A DNA stretch of 64,000 bases from Echinarachnius parma (taxonomy: Eukaryota; Echinodermata; Echinoidea; Clypeasteroida; Echinarachniidae), in assembly GCA_037951105.1 (NCBI GenBank), contig JBAMJV010008033.1, positions 34,853 through 98,852 on the forward strand. The letters run 5' to 3'. Positions 1 to 64,000 of this stretch are shown piece by piece; positions within the stretch are counted from its first letter, which is position 1; each line of letters starts with the position of its first letter. The notes below the pieces were generated by a model. That model made no database searches and was not told where the DNA came from. It saw nothing but the letters and a program-made list of their open reading frames with translations. Position numbers and translations under genes: made by a program.

Positions 1-2590
1 CATATTGACATTTTGTTAAAATACATTTTGTTTTGAACATAGAATATACTAGTTTAGAAAGATTCAGAACAATAATCTATCTATTTAATAATTATTTAAA
101 CAAAACATCACATGCACAACTTTTATTAAAAAATGGTTCAAACCAAAGGGTTTTTAGAGAGCGCCCTAGTGTGTTATAACGGCTCTTTTTAAATGATAAC
201 AGGCTTTTTTTTACTTAGTCGTTGCTATTTGTTTTATACCTTGCGATCATGGTAGAGTTATAACTATTAGTTTGTAATGTTATGGTGCAGGTTTTGGTTA
301 CTAAAATTCAATTTGACCAACATTTTACTATCCCTTTTATAAATAGAAACAACATGCATTGAAATGGATTTACTAAAAGAGGCCTCAAATACATGTGTGT
401 GAATTACTTCTGTGCAAACATAATTTGTATTTGCGGCTTTCTATAGAATTGCCCTCAACCCTGATCCCCGATTCTTTCACAATGAAGTTAACAAATACCA
501 CCACGAAATATTAATCATGTTAATATTGTGCCTTTTATACTTTGGCAATCTTGCATGAAACCAGCCCAGGATTCCATCTCAATGGATGTTTATTAGAGTC
601 GAAAACATGAGAACAAAAATAATATAACTCTTCTTTTACCAGATATACACTTTTTGTACACATTTTCAGTTGAGAAAGAGAAGGGCGCAACGTAAAGTTT
701 TGTACTTTGGAGATAATCAACTTTGTCAAATTCAACCAATTTCACACTGACTTTTCTTGTACTTTGGTGTTTGGCTTGTGGTAACAGAACAATTACATTG
801 GTTTTGATTTTCTTAATGTCTCCCTAGTTATGGAGATATTTAAGATTGAATTGAAAACCGTTAAAGGGACTTAGTAACATTGTCCAAATCCTCAAAATCC
901 AATTGGAATTCTAGCGGTTCTCTCATACCTTGTTGTATTCGTATTAACAATAAAACAATGGACATGTTTCGGTTGTTCAAATTTCCCTTTCGTTAAAAAG
1001 ATATTTACGATTGAAGTGTTCAGATGTTAAATTATCCACTGGACCGCAAAAACCGTGTACAAAGTGAGTGCAATGAGTTAGTGAATATCACTTTGCATTT
1101 TTGCTCATTACTCGGCCACATAACATCCATTTAACTTGAAATTCTCACACAACACCCAGTGGACATATCAGATGACTATCAATATACATTGTATCAACCA
1201 CTCATCACTTTTTGCACATGTCAACAAAGTTACTAGATCCCTTTAAGGTACTGTATGCTTTTCGATCGTAGTACAAAGTAACCGAATTTGGTTACCTCAG
1301 GCGAACAATCGGGGATAAAATCTTACCTCAATTTTGACTTGTTTCACTAGGTAAATATTGTTCTTTTTCTATGAAAATATCACACATCATTCAGAGAATC
1401 TTACAATGAAGTTTAAAGTCTCAAATATCACTTTTGGACAATCTCATTAAGTTTATTGATCACGTTAAAGTTCAGGAACCTTGTTCAAACAAAAATTGTC
1501 TCCCTTTAATGTACACCCCAAACTAGAAATAACTATTATCTGGCAATTTGTCATCACATATAGAAGGTTTTTGACCTACAAGATAGTATGCAAATCTCAA
1601 TTTAGCTAAAAGTCAACTTAATGCCCTTCTCACTCTCACCGGACGACATGCAGTTTATAGATATCGTGAGACTTATTGAAAATAGAACAATTGTGCGCAA
1701 AAAAACAGCAGTGGAGAGTTAAAAAGAAAGAGAAAGAGGTGCAGAGAAAAACGGGTAGTGTTGAAAAAAGTAATTTAGTCATTTCAATGCCCCTCTCCGC
1801 ACAACCAGTCAACTGGGGAGCAATTTCCCCACCTACAATAGAGTGCACCGGTCCGTGGACATGGCGCTGTACTAGCTGCGTCAAGAATAGGTGTGGCGGA
1901 TTCTTCCATTCTGCAAACATGTGAAAAGGTTTAATGACGATTTGTGGGCGAGCAAAACAAATGCAAATGTAACCGAACATTACAATACAGAGGCTGATCT
2001 TGTTTGGTTCAGACAAAATGTATATATGAATACTTTATAATGAGGATTTAGATGAGTTGTATTCAGAATGGCCGCTATGTGTATTGTTTTTTACATATTG
2101 ACATTTGTTAAAATACATTTTGTTTTGAACATTGAATATACTAGAAAGATTCAGAACAATAACGCAAATATTCAACAAAATTGTATTATTCCAATTCTTA
2201 ACGGCGGCCATTTTGAAAAGAATGGCCTCCATATTGATTGATTTGGACTAAATTATATTCTTGTATTATGGTCTAATGTTGTTAGCACTTGAATAGACTT
2301 GTTTAGGAAGAATAGGATGAATAATGATGCATATATTAACATAACCCTCTATCACTTCAATACTCAATGGCGGCCATTTTGAAAAATGGAGGCTACGGCT
2401 CTCCTGGGCAAAATTCCCGAGGGCTCAATACCCAAATTTGCTTAAAATACATTACTCTACACATGTGCCAAATTTCAGCTAATATAGGGGGCTATGCCGC
2501 TGGACTACAACCCACTGCACTCGGCAAGATAATGCCAAACTTTGCTCAAACTTCCAACACAAAGTATATAGTCTATCAGGTTATGAAAAG
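1..2590. other. Upstream non-coding, repeat-rich
   Basis: No gene is visible. The stretch holds a degraded TTAAAGGGG-type element (about 95-341, reverse orientation), one full TTAAAGGGAC MITE (861-1246) and a partial copy of a second family (about 1255-1500). A direct duplication of about 70 bp links 1-70 with 2094-2164. Short motifs reading ATGGCGGCCATTTTG occur at about 2205 and 2367. The open frames here are short, overlap these repeats and show no protein similarity that I recognise. Confidence 0.6.
861..1246 (+). mobile_element. TTAA-flanked MITE, family A, full copy
   Basis: This 386-bp non-coding element starts TTAAAGGGACTTAGTAAC and ends GTTACTAGATCCCTTTAA, so it has terminal inverted repeats of about 18 bp and sits on TTAA. 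Near-identical copies lie at 10833-11218 (inverted, also 386 bp), 47327-47697, 49659-50028 and 55044-55410. More decayed copies lie near 42450-42810 and 30406-30680. The TTAA target and the AGGG ends recall piggyBac-type transposons, but no transposase is present. Confidence 0.85.
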
Positions 2591-4068
2591 CAGCATTTTT
2601 TGTTTGCTATAATCTTGGCAATGGTTTTTAATGTGTTCTAAATACATCAATGAAAAGGAAAAATGATGTTTCCATTTTTTTTTTTTGGTCCCAGGGTGCA
2701 TTTTGGCGATTTTAAAGATAATAAGCTAATTTGCATATTTCTGAACTAAGATCAGGGGTCATTTTCCATCTAGGAATAGTACAGTAGTAATCAAAACAAT
2801 CATGACAGGGTAATATGGGGCAAGGAATCCATTTCCAGTGCTCATTTTCATGTGTCGTATGGGCAACGTTCTAAAATCCAAGATGGCTTCCCGTAATTTG
2901 CATATTTATGAATATTATTGATTTACAGTAGCTACATCCTCTAAAAAGTATTAAATTAGATTAAATTAGGCTCTTAATGTATATTAAAGATACTTCAGCT
3001 TGGTTGCCACCATGGCAACCTCTGACAATGCCTATAATTAGCTTAATATGATTATTGACCTAATTTGCATATTCCCAGAAATCATGTAAATTTGTGTGTT
3101 TTGTGAACCCAGAAAGTGAAATCAACGAGAAATACCACTTTTCCATGGTTTTAGGGGGCAACGAATCCATTTATGATACTTATTTCGACGTATCACCTCG
3201 GCAACCCACACAAATCCAAGATGGCGGCCTTTGTCATTTTAAAGTAAATAATGCTATTTGCTACTTTAATGGCATTTAATTTATAAAATTATGATTTGTT
3301 TACTGTAAGCAAACAACTACATTGTGATTCAAGTATTCTGGTTGCTTATTCCAATAATTAAAAGTCAAACATTATAATATTAATCTAATATAACCGAAAT
3401 AATATAATCGTGTGTCATAACATGTGTTATTTGGGGAGCAGCCATCTGGATTTGAGATGGTTGCCATGGTGATACAGGTAAATAAGTATCAAAAATGGAT
3501 CTGTTGCCCCCCTAAACCTTGGAAAAGTGGTATTACTTGTCTTTTTTTACTTGCCGGGTTCCCAATATAGTGGATTTGGGGGAATATGCAATTTAGGTAA
3601 AATACATAATTATGCAAATAATATGCAATGCTAGAGGTTGCCACGATGGCAACTCATCTTTGATATCTTAAATACATACTTGGAACATAACTGACAAATA
3701 ATAATCCGGAATTATTGCTTATTAGGGGCTGTAGCCACTGAAAATCAATAATATTCATAAATATGCAAATTGGGGGCAGCCATCGTGGATTTCAGAATGT
3801 TTCCCATACAGCACTTACAAACGAGCACTGGAAATGGAATCATTGCCCCAAAATACCCTAGAATACTAGTTTTTATCAATATTGTACTATTCCTAGATAG
3901 AAAATGACCCCTGACCTTATTTCACCAATATGCAAATTAGCTAATTATCTTTAAAATCGCCAAAATGCACCCTGGGACCAAAAATAAAAAATGGAAACAT
4001 CACTTTTTCTCATCAGTAATGTATTTAGACCAAATAAAAAACTGTTTCCAAGATTATAGCAAAAAATT
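2591..4068. mobile_element. Foldback (long inverted repeat) element 1
   Basis: The left arm from about 2591 is the reverse complement of the right arm ending at about 4068. The pairing includes TATAATCTTGG with CCAAGATTATA, and the sequence around GCTAATTTGCATAT with its complement. The arms are built from smaller modules and contain the inverted repeat GTTGCC-N5-GGCAAC at 3003-3019 and 3637-3653, plus several AAGATGGC or GCCATCTTGG motifs. No coding sequence is evident. A related element lies at 39006-40563. It ends just over 100 bp upstream of the septin start codon. Confidence 0.8.
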
Positions 4069-4191
4069 TCACAACATTTATGTGTACTACATTAGGGGAT
4101 ATACTAATACTAGGGGGGAAAAATAAAAGGCGTGGCATCTTTTGTGTGAGGGCGCCCCTCATTTGTGTACAAATTTTGCCATTGAATCAAG

Positions 4192-7100
4192 ATGGCGTCC
4201 GGTAAGCATAAATATTTTATTGTGATATCTTTCTTTTCGATGCGTTTGGCTTACTTGTAAAGCTCGTTTTGTCATACATGTTTATTTTCTGACATGCTAA
4301 CTATTTTCCGTTTCTATTTTGTGCATTTTCTTTTTATTTCAGACCCAAGATCAACGGTAAGTTCCCATTTGTTTGTCGATCTTCATAGTTCAACCGCGTT
4401 CTTGCAGCCCCTCCTTTCCAGCGATGTGTGCAGTTGTCCGTACGTAACTCTAGCCGGGCGCAATGGGGTGGAGGTTGGCTGTCAATTCGCTCCGATTCCG
4501 ATATCAGCTCCGTGCCGCAGCTGAGATGCTGAATTGACGTTTTTACAGAAGTGGCTGGCAGGTTTCTAAATATTATTGAGAACAAATGTTGGAAAGATAA
4601 ATATGTTTGTTTCTTAATCATGTTAATGGTGAATTGGTGATGAACGAATTCTAGCAAGCTAATTTACATTTTTGATAACTGGCAAATTCCTAACCTAACC
4701 AGGCGCCGTCCGTAGGACGGCGCCTGGCATTCTGAGCTGTGCATACCGTGATGGAAACACTTTATAGGCTTTAACGGCAAACACACTTGTACAAAACCAT
4801 AAAATATCATACTTTAAATAACATATCTCGGTTCATACTTACGAATTATGTTATGCACGGACATCAATGCTCCAACTGGTAAAACGTCTGATGCTCCATT
4901 CGTTTGATTTATCCTGAAATTTACTATAAAACTGGCAAGATTACAGAAGTGACGAAAATGGTATCCGAATTTGTTCGCTGCATGCAATATCAGGTGATCG
5001 AAAACTTGTCGGCAATGCGCGAGGTCGCAGGTCAAACTTTGGCGTACGAGCCTGGATGTGCGCGCGTTCTGTACAGCGATTGATCTATATATTTCTGCGT
5101 GCGCGATACACTCCTATCGATCCTGTACACGGTACCATGTGACATGTCAGTCCCTGGCTTATTGTCAACCGATCGCCACTTACGCGCGGATCACCTCCTA
5201 TCCCGCGCATGCGCTATGCATTGCCGACGAGTTTTCGGTCACCTGACATTGCATGCAGCGAACAAAGACGAAGGAAATAACAGTCATCATCATCATCATC
5301 ATCAATTTGAGGTAAGTTATCATTCTTTTGCAACAAATTAAATATCAAGCAAGGTAGGTTGAATGTTTAATTAATGTCTAGAACTAAAAAAAAAATAATA
5401 ATAATAGATGGAAAGTTCTTGAAACCACCCGTCGGCAAATTTCCTACAAAATTTTTAACGTTTCGTCTTCACAGCGCCGTCCTACGGCCGGCGCTGATCA
5501 CAGTTAGCAAATTCCTTGAGTTGAGCCTGAGGCGCGAGGCTCGACCAGTCGACCACATCTACAAAGTATATGGTCCACTTAGGTGGACCATTTACACGCA
5601 ATATATGGTAATACACGGGAGATTACCATACTGCCTATTCATACACTGTACCGTTCATCAGTTGAACGTTGTGTGTTACTGTTAGGATGCATCGGTAATG
5701 AAAACAGACGGGAAATAATAGTTTTTTTTCTACATTTTGCAATCTTCAAAACAACAAAGTCGGTAATTATTATCAAAGTGTATGACTTAGGGATCACATA
5801 AACAAAAGTTTTTTTGCATTTGCTGGTAAATTTAGGGAGAAATCGACCGACAAAAATTGTTTATGTTTTGGATAGTGCAGCAGGCGGAAGAGGTTGATCT
5901 CCACACAATGCTACTGTAATGTACCTATGTGTGCAGTCGACTAGGTTTCATGCTCAATTCTAATTCCGTAACAGTAATAGTAAGGCAATGCTACATCTAT
6001 AAAACATCTACCTGCAGGGTAAATAGTCCTGGTAGAATCCTATAATGTGCTATGCTAAACTTTAGACAAGCTAAGAAGTCAAAATAAATAATTATTCCTC
6101 GAGTAAGTATTATTAAGCTAAGTCACAAGTCATTCAAGTGATCATTGATTGATTGACCTCATTGACATTGACATTGTCATTAACCTTTTCTTAATGACAT
6201 GGTCCCATGGACAATGTTAATCTGTTTTTGTTTTTTTATGTTGAAGTACGTAAGTGAGACCGAATGACTTGAAAAGTGAATAACTTATTAATGTTATGAA
6301 TGTTTTATGAGTTTGTAAATAAATAAGAAAAAAAGATTCCTGTTGAATAAAAAATAGTCGAAAAGATTCAGCCCAAAATCTTTTTATTCAACATGTTGAC
6401 TTTGTTTTGTAACTATTTTGTACATGGAAGATTTCATCAACTCGAGATGATACACTATTGAGGAAAAAGTGGAAGTCCTGAAACTGAAAGGTTTTCAAGT
6501 CTATTTATTGTTTACTGCGGGAGTAAAAGTGACATTGTCACTTTGTTAATGGCATACAAAATACAACTCGAGCATTTAACATATGCGATGGTTATCAATA
6601 TTTTTATTTTTATTATCATTTTCATTTTTTGTTATTAAATATGATTATTCTTGCTCTTCAAATACAATACAGTTCAGCAACCCAGAGACACCCGAGTATG
6701 TTGGCTTTGCCAATTTGCCAAACCAAGTCCACAGGAAGTCTGTGAAAAAGGGCTTTGAATTCACACTCATGGTAGTCGGTAAGTTTGATATGATTTCATT
6801 TATTTTGATGCTGCACAAAATAATGCAGTGTAACATATAATTTCTTAATTTATTAATCAATGTTTTTAACAGTAGGTAGCACATTTTAATCTCCTTGATT
6901 GATACTATAGACATTTATAATTAAAAATATACCATAGAAATTATGAGATAAATATTTGTTACATTCAAGTTAAAGTTTCTTAGGCATGCATGTACATGTT
7001 GGAATCCTTTCCTGTATAGGAGACTGGATCCCATGAAATCCTTCTGTGAACATACCCAAATTTTACTAATTTTTTTACGGCGGCAAAAAAGGATGGGAGC

Positions 7101-10100
7101 TGCCATGTTCGTGTAACTACCCAACATGCTTTGCAAATTATGACGTCTGTGTGGACTGTCCGAACCCAAAAAATCTTTTCACTGATTTGCAGACTCATGA
7201 AAGCGTCCCCAAGTATTCAAACAATGGTTTGGTGCGGTGAAAACTAGTTAAGTGCGGGAATGCATCATTGATCGATCACAGTGGTATCCGCACTGACGTA
7301 ACAATGGCGGCCTCCTGTGTTGGCGTGAACAGTGGTGTACTCGATTGTGTTTGTACACATATTTCTTCCAAAGCATATTACGATGTATAAAGTAGGATAA
7401 ACTCTTATTCTAGAGTTGCATTGGCCTTTAACTGCATATGCCGCAGTACCGTATTTGTCGGTGTATTAACCGCTCCGGTGTATTAACCGCACCCCCTAAA
7501 AAAAAAAAAAAAAAAAAAAAGTGAGGTTAAAAAAGTGAGGTTAATACGGTTGTGTATTAACCGCACACCCTTTTTTTTTTTTTTTTTTTTGAAAAAAGGT
7601 GCGGTTAATACACCAGCAAATACGGTAAAGACTTCAGGGTCAGACACGCTCACCAATGAGCTCATTCTCATGTTTATTTCCTCTCTCTCTTATCCATGTA
7701 GGTGAATCGGGACTTGGCAAGTCGACTCTCATCAACAGCTTGTTCCTCACAGATCTGTACCCAGAAAGACACATTCCAAATGCTGCAGGTTCGATTCTGA
7801 TTTTTTTTGTTTAAAACACATAATTGTTACTCGACTGTATTTTCTTAAGGGCTACTCGGGGGAAAACATAGGGCTTTTCTCAAATTGTTCTTGGACAATT
7901 TAAAGCAGAAATTTTTGTTTCCAAAAGTCAAATGCAACACTGCTCATGAATTGTTCAGTGTGTTCAATTTTTCAAACTGCAGACATCTTTTTTTTCATGA
8001 TCATAATCAATATTTATATGACTTCTCCTGCTCTATTAATCCACAGAGAAGATAGACCAGACAGTGAGCATCAATTGTAGATATTGAGGAGAGGGGACAA
8101 TTTAAAGCAGAAATGTTCATAGTCGACGTTGCTCATTAATTGTTTAATGTTTTATACTGCAAATATCTTTGACCTCGAGTTTATTAATGATCCTAACGGT
8201 TACTTATGACTTCTCGTGGGGGGTTTTTCACAAAGATCCTAAGTTGAACCTATCTCTAAGTAGGACTATGGTAAGCCATTTGTAGCCTTGGAATAAAATA
8301 TATTCAAAAGCAAAATTGCAAGTATTTTAGACTTTTCATAAATGTTACATCAAGAACATAAACTCTCCTTGATATATAAATATTAATGATTTGTATCAAC
8401 ATTTGTATGCCTTTTAAAAGAACTTTTACAAACTATTTCAAAGAAACTAATGGCTTTCCATACTTTTCAAGTCCAACTTAGAGTTAAGTTCAACTTAGAA
8501 TCTTTGTGAAACACCCCCCCCCCCCCCCGATCTATTAATAATCCACAGAGAAGATAGACAAGACGGTGAGCATCGATGCGTCGACTGTAGAGATCGAGGA
8601 GAGGGGAGTCAAACTGCGGCTGACCGTGGTGGACACCCCGGGATATGGCGATGCGATGAATAACAATGATTGGTGAGTAAATTGCCTGGGAGGTCACAGG
8701 TGTTGCATAAAGAGTTGCGATAAATCACAAGTCAGAAATATGCGCATAATATGAACCATATTGCCTGGGAGGTGTTGCATAAAGGGTTGCGATTAATCGC
8801 AAAGTTGCGATAAATCACAAGTCAGAAATATGCGCATATGAATCATATTGCCTGGAGGTGTTGCATAAAGAGTTGCGATTAATCGCTAAGTCAGAAAATA
8901 TGCAACATATGAACTAATCAGATTTGCGCAACTCTTTATGCAACACCCCCCCCCCCCCCCCCCCATGTCACCACTAGATAATAATTTGATAGGTTTCTGT
9001 TGAGCACGTATTACACATGAACAGGAGTACCTACAGTGCAGAATATGACAATGTTTGGTGTCACAATCACTTCGATGTAACACTCTGTTTGGAAGGGATC
9101 AAAGAATTTATCTGTTACACCGTTAGAGTCCATCTGAAAAGCACGGGCATGGATCCCAGGGGGGATGATGGGGATAAATATGTTGAATGGCTTCCTCTCT
9201 AATTGGTTCTACACACTGAAGTCTGTGATGACCTGTATGAGCGATTGAGCGTTATCTCAAAAATGTTGTCCAGCTTTAATATTGCCTTGTAGTTTTCAGC
9301 TTCTCATTCAATTCTTTAGTTTCAGCACACAACCAAAGCCAGGGAATAATTGTCCTGGTATCGCATCGCATCGCAGTTTGCTATGCATTTTTTGCATGAC
9401 TGCTATACAAAATATCTTTTGTGTAGCAGTTTTCTTCCATAGAAGTGTACAGAATTTCATTTGAAATATTTATCCATCGGCTGAAATTGCTAATCAAATT
9501 TGAGGAGGAAAATTATTCCCTGAAAGAACATACATTAAATTGATTATTCTCTGATTGTTACTACACACTTGTAGAAGAGGGAGACGAGAAATTATGCAAT
9601 ATAATTGTGTGGGTTTGAACTGTACTTGATGACCATGGGTGATAATAGAGCCAGAAGTGGCACATCGTGGCCCCATTGCAACTGTAAAGTTGCAATCAAT
9701 TGTGCAAATCTGATTGGTTCAATTCTGGCTTACAATTGACTGCAACTTTACAATCAATCGCAACTCTTTCTGCAATGGGGCCAATTACAGACATGACTTT
9801 GCTCCAAGAGTGGCCATTAGTAATATTATTCATTATGTATGTTTGTAATTTTGCAGCTTCGACCCCATACTGAAGTACATCGATGACCAGTATGACCGTT
9901 ACCTGAACGATGAGAGTGGGCTGAACAGAAGAAACATCGTTGACAACAGAGTACACTGCTGTTTCTACTTCATCTCACCCACTGGCCACGGGTAAGACAG
10001 AGATACGCAAACGCTGATTCGTTTTAGAACGTATAATAGTGATAATCATCAATCATAACCCGAAAAAGACAGGGCTTTTTCAGACCTTCCCAGAATGGGG

Positions 10101-11882
10101 ATGGGGGAGAGAGAGCACAAACAGCCACATGGAGATAATAATGTGCTCAGAACTTGAAATTGCACATTATGATAATTTAAACTTTGAATCAAATGAGACA
10201 AAAATGGTTCCCCAGGCAAGCAAAAGGCATTAAAGATTAGTTAATTTTCATACCTTTCATAGAATAAATCTTCGCAGATTCCTATTTTCAGTTTGACGGT
10301 AATTCTTGAATAAGATGCTGATATGAATTTCTTTGATTATTTTCTTATGTTCCCTCCTCTAACATTGAAACGTCGTCTATTTATTGATTCAGCCTGAAGC
10401 CTCTGGATATCGATTTCATCAAGGCGCTGCACAACAAGGTGAACATCGTCCCTGTCATTGCCAAGTCAGACACACTCACCAAGAGGGAACTCATCAAGCT
10501 CAAGCAAAAGGTAATCTTCTTCTCCATTTAACTAAACAATAATTTGCCTAACTTTTACCACTTGCGTGTTTAGTTTGTGAAAAATGTGAAATTCTTCATG
10601 TAAAATGTAAAATTCAGCTGCAAATGAAGAGTTTAATGACGCTAAAGCGTAACATGGCAAACATTGTCATTGCCAAGTCAGACACACTCACCAAGAGGAA
10701 ACTCGTCAAGCTCAAGCAAAAGGTAATCTTCTCCATAACTAAACAATAATTTACCTAACTTTTACCACTTGCATGTTTAGTTTGTATAAAATTCAGAACT
10801 CAACTGCACTTAATTTGGTATTGAAGAGTCTATTAAAGGGATCTAGTAACTTTGTTGATATGTGCAAAAAGTCATAAATGGTTGGTACAATGTATTTTGT
10901 TGTTATCTGATATGTCCACATGGTATTGTGTGAAAATTTCAAGTCAAATGGACGTTATATGGCCAAGTAATGAGCAAAAATGCAAAGGGATATTCACAAA
11001 CTCATTGCACTCACTTTGTACACGGTTTTCGCGATCCGTTGGATTATTTAACATCTGAACACTTCAATCGTAAATATCTTTTTAACGAAAGTGAAATTTG
11101 AAAAACCGAAACCTGTCCCATGATTTTATTGTTAATACGAATACAACAAGGTATGAGGGAACCGCTAGAATTCCAATTGAATTTTGAGGATTTGGACAAT
11201 GTTACTAAGTCCCTTTAAGGTGATGCATAACATATTAAACATCGTCGATTGCCATTGCCAAGTCGGGCACACTCAGGAAGAGGGAACTCATTGTCAAACT
11301 TAATTAAGCAAAAGGTAAATAACTCTGTAACAAAGCTAGTTTAACCTTCTCATTCTGAAGGCAATCAGCTAACATGTAAAGAGTATGTGACAGGTACAGA
11401 TTACTACAGAACTACTTGTAGAATGAGTTTCACGAGCTATTTCCTGCATAACAAGGTGAACATTGTCCCTGTCCTAGCCAAATCAGACACACTTACCAAG
11501 AGGGAACTGATTAAGCTCAAACAAAAGGTAATTTTTCTTCTACATAACTAAACAATAATTTGCCTAACTTTTACCACTCGCTTACATGTTCAGTTGTCAA
11601 GCTCAAGCAAAACATACTGTGTGTCTGGTAATGGTTCAGTCAAACCTGTCTATATTGCAGCCAACCAGTCCATAGCAACCAAAAAAATACTTTTTTTTTC
11701 ACGAGGGCGATTTTGAAAATTTTGAGGGAGAAAAACGCCCTCGTGAAATTATTCACGAGGGCTATTTTGGGGCTCACGGGGGCTCTTTTTTTTTTACATC
11801 GTTTTCACTGCTCAAGGGTCTAATAAATGATTATCATGATGTGATCTATCCGATTATGCCATGTTTGGTACGTTTCTTTTAC

Positions 11883-11927
<45 letters not shown>

Positions 11928-13360
11928 CCGCCCCCGTGCCGTGGCTCACGGGGGCGATTCCAAAGGTATCGGGGGCGAATCGCCCTTTGCCCCCGTGTAT
12001 TTTTTTGGTTGGTCCATAGAGGTCACCTGTGTGTAGCAGCCACTTTTCTTGTTTCCCCCTAAGTGGTCACTATACCCAGGTTTGACTGGAATGTATTTTA
12101 TATGTGCTTGTGTGTGCACATTTCTGTGTCATCATGTGTATTAACATGTGCTCTCACTGAAAGCCAGCTTTAATGTTAAATGACCAAAAAGACAACTACA
12201 GAGATATCTAGGTGTATAGGTTTACAACTAATTATAGCCAAGGGTTAAATTGCGACTAAGCTAGCTCAGTCATTCCGCAATACTCCTCAACAAGGATATA
12301 TCCATTCATGGCAAACTGGCTTGATTTACGAGCACATGAAACCAAGACTACCTATACCGTTTATATTCTGTGATGTTGATTTGATTATCATTAGATGTGA
12401 TTAATGGCAAGTCCTGCTACTCTACAGTATTTGATTGCATGTATACATTTGTCTACGATGTGTAGTCTTGTTTTACATAATTTATTGCTAGTAGGAACAG
12501 ATTAAGTAAGGTTCATAAGGTGAGGCTTCATTTAGTAGGTAGTATGAAATTGGAAAAAATATATAATATAATATTTAAGGAAATTGTATTGATAGTGGGT
12601 GGTTAGTTTATTTTCTGTTTGTAGCACAGTCTGATAACCTGTACTTGTATGTCAGATAACAAATTTACAGTATTATATATGACAGGGCTCCACATCTACT
12701 TTTTTTTGTCAGTGGCCCGGTTGGGCCAGTTCAATAATTTGTTCCCCTTTTCTGGTGGCCCGAAAGAAAATTTACTGGCCCCAAAATTTTATTTCATGAA
12801 TAAACTCTTTACTTTTCAAAATATCACTCTTTCCCGATCAAGCCTGTGATTATAGATGAAGAATGTCATGGAAGAATGCAAGATTTTTCTAATTTAGTCA
12901 ATGTCGGGTTGAAAATCTACTTGCCTGATCGGGCCACTAAAATATGACTTTTGTACAATTTTTGCTGGCCCGAAGTGCAATTTCACTGGCCCTGGGCAAG
13001 CGGGGCCAGTGCGAGTGTTGAGCCCTGCATATGACAAAATACTGTTATTGGAGGTGCTGTATGATAACTGGATGGGCTGGGTTTAAATCATGGGGTCCTT
13101 CGGAAATGCATTTAATTTATGTTGCTGCTGCTTGGCTGGTAATAATAATAAACCTGTAGCACTCTTGTATAGCAGCTCGGTCTAATAGGCTCCCCAGGGA
13201 ATTGAGATGGTATTGAAGGTAACTGTTTATGGTAGTACATGTAACCGATGTCATTATCAATGTGCGTATTGGTAGTGCACCTAGATAAGACACCAGCGCT
13301 GTATTACAATAAAAATGCTTTATTGTTATTATTAGTTGTGTTGTTATTATTATTATAATA

Positions 13361-13399
<39 letters not shown>

Positions 13400-16300
13400 T
13401 GTCTCAGGTGCTAGATGAGATCCATGACAACGGCATCAAGATCTACCACATGCCCGACTCGGACTCGGATGAAGACGAAGATTTCAAGGAGCACAACAAG
13501 CAACTCAAGGTACAACAATTTATCTTTTGATTTATGTTGCAATTGCATTTCAGAAGAAAATCAATAAACCATAGACAAATTTAGACATACCGTAAACCGG
13601 GGTGACTTTTGCCACTTTTTGAATATATTCTTGAATAATTTTTTCAAAATTATTTTTTTTCAAAAATTTCTTCCATAATAACTAATAAGGGTGTACTAGT
13701 AAAGGTCTATCCACTGCATATATATTCATTTATTTTCTTTATTTTGTTGGTCGAAGACTGGCAAAAGTCACCCCGGGTGTCGGGGTGACTTTTGCCTGCA
13801 CACATTTTGTTGTTTTTAATACAACACTTTCAATATTTTTCTTTACTAATGTTCTTTGAAAATACACTGAATCTCTTTCTCCTATTGTTTTACTTATAAA
13901 TACTTTTAAAAATACATGATTTTAGTAAAAAAATGATATTACAATAGGATAATGCACAATTTTCCAAATCTTCAAAATGTACATTGCCTTCCCCTATCTC
14001 AAGTCTGATAACAGTTCAAATAACTTCTTCTTATGTCACTAGCTCTATCAGTGAACATTACTGCAATTTTCATGAAGATTTAGTTCTAAGAATGCTAGAT
14101 TCACATCTTAGTAGTTTGTCTCAAAATTTTCTTCGCCACAAGATGACACTCCTGTATTTTGGTTCAATGTACACTGTTATTCCTTTAAATAATTATAAAT
14201 AAAAATAAAACTGAAAATTGTTCTTGAAACATAATCTAATTGATCATAAGGCCAAAGTAAATGATATTTCTGATCACACTGCATTCATAATGCACAATTA
14301 AAAAAAATCTGAAATATGAGACTTAACCACATTATTGCCTTTTCATTTTTTGTGTGACATTTGAAGGCGCAATAGCCTAGATGCGATTTTTAGAGCTTGC
14401 TTGATATGCACTGAATATAAACTAATAATTACATTACATTTTGTCTCCTATTTACAACTCTGTAACCAAAAACATAATAATTCTATTCTGGCCAAAGTCA
14501 CCCCGAGCTTGCAGCAAATAGCCCGGGGTGACTTTTGCCACGGCCATTTTGAAAAAATCAGAGGGAGGGTTGATGAAGTTAGTGCATTGGCAGTTTGGTA
14601 CACCCTTAGTGTACGTTACCTGACATATTTGCTTGATTCTCCATTTTCCGTTTTCTGTAGAGACTCAAAAGTTTGACCACCATATCAATCATGCGCTTTA
14701 TTTTTCATACAAAAAACAACAACAAAAGCACAGAGGGTAAGCCGTTATAAAAGAACGTTATGAATTTTTATAATGTTCATACATTTGGCTATAAGAATAT
14801 GTACAAATATTTTCAGAAATTTTTTCAAGTAAGAGAGCCTCAATGAAAATACATTTTTCTCACAGGGTGGCAAAAGTCACCCCGGCGGCCAAAGTCACCC
14901 CGGTTTACGGTACTTAAAACATAACAAAAACATGTGATCACAATCCACATCCGTATATTGTAATCATAATAATCCAGTTTATAGACACATAAAATAAATA
15001 TTTGTTTAAAATTATCAAATCATTGGAGCATTCCACATTTATTTGTAAAGAAGATATCCCACAAATACACTGTCACTTCACCTTAAAGTGAAAGTAACTC
15101 CCCCAACCCTCCCTTTTGTATCATGACTTTTCAGGCCAGTGTCCCGTTTGCAGTGTGTGGGTCGAGCCAGCTGATCGAGGTCAAAGGTCGCAAAGTCAGA
15201 GGTCGTCTTTACCCATGGGGTGTTGTAGAAGGTAAGTAATCAGCATGATTATAATGATGATGATGATGATGATGATAATGATGACGACGACGGTGACGAT
15301 GATGATGACTATGATGATGGTGATGCTGATAATGATGCTGGTGACGATGATGATGATGGTGATGATGATGACGCTGACGATGATGATGATTTTAAAGTTT
15401 AAATTAACGGCGGTGGTGGGTGTGATTCTTCTTAATACCCTGACCTGTTATAGTACATCTAATTGCAGGCATGAAAATTTTACGCGTTTCCGCGGATTTC
15501 CACTTTTTCTCCAATCAAAAAACTTTTTAATTTTAATTTTTAATTTTAATTTTTTAAAATAATAATCCTCTCTGCTTGCTGGTAATGATAAACAATGTTT
15601 ACCCAGAGCCTGTTTTAGTATGTGTTATGCTAAATGGAATCCTCTTACTCCAGATTCTTATTAATAGGGTTAAAAGTCTCACCACAGAATGCACCAGATT
15701 GCACGATTCTGAACCCCAAAGTTGACAAATCTCCCTACCGTTGGAGGGGGGACACCCCCTCCCACACCCTCCCCCCGCTCGGTCTCTTTGCTCCCTCGCA
15801 GTAGTTCTCGAAAGTTTTCAGTATTTTTATGAACAGTACTTTTCATGTCTCTTATTGGACAATTTAACTCCTACCTTAATGTTATGATTCATTTTAAATA
15901 TTAGAGTACACGTTTACAAATTATGTATTTGATGTACAATGTTCAGTTATTATCTTCTTCATACTGCACCAAACTATTGATTTCCATATTTGTAATTTAC
16001 CTCATTTTGTTTGTATTGCAGTTGAAAATCCAGATCACTGTGACTTCATCAAACTGAGAAGCATGTTAATGTAAGTAAAAAAAAACTGTGGTTTAAAGGT
16101 GAAGGACAGTAGGGGGAAACGCCCCACCCCCTAAAAATGAAATGTACGCTCTTATTACCAACCAAGTGACAGAACATAGTTTTACTAACATGGGATTATA
16201 CAAATTTGGCCAAGAAACCGCCTACTAATTGATATATTTGCAAAATTATAAATTGATCTAGACCGGATAGATATCGCCAACGCGGAATCGCTCATACGCT

Positions 16301-19045
16301 ACGTGTATTATGACCATGTGCAATTACACGAGGTGTTCGCTACCCGGGCTTGTCCCTAGCTTGTCGATATCTCCCCCAGCGCTAGCGGCGCGGACAGGTC
16401 TGAACGGGCGGTGGATTTATGAATTTCACAGGCGGATATTGAATTTCTTCCAATATTTCTGTATTTAATGATGCTTAGGTTCGGATTTTACCACACAAGC
16501 CCTATTTCAATACATATTCAACAATATTGATCAATATAGATGTATTCGGCTACTTTCCCGAAACTGGACTTGGGCTTTAAGTTTAAGTCCTTATGTGATA
16601 TTGGGTCCAAAGGCAGGGCTCAACACATGCGCCCACGTGCACACATGCCCACTTGCGCAATGGCCTAGGCCCAGTTGAAATTAATGTCGCCCAGTAAAAT
16701 TTAATGAAAATCAAAGTTTTGTGGCCTGATCGTCCAACCTGATTTTCAAAAATTCACTATGAGGCATTTGAATCAGTCTCGTGAAGGGCCATTAGTCATA
16801 CATGACGATGATAACAACTGTAGTAGAGATGATATTGCTTATATTGAAGATGTTGGGGATGATGAATACAACTGGACATGGGTACCTCGGTCCAGTGTAA
16901 ATTAGCCTGATGCACCAATATGGTTGCTCGCCGGTAGTAGGCTCCCAGGGGGGTTGAGAATTTGCACAAGGTGCCCAAATGACAAGGGGTTATAATGATA
17001 ATTGTACACCAGGGCCCAGGGGCCCGATTACAGACCAGCGACATTTACCTTGGTAATTAGCATCATTGGCTCTAACTCATCGATGTCAATATGCTAGAAG
17101 AGTATAAAACTCAAAAGAACGTAGCAAAGCGCACATACCCCCTTACTCATTCAACCCTAAAGACTTACAGAGGCAATTTCAGAGATCAGTGGAACTAGGT
17201 CTGGTCCTGGGTCGTGATCATGCTCTCGGCCACAGGGCACATATTCATAAAAGCGTACCAGCTTAGTTTCTTGCTAAGTTTGTTTTGGATGACGTGGCTA
17301 TGTATCTAACACACAATCTTTTAGTTGCTAACTAGGGTTAACATAGTAGGTATCCAAGGCTAAACCAGCTAACCCCAGTTGGGGACTAGGAAAACTGTTT
17401 GTAGCACACTAAACTGTATGATTTGAAATGCACTTAGCATGGAACTAATCTAGCAGGGTTTTTATGAATATTGGCCCAGGAGTGTGCGTTATAAATGTTC
17501 AATCGATATTATTATTACTACTATTGTTATTATTTGTATTTGTATTATTATTATTATTATTATTATTGTTATTATTATTATTATTTCTTTTTTCAGTGCG
17601 TACATGGAGGACTTGAAGGATGTTACCCACGAGGTGCACTACGAGGCATTCCGATCTGAGAAGCTTGCGAAGAGCGGTGGTGCTTCTAAGAAATCTGCAT
17701 CGTAAGTCTGATGCATTTTTTGTTAACCTGCCCCCTGCAAGATTTTGCAATTCCCGTAGAGTACAAGGGTTCAAGTAACATCATTGTTTTTTCGAATTTC
17801 CCTTTCGTTAAAAAGGTATTTACAGTTCAAGTGACTATCTTTAATTCCTTTATCTCAGCAGCAGCCGGAGAGGAGGTTCAACATGATTGAAATTTTTGAA
17901 TTTGAAAGTCTCCCCTGGGAGCGTGTCAACGGTGTACAAAGTTATGGCAATGATTTTTAAAAAGGCTCAGAGTTATGCAGTGTGCACAAACTAGCCTAGT
18001 TCAAAATGGTGATCCGGGGCATAGCAGCCCCACGCTTGACTATCTTTAATTCCTTTATCTCGGCAGCAGCAGGAGAGGAGGCTCGACGACGGAGGAGCCG
18101 TCCAATGAGAAGGACCGTAGGCTGGAGGAGAAGGATGCCGAGGTAAGAAAAAACCTTGGTCATTAAAGTGATACATTAATAATAACAATAATAATAATAA
18201 TATCCTTGATTTATATAGCGCCTATCACGATCGATAATCATCTCTAAGCGCTTTACAATTACATTATATTTTATCACCTGACTTAGTAAATACAGTACAT
18301 GTAATATTTTTTGACATTACATGACACTGTTACATGGCAATTCAGATGATAAAACAGTTGTTAACTTTGCTGTCGGGGAAAATCATGGAATGTTCCCCTC
18401 GGGATTTTAAATGCTATTTCGTGAAGAAAATAAGTCCCTCGACTACGTCTCGGGACTTATTTACTCTTCCCTCAATAGCATTTAAAATCCCTTGGGAGTG
18501 GAACATTCCGTGCTTTTCCCTCCAGCACCAGTTAACATCTGTATAATATTAACTTCATATAATGTTTCCAAAAGTAATATTTTGGGCTTCAATCACACCA
18601 CCAGTTATCATTGTTAGATCTCTCCGAATGATATGTGAACATTTCATAGAAAAAGAAAACTGTTTACTTAGTTAAACAAGTTTAAAGTGATGTCAGATTT
18701 TATTATGCCTCCGCCAACGAAGTGGCCGGAATGCTTTTCAAATCAATCATAAATATCTCTATAATAAGGGAGATCACACACAAAAAAATCAGAAGCCATT
18801 TGACCTTCAGTATAGGCAGAACATTTGTGGGGGGACACATGCCCACCCCCCCCCCCCCCTCCCCACAGTAGCTATGCCCCTATTCCAGTCTCCAACAAAG
18901 CTTTTAAAAGGAGTTTTTAATCTAACCATCTATTAAATGTTTTGTCTTGTTTTCTCAGCTTCTTCGTATGCAGGCAATGTTGGCTCAGATGCAGAAACAG
19001 ATGGCCCAGGCAAACTCTGGAGGCATGCACTCAGAGGAGGTCTGA
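4192..19045 (+). CDS. SEPT2: Septin-2-like GTPase, 12 coding exons
   Basis: Septins are GTP-binding cytoskeletal proteins that form hetero-oligomeric filaments at the cell cortex, cytokinetic furrow and cilium base. Exons: 4192-4201, 4343-4356, 6673-6778, 7702-7788, 8549-8672, 9857-9991, 10393-10510, 13408-13509, 15135-15231, 16022-16070, 17597-17701, 18067-18142 and 18959-19045 (the first two encode only MASDPRST). All junctions are GT-AG and in phase, giving 369 residues (human SEPT2 is about 361). Visible motifs are the P-loop GESGLGKST (44-52), DTPGYGD (101-107), G4 motif AKSD (182-185, usually AKAD), the septin unique element around [14 protein letters not shown], and a C-terminal coiled-coil with repeated Met-Gln. 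Eight residues precede FxNPETP, as in vertebrate SEPT2, which supports the start. AAGATGGCG at the start codon resembles a YY1 site. A probable polyadenylation signal AATAAA lies at 22876. The header counts exons as 12 if the 10-bp and 14-bp starts are taken together. Confidence 0.96.
4699..4727. repeat. Perfect GC-rich hairpin in septin intron
   Basis: CCAGGCGCCGTCC is followed by GTA and the exact reverse complement, a 13-bp stem with a 3-nt loop in otherwise AT-rich intron DNA. A similar GCGCCGTCC-type palindrome, imperfect, is at about 5474-5494. They may be the two ends of one old element. No function is claimed. Confidence 0.7.
5567..5592. repeat. Short perfect palindrome
   Basis: TATGGTCCAC followed by TTAGGTGGACCAT forms a near-perfect palindrome (TGGTCCACttaGGTGGACCA) in a septin intron. 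It lies in a block with other small palindromes (GGTAATACACGGGAGATTACC) and no coding potential. Confidence 0.5.
7447..7627. mobile_element. Palindromic mariner-like MITE (CCGTA ends)
   Basis: The element begins TA-CCGTATTTGTCGGTGTATT and ends with the near reverse complement closing in AAATACGG-TA. Two homopolymer runs (A then T, about 20 each) separate the arms. TA on both sides fits a Tc1/mariner-type target duplication. The larger element at 13588-14912 shares the CCGTA...TACGG ends. Confidence 0.75.
7893..8100 (+). pseudogene. Broken tandem copy of the septin exon at 8549-8672
   Basis: Bases 8041-8098 repeat the splice acceptor (CCACAG) and the 5' half of the true exon, with substitutions and a small deletion that destroys the frame, and no donor follows. 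The intron sequence beside it is also repeated: ACAATTTAAAGCAGAAAT occurs at 7897 and 8098. The copies are 502 bp apart today. A MITE of about 310 bp (8217-8528) lies between them, so the original period was about 190-200 bp. Confidence 0.85.
8217..8528. mobile_element. GGGGGG...CACAAAGATCCTAAGTTG palindromic MITE, copy 1
   Basis: The left end GGGTTTTTCACAAAGATCC mirrors the right end GGATTCTAAG...CTTTGTGAAACACCCCCC across about 310 bp. Better copies are at 22287-22637 and 47936-48271. This copy ends about 20 bp upstream of a septin splice acceptor. The neighbouring duplicate at 8013-8046 preserves the uninterrupted sequence, so it serves as an empty-site control. The long C run at the right edge is an expansion of the terminal C stretch. 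Confidence 0.8.
8690..8965. repeat. GTTGCATAAAGAGTTGCGAT repeat with inverted end
   Basis: The motif TGTTGCATAAAGAGTTGCGAT recurs at about 8701, 8770 and 8860, and its reverse complement ATGCAACACCCC closes the block at about 8937-8965 after GCAACTCTTT. This is probably an internally expanded inverted-repeat MITE. A related small palindrome occupies 9665-9785 (GCAATGGGGCCA ends). Confidence 0.65.
9663..9785. mobile_element. Small inverted-repeat MITE
   Basis: GGCCCCATTGCAACTGTAAA at the left is mirrored by TCTGCAATGGGGCCA at the right, with the internal inverted copies AAAGTTGCAATCAATTG and CAATTGACTGCAACTTTA. It lies in a septin intron just before the exon at 9857 and has no coding potential. 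Confidence 0.65.
10640..10832 (+). pseudogene. Tandem copy 2 of the septin G4 (AKSD) exon
   Basis: Bases 10661-10722 repeat most of the exon at 10393-10510 (ATTGCCAAGTCAGACACACT through CTCAAGCAAAAGGTAATC), together with the following about 80 bp of intron (AACAATAATTTACCTAAC). The 5' third of the exon is missing and there is no acceptor, so it should not be spliced in. Period to the true exon is 212 bp. Confidence 0.85.
10833..11218 (-). mobile_element. TTAA-flanked MITE, family A, inverted copy
   Basis: This copy starts TTAAAGGGATCTAGTAAC and ends GTTACTAAGTCCCTTTAA. It is 386 bp, the same length as the copy at 861-1246 but in the opposite orientation. It sits between the second and third copies of the duplicated septin exon. 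Removing it reduces their spacing from 585 to 199 bp, so it inserted after the duplication. Confidence 0.88.
11219..11335 (+). pseudogene. Tandem copy 3 of the septin G4 exon, degraded
   Basis: ATTGCCATTGCCAAGTCGGG, AAGAGGGAACTCATTGTCAA and AAGCAAAAGGTAA align with the true exon at 10393-10510, with indels and substitutions that break the frame. It is the most diverged copy of the array. Confidence 0.75.
11430..11640 (+). pseudogene. Tandem copy 4 of the septin G4 exon, open frame with donor
   Basis: Bases 11448-11528 encode [19 protein letters not shown] and on to KQK without interruption and end at a good donor (AAAAG/GTAATT), followed by the same intron sequence as the true exon (AACAATAATTTGCCTAAC). 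The 5' end of the exon ([11 protein letters not shown]) is missing. A weak AG at about 11435-11440 would keep phase, but there is no polypyrimidine tract. It is most likely a pseudo-exon; use as an alternative exon is possible but unlikely. A further scrap, GTCAAGCTCAAGCAAAA, is at 11596-11612. Confidence 0.75.
11664..12022. mobile_element. Inverted-repeat element with long poly-T core
   Basis: CCATAGCAACCAAAAAAATA on the left mirrors TATTTTTTTGGTTGGTCCAT on the right. Inside are inverted CACGAGGGCG / CCCCCGTG modules and a T run of more than 40 bases at 11884-11927. It is non-coding and lies in a septin intron. Confidence 0.7.
12683..13027. mobile_element. hAT-like MITE with GGGCCAGT repeats
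   Basis: The ends are CAGGGCTCCACA and TGTTGAGCCCTG. The flanks share ATATGA, which fits a short target duplication of the hAT type. The interior alternates GGCCCGAAA... and ...ACTGGCCC motifs. Diverged relatives with the GGCCCGAnTGGGC core occur near 16614-16770, 29300-29540, 32725-32905 and 38400. Confidence 0.75.
13330..13400. repeat. (ATT)n microsatellite abutting a septin acceptor
   Basis: The ATT run ends 7 bp before the AG of the exon at 13408, so it replaces the usual polypyrimidine tract. A second ATT run, 17505-17587, abuts the exon at 17597 in the same way. Confidence 0.9.
13588..14912. mobile_element. 1.3-kb non-autonomous element, TACCGTAAACC ends
   Basis: The left end TACCGTAAACCGGGGTGACT is mirrored by the right end ending CCCCGGTTTACGGTA, with TA on both sides as in Tc1/mariner elements. 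The motif GGGGTGACTTTTGCC and its complement recur inside at 13757-13796, about 14490-14540 and about 14868-14884, suggesting a composite of nested copies. No transposase is encoded; the open frames inside are short and unrecognised. Confidence 0.8.
15245..15395. repeat. (GAT)n-rich microsatellite
   Basis: An imperfect GAT/GAC repeat directly after the donor of the septin exon ending at 15231. It generates a spurious Met-rich open frame. Confidence 0.9.
16093..16580 (+). mobile_element. TTAA-flanked MITE, family E, copy 1
   Basis: This 488-bp element starts TTAAAGGTGAAGGACAGTAG and ends GGACTTGGGCTTTAA. Its inverted partner of 480 bp lies at 19908-20387. It begins 22 bp after a septin exon (16022-16070). 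The interior has matching segments such as GATAGATATCGCCAACGCGG. No coding sequence is seen. Confidence 0.85.
17235..17482. mobile_element. Inverted-repeat MITE (CATATTCATAAAA ends)
   Basis: GGGCACATATTCATAAAAGC on the left mirrors GTTTTTATGAATATTGGCCC on the right, with inner matches CTTAGTTTCTTGCTAAG and CTTAGCATGGAACTAA. It has no coding potential. A fragment of a related element is at about 58373-58415. Confidence 0.65.
17505..17587. repeat. (ATT)n microsatellite abutting a septin acceptor
   Basis: Imperfect ATT/GTT run ending 9 bp before the exon at 17597. It generates poly-Ile and poly-Asn frames that are not genes. Confidence 0.9.
17833..17882 (+). pseudogene. Broken tandem copy of the septin exon at 18067
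   Basis: GACTATCTTTAATTCCTTTA followed by TCTCAGCAGCAGCCGGAGAG repeats the acceptor and first about 25 bp of the exon at 18067-18142 (GACTATCTTTAATTCC at 18038). The period is 205 bp. The copy ends within the exon and has no donor. Both carry a tandem CAGCAGCAG acceptor of the NAGNAG kind, so splicing could vary by one codon. Confidence 0.8.
18200..18262 (-). mobile_element. SINE 3' tail fragment
   Basis: On the - strand it reads TTGTAAAGCGCTTAGAGATG ... GGCGCTATATAAATC followed by a TTATT-rich tail, typical of the 3' end of invertebrate SINEs. A second fragment lies at 45855-45925. The tRNA-related head is missing. Confidence 0.6.
18350..18545. mobile_element. Hairpin MITE (GGGATTTTAAATGCTATT arms)
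   Basis: CAGTTGTTAACTTTGCTG... is mirrored by ...CACCAGTTAACATCTG, and GGATTTTAAATGCTATTTC by AATAGCATTTAAAATCCC. A relative with the same arms is at 45990-46120. The following 18546-18800 resembles part of the TTAAAGTGATC element found at 61356-61743. Confidence 0.7.
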
Positions 19046-19493
19046 GAAAAAGACTACACACACATACACAAACAGGTGAGGTAACCTTCAAACTTTGTAG
19101 CTGTCATTTCTTAAGGCCGAGTCGGTTTGGTCGGTCACACCGGTTCAGGACCGATGTGAACATGCCCCAGTTTCCTTTTACCTAAACCGGCGTACCAATA
19201 AATTATACTCATCCAAGCATCAGCAAAAATGCAGTGTTTTAGGCTTTCATTTTTCTTTTTATATGCCAATAATATAGGATAAATATTTAATATCAATCTT
19301 TATAGAAATATAGTATGACTGGACTGCTACCAAATACATGATAATTGATCATTATGTCGTCGGGTCACACGTAGGCCAACATTTTGGAGACTAATATTTG
19401 TTTTGGGATACAGATTTTAAAAGTATCCTTTGTATGAAACAACAATACAAATAAATGTTCATGCATATGAATATGATTATTGTAATTACTGTT

Positions 19494-19494
<1 letters not shown>

Positions 19495-19573
<79 letters not shown>

Positions 19574-19605
19574 AATCATCATCACCATCACCATCACCAT
19601 CACCA
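19495..19605. repeat. (CAT)n microsatellite
   Basis: About 25 uninterrupted CAT units followed by CATCAC units, in the likely 3'UTR intron of septin. It produces spurious poly-His, poly-Ile and poly-Met frames. Confidence 0.95.
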
Positions 19606-19856
19606 TGCCATCATCATATTATTTGGATTATTATTTTGTGTTTTTATTTTACAGATTTGGAAGAGGGAGAGCGAAAAGGGTTTAACTGCTGGACAGCCTC
19701 GGTTTGGGACCATCATTTTTGTCAAACACAATTCCTGCATTTTTTTCCCTTTATTTTATGTAAACATTTCTTGGTGGAGGTTTCTTTCTGTTTTTGTATG
19801 ACAACCAAAGAAAATCTGTGGTATTTTGGAACAAGGATATCATGAACAGTGGAGCC

Positions 19857-20479
19857 TCATTATTACAAGGTTATTGAACCCATGAAATTGTCTTCTTATA
19901 TCAGGGTTTAAAGATGAATAACAGTTTTGGGAAAGTTACAGAAAACATTTATAATTGATCAATATTGTTGAATAAGTATCTAAAAAGGGCTTGTGTGGTA
20001 AAATCCGAACCTAATGATGCATTAAATGCAGAAATATTGGAAGAAATCCAATACCCGACGGTGAAATGTATAAATCCACCGCCCGTTCGCACTTGTCCGC
20101 GCCGCTAGCGCTGGACTGGAGATATCGACAAGCTGGGGACAAGCCCGTATAGCGAACGCACGCGGTTAAATTGCACGTAGCGTATGCGCGATTCCGCGTT
20201 GGCGATATCTATCTGCAACAGATCAATTTATAATTTTGCAAATATATCAATTAGTAGGCGGTTTCTTGGCCAAATTTGTATAATCCCATATTTAGTAAAA
20301 CTATATTCTTTCACATGGTTGGTAATAAGAGCGTACATTTCATTTTTAGGGGGTGGGGCGTTTCCCACTACTGTCATTCACCTTTAAAAAAAAGAGTAGA
20401 ATATTTAGAGCAAAATGACCTTGTTATATAAAGAGGGTTTCCTTAATATATAAGAGCTCTTTTAAATGAGGTTTCACTG
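19857..20479. mobile_element. Tigger-like MITE split by family E MITE copy 2
   Basis: The outer ends CAGTGGAGCCTCATTATTAC and AATGAGGTTTCACTG match the Tigger/pogo type of terminal repeat. Between them, 19908-20387 is the 480-bp family E MITE, which reads as the inverted partner of 16093-16580 and ends CCTTTAA. Without the insert the outer element would be only about 140 bp. Confidence 0.75.
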
Positions 20480-22286
20480 TATTTGGTATCTCAAGCATGT
20501 TCTTGGTACTTTGGTATTATAAATGTTTAGTAATAACTAAAACATGTTCTCGCCATGTGATGAAAAGAAATATGTGGAGCTGCACTGTTTGAATGTGTCG
20601 ATTTAACAAAGACATTATAATGTTCTTCCAACCGCGTGATTGCTTGTTTGAGTTTGCTTCTGACATTTATTGAAGTATAAAACATCACACGCAAATGTTA
20701 ATGTTTCCCCAACAAACGATTTTCAATGTAGCACTGTAAGATATTTATTTGGAATATGATAATGATTTTATTACTTAGCTTACTTTATATAACAAAACTA
20801 TCTGTAACCATACATTTGTATTTAATGCTTTCATTATTTATGCAGATCATGTAGAGTAAGCTAGTGGTATTAAGTTACAACAAACAACGGTTTGACTCGC
20901 CGAAAACAAGATTTGACATTTTTATTCTTAACAATCTATGCAATGAGCTTGCAGTAGCAGTAATTTCTGTAGAGAACAGAGCCGACATATTTGTTATCAA
21001 GTAGGAAAAGGCCCAAAAGGGGAATGACTGCACCTTTTTATTGTGTATTAATGGTAAATGTATATTGGATGGAAAAGTAGGGCAATGCCAGACGGCACGT
21101 TTTAACTGTGACCGAAACAGTATTTTTGATTGAGAAAGAGTGAAACAAAATAGGAATAGAGTGCCTCACATTTTACCGTCTTTATGTTTATTTCTGCTGT
21201 ATTAATTGATAATTGTTTTATTTGCCATTTCAAAAGAGTGCTGCATTGGATTACATTTTAAAACATTTAACAAGGCAAAACATATATGCAAACATTTGGG
21301 TCTCCATTTTGTAAAAGAAAACTAGCGAATGTATGTCAATGTGCAGATTCATGTGAAAATATAGTTTGGGCTATGAGTTGGAATGTTTGTGGATAAAAAT
21401 AAATGTAATATCATTTGCTAAAAATAGATAACCAAATGACCATGTTAAATATAATTTGGATAATTCAAATTTTGTATTTCAATAAATATATGCATTGGCC
21501 TGTTGGGATTATACTTTTGCTACGTTTGTTTTTGCCTTGAGCCTGTATATTACATTTATTTGTTGTATCATTACGTTTTTTACATGTATATGCTTTTACT
21601 AATAATACTTTTTATATTTTTTTCTGGCAGATATATATCTGCCCTTTGTTTAAAGTGTCGCTATACTAGTATATAACACAGAATGAGACTGCTCTCACTG
21701 TGCATTTGTAACGCTAGATAATGTTTTTTCTAATAACAAAACATACCATAATCATTTTTATATGTTATTTATTTGTTTAGTTTTGTAGTTTTGTAAATGT
21801 GAAGACACCGTTGCCTTGTAATGATATAAAATCCCACCTAGGCTGAGTTCATAGGGTTTGTATACTTCCTTGTATTATGATGAATAATTAACAATCAGAA
21901 ATGCATCACCTCATTTATTAATTGTCAAATATCAACATTGTTTCAGCTATATTGATATCAATGTAATGAAAACATTTTTACAAAATTTAGCTGATTTGTG
22001 TTAACATTTTTTTTGTTGGAGATGACAATTCATTTATTATAATTATTATTAAACAAATCTGCAACGCTATGCACTTGGACAATATGTGAGTAATTAAACA
22101 CACTCAGAATTAAGCTGTACAAGGATGAATAAAAAATGGTATCAAAAGTTCAGAATGCTTTTGTACTGTACTGTACATAGTCATACATTGTTGGCACTCT
22201 TTTTATAGAACTAATAAATGTAGTACAATATATGATAATCTGTGTACTGTACCAGTTTTAGGCAAAAGCCTGGATTCAGACCCGTT

Positions 22287-22637
22287 CAGGGGGGTGTTTC
22301 ACAGAGATCCTAAGTTGATCTTAGCACTAAGATGGTCTTAAATATTATGGAAAGCCATTAGTGTCTTGAAACATTTTTGTAAAAAGTTATGTTGAAATGC
22401 ATAAAATGTTGATTCAAATCATATATATTTTCTAATTATCAAGGAGATTTCATGAATTTTATGTGAAGATTATGAATCTCTTTGATAATTAGAACATATA
22501 TATGATTTGAATCAACATTTTATGCATTTCAACATAACTTTTATAAAAACTGTTTGAAGACACTAATGGCTTTCCATAATATTTAAGACCATCTTAGTGC
22601 TAAGATCAACTTAGGATCTTTGTGAAACACCCCCCTG
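22287..22637. mobile_element. GGGGGGTGTTTCACAGAGATCC palindromic MITE, copy 2
   Basis: About 350 bp and almost a perfect palindrome: each arm includes AAGTTGATCTTAGCACTAAG, ATGGAAAGCCATTAGTG and TGAATCAACATTTTATGC or its complement. It has the same flanking start, CCCGTTCAG, as the copy at 47936-48271. It would fold into a long hairpin and may lie in septin 3'UTR. Confidence 0.9.
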
Positions 22638-22997
22638 GTCACGTAGAAATTTAGGCTCATATTATTTGTTATTATTTTCTACACAAATCAGGTATCGTGA
22701 ATCAGTTTTCAGGCTCTCGACTTGTAGCTAGCTCACTGGCATCTCTGATGTACGCACATTTTTTAAAAGACGATTGTAATTGAAAGAATAATGTAAAACA
22801 GTAATTTATGTAAATATTAATCTAAGTCGCACCTAACAAGATATTTCATGATCAATTTTTCATTTATGATTTTGAAATAAAATATGTATACATATTTACA
22901 CAGAGTTGAGTTGTTCTTACATTGCTGTTATGAGACAATCGGGATAGTGATAATGCTGATGATTGTGTTTGACGATATAAAAAATCCTCTTATTGCA

Positions 22998-23535
22998 GTG
23001 GAACCTCTTTATAACGAGGTCCTTGGGACCATGACAATTAACTTGTTATACGGTGGAAACTCTTTTTTTTTAAAGCCCTGATATAACAAGATTAGGGCCG
23101 AGTCAAACCGGATATATTGATATCTGGATACTTCAACCATGGTTCAATGGTTGGAAGTATCAAAAATCAAAGCTCCATTTAAAAAAAAATTTTTTTTTAC
23201 ATTTCGTATACCCGTATCCGAGAATTTGAATTCGGTATCCGACCTTCACTAAACAAGATATCTGAAATAATGAGTTAACTTCAATAGACCCAAGGTGCTC
23301 GTTATAATGAGGTTTCACTGTATCGGGTTACTCTTTATATCGGGGGAACCAAAATAATATAAAGAGCTGGGACCAGCAAAAATATCTTGTTAAAGGGGGG
23401 TTTTGTTAATATATCAGAGCTCTTTATAAATTAGACTGCATGTCCAAGCTCTGTTTTTTGTTGTTTTTTTTAACCCTAATATAACAAGTTGATTTACATG
23501 GTCCCAAGTTCTTATTATAACAAGGTTCCACACTA
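22998..23535. mobile_element. Tigger-like MITE
   Basis: AGTGGAACCTCTTTATAACG...CCTTGGGACCATG on the left is mirrored by CATGGTCCCAAGTTC...ATAACAAGGTTCCACA on the right. The interior includes further copies of TTATAATGAGGTTTCACTG. It is non-coding, and the internal repeats suggest nested insertions. Confidence 0.75.
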
Positions 23536-25158
23536 TACTAACAAATGACGGACACACACACACAACTGAAGAGCCAGTGAATTGAACATGTTCCAAACAT
23601 TTAATTTCATTCCTTTATCTTATTCATAGATGTAAAACAAAATATTGATATTACCTTCATTATAAGTAGTAATATCAAGTTCAAGCTAAGAGTATTAAAG
23701 GTATGGTGACAAGAAAACTGCCTCGAAATTGTGTTTTACTGTATCTAAGGTAGATTTTCATGAAGATTACTAATAAAAACATATTTTCCACGTGGGAAAA
23801 CCCGGTAAAATAAAAAAATCAACTTGAAAATTCACTTTTGGAACCCCCGTAAAAAAACCGAGTCCGGGCGAGAAAAAAAAATGACGTCATCTTTGTGACG
23901 TCACATGCAGGCAATCGCAGTTTAGCTCGGTCATAGACGTACACGCTGTGTGCAATACTCACGTTGACAGAGAGATATTATTTCCATTTGTTTCAATATT
24001 TGCCAACATTTGTTTAAGTTTATATCATGGACGATATACACTCAGAGGTGTAGCTGCATCCTGATACAATTCATTTTTTAGCAATTCTTAGGGATTTTCA
24101 GTTAAGCCTCAATTTATAAGCAAAAACGAATTTGTTTTTCTAGCAAGTCATAGGCTCTGCATGTAAATCATGCACGTTACTGCACGTTGCGGTCTGCTTA
24201 CTTTGATAATTCAAATCATGATTTTAGAAAACCATTCCATACAAATAAATCATTTGAAACCTTTAACTGTTCCCATATTTGATTTTTAAAAAACATAAAT
24301 AATCAACAAGTAATGGAACGATCCTCAAAATCCAATACGTCACTGATGCCATACTATACGTTTCTCGTGAAAATCACTGTAGGCCAATCTACTAAGTAAA
24401 ACCATACATGAAATATAAATTATATATTCATTATTTTCTTCCTGTTTGCTCCCTACAAAAATAGACAAGAACATTACAAATAATATCTGCAATATCAACA
24501 ATAAAATTACCTGAAATGTGGTGGTATACTTTGATACAATCTTAAGCAAATTATGACAAAATTGGTAACTCCGCACGTGCCCTCATATACCCCCATTTAT
24601 GGAGCACACGCACTACATAAAGAGACACAAAATGTGAGAGAAAGTAATTTACCTTGTTTACTCCGCACTTCTTAATTAATCAAATGACCCAAAGGGTCCA
24701 GTTTGTACGGGCCAAGAAATCAAATTTTTTGAATACATCCTTGTCATGCTTGTCCGAGCTTTGGTGTATTCGCGATCGATACGGTACAGCAGTTCACATA
24801 GGGTAATTGTGCGCGAACAACAGAGTACAAAGGTCATGAATGTGCGTAAAGCGAGCACACAATCATAGTTTGGCTTCAATGACGTCTCGACATCCGAGCA
24901 GAGGAGTTCATTATGATTAGCATATGTAAACACAAAAACAGGTACTTTTGAAAAACAAATGCAGACTTTATTGGAGGTTATACATTTGAATTTTTTGTGG
25001 AGATCAACCTTTGAGGGTATACAGAACATTTTTTTTTTCCAATTCGTCAATAAAGTCTTCTTTTAACAGTTCTGATAATGCTGATTACTACCACACAATA
25101 CAAGCATTTCTTGTTGCGAGTTCAAAGCTAATTTTGAATAATAAAGAGATAAAAGCTT

Positions 25159-25388
25159 ATGGCCCGTATTCACAAAGGAGGTTTGTAGGAGTTTTGTATA
25201 AACCATGGTTTGACGATGGTTAATACCTCTATGGAATGCTGCTCGCATACCGTAAATAGTAAATCAACATTGTTAACAAGTATGGAGTTTATATTCTCCA
25301 TCAGTTTACAAATGGCATTCCATAGATGTAAACCTTGGTCAAACCATGGTTTGTACAAACCTCCTACAAACCTCTACGGGCCATTAAT
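25159..25388. mobile_element. Palindromic MITE (GGCCCGTATTCACAAAGG)
   Basis: ATGGCCCGTATTCACAAAGG with AGGTTTGTAGGAG on the left pairs with CTCCTACAAACCTCTACGGG on the right, and AACCATGGTTTGAC with GTCAAACCATGGTTTG inside. It gives several overlapping open frames on both strands that are by-products of the palindrome. Confidence 0.85.
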
Positions 25389-25779
25389 TCTATAATCTCC
25401 AATTACAGATTCTTCAAGACATTTTTTGTCTGAAGCAGAAATGTTTTGGGGTTGTCGGTCTGTCCGTCCATCCCATTTTCATTCTTGCGATATCTTGAGA
25501 ACCGGTTGACAGATCAATTTGAAACTTGTTATGAGTGCACATATCAGGGTGACAATGCTCTGGTTATATTTTGGGGTAGGGAGGTTAAAGGTCAAGGTCA
25601 CAGGCCTCGTTATACATTTAAAAATAGCTTGTAATCGCAATATCTCAAGAACGGCTGACAAAATACCATCAAAATTTGTACTGTATGTATGTATCTTAGG
25701 GAGCTATTGAACTAGACAAAAATCAAATTGTGTTACAACATGAATCAATACAACATTAGTCCCATGAGTTTTCATCTGC

Positions 25780-26342
25780 TTCAAGCTTCCCAAAAGATGG
25801 TCTTATCCTTATCCTTGGGCCAATGAGAATGCGCCAGCGAGTCAAGGGCATCCATCTGGGTGATTGGAATGGAACCAACACAGTTTGGTCATGTAGAGCA
25901 GTTTTCTTCATCAATATTTGTTACAATACAAATCAATAACAAAATTAGTCTTGTGTGTTTTCAACAAATTTGAGCTTCCCGAAAGATGGTCTAGTCCTCA
26001 ATTCAACTGATCCATGAGCAAAGGGGCATGAGTCAGCTAGTCTAGGGCATCCATCTGGGTGATTGGAATGGAACCAACACAGTTTGGTCATGTAGAGCAG
26101 TTTTCTTCATCAATATTTGTTACAATACAAATCAATAACAAAATTAGTCTTGTGTGTTTTCAACAAATTTGAGCTTCCCGAAAGATGGTCTAGTCCTCAA
26201 TTCAACTGATCCATGAGCAAAGGGGCATGAGTCAGCTAGTCTAGGGCATCCATCTGGGTGATTGGAATGGAACCAACACAGTTTGGTCATGTAGAGCAGT
26301 TTTCTTCATCAATATTTGTTACAATACAAATCAATAACAAAA
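25780..26342 (-). repeat. 199-bp tandem array of the TRMT44 zinc-finger exon end
   Basis: The anchor GGCATCCATCTGGGTGATT recurs at about 25848, 26047, 26246 and 26445, exactly 199 bp apart. The last of these is the genuine TRMT44 coding copy. The three downstream copies each still read, on the - strand, through CWFHSNHPDGCPRLAD and SCPFAHG to FVENTQD and a stop codon, except the outermost, which is more diverged. The two middle copies look identical. Upstream of the finger each copy has unrelated sequence and no strong acceptor, so they are probably not separate exons. Confidence 0.9.
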
Positions 26343-26976
26343 TTAGTCTTGTGTGTTTTCAACAAATTTGAGCTTCCCGAAAGATGGTCTAGTCCTCAAT
26401 TCAACTGGTCCATGGGCAAAGGGGCATGCGTCAGCCAGTCTAGGGCATCCATCTGGGTGATTTGAATAGAACCAGCACAGCTTGGTCTTGTAGAGAAGTT
26501 TCCTCTCTTTTTCTCTTTTCTCGAGTTCTTGAGCATTTGTCTTCCGACCGTTTCTTCCTAGCGTTTCCCTTCCTTGGCCGCTAGTACTTGTTTCTGCGGG
26601 CGACAGATCCCAGTCTTTCAGTTCCACCTGGTTTCCCAGGACTGTTAAGTAAACAAATCAGTAAAACATATTTTGATTACATTTCTAGTAATTATCAAAT
26701 AACAATACATGCAGTTTGAACAACTCATTTTGTTTCAGTAAAGTTTCATCATCACCATCATCATCGTCTCCACCACCACCACCACTACCAGCATCATCAC
26801 GATGTCATTGCCGACTTCATAATCGTCATTGTTTTTGTCATCATTGTCATCATCAAAATCATCACCACCATTGCCATCATCAACAATGTCATCATCGTCT
26901 TCGTCACCTTCATCATCCTTGTCTTTGTTGTCATCATAATCACCATGATCATCATCATAATCATCATCATCCTTAC

Positions 26977-27014
<38 letters not shown>

Positions 27015-30000
27015 ATATATCATCATCAATTTATCATCATCATCATCGTCATTATCACCATAATTATCATTATTGTTACAACCAACATTATCATCGTTGT
27101 CTACACTCCCACCACTACCATCATCATTATATCACCATCATGAATGTCGCCGTCGTCGTCGTCATCATCATTGTCGTCATCATTCTCATTGTCATCATCG
27201 TCATACTTACTCTGGAAGACCTGGTTGTGGTTCTTGAGGAGTGTCTTCAGACCACCGCACTCACTCTTCAGTTTCTTGAGGGTCTCCTTATCAAACAGCT
27301 TGGCTGCCTCACCTACTGTTACAGAACCTGTGGGGAAGATGTTACAATAATCATTGCTTGTGTTACAACATAATAATTTGATAATATTAGGATATATATA
27401 ATATTTATACAGCACTTAAAGGGGTAGTACAAATTTTGGTCAAACTAAATGTAACCAAAACTTGCACCATATCATTACAAACTATTATTTATAATTCCAC
27501 CATGCACGAAAGGTTAAAAAAACTGAAAAAACGGCTTAGTTAAAATTATGTTTTCATTCAAAAAGCAGCCATTAAAACACAAGAGGGCGCTCTCTAAAAA
27601 CATTGGTTTCAACCATTTCTTATATAAAATTGTGAATGAGACGATTTGTTAAAATGATGATTCAATAGAGAGATCATTAAAAACTATTTAAAAACCTCAG
27701 GTATAAAAAAGTGTAAGCATTATATCAATTTTTTTTTCAAACTGGTGAATAAATGTTGGATCCTATATTTATTCATTCATTGATATTTCCGCTCTTTCTG
27801 AACCAATTTTGATCAAATAAAGTTCAAAATCACATGCTATTCCAAATAGAACACTTAGTTTTCCATTACCTCACAAATTCATTATTTCTTGAAGCACCCC
27901 CTATACTAGCCTTTAACAAGGCTTCGTGTCTCAAGCAAGCAATGGCTGCACTGCATGCAGGATCAGGAACGACGGAACGCCTGATGGAGGCTATCTGGCG
28001 AGTGGTGAATTCACGTGCGATCCCCTCGCCTTTACGCATCTAGTGGCTCATGAATATGCATAAGCTTGATTTAATGAATTATGCATAGTTTTGTGATATT
28101 TACTGCACTGAGCACACGTCTTTCTGTCTCTCCAATTTAAATACAGTACATGTATGTACAGTCACACGTCTCTATGCCTCTCCCATTTAAATATGAACGT
28201 GTACGTCCGCATACACGCACGGTACATAGCATTGTATACACAAACATCCCTATGTAAGCTGTGTGTGTATATGCAGTGTTTCTGTGTGTGGCCTCGGGAT
28301 GTGTGTGTGTGTGTGTGTGGACGTGTTGCATTGCATCTGACCTTTGTATCGCTTCAGCGTGTAGCGTCGCTTCAGCGTGTAGCGTCGCTTCACTGTACGT
28401 GTGTTTGTGTGGTAATACTTTGTGTCTTGCGTTGGGGAATGATGCATAATGCATGAGCACATGATAACCCGGCTTCCTGACTGGGTTCTACCTGTAGGTA
28501 GAGGAATTCAATACTTAACAAAAGAAATTAATCGGAGAGCAATCCAGATGAGAAGAGGCTGTCTCAGCAAATGATTGTGCAGGGTAGTCGCGCTGTCCAG
28601 TCGTTCCTGCATAATGCATACTATACCGTGCATTTAACTCAGCTCAGACGAGACATACCTTGTCAAGAGGCTACCCCTATACCAAAACTGAACTATCCCT
28701 TTAATGCAACACTTTCTAAGCACTGTGTAAACTGAAGTACCTTTCCCCTGGTCACTGGGATCCATTTAAGCCAACATGTGACAGTGTGAAATTTAAACTC
28801 CCTAGGGAGCATACAACCAAAGAGCTGCCTGAAGGACACACATGCCGCAGATGCGCATCAAACCTCCCCAACTCTTGCATTAGAGAGACGAAGACCTAAA
28901 CAAAATCTACCATGACACTCCCGCAAAAGCAACCTGAATAGACAAGGGCATGGTGCATTAAACTCGAAATGTGATCAATTGCAACTTAAAGGTAAATGTG
29001 CACATCGTGTGCCTTCTAAACTCCCTAGGGAGCATACTAGCCACATGTTGCTGATGAATAAAATTACACATTTAAAAGATAAGAAAAAATGAATAAATGA
29101 GTGATTGCTTACTAACCTCCTCTCCTCCAAAGCTTGGCAGACTTTGCACTCCTCCCACGGGCATCCTCATCTTCTTTCTCCTCCTCTTGTCCAGATCTCC
29201 TCACCCCTCCTGCCTCCAGTATTGCCCAGGCAACATCCAGGGTGATGCGATCTTCAAAAGATAATGAAAATGAATGAATTAAAGTATCATGCATTATGGC
29301 ACTGCTCCAAATTAGCACAGGCCCGCTGACCCAGGTCCACTAAAAATTATTAGCTTCAGGCCACCAATTTCATTGATGCTAAATTCTACTGGCCTGATTG
29401 GACAATTCAATTTGACAGAATTGTTAACGTTCTTTCTGTTTGGGGCCCGCCACCAGATATAAGTTTTTTGGTCCACTAGAATATTGATTTTTACTTCCTG
29501 ACTGGGCAACAAGGCCAAAAGGTTGATTTCTAGCACTGCTTTTGGTTTAACATTTCAGGAAATTTCGCAAATAAAATTAACATATTGCACCAACAAGAAG
29601 GGCAAATGTGGAAATGGATGATTAGTATCGACCCTTTGAGTGTCATAGTTGACTCTAGTCACAATACTCGTAAAATCAGATTGAATTACATACGTTTTTT
29701 TAATGCACACATCAGATAAATGTGGATGGAATGGTATATGCAACAACCCAGTTCCTTTAAAACACAAGCTAACCTTGGAGGGATCGCTCCACGAGGCTGC
29801 AGTTCCGCACCCTCTCCTCCACGTCTCTTGGCTTGAAGCTCGGCGCCAGGTTGCTTCCAGTTGTCGATGCAACCAGCGACTCACCCGCTGATTTGCCCGC
29901 ACGCGCATCCTCACTAGGCTCACAGTGAGAAGTTCTAGAACAATCCATTTGCTCCGATTTTGACCCGGATTCAACGGTCAGCTCTAGTGTCGCCCCTTCT

Positions 30001-33000
30001 AAAGTCACAGTGCTACCCTGTTCGGCCTCTACATGTGTGCGCCCACTGCCAGTAGTTCTACAATCATCTATTTTCGAGGAATATGCCATCTCCGTGGAAA
30101 CCGCATCCTGAGCATGTGCCTTTGTGTTTGACTCGACGATGAGTGGTTGGGGTGGAGGAGTAGGAGGTGGAGAATCTGCATCATCTATGCTAATGAGAAG
30201 ACTGTGCGAGGCTCCATCATCTTTGGTGGACGATTGTTGTTCACTATTATTGCTCCCTCTTGCTTTCTTGCATCGCGCAGTCACGTAACTTCTGATTCGT
30301 TCGAGCACTCTCGTCTGATCCTCCTCAGGGTACGTTCTCTGCCTTCCAACGTGGCAAACCTGCATGAAATCAAATATCATTATCAGATCAATATCCTTTA
30401 TTTTAGATGGATCTAGTAACATTGTCAAATTCGACACAACATACTTAGGACTCTATAGCAGTTATCACACACCTTGCTGTATTCGTATTACCAATATTAC
30501 CAACAGGTTTTAGTTTTTACAAATTTCTCTTTCGTAATAAAGATATTTATTATTGAAGTGTTCAGATTTGAAAGTCACTGTGGGAGACTTCTGTGTAAAA
30601 AGTTAGTGCAATGTGTTAGCAAATATAACTTTGCATTTAAGCTCATTACTTGGTCGAAAGACATTCATTTACCATGAAATAATGAGATTGTAGTTTATGT
30701 TTTATTTTTGTTTGGAACTTATAAAGAATCCGTATAATACAATATTATTCAAATACACAAGTCTCCCCGATACATTTTAAAAATTGTATTGATCCAATAG
30801 TGCAATGTGTTAGCAAATATAACTTTGCATTTCGGCTCATTACTTGGTCGAAAGACATTCATTTAACATGGGATATTAAATGAGGTTGTAGTTTATGTTT
30901 TATTTTTGTTTGGAACTTATAAAGAATCCATATATTATTGAAATACACAAGTCTCTCCATAACATTTACAAAATTGTTATTGGTCTAAGAATAGTATTCA
31001 TGAAAATAACACAAAATTTCAGAAATCCTACCCTTTTTGTTGACGGTATTCTCATCCTGTCTTCTCCCACTTCGAATCCACATGTCTCCCCGACGTCTTT
31101 CACAAAGTTGAGGTAGGTCCGATACTGACTCTCCCCCGATTTCCTCTGCCCAAACTTGCGGTCAAAGTCGTGGAAGCAGCATGGCAGAACGAAGTACCGA
31201 GTCTTGAAAGAGGATCTACATAAAGCGAAAGTAGCAATTTATTTCATTATAACTGTTTTAGTTTCTATATCTTGAAAAGTGTTTATTGAGAAGACACCTT
31301 TGGCCTATATTGTGGTCAAAGTCATGGAAGCAGCATGGTGCAACAGAGAAGCGAGTCCTGAATCCAAATCTGAATAAAGAAAAAGAAAACAAAATTTAAT
31401 CATAGGTTCCTATTTTTTTATCATGATTTACATGGATGCACAAAGAAAAGACCATCAAAATTATATGTTTTGCACTCTCAACACATGAAGTCATGAAGAT
31501 ATGAAAGAAGCATGGTAGGAAAAAGAAGCGAGTCTACAATCTCTACATGCATAAAATAAAAGAAAGATTAGTTAATGAGTTGTGATTTAAATTTAATACA
31601 GACAACTATTAATCTTTACCTGGCAGCCATAACAGGTGTGAATGCATGGTGTGAAACCGTCCAGGTACATTGTAGTTGCAAATATACCCATTATAAGCCT
31701 CCTTACAGATCTCCGTGGAAGAAAGTTACCCCAAAGTAGAGCACAAACAGAAGTAGCATTCAATAATGTAATTCAATATCTTTAGTGATTGTATGTTTCT
31801 GAGAGTTCTTTTCTTACCTGGCAGCCATGACAGGAATCCACGGCGTGAGCTCGTCAGAATGGTTGCCAATCAGCCAATCATAGTCCTCGTAAGAAGTCTC
31901 CATGGATGGGATGATGGTACCCTCTTCCAGATTAGTCTCAGGACCGTAGAGATCCCAAATCTTCCGCCGTCGCAGGTCGATGCCCTTTCCGGGGTACTGG
32001 CAAAATTTAGATTGGACGAATTTCAAACCAAAGTTCACAATATAAGTTCAGAAACAACAATGCTGCTAATTAGAACATAGAACAAATGACATGATTCTTT
32101 GGAAGTTCAACTCATCAGAATAATTCTGTTTAATAGTTAAAGAAAATGATGCCTCCAGAGAAATGCTATCAGAATCTGAACATTAAAACTTGGATTTTAA
32201 ATGAATACATAAATAAGTACTTTTGTTACAATGAATAATGACGTTGACAGAAGTAACACCATCCTCACCCCTTCGCTGTTCAAAATGTGCACAAGGAGAC
32301 CATTCCCACACCCCAGGTCCACAAACGACTGCTTCCTCTCATCACCATGGTTACCAGATGCCTTCCTCTCCTCCTCAAAGAGCAGCAGGAGGTAGGTTGC
32401 TATGGCAACATCCTCGTACACAAACTTCTTGGGGTCCGTGTTCTCTGGCCACATCTGGACACAAAAGAGAAGAAATTCAGACATGACAATATTTGGTATA
32501 ATTATGATGCACTTCAGGGATAAAAATATTGAAACACGTACAAGCTGCTCTGCATTAGGCACTAGATAAAAATATTATTATTATTATTATCATTATTACA
32601 ATTATTACTATTATAATAATTACTAGTATTATTATTTCTCATGATTTTTCTCATCAAATGAAAACTAATGATTTTTCCAATAAGTTTTAAGTTATTAAAC
32701 ATACATTACAAAAATTATCAAAATTAGTGGCCTGCAGGGCCAATACAAATTTGCTTTAGGCCACCTAATTTCATTGATTCTCGATCCCACTGGCCCGAAT
32801 GGGCAAACCAAATATGACAGAATTTGTTGTTCAAATTAATTTTTTGGTTTTGGCCAGGAGAATGTGAGCAATTTAATTTTGACTTGCCCGACTGGGCCAC
32901 AAAAAGTTAAAGGGGACCACCAGGCAAAGAACAACACATTAATATGTTATGGTACTGTTTTGTGATATCAAATAGATACCCAACATTTTGCAAAGGGTTG

Positions 33001-35406
33001 TGTAATTCATAAACAAAGCAATTAATTTCCACCATTTACGGAACCACTACTATTTCTTGGTTTCATAGTTACCGGCCAACCATTTGCGAGTGCGCCAATG
33101 CTATTCACGCGTACGTTTGTAGACAATAGTTTGTAGACAACACATTAGTCTTCGCAATTCAGACCGCATGAACGCATGATTTAGAATGGTGATGCGTTTT
33201 CCAATTACATATTTTTTTTCTGGAAACATATTTGTGTGTACTTGTTGATGGAATGGAATACTAAAGATGCTACCTTTCTATAATAAGAATATTATTTTTG
33301 GGTGGTGGTACCCTTTAATTTCTAGCATTGCATTACCTTCACAAATTTGTAGCCGTATTTCTGCTTCATCTCCTGGTAGAGCTCCGTGTATCTCTCCATG
33401 GGAACCAGCGACTTCTGCCGCAACACATCCTCCTGGGATGGCTCGCTTTCAACGGCCCACTTGGCAATCTTCCCGAGGAGGGTCTCTTTCAGCCATTTAA
33501 CTGATGGGACTGATTTGTGTAGCGATGATGATGATGCTGATGATGAGGAAGAGACCGTGGATGACGTGGACAATGAATGGAGCAACGACGGAGGTGACTC
33601 GTATGATGACATCGAGGAAGATTGCGATGATGACGCAGACGAAGATGGAGACGGGCGGATAGACAGGTAGTCTTCACTGACAGAGAGGATGATTCTGCAG
33701 AAGGTGCAATAGGAGAAAATGTAATAAAAAGTTATTCATCCATAGGATAATCAGGCATTGTCTACCAAAGCGTGCCAACGATATGCGCATGCATGACCAA
33801 AAAGAATGGATATCTTGTCATGCATGCGCATGTTGCGGGTACACTTTGGTAGAGAATGCCAATAATATTAATTTATAAAAAAGATTAACCCTTTCACTTG
33901 GGAACCTGGTGTAGCATATATTAACTCTATGGGAAATGCATCTCAAAGGCGAGGGGGTTTACATTTCAAATAATGATAAAGGTAATGTAACATACAATTG
34001 TAATTCTGTTTCAAATAATATTCTGAATCGATGATCATCAAATGCGAAAATAAAAGTTAGACAGATTATCTATCTAGAAAAAGCCGGCATTCTCTACTAA
34101 GACGTGCCCATGATTCAGTTTATATTTTGTAATTTGATATGATTGTAAACTCTTGCTTGCAAGTCTTTCTCAAACTCTCATTCGTTAAAGTGATCCTTTT
34201 CATACTTACTTATTGTGCAAGAAAGAGAATTTGTACGAGGGCAGAATGATCTTGGTTGAGAGGCCAGTTTCTTCTCCGCTCCCATCTGCCTTGGGGATCA
34301 GTAACATGAATGTTGCTTCTTTGCTGATGTGATCTGTCAGGAACATAATAAGCAATATAATCATATTCACATTAAACTTCAGTCCATTCCAATTTTAGAG
34401 ACTAGCTGTACCGCTGTAATTACATTTAGAAAATTTAAGATTTATAGTCTACTACAACTCTGAGTAAAGAGTCTCAATAACACAACAGTTTGGATTTGAA
34501 TATCTGTCATCTATCTCCATCATTAAACAAATGTACAATTATAATACAAAGCTTCAATTATGTATTGGTCATTAACATTTTCTAATGTAAATGTGCAGGT
34601 TAAACTAAAATATAGGCATTTCTAACACGTTCAATTGTAATGATGGCAGTTAAATATGAACATCAGTGTTGAGTTAGGTTACTACCTCTGCAAGTCAAGG
34701 CTCTTACTGCATAAGCTAGGTTATATTTTTAAAGTTATGTTCAAGATTTTACAAAGTATCATTAATATAGTTTTCAATTCATCAACATACCAAATAATCC
34801 AATTTCATACAAGTTTGCACATCCAGCACCCTTTTGCAACAGCTTTCTTACGCATACTTCACACATCTCAGTTTTGTTCTTGTCTGTCACTGTGTCTGCA
34901 ATCTCACTTCCTGTTCTTTGACTAGAAATAGAATCACATTCCGAAGATTTAATGATATCGACTTCATTTTGAATTTGATTTCGTTCCGAACTGTCTATAT
35001 TTTTCTTTGAATTTCTTTCACTGTTTAGCAATGAAACATGTTGATCAAGGCATTCCTTGATAGATGTTGTAGTTCTAGAGTTGTCGTCAAGATCTGCAAA
35101 GTCAATGAGGGTCATATCTTCAAGAACGGAATGCAGCCATCGCCACGCGTTTTCGCTGCCAGATGAGGCAGCACCGCTAGCGAAGGCTACACCATTATCA
35201 CCAACCGCCTCCGCCGAAGGTTCGGGCGGGCCACAAGTCACAGGCCCGCTCGCGAATGGAATGCTGTGCTCCTGAATGGCTGCCGAAAGTCGACGATTCA
35301 CGACGTGCGGCTTCAGCCACCAGATGTCCAGCGCTCTCCAAAAGGAAGATTCATCAGCATTGTCATTTACTCCGTGTGAACCAATTTCCTCCCATGACAC
35401 TTCCAT
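26343..35406 (-). CDS. TRMT44: tRNA (uracil-2'-O-)-methyltransferase TRMT44, 10 exons
   Basis: TRM44 family enzymes 2'-O-methylate uridine 44 in the variable arm of serine tRNAs, using S-adenosylmethionine, in the cytoplasm. Exons in gene order: 35406-34791, 34333-34210, 33694-33337, 32454-32269, 31996-31818, 31215-31032, 30359-29774, 29251-29117, 27327-27211 and 26641-26343. All junctions are GT-AG and in phase, giving 927 residues (human about 757). The methyltransferase core includes KFVYEDVAIATYLLLLF, the SAM motif DLGCGNGLLVHIL (412 on), DWLIGNHSDELTPWIPV and RYFVLPCCFHDF. A CCCH finger, C-x9-C-x6-C-x3-H (884-905), is near the C terminus, as in animal orthologues. Extra length comes from a Ser-rich stretch in exon 3 and a low-complexity acidic, Pro- and Ser-rich exon 7. 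Start: first ATG of a long first exon facing the shared promoter. Confidence 0.94.
26748..27200. repeat. (CAT)n-rich microsatellite block
   Basis: About 450 bp of imperfect CAT/CAC/CGT repeats in the last intron of TRMT44, ending 10 bp after the donor of the exon 27327-27211. All the His-, Ile-, Met- and Ser-rich open frames here are repeat artefacts. Confidence 0.92.
27416..28704. mobile_element. 1.3-kb TTAA-flanked element, family C
   Basis: The left end TTAAAGGGGTAGTACAAATT with TTGGT and the right end ACCAAAACTGAACTATCCCT with TTAA are inverted repeats of about 24 bp. It lies in a TRMT44 intron and contains a TG/CA stretch (28260-28330) but no recognisable protein. Part of the left end (CACAAGAGGGCGCTCTCTAA) recurs at 60344-60620 and, inverted, at about 95-341. 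Confidence 0.75.
28815..28935 (-). mobile_element. Degraded SINE fragment
   Basis: CTGCCTGAAGGACACACATG and ACCATGACACTCCC match, with changes, parts of the tRNA-derived SINE at 43378-43648 (CTTGCTGAAGGACACACC, ACCACGACACTCCC). The duplicated flank AAACTCCCTAGGGAGCATAC occurs at 28796 and 29020. Confidence 0.5.
30406..30980. repeat. Family A MITE remnant with 192-bp tandem duplication
   Basis: From 30406 (GGATCTAGTAACATTGTC) the sequence is a decayed family A element. From 30605 to about 30790 it is followed by a second copy starting 30797 (TAGTGCAATGTGTTAGCAAA), giving a period of about 192 bp. It lies in a TRMT44 intron and has no coding potential. Confidence 0.75.
31300..31378 (-). pseudogene. 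Partial copy of TRMT44 exon 6 (first)
   Basis: On the - strand, CCATGCTGCTTCCATGACTT and the acceptor-like TTTATTCAG repeat the first half of the exon at 31215-31032 (CCATGCTGCTTCCACGACTT). The frame is broken and there is no donor. It lies 154 bp upstream, in gene sense, of the true exon. Confidence 0.85.
31480..31550 (-). pseudogene. Partial copy of TRMT44 exon 6 (second, more decayed)
   Basis: On the - strand, GACTCGCTTCTTTTTCCTAC and CCATGCTTCTTTCATATC align with the first half of the same exon, with deletions. It lies about 180 bp from the previous copy. Confidence 0.7.
31612..31668 (-). pseudogene. Partial copy of the 3' end of TRMT44 exon 5
   Basis: On the - strand, CACCTGTTATGGCTGCCAGG with a GTAAAG donor repeats the end of the exon at 31996-31818 (CCTGTCATGGCTGCCAG/GTAAGA). 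The anchor TGGCAGCCAT is at 31621 and 31819, 198 bp apart. Confidence 0.8.
32907..33318. mobile_element. TTAA-flanked MITE, family D, copy 1
   Basis: The ends are TTAAAGGGGACCACCAGGCA and GGGTGGTGGTACCCTTTAA. It is 412 bp, and a second copy in the other orientation lies at 56614-57048. Its edge lies 18 bp from the donor of TRMT44 exon 3 (33337), so it is right at a splice site. Confidence 0.85.
33750..33862. repeat. Imperfect palindrome, GGCATTGTCTACCAAAG
   Basis: GGCATTGTCTACCAAAGCGTG is mirrored by TTTGGTAGAGAATGCC, and ATGCGCATGCATGAC by GTCATGCATGCGCAT. A related half (GGCATTCTCTACTAAGACGTG) lies at 34086. It is a probable small MITE in a TRMT44 intron. Confidence 0.6.
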
Positions 35407-35663
35407 GATTTAGTGGTCAATAAGAGACATTAACTTCAGAATTCTTCGTCATCACAAAATTCGCAACAGGGAAGCATGTGAACATGTTATAGCATACGTA
35501 ACGTACACAAGTACATAGTCACGTGACACACGAGGGTCACCTGACAGTTCTTAAATTATAAGCGCTCGTAGTTCAAAACAAATGGATGCTCGCTCTCAGC
35601 GTCTTTTGCTCTTGATTATTTGACAATTTTTAACGTCGAAGGACTCTCAAAAGGTGATTGAAA
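35407..35663. promoter_or_regulatory. Bidirectional promoter with GTCACGTGAC
   Basis: The start codons of TRMT44 (-) and the membrane protein (+) are 257 bp apart, head to head. The gap contains GTCACGTGAC at 35518-35527, a perfect palindrome that matches the USF/TFE-type E-box and the CLEAR consensus, followed by GGGTCACCTGACAG. No TATA box is obvious. Shared regulation is inferred from layout only. Confidence 0.6.
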
Positions 35664-38600
35664 ATGTGTTTTCCATGCATGGCAATCTTCGGCTCGCTCC
35701 CGCTGCTCTGGGTCATATTTATGCCCGTGGTGGGAGCATTTTGTGGACCCGATACGGTGCTTCGTTTCTCCCTTCTCATGATGGCCTACGCAACGCTGGA
35801 GGCGTGTGTTCAACGATTTCTGGTAAGTCGGTCACTCAGTCCACATCTGCACCTGACAGCACATGTACATGTTTTCAAAAGAAAACACCAATACCAAAGG
35901 TTTGATGATTTAATCTACTTCCAGTTATGAATAAGATTTACACATATTATGTCGTGTAATTAACTGTAATATCTTTTTGTTCATACTATAATAAAAATGA
36001 TTATATTTTATTTTAAATATTTATTTTTTAACTACCTTATTTATCCGTTAGAATATTAGAGTATCTACTATCTAGTGACATTTCTATGTTCAAATAAATT
36101 TGTCATCCATGTACATTCTCTGTTCATCTTTAATGCTATTTTGGTCATCCTTTTGCCTGCGCCTGTCAACATTAAAATTTATATCCCATTTTTGTTGTAT
36201 ATTTATAACTGTATAAAGTGTAAGCATGGTAAATGCATGTATCACTTTTATTCTACAGAAAACGGTCATCCCCTTATTCTCCATCGCGTTCTTCATGGTC
36301 ATCATCTGCCTGCCGGTCAGCATCGTGCCCTACCCTCTGGTCTGGTGTTACGGTCACTTGGTCTGGGTCACCGAACCCTTTATCCTGGTCGTAGAGGCGT
36401 TGGGCATTGTGGAGCTCACTTTGTTCATCAGCAAGAAATTGTCTGATCTCATCGAAGACAACGCCTTACTTGCCAAGGTTGGTATTGGTATGCTATATTG
36501 TATAATATTAAAGAATTTTAGATCAACGAACAAATGTGACTGCATGATATATAGCAAAATCCTGCACTTGTCGGTAATTCATGTTTTGAAGAAATGGGCA
36601 TTATTTAAGTTTTAAGTTCACATTTATTCTATGTAAAAGACTTATACTTAGGTAAAATCAAAACAATCATATTATTGCCAAATATCCTCTAATTAAAGAT
36701 TGTAATGAGGCCTTTCTAACGGCTTGAAAATCACAATTTTGATATAAAATATGAAACAGACCATTGTGAATTGGGTTAAGTTGTTATTATAGTTATGCAA
36801 ATAAAGCACTTCTTTCAAAACTTTCTATTAAATTTGCTATAGATATTAAATTGATATTTATATTATAACTAAATATATTATCTTCAACAAGACCAGTTAT
36901 AATAACGATAACAATGATGGTGATGTGATGATGATGATGATGATGATGATGATAATGATAATGATAACTTTAATGATAATGATAATGATAATGATGAAGA
37001 TGAAGATGATGATGATGATGATGATAATAATAATGATTATATGACCATATGAGGATTATGTTCAGGTGATGAAGACCGATGACAATGCTACTGTTGTTGC
37101 TACTGCTGATTATGATGGTGTTGATGATGTTGATTATATCTCCCCTGACCGGGTGAAAAAAATGCAGTGTCCGTTTCTTTACTTTTTATACATTTTAAAT
37201 TACAGGGTTTGATACTAGGAGCTGCGGGCCTGTCATACTTTGCATCATTTATTCTCGGTCTCTACATTTATTGGATAGGATCAACAGCTATCAGATGGTA
37301 AGAATCATATATGTGCACACATACAAATGTATGACACATGTGTACATGCACGCACATCTACAAATTTTGTTAACCCATCAAGGACGAGAGCTATTTTAAG
37401 GCAAAATTGCTCATTGTTTTCTTCTACAAATTGGCAACTCCTAAATTTTGTTGACCGATCAATGACATAAAAATAGGTGGAAAATATTATGTAATGACCA
37501 TTTGAGACAAATATGAAGTGACTTTGCCGCAAAGTTGCCAATTTGAACGCCAATATCTGTTTTTTAAAATATCACAATGTGTTGCCAATTTAAGGATTTT
37601 TCTAAATTATAGTGATTTACGCAATAATAAAAAATAACTAAAGCAGGTAGAGTAACAGAATAGGGCTCTAAAAATAGAGCAATGTATGCTCTTTCTTCCT
37701 GTACACTTCACATAACTAGTCTTCTTCTTGTTTAAGTGTAGGACTACCAAACCACAAATATGTGGGCCTTAGACACTGATGGGTTTTGGTCATACTAGTG
37801 TATGATCATTTCGACACCTGCATACACACAATTTCCTTGGAGCGCAGATTACATAAACAATGCATGTGGTGGCAACTCTATTATAGCGCCCTCTAATACT
37901 TGCCACCCATGCATTGTCCATTCACAGCCTGCTCCACACAACAGTATTGCTAATGTATGTATGAGTGCACGCATGCACATACACACACACATGCATGCAC
38001 ACATTTATACACACACACACACTACATACAATTACCACAATATATGAATATTCATGTGCATACAATGATACCCTCAAAATGAGCTTAGTTTCAAGAAATC
38101 TTCAATTATTTCACGAGAAAATGAAATAAAGATGTAAAATTAAGAATAAGAATAGTTGCTTTTACAGATATAAACACATTACAATATGAAACAAGAAGAC
38201 AAATGTTAACAAAAATAAAACCATTTTTTATATATAGAATTTCAACTCGGTTATTACCCTGTTTTTTTTCTTCTTCTACTTCTTGAAATAGGTTATTGTT
38301 AGCTGTTTTCTTGGTGTCATTGATCCATCTTGTGCTGACCATATGGCTAGATCAAGGTAAGAAAGTGAAAGTGATATTTATAAGCTTTTAAATTTGGTAG
38401 CCCGATTGGGCAACTAAACCGTATTTCTGTTTGTTTTTATCTCAAATATTAACCTGTTAATAACATATAATAAAAAGGAATGTGTTTCCGGCATGTCTTT
38501 CATTTAGGTGCATCCTGCTATTAAAGGTTAATTCCATTTGTAAAAATACAGAATGGTGAGGTTTTGCTTTGCCTTTAGCGACTTTCATACATGTATGTTT

Positions 38601-41600
38601 GTTCAATATTTGACATACATGTATTTAATTGTCCCCATTACAGGTATCATATCCAATTGTGCTGTGGTGACGCTTTGCATGGTGGGAGCTCTGTGCGTTG
38701 GCTTCTACGAGACGGATCTTGTGACACATCCCCTCTCAGAACCAAAGGAGTGGTTAGAGTAAGTATGATACTGTGACCTATTACCAAACATTAAATTATT
38801 TCACCACAAAAAGCAAACATAGGAATAATAAAATAAAAGTGCAAATTATACGAACAGCTGCATAAACTCATACAAAATGGATTGTTGTAATATTTCTTCA
38901 AGAATTTACAAATTTGTATCCTGATCAACTTTCTTGTGAAAGATGAAGCCTTTTTCTTGACTCAAATTGTTTTGTTGTATTACCAAACATTAAACTTTTG
39001 CATATAGTCCAGTAGACGGTTCTATATGTCGTGTATTAGACCTGGAGACATTCATAAGTATAATATTTTTTTTGCTATTCATGTTCTAAATGGTTTATAG
39101 AGAAAATTCAGCTGTGTTGCCACCTCGGCAACATTGAGCAATTTCTTATATAAGCATTATAAAGATAATGAGCTAATTTGCATATTTCTGAAATAAGGTC
39201 AGAGGTCATTTGCTATCTAGGAATAGAGCACACATAATGAAAACTATTATTTAAAGGTGTTTTGGGGTAAGGAATCCATTTCCGATGCTTATTTGCGTGT
39301 GCCATATGGGCAACACCCTGAAATCCAATATGGCTGCCCCTAATTTGCATATTTATGAATATGATAGGTTTTTGGTGGCTGAGGCCATTAATAAACAAAA
39401 AGTACAGGATATTATTTTTCAATCATGTTCCATATATGTATTAAAGATATTTCAGCTTTGTTGCCACCTTGGCAACAATCAGCAATGCATATAATTAGCA
39501 TAATTAGGTTTTTCACCTAATTTGCATATTCCCATAAATCAAGTAAAATCGTATATATTGTGAACCCGAAAACTAAAAATTACGAGTAATACCACTTTTC
39601 CAAGGTTTTGCGGGGCAACAAATCCATTTATGATACTTAATTCGACATATCTCCATGGCAACCCATATAAATCCAAGATGGCCGATCCCAAAATTAGTCT
39701 AGCTAGTATACATATATTCCTTCTTTTGGTTATAAAAGCTCGGGATGATCTTTTTTTTTAAATTTAAATCATTGGAATAGGCAACTAGAATACTGGACTC
39801 ACAATTCAGTTTGGTTTTAACGGTAAAAAATAATACATTTATGAAATAATTGCAATCAAACAGACTAAGAACATTCTCTCCTTACAAAAGCCAAAGGCGG
39901 CCATCTTGGATTTATGTGGGTTGCCATGGTTTTGTGTTGAATTAAGTATCAGAAATGGATTTGTTGCCCCCAAAAACCTTGGAAAAGAGGTATTACTCGT
40001 AATTTCTAGTTTTCGGGTTCACAATATATACGATTTTACTTGATTTCTGGGAATATGCAAATTAGGTTAAAAACATAATTATGTTAATTATATGCATTGC
40101 TGATTGTTGCCAAGGTGGCAACAAAGCTTAAATATCTTTAATACATATGTAGAACATGATTGAAACATAAAATCCTGTACTTTTTGCTCATGAATGGATT
40201 AAACTACCAAAAACCAATCATATTCATAAATATGCAAATTAGGGGCAGCCATCTTGGTTTTCAGGGTGTTGCCCATATGGCAAATGCAAATGGGCACCGG
40301 AAATTAATTCATTACCCCAAAACACCTTTAAATAATAGTTTTCATTATGTTTGCACTATTCCTAGATAGCAAATGACCTCTGTCCTTATTTCAGAAATAT
40401 GCAAATTAGCTCATTATCTTTATAATGCTTATAAAAAAAATTGCTCAATGTTGCCGAGATGGCAACAAAGCTGAATTTTCTCTATAAACCATTTAGAACA
40501 TGAATAGCAAAAAAAACATTGTACTTATGAACATTTCTAGGCCCTAGAGATAACTACTGGACTAATAGGAATGCCCTTGACATGCGTGCTGCTTCAGGTG
40601 CCCAACAAAACAAGTGTAAAACACCTCAGGATGCTTATTTTCCTCAAAGCCCATTTAGTATCCTCCATAAATCTGTCAAATCCAACTTTAAACTCTCAAT
40701 TTTAAGTCATCACCTTGCTATATAATATAATAGATACAAACCTGTCAATGAGAGACAGCCGTTTGCAGCAGAACAAATTCTTTAGAAAATTGAATTTAGA
40801 ATTTGAATTATTTCTAAAAATTGAATCTACTTCAATGTGAAACATTTCTTTCATTGATTTTAAGAAAGAATATATAGAATATTTTTAATGAATTCTTCTT
40901 TTTTCTTCTTTTCTTTAAACAGGGAATCTATGGATCTAAAATCACTGATTCAGATGTTATTATCCGCTGCAACAACAAGCCTCAGTAAGTTCAAAATCTG
41001 GAATAAAAGAAACCTTTTATGGCTAGTTATTAAAACATTTCAAGTGTAAGTGTAAGGCTGAGCAATATTGACATCCGAATTGGTTCATAAATGATCTTTA
41101 AGCATGTTTGTAGATTGAGCGTTCCGTAAATCATTGAATTTAGAAAATTCATATTATTACATTTTCAAACTGTACATAATAACATAACTCAAACATAAAG
41201 GAAACTGTCTAGAAATATTTTAAATGATTAAAAAAGAGCAACAAAAAAAAGAAACTGTTCGGGATCACACAAAGTGATGCAGCTTTGTATTAATTGAATT
41301 CAAACATAAAGGAAACTGACTAGAAATATTTTAAATGATTGAAAATGAGCAAACTTTTCTTTAGAGAAAAGTCGATTTAATTATCCTTGGGTTAGGGCCC
41401 GGTTTATGTATCTTCTGACTATTTGAACAATGAAAAGGGTTTCATGAGAACGTCCCCAATTCAAGGGTCTTTGTGGCTTGATGGTTGAGCACCGGTCTAG
41501 CAATTCAGGGGTCTCTGGTTTGAAGCCTATTTTTCTTTGCTCATTTTTAATCATTTAAAATATTTCTAGTCGGTTTCCTTAATGTTTGAACTTTGAATAC

Positions 41601-44600
41601 AATGTGCTGCGGTTAGTTCACTAGCTGGTCGGCATACTCAGGGCTCTTCCAAAACAGAAAGAAATGATGATGGTTGGAAAACTTGTTGAGGTTTTAACAG
41701 ATTTTTGTTTTTGTATAGAAACCATCTTGTATATTTCTGCTAAATGGTAACTAAATGGTTTAAAGTATCTGAAATGTTTGTTTACTGGCTACGCAGGTCA
41801 CGTTACCAAGGCAACGCGTTTCTTGTACAAGTTGATGAGTCCCATACTCATTACTCTGATCATAATACGAGCTGCCAGCGTGCTGCAGATTGTTAACTGG
41901 CTGGTTGGGAGACTCAAAGAGGTGAGAAATTTTTTTATTTTTCTGATCGTCTTTTTAAAAAATTTTATTGACCTATTGTTTCCTTTTTCTTTCTTTTTTA
42001 TGGTAGTCATGCGCCACCAAAAATTATGCTAATTATTTGAATACCTCAAATTGGCATTCCATTGAAATGGTGTTACCAATTAAGTCACCAGTTATATTAT
42101 TTCTTTTTGGAATGTCAAGCATCCCTTTGTCTGGTTGCATAATTATGAGAAGAAACAATCAGAGGTGCAGAGATGCCAAGTAGTATGTTTTTGCCGTATT
42201 TAGTACAATTTTTTGATGAAAATACAGCAATTGGCTTCGCGATAAAATATGATTTTTTTTTTTTTGCCTCTAGAGGTTGTCTGCTCTGAAATTTTTTTTT
42301 TGGGGGGGGTTTAAATACTGTTTTTTACCTCTCAGAATACTTTTTTTGGTTTGTGAAAGTTGGCATCTCTGGTGGTGGTGCAAGACAAAAATAAAACTGT
42401 TTCCAAAAAACAACCACTAAAGACCAGTCAAATTCCACAGGTGTGAAAGAGTTTAACTGGTGAATGGTAATTTTCTGGGTGTTTATTTTTGTGATCTGAT
42501 ATGTCCACTTGGTAATGTGTGGACATTTCACATTAAATCAATGTTATATGGCTGAGTAATGAGCAAAAATGCAAGGTGATATTTGCTAACTCATTGCACT
42601 GACTTATACACAGTTATAAATATCCAGTGGATAATAAAAAATCTGAACACTTTGATTGTAAATATCTTTTTAACGAAAGGGAAATTAAAAAAAATTAAAA
42701 AAATCTGTTCCATGCTTCTATTGGTGATACCAATACAACATGGTATGAGAGAACCACTGGATTTCGAATTAATTTTTGTGGTTTTGGACAATGTTACTAG
42801 ATCCCTTTAAAAAGGTGGAATTGTGGAAACCTGTCATTTTCTCTTATAGTAGTTGTTTTTAATACTTGAAACTAAGTCTGGAATATAATAAACCAAAAGT
42901 GATCTTTGAATGAAATAATATGGTAATGGTTTGCAGGGCCGTTTTAAGAAGCAAACAAATTGCCAATAAAACATCCTATATGAGTCAGATCTATCTGGAA
43001 TAGCCCCATCTCCAGTCCAATATTGGTCATGCTTTTAATAATGTTCCACACTTCTGTAAAAATGCTGTGAATTTGTACTGTACTTGTATAATGTCACACA
43101 AATTACACATTTTGCGAACATCTTGGCTTACAGACAGTCATAACAGTCATAGACAGAATTAATGGGATACCATCAGAATAAAGGGGTACACCTGCCAAAG
43201 TGGTATAGGATTTGACAAAACATTTCTTATGTTTCTTAGGAAATGTTTATCACTCTATTGGGTGGGTACATCTGTTAAAAGGGTGATTAGATATATACCT
43301 TGCGAAAGCCTACCCAATTAAGCAGAGACTACTGCAGTATTTTTTATTAGAAATAGTAATAATAATAATGATAATTGTCCATTCTTATATAGCACTTTAT
43401 TACAGTTAAGTCTCAACGCGCTCGGAGCATTATTACCTTGGCTTTAATAGCCGAGCAGCCTTATTCAAGCGCTTCAGCACTTCAAGGAATAAATTCCTGC
43501 CAAGTACCCATTTACTACACTTGGGTTGGGAGCAGCAAGTGTCAATAAAGTGTCTTGCTGAAGGACACACCACGGCTGGGAATCGAACCCACGACCTTCG
43601 TATTTAAAGACGATGGCCCGAACCAATATACCACGACACTCCCAAGTAGTAGTTGATAATAATGAACATACAATTTTTTGCAATATTAATGGTCACAATG
43701 ATGAGGATCAGATTTGTAATAGTGATTATTATGCAGCTAAGATAAATAATGTTTGCAAGATTAGATCTACTTTTTGTCGGGCCCACCATAGGTGGAGGGG
43801 AGACTAAGGGATCCAAATTGCGTCCGTCTGTCCGTCCGTCCGTCTGTTTGTCCGTGACGCTTACACAAATTTGAATAACTTTCCAACCGTGCATCTGTTT
43901 GTAACCGAACTTGATTGCTGGATTCCCTATACCGGCCTCCATGATATGCTGGGGTCAAAGGTCACATAAGTAGGTCAAAGGTCAAATGAGGGTCAATGTG
44001 AAGTTTTGGGGGTAAGAGTCTATTAGGGTCGATAACTTTCCAACCCTGCAACTGTTTGTAACCAAACTTGATTGGTAGATGCCCTATACCGACCTCCATG
44101 ATATGCTGGGGTCAAAGGTCACATAAGTTTGACTGTATGTAGTTTTGACTGTCTATTGAGACCACCTGCTGATAAAGACCACAATTTCTGTCTCCCTTGG
44201 GTGGTCTTTATAGAATATGTTTGACTGTCTATAGAGACCACGTACCTGCTGATAAAGACCACAACTACTGTCTCCCTTGGGTGGTCTTTATAGACAGGTT
44301 TGACTGTCTATAAAGACCACCTGCTGATAAAGACCACAATTTCTGTCTCCCTTGGGTGGTCTTTATAGAATATGTTTGACTGTATGTAGTTTGACTGTCT
44401 ATAGAGAACACCTGCTGATAAAGACCACAATTTCTGTCTCCCTTGGGTGGTCTTTATAGAATATGTTTGACTGTATGTAGTTTGACTGTCTATTTATAGA
44501 GACCACCTGCTGATAAAGACCACAATTTCTGTCTCCCTTGGGGGGTCTTTATAGACAGGTTTGACTGTCTATAGAGACCACCTGCTGATAACCACCTTTC

Positions 44601-47600
44601 TGGCTCCTTTGCGTGGTCTTTATAGACAGGTTTGACTGTAAGTAGTTTGACTGTCTACTGAGACCACCTGCTGATAAAGACCACAATTTCTGTATCCCTT
44701 GGGTTGTCTTTATAAAATATGTTTGACTGTATGTAGTTTGACTGTCTATAGAGAACACCTGCTGATAAAGACCACAAATTCTGTGTCCCTCGGGTGGTCT
44801 TTATAGACAGGTTTGACTGTATGTTACAAAGTACCCCAATATGTTTTCACTTCCTTTTTCATGCCCCTTTGCACACTAAAATCTATAAACTTGCAGTTGT
44901 TTATAAATTGAAGGCAGAAGATTCTAATTAGTGCTCTTAATGAAGCAATTAATGTTTGATCGATGGATCTCGACTAATCGTTCTCTCGCTCTCGGAACCT
45001 GCTCAACGGTTTAATGACTTTTGCTTTCATGATCATTAGCCCTAATGAGACAGGCATGTAACATCAGTAGCACGTGCCCGATTGCCTGGGGCAAGTAAAA
45101 ATGTATGTCGGGCAAGTGACATTTCATAAATGGTCTTGTTTGGTTGACAAATCGGGCAACTAACATTTCTGTTTATCTACAAGAGGAAAATATACATAAT
45201 TCCTTCATGAGATAGGCATGTAACATACATATAAGTAGTACTTGCCCAATTGCCTGGGGCAAGTAAAAATGTATGTTGGGCAAGTCAAATTTCATAAATG
45301 GTCTAGTTTGGTTGTCCGATTGGGCAACTGACATTTCTGTTTTACCACAAGAGGAAAATATACATAAGTCCTTAATGAGACAGTTATGTAATGTAAAGTA
45401 GCACTTACATCACTAGTACTTGCCTGGTTGTCTGGGGCAAGTATAAATGTATGTCGGGCAAGTAGAATTTCATAAAATAATGGTCTAGTTTGGTTGTCTC
45501 ATCGGGCAACTGACATTTCTGTTTAACTACAAGAGGCAAACATACATAATTCCTTGATGAGACAGGCATGTAACATAAATTTAAGTAGCACTTACATCAC
45601 TGTACTTGCCCGGTTGCCCAGGGGCAAGTAAAAATGTATGTCGGGCAAGTGAAATTTCATAAATCGTCTAGTTTGGTTGTCCCATCGGGCAACTAACATT
45701 TCTGTTGAACTACAAGAGAAAAATATCATTTGTTTAATTAGCCCTTATGTGAAAAACTTCATGTGAAGGATCTTCTCAATGCCCATGAGCTGCTTGGAAA
45801 GAATGCTCCCCAGTCCCCAGGGAGTGGAGTATGCTGGTTTTCACATTGTATTGTATCGTGTAAAGCGCTTAGAGATGATAATATTTCATATTAAGGCGAG
45901 CTATATGAATCAAACCTATTATAATTATTATTTACATTGTTCTTTGCCTTTGACAATATTAGACAATAGTTTTCCATGAAACATTATACAGATGTTAACT
46001 GGTGATGGAGGGAACATCACAGAATGTTTCTCTCCGAGGGATTTGAAATGCTATTGAGAGACTTATTGTCTCCACCTAATAGCATTTCAAATCCGAGGGA
46101 ACATTGGGTTAGTTTTTTTTCAAATGCCCCTTTACTATGACGATATCTATCATTGATAATCATTCAGCTCAAGAGCGTTTATAAACGGTCATACTGTAAT
46201 TAGTTGTAAAAGCTGACGCAAATTTTCGCTTTTTTAACCAGGAAAGCAGTGTTCTTTTTCAATGAAACTTTCACACATCATTCGGACATATCTTACAATG
46301 ATTTTGGTATAGGATTGAAGTCTCAAATGTCATTTTGGGCGATATCTGACACTTTACAGGTGTACCTTTAACCTGTTCTTAATAACCAACAAAATATACT
46401 AAGTATCCACCCCCAAAAAAAAAAGTATCCACCTTGCTTGCATTTGTTGTTGCTTTGACAGGCAAACCTCTTGCAAAATTTCAGATTGCTGGGAACAACC
46501 TTGTATTGAGAATATAGGATATAGCTAATATTTGAAGACTGGTATGTAACGTTAGAGAACCAGGCTATATAATAGAGTGTGATGAGGTGAAAGAGCGCCA
46601 TCTATTGATGAAATTGATGGAATCTACTCCATATTATATATTTATATTTTTTTATTTTTGTATCTAGAAAACTTAGAAAGAAAATAAGTCTAATCATGCC
46701 TCATCAACTTGCAATAATAGTGGGAAATTCATAATTCAGTAATTATTTTAAGGTCCAAACTCCAAACTGTGTTTATTTCACTCCTAGAATAAAAACAAAA
46801 CGAGCCTAGCAATGAAAACACCTAACAAGGAACTACCATATATACATATATGCATTTTTGTTGTTTAATTTGTATTCGTATTTATTACAAGTCTACTAAA
46901 AGATTGCACAAGTAATGAATAATAATAGTACTAATAATCACAAGAATGTGAAGCACCAGTTTGATTAATCAATCATCATCTCTGAAGTGCTTTACATCAT
47001 GATAACGCTTTGTAGGATAGTAGGAAAGAGGAAGAGAGAAAAAAAGAGGAATATATAGAAAAAGGTAATTCTGTTGGTCGCACATCCGGGTATTCCGTGA
47101 CCCGAGGTCACTCACGCGCTCTCGATCGTACACTGCACTGGAGTGAAAACGCTATGTTTCACTCCAGTGAGTCACGTGAACAAAACAATGACCCGGAAGT
47201 GACGTGATGCCGACCCAGAGAATAGAGGGATGAGGAGGAATCAAAATGGGTTTTTTTTTTCCGGGGGGGGGGGGGGGGGCAGACATAGGTGGACAAGGGA
47301 GGAGAGGTTAAACTGTGATCCGGCCATTAAAGGGACTTAGTAACAATTGTCAAAATCCTCAAAATCCAAATTTGAATTCTAGCGAATCCCTCATACCTTG
47401 TTGTATTCGTATTAACAATAAAAGCATGGGACAGGTTTTGTCTTTTTCAAATTTCCCTTCGTTAAAAAGATATTTACGATTGAAGAGTCCAGATGTTAAA
47501 TTATCCACTGGATTGTCAGAACCGTGTACAAAGTGATCACTTTGCATTTTTGCTCATTACTCGGCCATATAACGTCCATTTAACTTGAAATTTCCACACA

Positions 47601-50600
47601 ACACCCAGTGGACATATCAGATAACAACAATATGTATTGTATCAACCGCTTATCACTTTTTGCACAATATGTCAACAAAGTTACTAGATCCCTTTAACTT
47701 TGTCAAATTCAACCAAAATCTCTTGGAGCTTTCACACTTCTCTTGTACCTTGTTGCTTTGCTCATGAATGCTAACAACAGAAGAATGAAATGCGATTTGA
47801 TTTTTAATTTCTCCCTCTTAGTTTATGTAGATATATTTTTACGATTGAATGAAAAGCGTTCCGGAATGCTTTTCGATTGCAGTCAACATCATTGGGCAGT
47901 AGGTGATAACACTAGCTGACATCGGTTTACCCGTTCAGGGGGGTGTTTCACAGAGATCCTAAGTTGATCTTAGCACTAAGATGGTCTTAAATATTATGGA
48001 GAGCCATTAGTGTCTTGAAACAGTTTTGTAAAAGTTATGTTGAAATGCATAAAATGTTGATTCAAATCATATATATTTTCTAATTATCAAAGAGATTTCC
48101 TGAATTTTATGTGAAGATCATGAATCTCTTTGATATATGATTTGAATCAACATTTTATGCATGTCAACATTAACTTTTACAACAATGTTTCAAGACACTA
48201 ATGGCTTTCCATAATATTTAAGACCATCTTAGTGCTAAGATCAACTTAGGATCTCTGTGAAACACCCCCCAGGACTGGTCCTGAAAATATTCTGGCTTGG
48301 GTCTATGGAGAATACATGTTATAGCAAAATCAATCAGTCTTGAACGGGTTAAGAATTACAGTGTTCTTTTTCTTTGAAACTTTCACGCACCATTTAGAAG
48401 AACCTTTCAATGGTATTATCACTTTTGGAAAAAATCTTATAAATAAGTTACTGGATCACTTTAAAACTGGCTGACTCATTTTATTTTCAGGCAATAAAAT
48501 CTGACATGTTTATTTTGCAGACAATGATGCTTATCAGAGTAATCTTTGCAGTCAATTGAGAGACCCTTTTGCAATCGTTTGTTGATCCCTTTTTAATGGG
48601 CTTAGTCAGAACAATTTTCCATGTGTGCATGCTCTTAATTAAGTGTGTGCACTATGTGTATGCTAGCATTATTGTGTGTGTTTTTGCGTTTAATGGTTGC
48701 ATGCAATTCTTTGTTAATGTGTGTCAGTGTGTGTGTGTATTTGTATGTGTGTGCTTGCATACATGTCTCTACTTAAGTGCTTATGTGTGTGTGTGCGTGT
48801 GTGTGCGTGTTTGTGCATGTGTGCGCGTATGTGCATGTGTGTGGGGGTGTGTGTGAGTGTGTGTGTTTGTGTGCATGTGCATGCATATGGATTGAATTGA
48901 ATTGAAAAGAGTTTATTAATCAAATGGTTTGCAGCCAAAGGCTGAATTGTACATTTGTTACATTTACAAAGAGCATAATACATATTAAAAGTTATAAAGT
49001 TTAAAAGGCAATAAGAAATATGCAAACAGCAAAATACACAATTATACATGTATAAGAAAAGAAAATGATCATACAAAGTTGAACTATATATTGTTTAAAA
49101 TACGAACAAGGTAAGGAAGAGCACTATTTTGAAATCTTAAAGTTCTACATGTAAAAGTGTCATATTTGTTCGAGTTTCTAAAATTGTATCTATTTTCTCT
49201 TTTAACTGGTAACCAATCATTAAAAACAGGGTGTTTTTCTAAAGATATTACAAACTGTTCACAAAGTTGTTTTCTTCTTGCTTCCAAAGTAATCAAATTG
49301 CACAATGAAACAGCATTAACATATGTTATATAATCACCTCCCAATATTATTCTAAGGACTCTCTTTTGAATCCGTTCTAAATTCAATATTTGCTCTTGAG
49401 TAATATTTCCATTAAAAACCGGGACACAATAATCAAGTACTGGTGTTATGTACCCCATGTATATAATTAAAAGATCATTGCGAGGAAAATCAAATGATTT
49501 CAATCTACGAAGCATATACAATGGTTGTTTGATAGTCATTGAAAACATACTAAAATGTAATTTTCGGGCCACCAACAAAATGTGAGGAAACAAATTAACT
49601 GGCCAGTGCAGCCAAGCCAATAGCAAAAGTAGTGCAGAGCCATGGCTAGTTAGTTCCTTTTAAAAGAGATCAGATAGTAACTTTGTTGACATATTAAAAG
49701 TGATGAATGGTTAATGCGTACTGTTGTGATCTGATATTTCTACTGAGTAATATGTGAAAATTTCACTGGTCGAGCAATGAGCAAAAATGCAAAGTGATAT
49801 TCACTTACTCATTACACTGACTTTGTATATGGTTAAGACTATCCAGTGGATAGTTACAAATCTGAAAATTTAAATCGTAAATATCTTTTTAACGAAATGG
49901 AAGTTCCAAAATCAGAAACCGGTCCCATGCTTTTATTGATAATACAAATACAACAAGGTATTTATAAGGGAACCGCTAGAGCTCCAAGTAAGTTTGAAGA
50001 TTTGGACAATGTTACTAGATCCCTTTAAGACTGCATCAAAGCCCTTACTGCACTGTCAAAAGTGAAACATACATGCTTCAATTAAATGTAGTAAATTGTC
50101 CATTTATAACCTGTACGTGTATATCATTAAACCATATATCAATTAATTAATGTTGGCGATATCAGTCATAAAACACCTTATTGCAGATTGGAAGAATCCA
50201 TAAAACAAAACAGAAAATAACATATTTTATGTTACATGCATAATATTATTCTTTATTGTAAGTATCCTCTTTTATCTATATGTTAATTTACTATAAATCT
50301 CACGTGATATAACCACGTCATTAAACAGTTTTATCTCATTATCCGTTATATTTGCACTACTAAAATCCATAAAACAATAATGACATTATACTGTAATACA
50401 TGAATGATGTCATTTTAATTGCACATCAAAAGTTAATCAAATGTACATTTGGGTTGTGTTACCCTGTGATTCATTAACAGGAAGTTTGCACTTGAGTTTA
50501 CTTTCATGAACTTAATTAGTTCCACATACTGTACAAACATACAACTGCTCTTAGTTCCCATTCATACATGTATGACGAATGAACATTTATGAATTAAATA

Positions 50601-53600
50601 CAATTTACAATCAATTGGAAAAGGTCTGCTTTTACAATTAAAGAAAAAGTATGCTTTAAAAACATTCCATTCTTCCGTGAGAATACAGTGTAAAGAAGTT
50701 TTAGACTATAATGTTAATACACAGAATAATCACTTGTCTCGCGAAGTAAACAAACTCAAGAATGTACAACGTTTCGGGCGCATCTGCAACCCTTCGTTAG
50801 GTACTAAAGACTTTGAGCTACGCGGTCGCAATTTATAAGTGTGCGAGGGTGCAACGCGCCCCGCGCCGTCACGGTTGGGTGGCGCAGCGCTCTCGCTGGC
50901 TACGCTGATTGGACGCATCGGTTCCGAGCGCTGATTGGCTCGCCTGCTAACGGGGGAGTTATGGTCTACTGCGTTCCCGCCATCACCCTCTGAGTTGATT
51001 GGACTAGCGGGTTCTGGGCGTTGATTGGTTCGTCCCATGATTATTCTGTGTATTATCATTATAGTTCATCCGCGATGAATAACATCTTACGTATTAAGTT
51101 TTAGACTACTAATATATTAACCCATTGCCTATGGGGAACCTGGTGGGCCCTTTATTAACTCTATGGGAATTGCAAAATCTAGTAGGGAACAGGTTAACCC
51201 ATTGCCTACAGGAACCTGGTGGGCCCTGCATTAACTCTATGGGAATTGTAGAATCCGCTTGGGAACAGGCTATTAAAGAGAGATGTTCGCATGAAAATGT
51301 GTAAACTATTGAAGGTGTGAGGAAGTTTGATATTAATTATTATATTCCACATACTAAGAATCTTGCTCTACGATTGGTCAAAAGTTAATCACGTGATGAA
51401 ACATAGTTTCGCCCATCATTGATGGGAGAAGAAAACTTTGTTACACTGTGTAGATATCTTGGGCGAAAGTGCGTTGCACTCACTAGATAATTGGTAAAGT
51501 ACTATCTACACTCCGCGGTTGCATTGAATTTAACGTGGAGTGTGTAGCCACTCAAATTCAATACCGGCGCGATAACTATGCGCGCGAATTACAAATTTAA
51601 TTGTATTCGTTGTGCATGCATATGCATACGGTATACGGAGATACTAGTACACTGCACTGCACAGTGCACTGTATGTGTATCGTACATGCATTACATACAT
51701 GCACCGTTTGCTGTTAATCGCTTGTTCTGTTGCTCTACTATGGCGGCCACAGACGTAAGATTTGAGCTCTTTAACGAAGCTGAAATGACACTTTTTTGCT
51801 TGAGAGTGAAAGTAAAAATACAAAGCGACAACTTAAGTTCAGCCTGAAAGTGTTCCAAGATTATTGCGATGCTGGAAGCATACTTTTTAACGAATTGTCT
51901 GACGTGGACTTGAAAGCGCTAGACCAAGTGTTGGGGAGACTCTATTTTCGCGTTTGTTGACTTTTGAACTGTTTTTTTGGAGTTTACATTTCGCATTTTA
52001 GCTTTTGGAATTTTCAAGGAGTTACCCTGTTACCGAAATTGGAATAACAAGTCATTGTTGGTAAGTAGATCAAACCTAGTAGTAACAGTACTTAGACTTA
52101 GAAGTTAGACTTAAGCCCGGCGCAGACAGAGCTGACTCGACCCGATCCGACTGGCTTTAATCAGGCTAGAGTTGGGCCTGGTCGGTCGGAGCAGATTTAT
52201 CGTGTTGAATCGGCCCCAACTAGTTAACTGGCATCCGACTGTCTCTCGACTGGCAAAATGTGTGTCGCGAGGCACTGAAAACTGAGCCGATCGGAATGAC
52301 AACCAGTCGAGTCGGCTCTGTCTGCGCGGGCATTAGAGTACTTAGAGTAGACTAGGGGTTAGGCCTGCTTACACTACTACTAGTACAGTAGTAGTACCAC
52401 TACTAGACTAGATCTAAGTTCGATGTGGAATATAAAGCAAATAATCACCTTTTGGTTTCAGGCGATGGCAAACTATCACTTCCTCGGCGATCTGAATGTA
52501 TACGCTATCTTTCCTCAGCTTCGCTTCGGAAAGATAGCTACATCCAGCTCGCCTCGGAAGTGATAGATTGTCCCATCGCCTTCACCAATGGTAATTATTT
52601 GCTTAGTATTGAAAAATGGATACAATTATGGCGACAAGTCAGCGATGACTAATTGTCAACAAGAACCAACAAATTACAACATCAACAAAAAATAATGATG
52701 TTATCCGATCTGAGAATGGGAACAATCCTGGCTCGTTAGTGCCTTTAAGACTAAAAGTTGGAATCATATACTAAACTTTTTAAAAGCTATGTCCAATTTA
52801 TTTAGTAGAACGGCAGAGCAATGTTCAATAGTCTTTCATGTGGATGTTTTCTTGAAGGAATTTGTCAAGTATATGATACTGTTCTGTAGCAGTTCTAATA
52901 GAAACAATTTTCTCCTTGGGTTAAAGTTCCATGACAGTTTTTGGTCTCACAACAAAAAAAACATGTTTTTGCTTTCAACGAAAGAGGAAAGTATAGAATT
53001 AATAATAAGCATTTAACCCCAAAGCTGCTTTGAAACTTATTTTTTAGCAAATAAATTGATTTTGTGTGGCAAAGAAAAAAGGTTATTTTTGCAAAATGAT
53101 GCAGATGTGCACACTCATAAATGTCCCATAATGTAGGACAGTGTATAATAAGGAATGACTTGCTAGTATGCTTATTGCGTTTTATCTGTATTATTTCACT
53201 GCCACCTATAAACAAAATCACTATTTCTACAAAATTGTGTTTAATAAACTTGATAAATTTGATAAAACTGATTTAACTTTGATCTTTTATAGGCATGTTG
53301 GGGGGAAATGTTGTTGTGGTTTCCAAAATGTGCACTGGGGCTTTAAGTTTGATTACAAAGACAAATTGGTTTTGGTAATTATCCGTGACTTGAGGTGTGC
53401 GTGAGATAAACACCCATCAGTCACATTCCTGACCCGAATATTGTGTCAAAGGATTTCCGGAGTTTTGTTTGCATGATTTAAGGATAAGAATTAAGGTGAC
53501 AAAAATAAGATATCTCCACTCTTGTCAACAATGAGCAAGACAAGTCTCTAGACTATAGATGTTTGTTTGACCAATGAGTCTATACTCTATACCAATACTT

Positions 53601-56600
53601 CACCCTGTCCCTTTGCTTCATATTGTGTCATTCATTTAGTTTGTTTGTTCATTTGTTTATTCATTTGGGTGTGTTTTTTTCATTCATTTATACATTCATT
53701 CATTTATTAATAAATTTTGATCAGTAAATTCATTCATCTATTTATTAATCCATCTACCCATCCATCCATCCATCCATCCTTCCTTCCATTTGTTCATTCA
53801 TTCATTCATTCATTTGTTCATTCGTTCATTTATCCAATCGTTCATTCATCTATTCATTCATTCATTCATCCATTCATTCCATCCTTCATTCATTCATTCA
53901 TTCATTCATTCATTCATTCATTCATTCATTCATTCATTCATTCATTCATTCATTCATTCATTCATTCATTCATTCATTCATTCATTCATTCATTCATTCA
54001 TTTGTCAATCAATCATACATTTCATTATTTTGTTATTCATCCATTAATGTATTTATTTGTTCTTTCATTTTATTAATTAGTTCATGAATTAAATCATTCA
54101 TTCCTTCATCTATTCATTCTGTCTATAATTTGTTTATTCATTCATTTGTTCATCTTCCTGTCCTTTCATTCCTTCATCCATGCACGTATCTAGTATCTAG
54201 TATACTGTATATCTATCTATTTTTCAATGCGCTAGACCAGTCTCTGTAGAGAGACTGTTCAATCTTATCAATTATTAATATATTTATTCATTCATTAGTT
54301 TTGTTTAATGTGATGGTTGCGTGTGAATGTATTGGAATATCTTTGGATTCATCTGTTATTTTTATTTCAGCTTGTATTATACCATGGACTTTTCTTGTCA
54401 CGAACACATGTCCGTTTTCCTTGTTTATGATACACTGTAGGCTTAGCTTTGTAACTTATTGTGTTGCCAAAGTACAACTTGATTATAAAACTGTTAATTT
54501 CACCTAAAATTTCCCAAATGGCAATTTTATTATTCTTATATATTCTAAAATGCTAAACATCAAAATGTGGAGTAACCTCATTTCTCTGCTCTAGTTGTTG
54601 CTTTGTCTGATTTCTATTTGTCCATCGCGTTGATTGAGTAATCTACTTCAACAATGAGCACAATACAGCATGATTAAATGGATATTATGAGCTCTTTTCT
54701 TCTAGATAATCATACAATTTGAAAATAATTCCCCCAATTTTTAACTAGAAATCATCATGAAAAGATTGTAAACAAAAGTGGTTACAATTATGAAGAGGAT
54801 GGTATAGCGCACTGCGAAGAAAAAAATAATGAAATGTTGTTATTCTTAAAATTGTTAGAATGAAAATATCTATAATGATCAATTACCCACAAACTAGACT
54901 AAATGGAGCATAGACTTTTATAAGGCACTTAGATGATGGGGAGCTATTCCGATGAATTCATTTTCAATTGTGATGAATTTTCTTATCAAAAGAACATTTG
55001 TTTGAATTGAATTCTCATTTGAAGTTTAATTTCCTATCAGAAATTAAAGGGACTTAGTCACATTGTCCAAATCCTCAAAACTTACTTGGAACTCTAGTGG
55101 TTTTCTCATACCTTATCATATTCATTAAAAGCACGGGACAGGTTATTCAAATTTCCATTTCGTTCAAAAGATATTTACGATTGAAGTTTTCAGATATGAA
55201 ATTGTCTACGGATAATTTCATGCCATGTACAAAGTAAGTACAATGAGTTAGTGAATATCACTTTGCATTTTTGCTCATATCTCAGCCAAAAAACATCCAA
55301 TTAGCATGAAATTTTCACACATTACTTTGTGGACATATCATATGACTCCAATACACATTTTATTAATCACGCATCACTTTTTGCACTTGCCAACAAAGTA
55401 ACTAGATCCTAGATCACATAATCTTACAATATTTTTTGTATACAATCTTAGTGTCTCAAATATCACTTTAAAGTATCAGCTTTGTAACTAATCATAATGG
55501 CCCCTGCCTTTATAACCACATTGGCCCATTATTCATTATGTTCACGATTTATCGGTAAATGTAGAATTTATGATTTGTTGGAAATGTGGACAACAAATCA
55601 ATCAAATCAAATCAACTTTTGGTTTCATACTGAGTCTATTTTAGATGATAGCTGAGCTTTATAGTAAGCAACATGCAGTCCCTTAAAGGGATTTAGTAAC
55701 ATTAAATATGGATAAAGTGTCTTGTTGAATGTTACTGTTAGGAATCTTACCACACGGTCAGTGTGTTGATAGTCACTAGTCACTAACTAGGTTTGTATAG
55801 GTGAGCATTTATTGCCCTCAAAAGATAATCCTAGTTGGCATCTAAAATGATCTCTCATTCAATCAATTCGCCATTTCATCTTGAATCTAGACTTAGAATG
55901 GAACTTAGTTAGTGTGATACGTGTGGTTTGCGGTTGCACCATGCCGTATGAGGAGAGGATTGGTGAGTCCTGAGAAGGACTGTTGGTATTCTTTCTAGGA
56001 TAGTTCTAAAAAGGACTGCATGTTGGTAGTCCTGGAAAGGACTGTTGGTATTCTTTCTTGAGCTTGTAGTTCTAATAAGGGCTACAGCGCCGGGTATAGT
56101 TATTGTAAGGAGAGTGTTGGTGGTAGGAGGGGCTACGATGGAGAACAAGCCTATCAACCAATTTCTGTCTATTTGTTGATTCTCAGCAGTAACGGTATCC
56201 CATTCAGGGCTGGTCCCCAAAATACTTGGATTGTAGTCCATGGCGATTGCATGTTATGCCATAATCAACTGATTTATATACATGTAGATAGGTTTACTAA
56301 CCCGTTCAGGACTGGTCCCCAAAATACTTGGGCTAGGGTCTATGGAGAATGCATGTAAATGCAAACATGAAATTGTCGTAATTTGGTTGAAAATGCAAGA
56401 ATTATGGGGAAATATTACAATACTTTTAAATGATCAGCAACATGTTGGTCGGGCTAACAGAAACAGTGTAATAAACATGAACACACTTATATTATTCACT
56501 CTGCTTGTTTTATGAATATATAGTTCCATGTTTGGTATATATTACTTGTCATTTGCCTCGACAAAGGATATGCTAGATCTGAAAGCTTGGCACGTTTTGA

Positions 56601-58125
56601 CTTGCATTTACTATTAAAGGGTACCACCACCCAAAAATAACATCTTATTATAGAAAGGTACCATCTTTATTATTACCATTCCTTAAACAAGTTCACAAAA
56701 ATATGTTTTCAAAAAAATATATATAATTGCAAAACGCATCACCATTCTCAACCATGCGTTCATGCGGTCTGAATTGTGTAGACTATATGCGTGCAGAGCC
56801 AGAGCGCACTGTGCAGAGCGAATGAATCATCCGGGAATCTATTGACGTATGCGTGAAAGCATTGGCGCACTCGCAAATGCTTGGCCCGTATGGAACCAGG
56901 AAATAGCAGTGGTTCCGTAAGTGGAAATTAAGTGCTTTGTTTATGAATTACACAACCCTTTGCAAAATGTTGGGTATCTATTTGATATCACAAAACGGTA
57001 CCAAAACATATAATAATGTGTTGTCCTTTGCCTGGTGGTCCCCTTTAATAGCTTGTTAAAAACTTGTACAAAATCATATTTTGATGTTGGAATTTCTCTC
57101 TGTTTACCATTCTGTTAAAGACAAAGATAGATATGAGAAATTATTGTAATAATACATTTGTTTTAGGGTCAGGGTTCACGGTCAAATAATATATGGGAAA
57201 AAAGGGAATCCACTAAATATATATAAGCAGTTCAGAAAAAGGAGGGAAAAAAGCCTGAACCCACAGGCAATGGGTATATATAGTGGGTATTGACATACAA
57301 TTCTGTTTGTCCATTTTGTTTGACCATCCTGTTTGTATTGTGTCTGATTTGAATGATGGTATAGCCTGGGCATGGAGTTGAGCAATGCTTATGACTATCA
57401 GATTGCATTAGAATGCAGAAAATCAAAGTCTATTAATTTTCTCTTTTGCAAAACCGTCCTTTCCCCGAGCTCCCAATTCTTGTACAAAGATTTGTTCATC
57501 CTTGATATTTGTTAATTTGCCTAAAGGCCAAAGTATGGTAAGCGTGAGACAGAATATGTTGTATCATTGATATTCTGTGCTTTGGCAAACTAAAACCTTT
57601 TAGTTTGCGAAAACAGAAGTAAAGTCAACCAAAAAAAAATTTAATTATTTTAGTTTGCACAATATTATATTTTCTGATATTATTTGTGTTCCATCATATA
57701 TATTTCTGGTCAGTTTCCCGATTTTTGAAATAACTGTAAAACTTCTAACACCATCTATTCCCACTTTCACCTTTTCCCCAACACAGTACATTCTGTACGA
57801 CGAGGATGACGATGTCGAGGATGAAGACTACCTGGAGGAGGTGGAGATCGATGATGCGTCCTACTGCCCCTCCGGCCCACCCTCCCTGCCCCTACCTGCG
57901 AAAATTGCCCTCATCTTCGTCTACACGCAGCTAGTCTACCGAACTATGTCCCTATCTGGTGGGCATGCCCCCTTTAAGGCTTACGTACCGGTTGGTTTTC
58001 ATGGTATGTTAACCAATGGTGGGCCCTTCAAAGATGTTGGATACTTAAGGATGGGCCAACTAATAATCCTAGCGGTGTTTTATCCACTCCGGTTGTTTGG
58101 TGAAAAGAAGGAAGATGACTGGTAA
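35664..58125 (+). CDS. Unrecognised multi-pass membrane protein, 8 exons
   Basis: I do not recognise the family. Exons: 35664-35822, 36259-36477, 37206-37297, 38292-38356, 38644-38758, 40923-40984, 41797-41921 and 57787-58125. Junctions are GT-AG and phases agree, giving 391 residues. Hydrophobic segments lie at about 2-24, 30-50, 56-80, 83-105, 127-148, 157-177, 180-198, 248-268 and 322-345. A strongly acidic stretch (YDEDDDVEDEDYLEE, from about 282) starts the last exon. The start ATG is preceded by an in-frame TTG but no earlier ATG in the exon. It shares a promoter with TRMT44. The last exon is less certain: it follows a 15.9-kb intron, its phase fits, but its 3' 80 residues are tandemly duplicated and could be read-through. 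Confidence 0.72.
36905..37030. repeat. (GAT)n microsatellite
   Basis: Imperfect GAT/AAT run in an intron of the membrane-protein gene. It is not coding. Confidence 0.92.
39006..40563. mobile_element. Foldback element 2
   Basis: The outer ends TAGTCCAGTAG and CTACTGGACTA are inverted repeats and the arms pair over most of 1.56 kb (GAGCTAATTTGCATATTTCTG with its complement, and so on). GTTGCC-N5-GGCAAC occurs at 39116-39132, 39460-39476, 40106-40122 and 40450-40466. Modules such as GGAATCCATTTCC and GCCATCTTGG are shared with the element at 2591-4068. It lies in an intron of the membrane-protein gene and ends about 360 bp before the exon at 40923. Confidence 0.85.
41190..41590. mobile_element. 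Inverted-repeat element around a tRNA-like segment
   Basis: CATAAAGGAAACTG...CTAGAAATATTTTAAATGAT occurs twice on the left (about 41195 and 41300) and once as its complement on the right (41548-41588). Between them, 41467-41520 reads GGCTTGATGGTTGAGCACCG ... GGTTTGAAGCC, which resembles a decayed tRNA with A- and B-box-like motifs. It is not a functional tRNA gene as far as I can see. Confidence 0.55.
43378..43648 (-). mobile_element. tRNA-derived SINE
   Basis: On the - strand the head contains an A-box-like TGGTATATTGG and a perfect B box GGTTCGATTCC (43579-43589 on +), then a body with CAGCAAGACACTTTATTG and a 3' end AAAGTGCTATATAAGAATG next to an ATAATAATAATAA tail. This is the usual layout of a polymerase III-driven SINE mobilised by a LINE. 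It appears full length. A degraded relative lies at 28815-28935. Confidence 0.85.
43800..44130. repeat. TCCGTCCGTCCGTCTG repeat with GGTCAAAGGTCA motifs
   Basis: A GTCC/GTCT run is followed by two copies of AACTTTCCAACC...GTTTGTAACC and ATGATATGCTGGGGTCAAAG, about 180 bp apart. The direct GGTCAAAGGTCA spacing resembles nuclear-receptor half sites but is part of a dispersed repeat. Confidence 0.6.
44133..44825. repeat. Minisatellite, about 74-96 bp units, 8 copies
   Basis: The unit contains TTTGACTGTCTATAGAGACC, CACCTGCTGATAAAGACCAC and CCCTTGGGTGGTCTTTATAG. CCTGCTGATAAAGACCAC recurs at about 44166, 44247, 44321, 44411, 44507, 44579 (shortened), 44669 and 44758. Each unit is itself partly palindromic (GGTCTTTATAGA / TCTATAGAGACC). 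Confidence 0.9.
45035..45735. repeat. Tandem repeat, 168-187 bp units, 4 copies
   Basis: GGGGCAAGTAAAAATGTATG recurs near 45091, 45259, 45437 and 45624. Each unit also contains ACTTGCCC, ATTTCATAAATGG and ATCGGGCAACT. It is non-coding. Confidence 0.88.
47936..48271. mobile_element. Palindromic MITE copy 3, nested in a smaller element
   Basis: This 336-bp copy matches 22287-22637. It splits a short repeat whose ends read ACCCGTTCAGG before it and AGGACTGGTCC...TCTTGAACGGGTTAA after it (to about 48352). Uninterrupted relatives of the host repeat are at 56298-56360 and 59388-59480. Confidence 0.85.
48893..49640 (-). mobile_element. 5'-truncated CR1/Jockey-type LINE, 3' end of reverse transcriptase ORF
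   Basis: The - strand frame 49626-49084 encodes the C-terminal part of a non-LTR retrotransposon protein: RRLKSFDFPRNDLL, YMGYITPVLDYCVPV, NLERIQKRVLRIILG, WLPVKRENRYNFRN and a final RILNN before the stop. This is the segment that follows the reverse transcriptase catalytic core in this group. The catalytic core itself is missing. The 3' UTR ends at 48893 in ATTCAATTCAATTCAAT, a short tandem tail typical of CR1-like elements. Confidence 0.85.
50696..51108 (-). mobile_element. Small Penelope-like element remnant
   Basis: The direct repeat AAGTTTTAGACTA flanks the block (50696-50708 and 51096-51108) like a target duplication. Just inside are inverted repeats (50706-50731 and 51039-51064). On the - strand, AACGAAGGGTTGCAGATGCG followed by CCCGAAACGTTGTAC resembles the conserved CTGATGA...CGAAAC block of Penelope-like elements. 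The - strand frame 51059-50730 is open but low-complexity (repeated NQRxEP) and I do not recognise it as a protein. Confidence 0.5.
51740..51960 (+). pseudogene. N-terminal fragment of a Crypton/DUF3504-like protein, frameshifted
   Basis: An ATG at 51740 opens a frame MAATDVRFELFNEAE. A one-base shift near 51790 moves into the frame ESESKNTKRQLKFSLKVF, then QDYCDAG and LSDVDLKALDQVLGRLYFRV, ending at TGA 51960. The pattern (Lys/Arg-rich stretch, FxxYC, then an acidic LxxLDxxLxxFY helix) resembles the start of Crypton-type tyrosine recombinase-derived proteins such as the KIAA1958/ZMYM group. Nothing further downstream was recognised. It could alternatively be the first exon of an unidentified gene with a sequence error. 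Confidence 0.4.
52112..52336. mobile_element. MITE with CCCGGCGCAGACAGAGC ends
   Basis: TTAAGCCCGGCGCAGACAGA on the left and TCTGTCTGCGCGGGCATTA on the right are inverted repeats of about 30 bp (extended by GCTGACTCGAC / GTCGAGTCGGC). The TTA-type flank fits a PIF/Harbinger-like 3-bp target, but this is tentative. Confidence 0.75.
52461..52583. repeat. Large hairpin, CGATGG...CTATCACTTCC
   Basis: GGCGATGGCAAACTATCACT with TCCTCGGCGATC pairs with AGCTCGCCTCGGAAGTGAT and GATTGTCCCATCGCC. The centre GCTATCTTTCC...GGAAAGATAGC also pairs. The arms are about 55 bp. No coding role is seen. Confidence 0.8.
53750..54060. repeat. (CATT)n tetranucleotide repeat
   Basis: A nearly pure ATTC/CATT run between 53880 and 54002, flanked on both sides by degenerate versions that extend over about 53630-54180. 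It produces spurious Ile-His-Ser-Phe periodic frames. Confidence 0.95.
56614..57048. mobile_element. TTAA-flanked MITE, family D, copy 2
   Basis: It runs from TTAAAGGGTACCACCACCCA to TGCCTGGTGGTCCCCTTTAA and is inverted relative to 32907-33318. It shares the internal motifs AACGCATCACCATTCT, CGCATGAACGC (as complement) and TTTGCAAAATGTTGGGTATC. Confidence 0.85.
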
Positions 58126-58370
58126 AATTCCCAACCATAATCGCCTTCAACTTTGTCTTAACGCAGCTTGTCTACCGGACTATGTCACTATCTGGTGGGC
58201 ATGCCCCATTTAGGGCTTACGTACCGGTTGGTCTTCATGGTATGTTAACAACTGGAGGGCTTTTGAAAGATTTTGGTTACTTTAAGATGGGTCAACTAAT
58301 AATCTTAGCAGTGTTTTATCCACTCTGATTGTTTTGGTGAAAAGAAGGAAGATGACTGGTAAAACTCCCG
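58126..58370 (+). pseudogene. Tandem copy of the membrane-protein last exon end
   Basis: Bases 58141-58365 repeat 57905-58125 at a spacing of 236 bp. The copy reads LVYRTMSLSGGHAPFRAYVP on through MGQLIILAVFYPL and then hits TGA where the first copy has CGG, followed by an extra T. It lies after the stop codon of the gene, so it would be 3'UTR. Confidence 0.85.
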
Positions 58371-59879
58371 TAGCCCACTTAGCAAGCTAGCAGGGTTTTG
58401 TGAATATGGGGCCAGATATAACAAGGCATTTGCCTAGGTCCCAAACAACTCATTATAATGAGGTTCCGCTGTACCGGTACATGGTGATGAAATGCAGAGC
58501 ACCTCTGTTTATTGTTTTTGACAGTTTCTTTATACTGTCCTTAACATTGCTCATCAGTCTACTACACTATTATGGAATTTTGTTAGATTTTTTTTCTTGC
58601 CAAAGATATAGAATTCATTTCACTAACTTCTTAACATTAACCCATTGCCTATGGGAACCTGGTGGGTCCTGTTCTAACTCTGTGGAACTTGCAAAATCTA
58701 GTAGGGAAAAGTTTAAATATCAACACATTCCTATATCTCTGTATTTATTTTGACAGTTCTTTTATGCATCCTCAACATCTCTCATAAATCTTCACTTCAA
58801 AATATTTTGGTTAGCTATTTCTCTATTTATTTTGTTATAACATACTACATGAAATACCAAGCATACCTACCGCCATATATTTATTTGTACAATTTCTTAG
58901 GTTTATGCATACTAAACATACCTCATCTGTCAACACTAGAGATGAATTGCGGCAAACTCCTTAAATACGACATCCTATCAAAGGCAGAATCACTGTTTTT
59001 TTTTCTTTCTTTTCCTTGTTCTGGGTAATGCTGTTGTACATAAATTCTTCTCTGAAATATAGATGGTTCCTATTTCTATTTGTTTGTTTTGAATATTTCT
59101 TTTCATTAGAGATTTATAGCAAATTTGATTTCCTTATTGTAATTGTCTTTAAGTAGCACTTTATACATTTTCAACCATGGTTTACATAAACCTCTTTTGT
59201 AAATTCCATCCTATATGAAGTGACGGAATGAGAGTCAGAAAGCTGTTATAGCACTGTACAAAACCATTTTATTTAAGTCCTCCTAGTACTCAAACAGTTA
59301 TTTAGGCACTAGCGATAGCAGGGGCGAGCAAGGAGAGAGAATGTCAAAATAAATCATATTTCTTTCCCTGCACAATAATATAACCTTTAACCCGTTTAGG
59401 ACTGGTCCCTAAAATATTGCGGCTGGGGTCTATGGAGAATACATGTTGTAGCGCAATCGAGTCAGTCCTGAACGCGTTAAACTTGGTTTCATATACATAA
59501 TACATGGACATGCATTCAGAAATTTATGAAATATATGAATGTCCTTGCCAAGTCATACCAGGGAAATGGAGTAAGTTACCTTGACTTACAGTGGGGTAGA
59601 TAGAAGGAGGACAGGGAGGCACAAGCCCCCCCCCCCTCCCCCCATATAATTTGAAAAACACAATAAAAAACATAAGGGTCATTTTTGTAAATAAAAAAAA
59701 AACAGTAATAAATGCATAGAGTGTGGTCTAAAATGATATGACCAAAAAAAGTAAAAACATAAGGGGATCTGTTCAGGACTGATTTATTTTGGGTTTAACA
59801 TGTATTCTCCATTAACCCAAGCCCGAGTTCAATACTACAACATACATAGAGTGGGCCCCAAACAACTTGCATGCTGCTC

Positions 59880-59915
<36 letters not shown>

Positions 59916-62060
59916 ATCAGTCCGACCATGCTACACCACTATTGACTTACGATCGCTTGAAATAGCCAACAACATGGGCAATACAATAATTTTCTCTTCC
60001 TTATTTCTTTTTTATTATGAGGTGCAAAACAAATACCAGATGTTCAATTGATGTGGCAGTAGGAATTGACAAATGGCTCTATTTGTATTTGTTTGTATTT
60101 GCTCGGTATGCCTTTTTCCCATGCAGAAATGACGGACTGCCAGTAACAATCTCATACTTTATTGTAATGTTCAAAATGAATAAAATAAATTCAGAAATAT
60201 TTTGTAGACGTTTTGAGCAGATGGTATTAATGGATGTATTGAAATAGATAGATTAATCAAAAATAGTAGGAAATAATGAACATGATATTTTTTTGCCTTG
60301 TTGAAAATGAATTGGAAACAAATACATTGATGATATTTTTACTTTAAAGGGGTAGTACAGTTTTGGTAAGGCTGAACTTTAGTAACCAAAACCTGCACAG
60401 TAACATAACAAACTAATATTTATAACCCCACCATGCTCGAAAGGTATACAAAAATACAAAACCTGTTATCATTCAAAAAGCGCCATTAAAACACGAGAGG
60501 GCGCTCTCTAATAAGGCATTGGTTTCATCCATTTTTCATACAAAATTATGCATGTGATGTGTTGAAATAATGATTAAATAGAGAGATCATCAACAACTAT
60601 TTAAAAACCGCTTTTGAAATTTTTTGAAAAATGTAAGCATTTTTTTTTTTTTTTTTCAAAAAATCATCGTATTTATTTGGGGCTATAAATTAAATGGGAC
60701 GGAGATGCCAAGCATCATATATAGATATATTGATATTAGACACACACGCAAAATTATGATTTTTGCCTTCGACAGAGAATCTGCCAGATTCTAAAGATCA
60801 GGCTCTATTTTATCACATTGGCGTTTTTTTATAGCGGATATGCAGTTCTCACCATTTTTTTTTCTTCAATTTTGTGAAGGAAAAAAAAAACAATTGCTTA
60901 ATATCAAAATGTTTGCAGTTAATAACTGCAAGTAAAGGTAAATATTTATTATATCTGAGGTTATCAGATATCACATAATATTTGGATCAAAACTTAATTG
61001 ATTTGTTTACTATTAGTATTAAAAAGCACCAATACATTTGAACTCTTATGTACTAAAAAAAAAGTCAATCATTATGATTTCTATTTGTATTTCACAATGC
61101 ATGTTCTTCTGGTTTTAGAATTTGTTTTTGTTGAATCGGCAGTCAACTGCAAAATTGAATAAATATTCAAGCGTATGTCCTTACAAAACAACAGACCATG
61201 TGTTCCTTGTCCATTATTGTTCTACTGTATTTAATTTAGTCAACACAACTCGTGACATAGGTAAATGTGGACAAATATTTACTTCATTCAATTGAGCAAG
61301 GTCATTGTTCATTTTGTTCATATTTATTTGTTTCTTTTTTTGTCGTACTTGCACATTAAAGTGATCAGTTAACTTCATATGGTCTTTCCGAAAGTGGTAT
61401 TTTCAAGAGACTTCAACAAAATCACTAGAAGTTTCTTCTGAATGATGTGTGATAGTTTCATAGAAAAGGACCACTGATTCCCTAGTGAAAAAGTGAGCGT
61501 TTATGTACAATTTTTGTCACCTACTGCCCATTAATTTTACTATAATCGAAAGCGTTCGAAGCGTTCTGGAACGGTTATCAATTCAGTAATAAATAGCTCC
61601 ATAATAAGGGAGACAATTTAACAAAATATATAAATAAAATGTAGTCTTCTGTTACCATAAGCGGAACAACGTGGTACAAGAGAAATTTAAAAGCTCCAAG
61701 TGATTTTGGTTGAATTTTACAAAGTTAATGGATCACTTTAATTATGTGGTTTTGGTGCCTGTGATGTATTATATGAATCTGATACCAGGTAAACTTCAGA
61801 AAATACATACTTGTGGTTGGAGTTTTTGAAAGGCTGGACTTTTGAAAGTGCATGTATGTATGTTTGTTTTTGTTATTTTGTATACCTTGATGTTTTATCT
61901 GTGTGTGTGTATAATACATATATATTGCAATGCACATTTATTCGGGAATTATTCTGTGACATTTGCTCGGTCATTGATTTGTTCATAAACCAACATAATT
62001 GTTTTAACACTAACATTATGATCCCATAACCTAATTCTAAATGTGATAATCATAACCTTA
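58371..62060. other. Downstream non-coding, repeats
   Basis: No gene is visible. Contents include Tigger-like and TTGCCTATGGGAACC repeats (58420-58710), an 92-bp CCCGTTTAGGACTGG element (59388-59480), C runs (59625-59642, 59880-59915), the left part of a family C element (60344-60620) and a TTAAAGTGATC MITE (61356-61743). Short open frames at 58400-59030 are AT-rich, hydrophobic and show no recognised similarity. Confidence 0.55.
61356..61743. mobile_element. TTAA-flanked MITE, family B
   Basis: The ends TTAAAGTGATCAGTTAACTT and AAGTTAATGGATCACTTTAA are inverted repeats over about 20 bp. At 388 bp it is close to the 386 bp of family A, whose ends differ by few bases, so the two are probably sister families. 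Partial relatives are at about 1255-1500, 18546-18800, 46210-46370 and 48365-48465. Confidence 0.8.
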
Positions 62061-62094
62061 CACTAATTTTCACCAACCATTCCCACCTGAAAGA

Positions 62095-62870
62095 ACACAG
62101 TCAGTGTGTGTCACAGTGTGAAAACACTGTTTTAATGATGCGTTCACAGTATGTAACATAGTGTGTTCACACTGTGTATCACAATGTGCTCACAGTGTGA
62201 TAAGTATTAAAACGCTCCAATTTAACATACTTATATATAGTGTGTTTCACTGTGGTCTACACTGTAAAACACAGTGAGCCACAGTATTCACACTGATCCA
62301 TACTGTAAGACAGTGAGCCACACTGGTCAACGCTGCAAGACTGTGCCACCCTGCTCACATTGTGGTCCACAATATACAACACAGATTGCCACCCTGTTCA
62401 TAATGTGGTACACATTGTAAAACACAATGTTCTATGTGTGTTTACACTGTGGTACACACTGTAAAACACAATGTTCTACAGTGTTCACACTGTGGCACAC
62501 TGTGTTTCTTTCCAGCAGGAATGCTAAATTGGCTGTAAGACAGTGTGCCACCGTGTTCAAACTGTGGTACACACTGTAAAACACAATGTTCTACAGTGTT
62601 CACACTGTGGCACACGGTGTTTCTTTCCAGCAGGAATGCTAAATTGGCTGTAAGACAGTGTGCCACCGTGTTCAAACTGTGGTACACACTGTAAAACACA
62701 ATGTTCTACAGTGTTCACACTGTGGCACACGGTGTTTCTTTTCAGCAGGAATGCTAAATTGGCTGTAAGACAGTGCCACCATGTTCACACTGTGGTACAC
62801 ACTGTAAAACAATGTTCTACAGTGTTCACACTGTGGTCCACACTGTGTTTCTTTCCAGCAGGAATGCTAA
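62095..62870. repeat. CACTGTG-rich region with 115-bp minisatellite
   Basis: 62095-62500 is a dense, irregular field of CACTGTG/CACAGTG palindromic words. From about 62440 a regular 113-115 bp unit follows. CAGCAGGAATGCTAAA recurs at 62513, 62628, 62743 and 62856, and each unit includes TTCTACAGTGTTCACACTGT. Frames on both strands are by-products. Confidence 0.9.
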
Positions 62871-62879
62871 ACGGGCGTG

Positions 62880-64000
62880 GCGATAACAATCCTAGGGAGC
62901 CATTGTCACCGGAGCTGAAATGTTGTGTCACCACAAAAATAAATACATATTAAGTGTACACACAAGCAAACAAGCTAGCAAACAAACACTCAAAAACATA
63001 ATTCATATACGTAGTCCCGTCTGTACCTCGATCAGGGTAGCTAGACTACATGTGAAGAGCTTAATTCCAAAAAGCTCTAAATTCTCTTTTTGTTAACTTT
63101 CGAAACAAACGGGTTTCAGTTGCCCAACTTTGTACACACGCCTATGGGAATATGAAATGAAACGTTCTATACTTTGATTTTGATTGAGTCATTTGTCCTA
63201 TAATTTGTATGTTTAGATAGCTACGTAGCTTATTAATGTATTGATCAATTTTTATCGAAAGTGGATTTACCGCCTTTTGGAACTATACTAAAATTCAACT
63301 TCAGTGTCATTGCCCTGCTGTCAGGGCAATCTTTAGTAGAAACAAACAAAACAAATCCGCCAAAATGCTCCGCCCGCCGGAATGGGAAATAAAAAAAATT
63401 ATACCGAAATGAATCAAAGTCCCCAAAAATAAAAACCAATATCCCGACAATTCAATTCATTACCGATTTACCGTCCCGAAATTCCGCATCAATTTTGACT
63501 GTAATTTCTGTAAAGCTAGATGTAGTTACTACTGTACTGTATATTGCCGCGCAGTGCAGTACATTTAAGAAATGGTTAGTTGTAAGATTTTGTTTCTAAT
63601 CTCCTTTGTTTAGGTAATCGGACCGAGGTAATAGTTATTATTTTGTCATCGATCATATCCTTCGCTAGCCATCAATTTAATATAATTTATGAAAAGCATT
63701 AAATGAAATGACGAAAGAACGACAATCACGGAAATGGACAGTATATAATCATGGTTATTCTGATATTCTGCAGGGATAAATTCGGCAAAGAAGCATATAT
63801 ATTTCACATAAATTATCTTGAAGAACCTGCTGTATAACTAGAGGTATAATACGTTACAAGAAAAAGGGGGGCAATGCCTCCACCCCCCCCCCCCCCCCCC
63901 TCCACCAAGTGTAGTGGGATTCTGGGGCCATCTTTACATCGTAATATGTACAGTATGGTACCTAGTTACAAAGAGCTATTGAATTAAACAAAAACGAACT
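62880..64000. other. Non-coding end of window
   Basis: No supported gene. The sequence is AT-rich with a C run at 63882-63900 and a GCGCAGTGCAGTACA stretch at 63550. Nothing further was recognised. Confidence 0.5.

What the first reader, a model, noticed from the sequence alone, without database searches (positions are those of the whole stretch)
7893..58370. Recurring tandem duplications of about 200 bp that capture exon edges in all three genes
Direct copies of exon borders sit next to the real exon in septin (three exons), TRMT44 (exon 5 end, exon 6 start, last exon) and the membrane-protein gene (last exon). Measured spacings: 212, 199 (after removing a 386-bp MITE) and 220 bp; about 190-200 (after removing a MITE of about 310 bp); 205; 198; 154 and 180; 199 three times; 236; and 192 for an intronic repeat. 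Most are close to one nucleosome repeat. This looks like a local mutational process with a preferred size, not random duplication. The size link to nucleosomes is inference.
Basis: partly seen in the sequence, partly recalled or inferred. Interest (0 to 1): 0.85.

Follow-up and report, generated by a model that had tools for sequence, protein, structure and literature searches.

The report
Short local duplications at exon borders
In this stretch of animal-like DNA, pieces of roughly 60 to 240 letters were repeatedly copied next to themselves, sometimes taking part of a gene's coding block along; this most likely is ordinary DNA-repair scarring, and nothing here shows that chromatin sets the size.

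Summary
Corrections: the 205-bp septin case is a 51-bp copy nested in a MITE remnant, not a tandem unit; the "192-bp" repeat lies in a MITE copy; the equal 199s in TRMT44 are steps of one array showing exchange between units.

A systematic scan, reduced to 21 loci after stated exclusions, gives units of 63-236 bp. Seven touch an exon, against 3.7-4.6 expected at random (P 0.05-0.16). Slow decay of the exon copy alone can give such an excess.

Detection power is flat from 80 to 2000 bp. Units of 150-240 bp exceed decaying size laws (12 of 18, P below 0.01, bin chosen afterwards), but sizes also fit a flat 80-240 bp spread (KS P 0.71).

So a short-range duplication process is supported in this one window. 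A 200-bp peak or a nucleosome link is not. Best explanation: local break repair (tandem and non-tandem copies from within about 200 bp), then unequal exchange. This is a known kind. The genome-wide test could not be run.

The parts
7893..8097 (+). upstream copy of septin intron end plus start of exon 8549-8672 (unit 202 bp); dead copy, frameshift and stop
   Evidence: translation
8217..8527 (.). palindromic MITE-like insert inside the second unit, dispersed in window for 8218-8293 and 8334-8519
   Evidence: removed only for measuring
8549..8672 (+). real septin exon ([21 protein letters not shown]...)
10393..10510 (+). real septin exon ([39 protein letters not shown])
10663..10837 (+). unit 2: second half of the exon, donor site and intron start, 212 bp from unit 1
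10833..11218 (.). 386-bp MITE inserted in the array
11248..11318 (+). unit 3, most decayed copy
11444..11595 (+). unit 4, 88% to unit 1, open frame, lacks the exon's 5' third
17832..17882 (+). 51-bp copy of the acceptor region and first 21 bases of exon 18067-18142, nested in a MITE remnant (17763-17956)
18037..18087 (+). source of the 51-bp copy
25722..26504 (-). TRMT44 last-exon array, nearly four units of 199 bp; the real exon is 26343-26641
30604..30988 (.). 194-bp tandem repeat within a MITE copy
31143..31590 (-). TRMT44 E6 start (real 31032-31215) and two old upstream copies, steps 154 and 177
31582..31739 (-). old copy of TRMT44 E5 end and donor (real exon 31818-31995), step 198
57903..58132 (+). 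last coding exon of an unidentified membrane-protein gene, unit 1
58139..58369 (+). unit 2, in the 3' region after the stop; 6-bp filler 58133-58138 at the junction

Best explanation
These are scars of short-range DNA break repair, followed in some places by exchange between the new repeats. Two nearby nicks or breaks, filled in and rejoined, leave a direct tandem copy of the stretch between them (septin 202 bp, membrane gene 236 bp). The same repair sometimes pastes a short piece from within about 200 bp into the break without making a tandem unit (septin, 51 bp). Once two copies exist, unequal exchange adds further copies with the same step, which is why 199 recurs in TRMT44. Exon edges are included because the gene-dense window offers many, and such copies stay recognisable longer because one member of the pair is under selection. 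Shown here: the copies, their sizes, array mosaicism, a 3-bp junction microhomology and a 6-bp junction filler. Inferred: the repair pathway, and that the copies have no function.
For: Contiguous tandem units and sizes. Local direct pairs kept after stated exclusions have units of 63-236 bp although power is 0.92 or more on average from 80 to 2000 bp. The junctions of the two clean pairs look like end joining: shared GGA at the 202-bp septin junction, and 6 unshared bases at the 236-bp junction. In the TRMT44 array all 10 mismatches between units 1 and 2 lie in the first 94 of 199 bases, and units 2 and 3 are identical (chance 0.0006 if spread evenly), as exchange between units would leave. 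The 51-bp septin copy inside a MITE is a non-tandem local copy. The review passage in PMC7407515 describes in rice tandem, partly tandem and non-tandem insertions of 10-1000 bp, with donors within 200 bp of a break; PMC5730883 (passages) ties tandem duplications to end joining of staggered breaks.
Against: Only two junctions were clean enough to read; old copies have lost theirs. A simple decaying size law does not fit (too many at 150-240 bp), so the repair model needs a reason for that range. Differences between real exon and copy are richer in synonymous changes than expected in some pairs (septin unit 4: 6 of 7 changed codons), which pure decay does not explain well.
Confidence: 0.7

Rival explanations
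1. Nucleosome-sized process: breaks or nicks fall in linkers on either side of a nucleosome, so the copied unit is about one nucleosome repeat, with exons favoured because they hold nucleosomes.
For: 12 of 18 units lie at 150-240 bp, more than decaying laws predict. Exon-touching loci have larger units than the others (Mann-Whitney P 0.012 for 7 against 14; P 0.020 without the 51-bp case).
Against: Sizes also fit a flat 80-240 bp spread (KS P 0.71), and units of 63-137 bp are common. Unit ends in the exon-touching cases lie inside exons, not around them (coordinates), although only such cases could be recognised as exon capture. There are no chromatin data. The 150-240 bin was chosen after seeing the sizes.
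Confidence: 0.08
2. Functional alternative exons: the copies are spare or mutually exclusive exons.
For: Septin unit 4 keeps the frame and donor, and 6 of 7 changed codons are synonymous; TRMT44 unit 2 keeps the frame and its cysteines.
Against: No copy is a complete exon in the alignments. The septin 8047 copy has a frameshift and stop. In septin unit 4 the exon's first 34 bases are missing, and my reading finds no convincing acceptor. The copies of the two last exons lie after the stop. E6 copy 1 has 9 of 13 changed codons nonsynonymous, and septin unit 2 has 2 of 2.
Confidence: 0.05
3. Meiotic double-cut fragments: SPO11 double cuts release short fragments that are pasted in nearby or elsewhere.
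For: Insert sizes reported in mutant mice are 15-967 bp, median 95, in Atm mutants and 19-339 bp, median 67, in Mre11 mutants (PMC12918824, passages), which covers the sizes here.
Against: Those inserts come from other hotspots, and the tandem duplications reported there form at double cuts at adjacent hotspots. No recombination map exists for this genome.
Confidence: 0.08
4. Chance plus selective reading: ordinary minisatellite-like repeats, with the reader picking those near 200 bp and near exons.
For: The scan finds 14 loci that touch no exon, with units of 63-232 bp; exon contact is only weakly above random placement (7 of 21, P 0.16).
Against: The exon-edge copies themselves are far above shuffles, and their sizes are larger than those of the other loci.
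Confidence: 0.09

Closest known systems
Natural insertions in rice that form tandem duplications by patch-mediated break repair (Vaughn and Bennetzen 2014; the paper itself is not held; known here from the review passage in PMC7407515)
   Same: tandem and non-tandem local copies, donors within about 200 bp, sizes within 10-1000 bp
   Different: animal-like genome and fixed old copies, not recent polymorphisms; a hump at 150-240 bp in one window
Tandem duplication across an intron-exon boundary in the potato RdRp gene (PMC4974935, abstract)
   Same: a tandem copy that crosses an intron-exon boundary
   Different: there a new spliced intron was detected; here no transcript data exist and most copies look dead
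Tandem duplications from end joining of staggered breaks in mouse ES cells (PMC5730883, passages)
   Same: direct repeat of the stretch between two nicks
   Different: induced by Cas9 nickases; the sizes were not compared here
Small segmental duplications in Drosophila (PMC6380325, abstract and passages)
   Same: frequent small duplications, 83.4% under 500 bp
   Different: population survey by pseudo-heterozygous sites; no unit-size peak was seen in the passages shown

Membership tests
short-range break-repair duplication (patch-mediated kind) | direct copies next to their source, on the same strand | tested here: met
short-range break-repair duplication (patch-mediated kind) | non-tandem copies from within about 200 bp also occur | tested here: met
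   one case: 51 bp at 17832-17882 from 18037-18087; a 205-bp tandem copy followed by a deletion is not excluded
short-range break-repair duplication (patch-mediated kind) | junctions with short microhomology or filler | tested here: inconclusive
   only two junctions read: GGA shared; 6-bp filler
short-range break-repair duplication (patch-mediated kind) | arises as a new insertion against an empty ancestral site | not testable with these tools
   no relatives or individuals held: scans found none; some searches did not complete
nucleosome-length duplication | unit size peaks at the nucleosome repeat | tested here: inconclusive
   excess at 150-240 bp over decaying laws, but flat 80-240 bp fits
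nucleosome-length duplication | unit ends at linkers | not testable with these tools
   no MNase data
alternative (mutually exclusive) exons | complete exon copy with open frame and both splice sites | tested here: not met
   alignments; frames; splice sites judged by eye
minisatellite or satellite array | many head-to-tail copies kept alike by exchange | tested here: inconclusive
   TRMT44 array has nearly four units with mosaic identity; most other exon-edge cases have two or three copies

The most novel reading that the evidence does not exclude
In this lineage a germline duplication process copies about one nucleosome repeat of DNA, preferring exon-bearing stretches, and so keeps seeding partial exons and spare splice sites beside real exons.
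Probability: 0.07. Interest if true: 0.75.

Novelty: new member of a known kind. Interest (0 to 1): 0.3.

Why it matters
If the size range held genome-wide and matched nucleosome spacing, it would tie chromatin to a common germline mutation and to the raw supply of new exons and splice sites. As it stands, it is a dense natural record of short-range duplications at exon borders in one window, useful as a test case.

Tried and rejected
Relatives: septin scans of genome contigs and viral contigs gave 33 and 6 pattern matches, none confirmed. tRNA and Rfam scans: nothing. Membrane gene identity: no Pfam family at E up to 0.1, no PDB match at E up to 1. The wide scan failed on gap settings and was redone. 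In one search the e2 translation was in the wrong frame; redone.

Rows dropped before counts. The gapped scan gave 29 clusters. For the 21 loci I merged the two septin exon-4 clusters and dropped seven: 752 (MITE, 166), 2806, 3398, 39042 and 40039 (direct repeats of 338-349 bp in long palindromic elements), 13598 (183, between element-like ends) and 33707 (332, score 52.6, marginal). For the 18 unit sizes I further dropped the 51-bp septin case and two units under 80 bp (63, 77), where the power test fails. Adding back 344, 400 (a 27-bp pair), 332, 166 and 183 leaves the 150-240 excess (P 0.00005 power law, 0.0019 exponential) but removes the upper limit (P 0.10 and 0.17). The locus at 8681 was counted as touching an exon (8 of 21, P 0.065) because of loose bounds; with its true start it does not (7 of 21, P 0.157). 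The membrane gene's exon list is incomplete (4 exons listed by reading); missing exons would raise the random expectation. Exon bounds were read by eye from frames and splice sites.

The 200-bp peak was rejected as unproven: flat 80-240 bp fits equally.

Full report
What was checked.

Are the copies real? An ungapped scan of offsets 30-700 gave a highest chance score of 18 in six shuffles, while the exon-edge pairs reach 43 (septin 205), 64 (septin 212), 454 (TRMT44 199) and 142 (membrane 236). The E5 copy scores only 19 there, but a gapped comparison gives 76.7 against a maximum of 32.0 in 100 shuffles. In one search, 11 of 12 comparisons exceeded their shuffles; the one that failed was the stretch upstream of the septin 17832 copy, which has no partner. 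A second, gapped scan found 29 clusters above score 52, with one such window in seven shuffled windows.

What each case is. Septin 202 bp: an exact tandem unit from intron into exon; the copy has a frameshift and stop, and a 311-bp palindromic insert later split the second unit. Septin 212/199/220: one array of four units with a 386-bp MITE inside; unit 3 is the most decayed. Whether its steps are independent events cannot be told. Septin 205: only 51 bp are copied, 30 bases of intron end and 21 of exon, and they lie inside a MITE remnant whose two parts continue each other. A 205-bp tandem copy with a later deletion is not excluded, but a single pasted piece is simpler. TRMT44 last exon: nearly four units, steps exactly 199; units 2 and 3 are identical, and the ten differences between units 1 and 2 all fall in the first 94 bases, which points to exchange between units. 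TRMT44 E6 and E5: old copies at about 73% identity or less. Membrane gene: unit of 236 bp, 88% identity, with six extra bases at the junction. The 194-bp repeat at 30604 is in a MITE copy.

Is the size special? After stated exclusions the scan leaves 21 local loci with units of 63-236 bp. Artificial duplications planted in the window were found in 92-100% of trials on average from 80 to 2000 bp at 5-25% divergence, 32% at 63 bp and none at 50 bp or less, so the method does not create an upper limit. Of 18 tandem units of 80 bp or more, 12 lie at 150-240 bp. Power-law and exponential fits predict fewer: P at most 0.0003 and 0.0066 over nine sets, including sets that add back weak or element-borne cases. 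The lack of units above 240 bp is less firm: P 0.015 to 0.14 (power law) and 0.05 to 0.21 (exponential). A flat spread from 80 to 240 bp fits well (KS P 0.71). The bin was chosen after seeing the data, and 18 units from one window are few. So there is a short-range size limit or hump, not a demonstrated 200-bp peak.

Are exons special? With 24 exons marked by eye, 7 of 21 loci touch an exon against 4.6 expected (P 0.157); 7 of 17 without dispersed families, 4.0 expected (P 0.075); 7 of 13 among the non-dispersed loci within the genic span, 3.7 expected (P 0.046). An earlier count of 8 (P 0.012-0.065) included a locus whose repeat starts just after the exon. Because one member of an exon pair decays slowly, exon pairs stay visible longer; by my rough estimate this alone could give about a 1.5-fold excess. 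Exon-touching units are larger than the others (P 0.012; 0.020 without the 51-bp case), which I cannot explain.

Local inverted pairs. A minus-strand scan lists many hairpins and element ends, and few unique non-element pairs; I did not turn this into a count.

Are the copies functional? No copy in the alignments is a full exon. Changed codons, synonymous against nonsynonymous: septin unit 4, 6 and 1; septin unit 2, 0 and 2; TRMT44 unit 2, 6 and 4; membrane copy, 10 and 8; E6 copy, 4 and 9; random expectation 22-25% synonymous. Since the real exon side accepts mainly synonymous changes, a mixture near 40% is expected (my estimate). Septin unit 4 is still unusual and stays open.

Literature seen. 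Review passages describing rice insertions of 10-1000 bp, tandem or from within 200 bp of a break (PMC7407515, passages); a potato gene with a tandem copy across an intron-exon boundary (PMC4974935, abstract); end joining of staggered breaks making tandem duplications (PMC5730883, passages); ectopic inserts of double-cut fragments in mouse meiosis (PMC12918824, passages); small duplications in Drosophila (PMC6380325, abstract and passages). Nine answered searches listed no paper that I recognised as reporting a nucleosome-sized tandem-duplication peak; that library lacks most subscription papers and I saw listings only.

Verdict. The nucleosome idea is neither shown nor excluded.

Noticed in passing
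11444-11595: Septin unit 4 differs from the real exon in 7 codons, 6 of them synonymous, and an AG lies at the phase-correct distance upstream, though without a pyrimidine tract (by eye).
   Followed up: partly
861-1246, 10833-11218, 30401-30680, 42480-42812, 47324-47697, 49663-50029, 55043-55409: A MITE-like family of about 386 bp with several copies in the window, on both strands.
   Followed up: partly
2600-4066 and 39051-40531: Long imperfect palindromes that carry internal direct repeats 338-348 bp apart.
   Followed up: partly
44123-44824, 45032-45752, 62105-62909: Satellite-like arrays with units of about 75-91, 168-183 and 115 bp.
   Followed up: partly
53630-54125: Long TTCA-type simple repeat array.
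   Followed up: no
49084-49659, - strand: 191-residue open frame that I recall as retrotransposon-like; Pfam gave no match at E up to 0.1.
   Followed up: partly
25722-26504: TRMT44 units 2 and 3 are identical over 199 bases, so copy number may vary or be misassembled.
   Followed up: no
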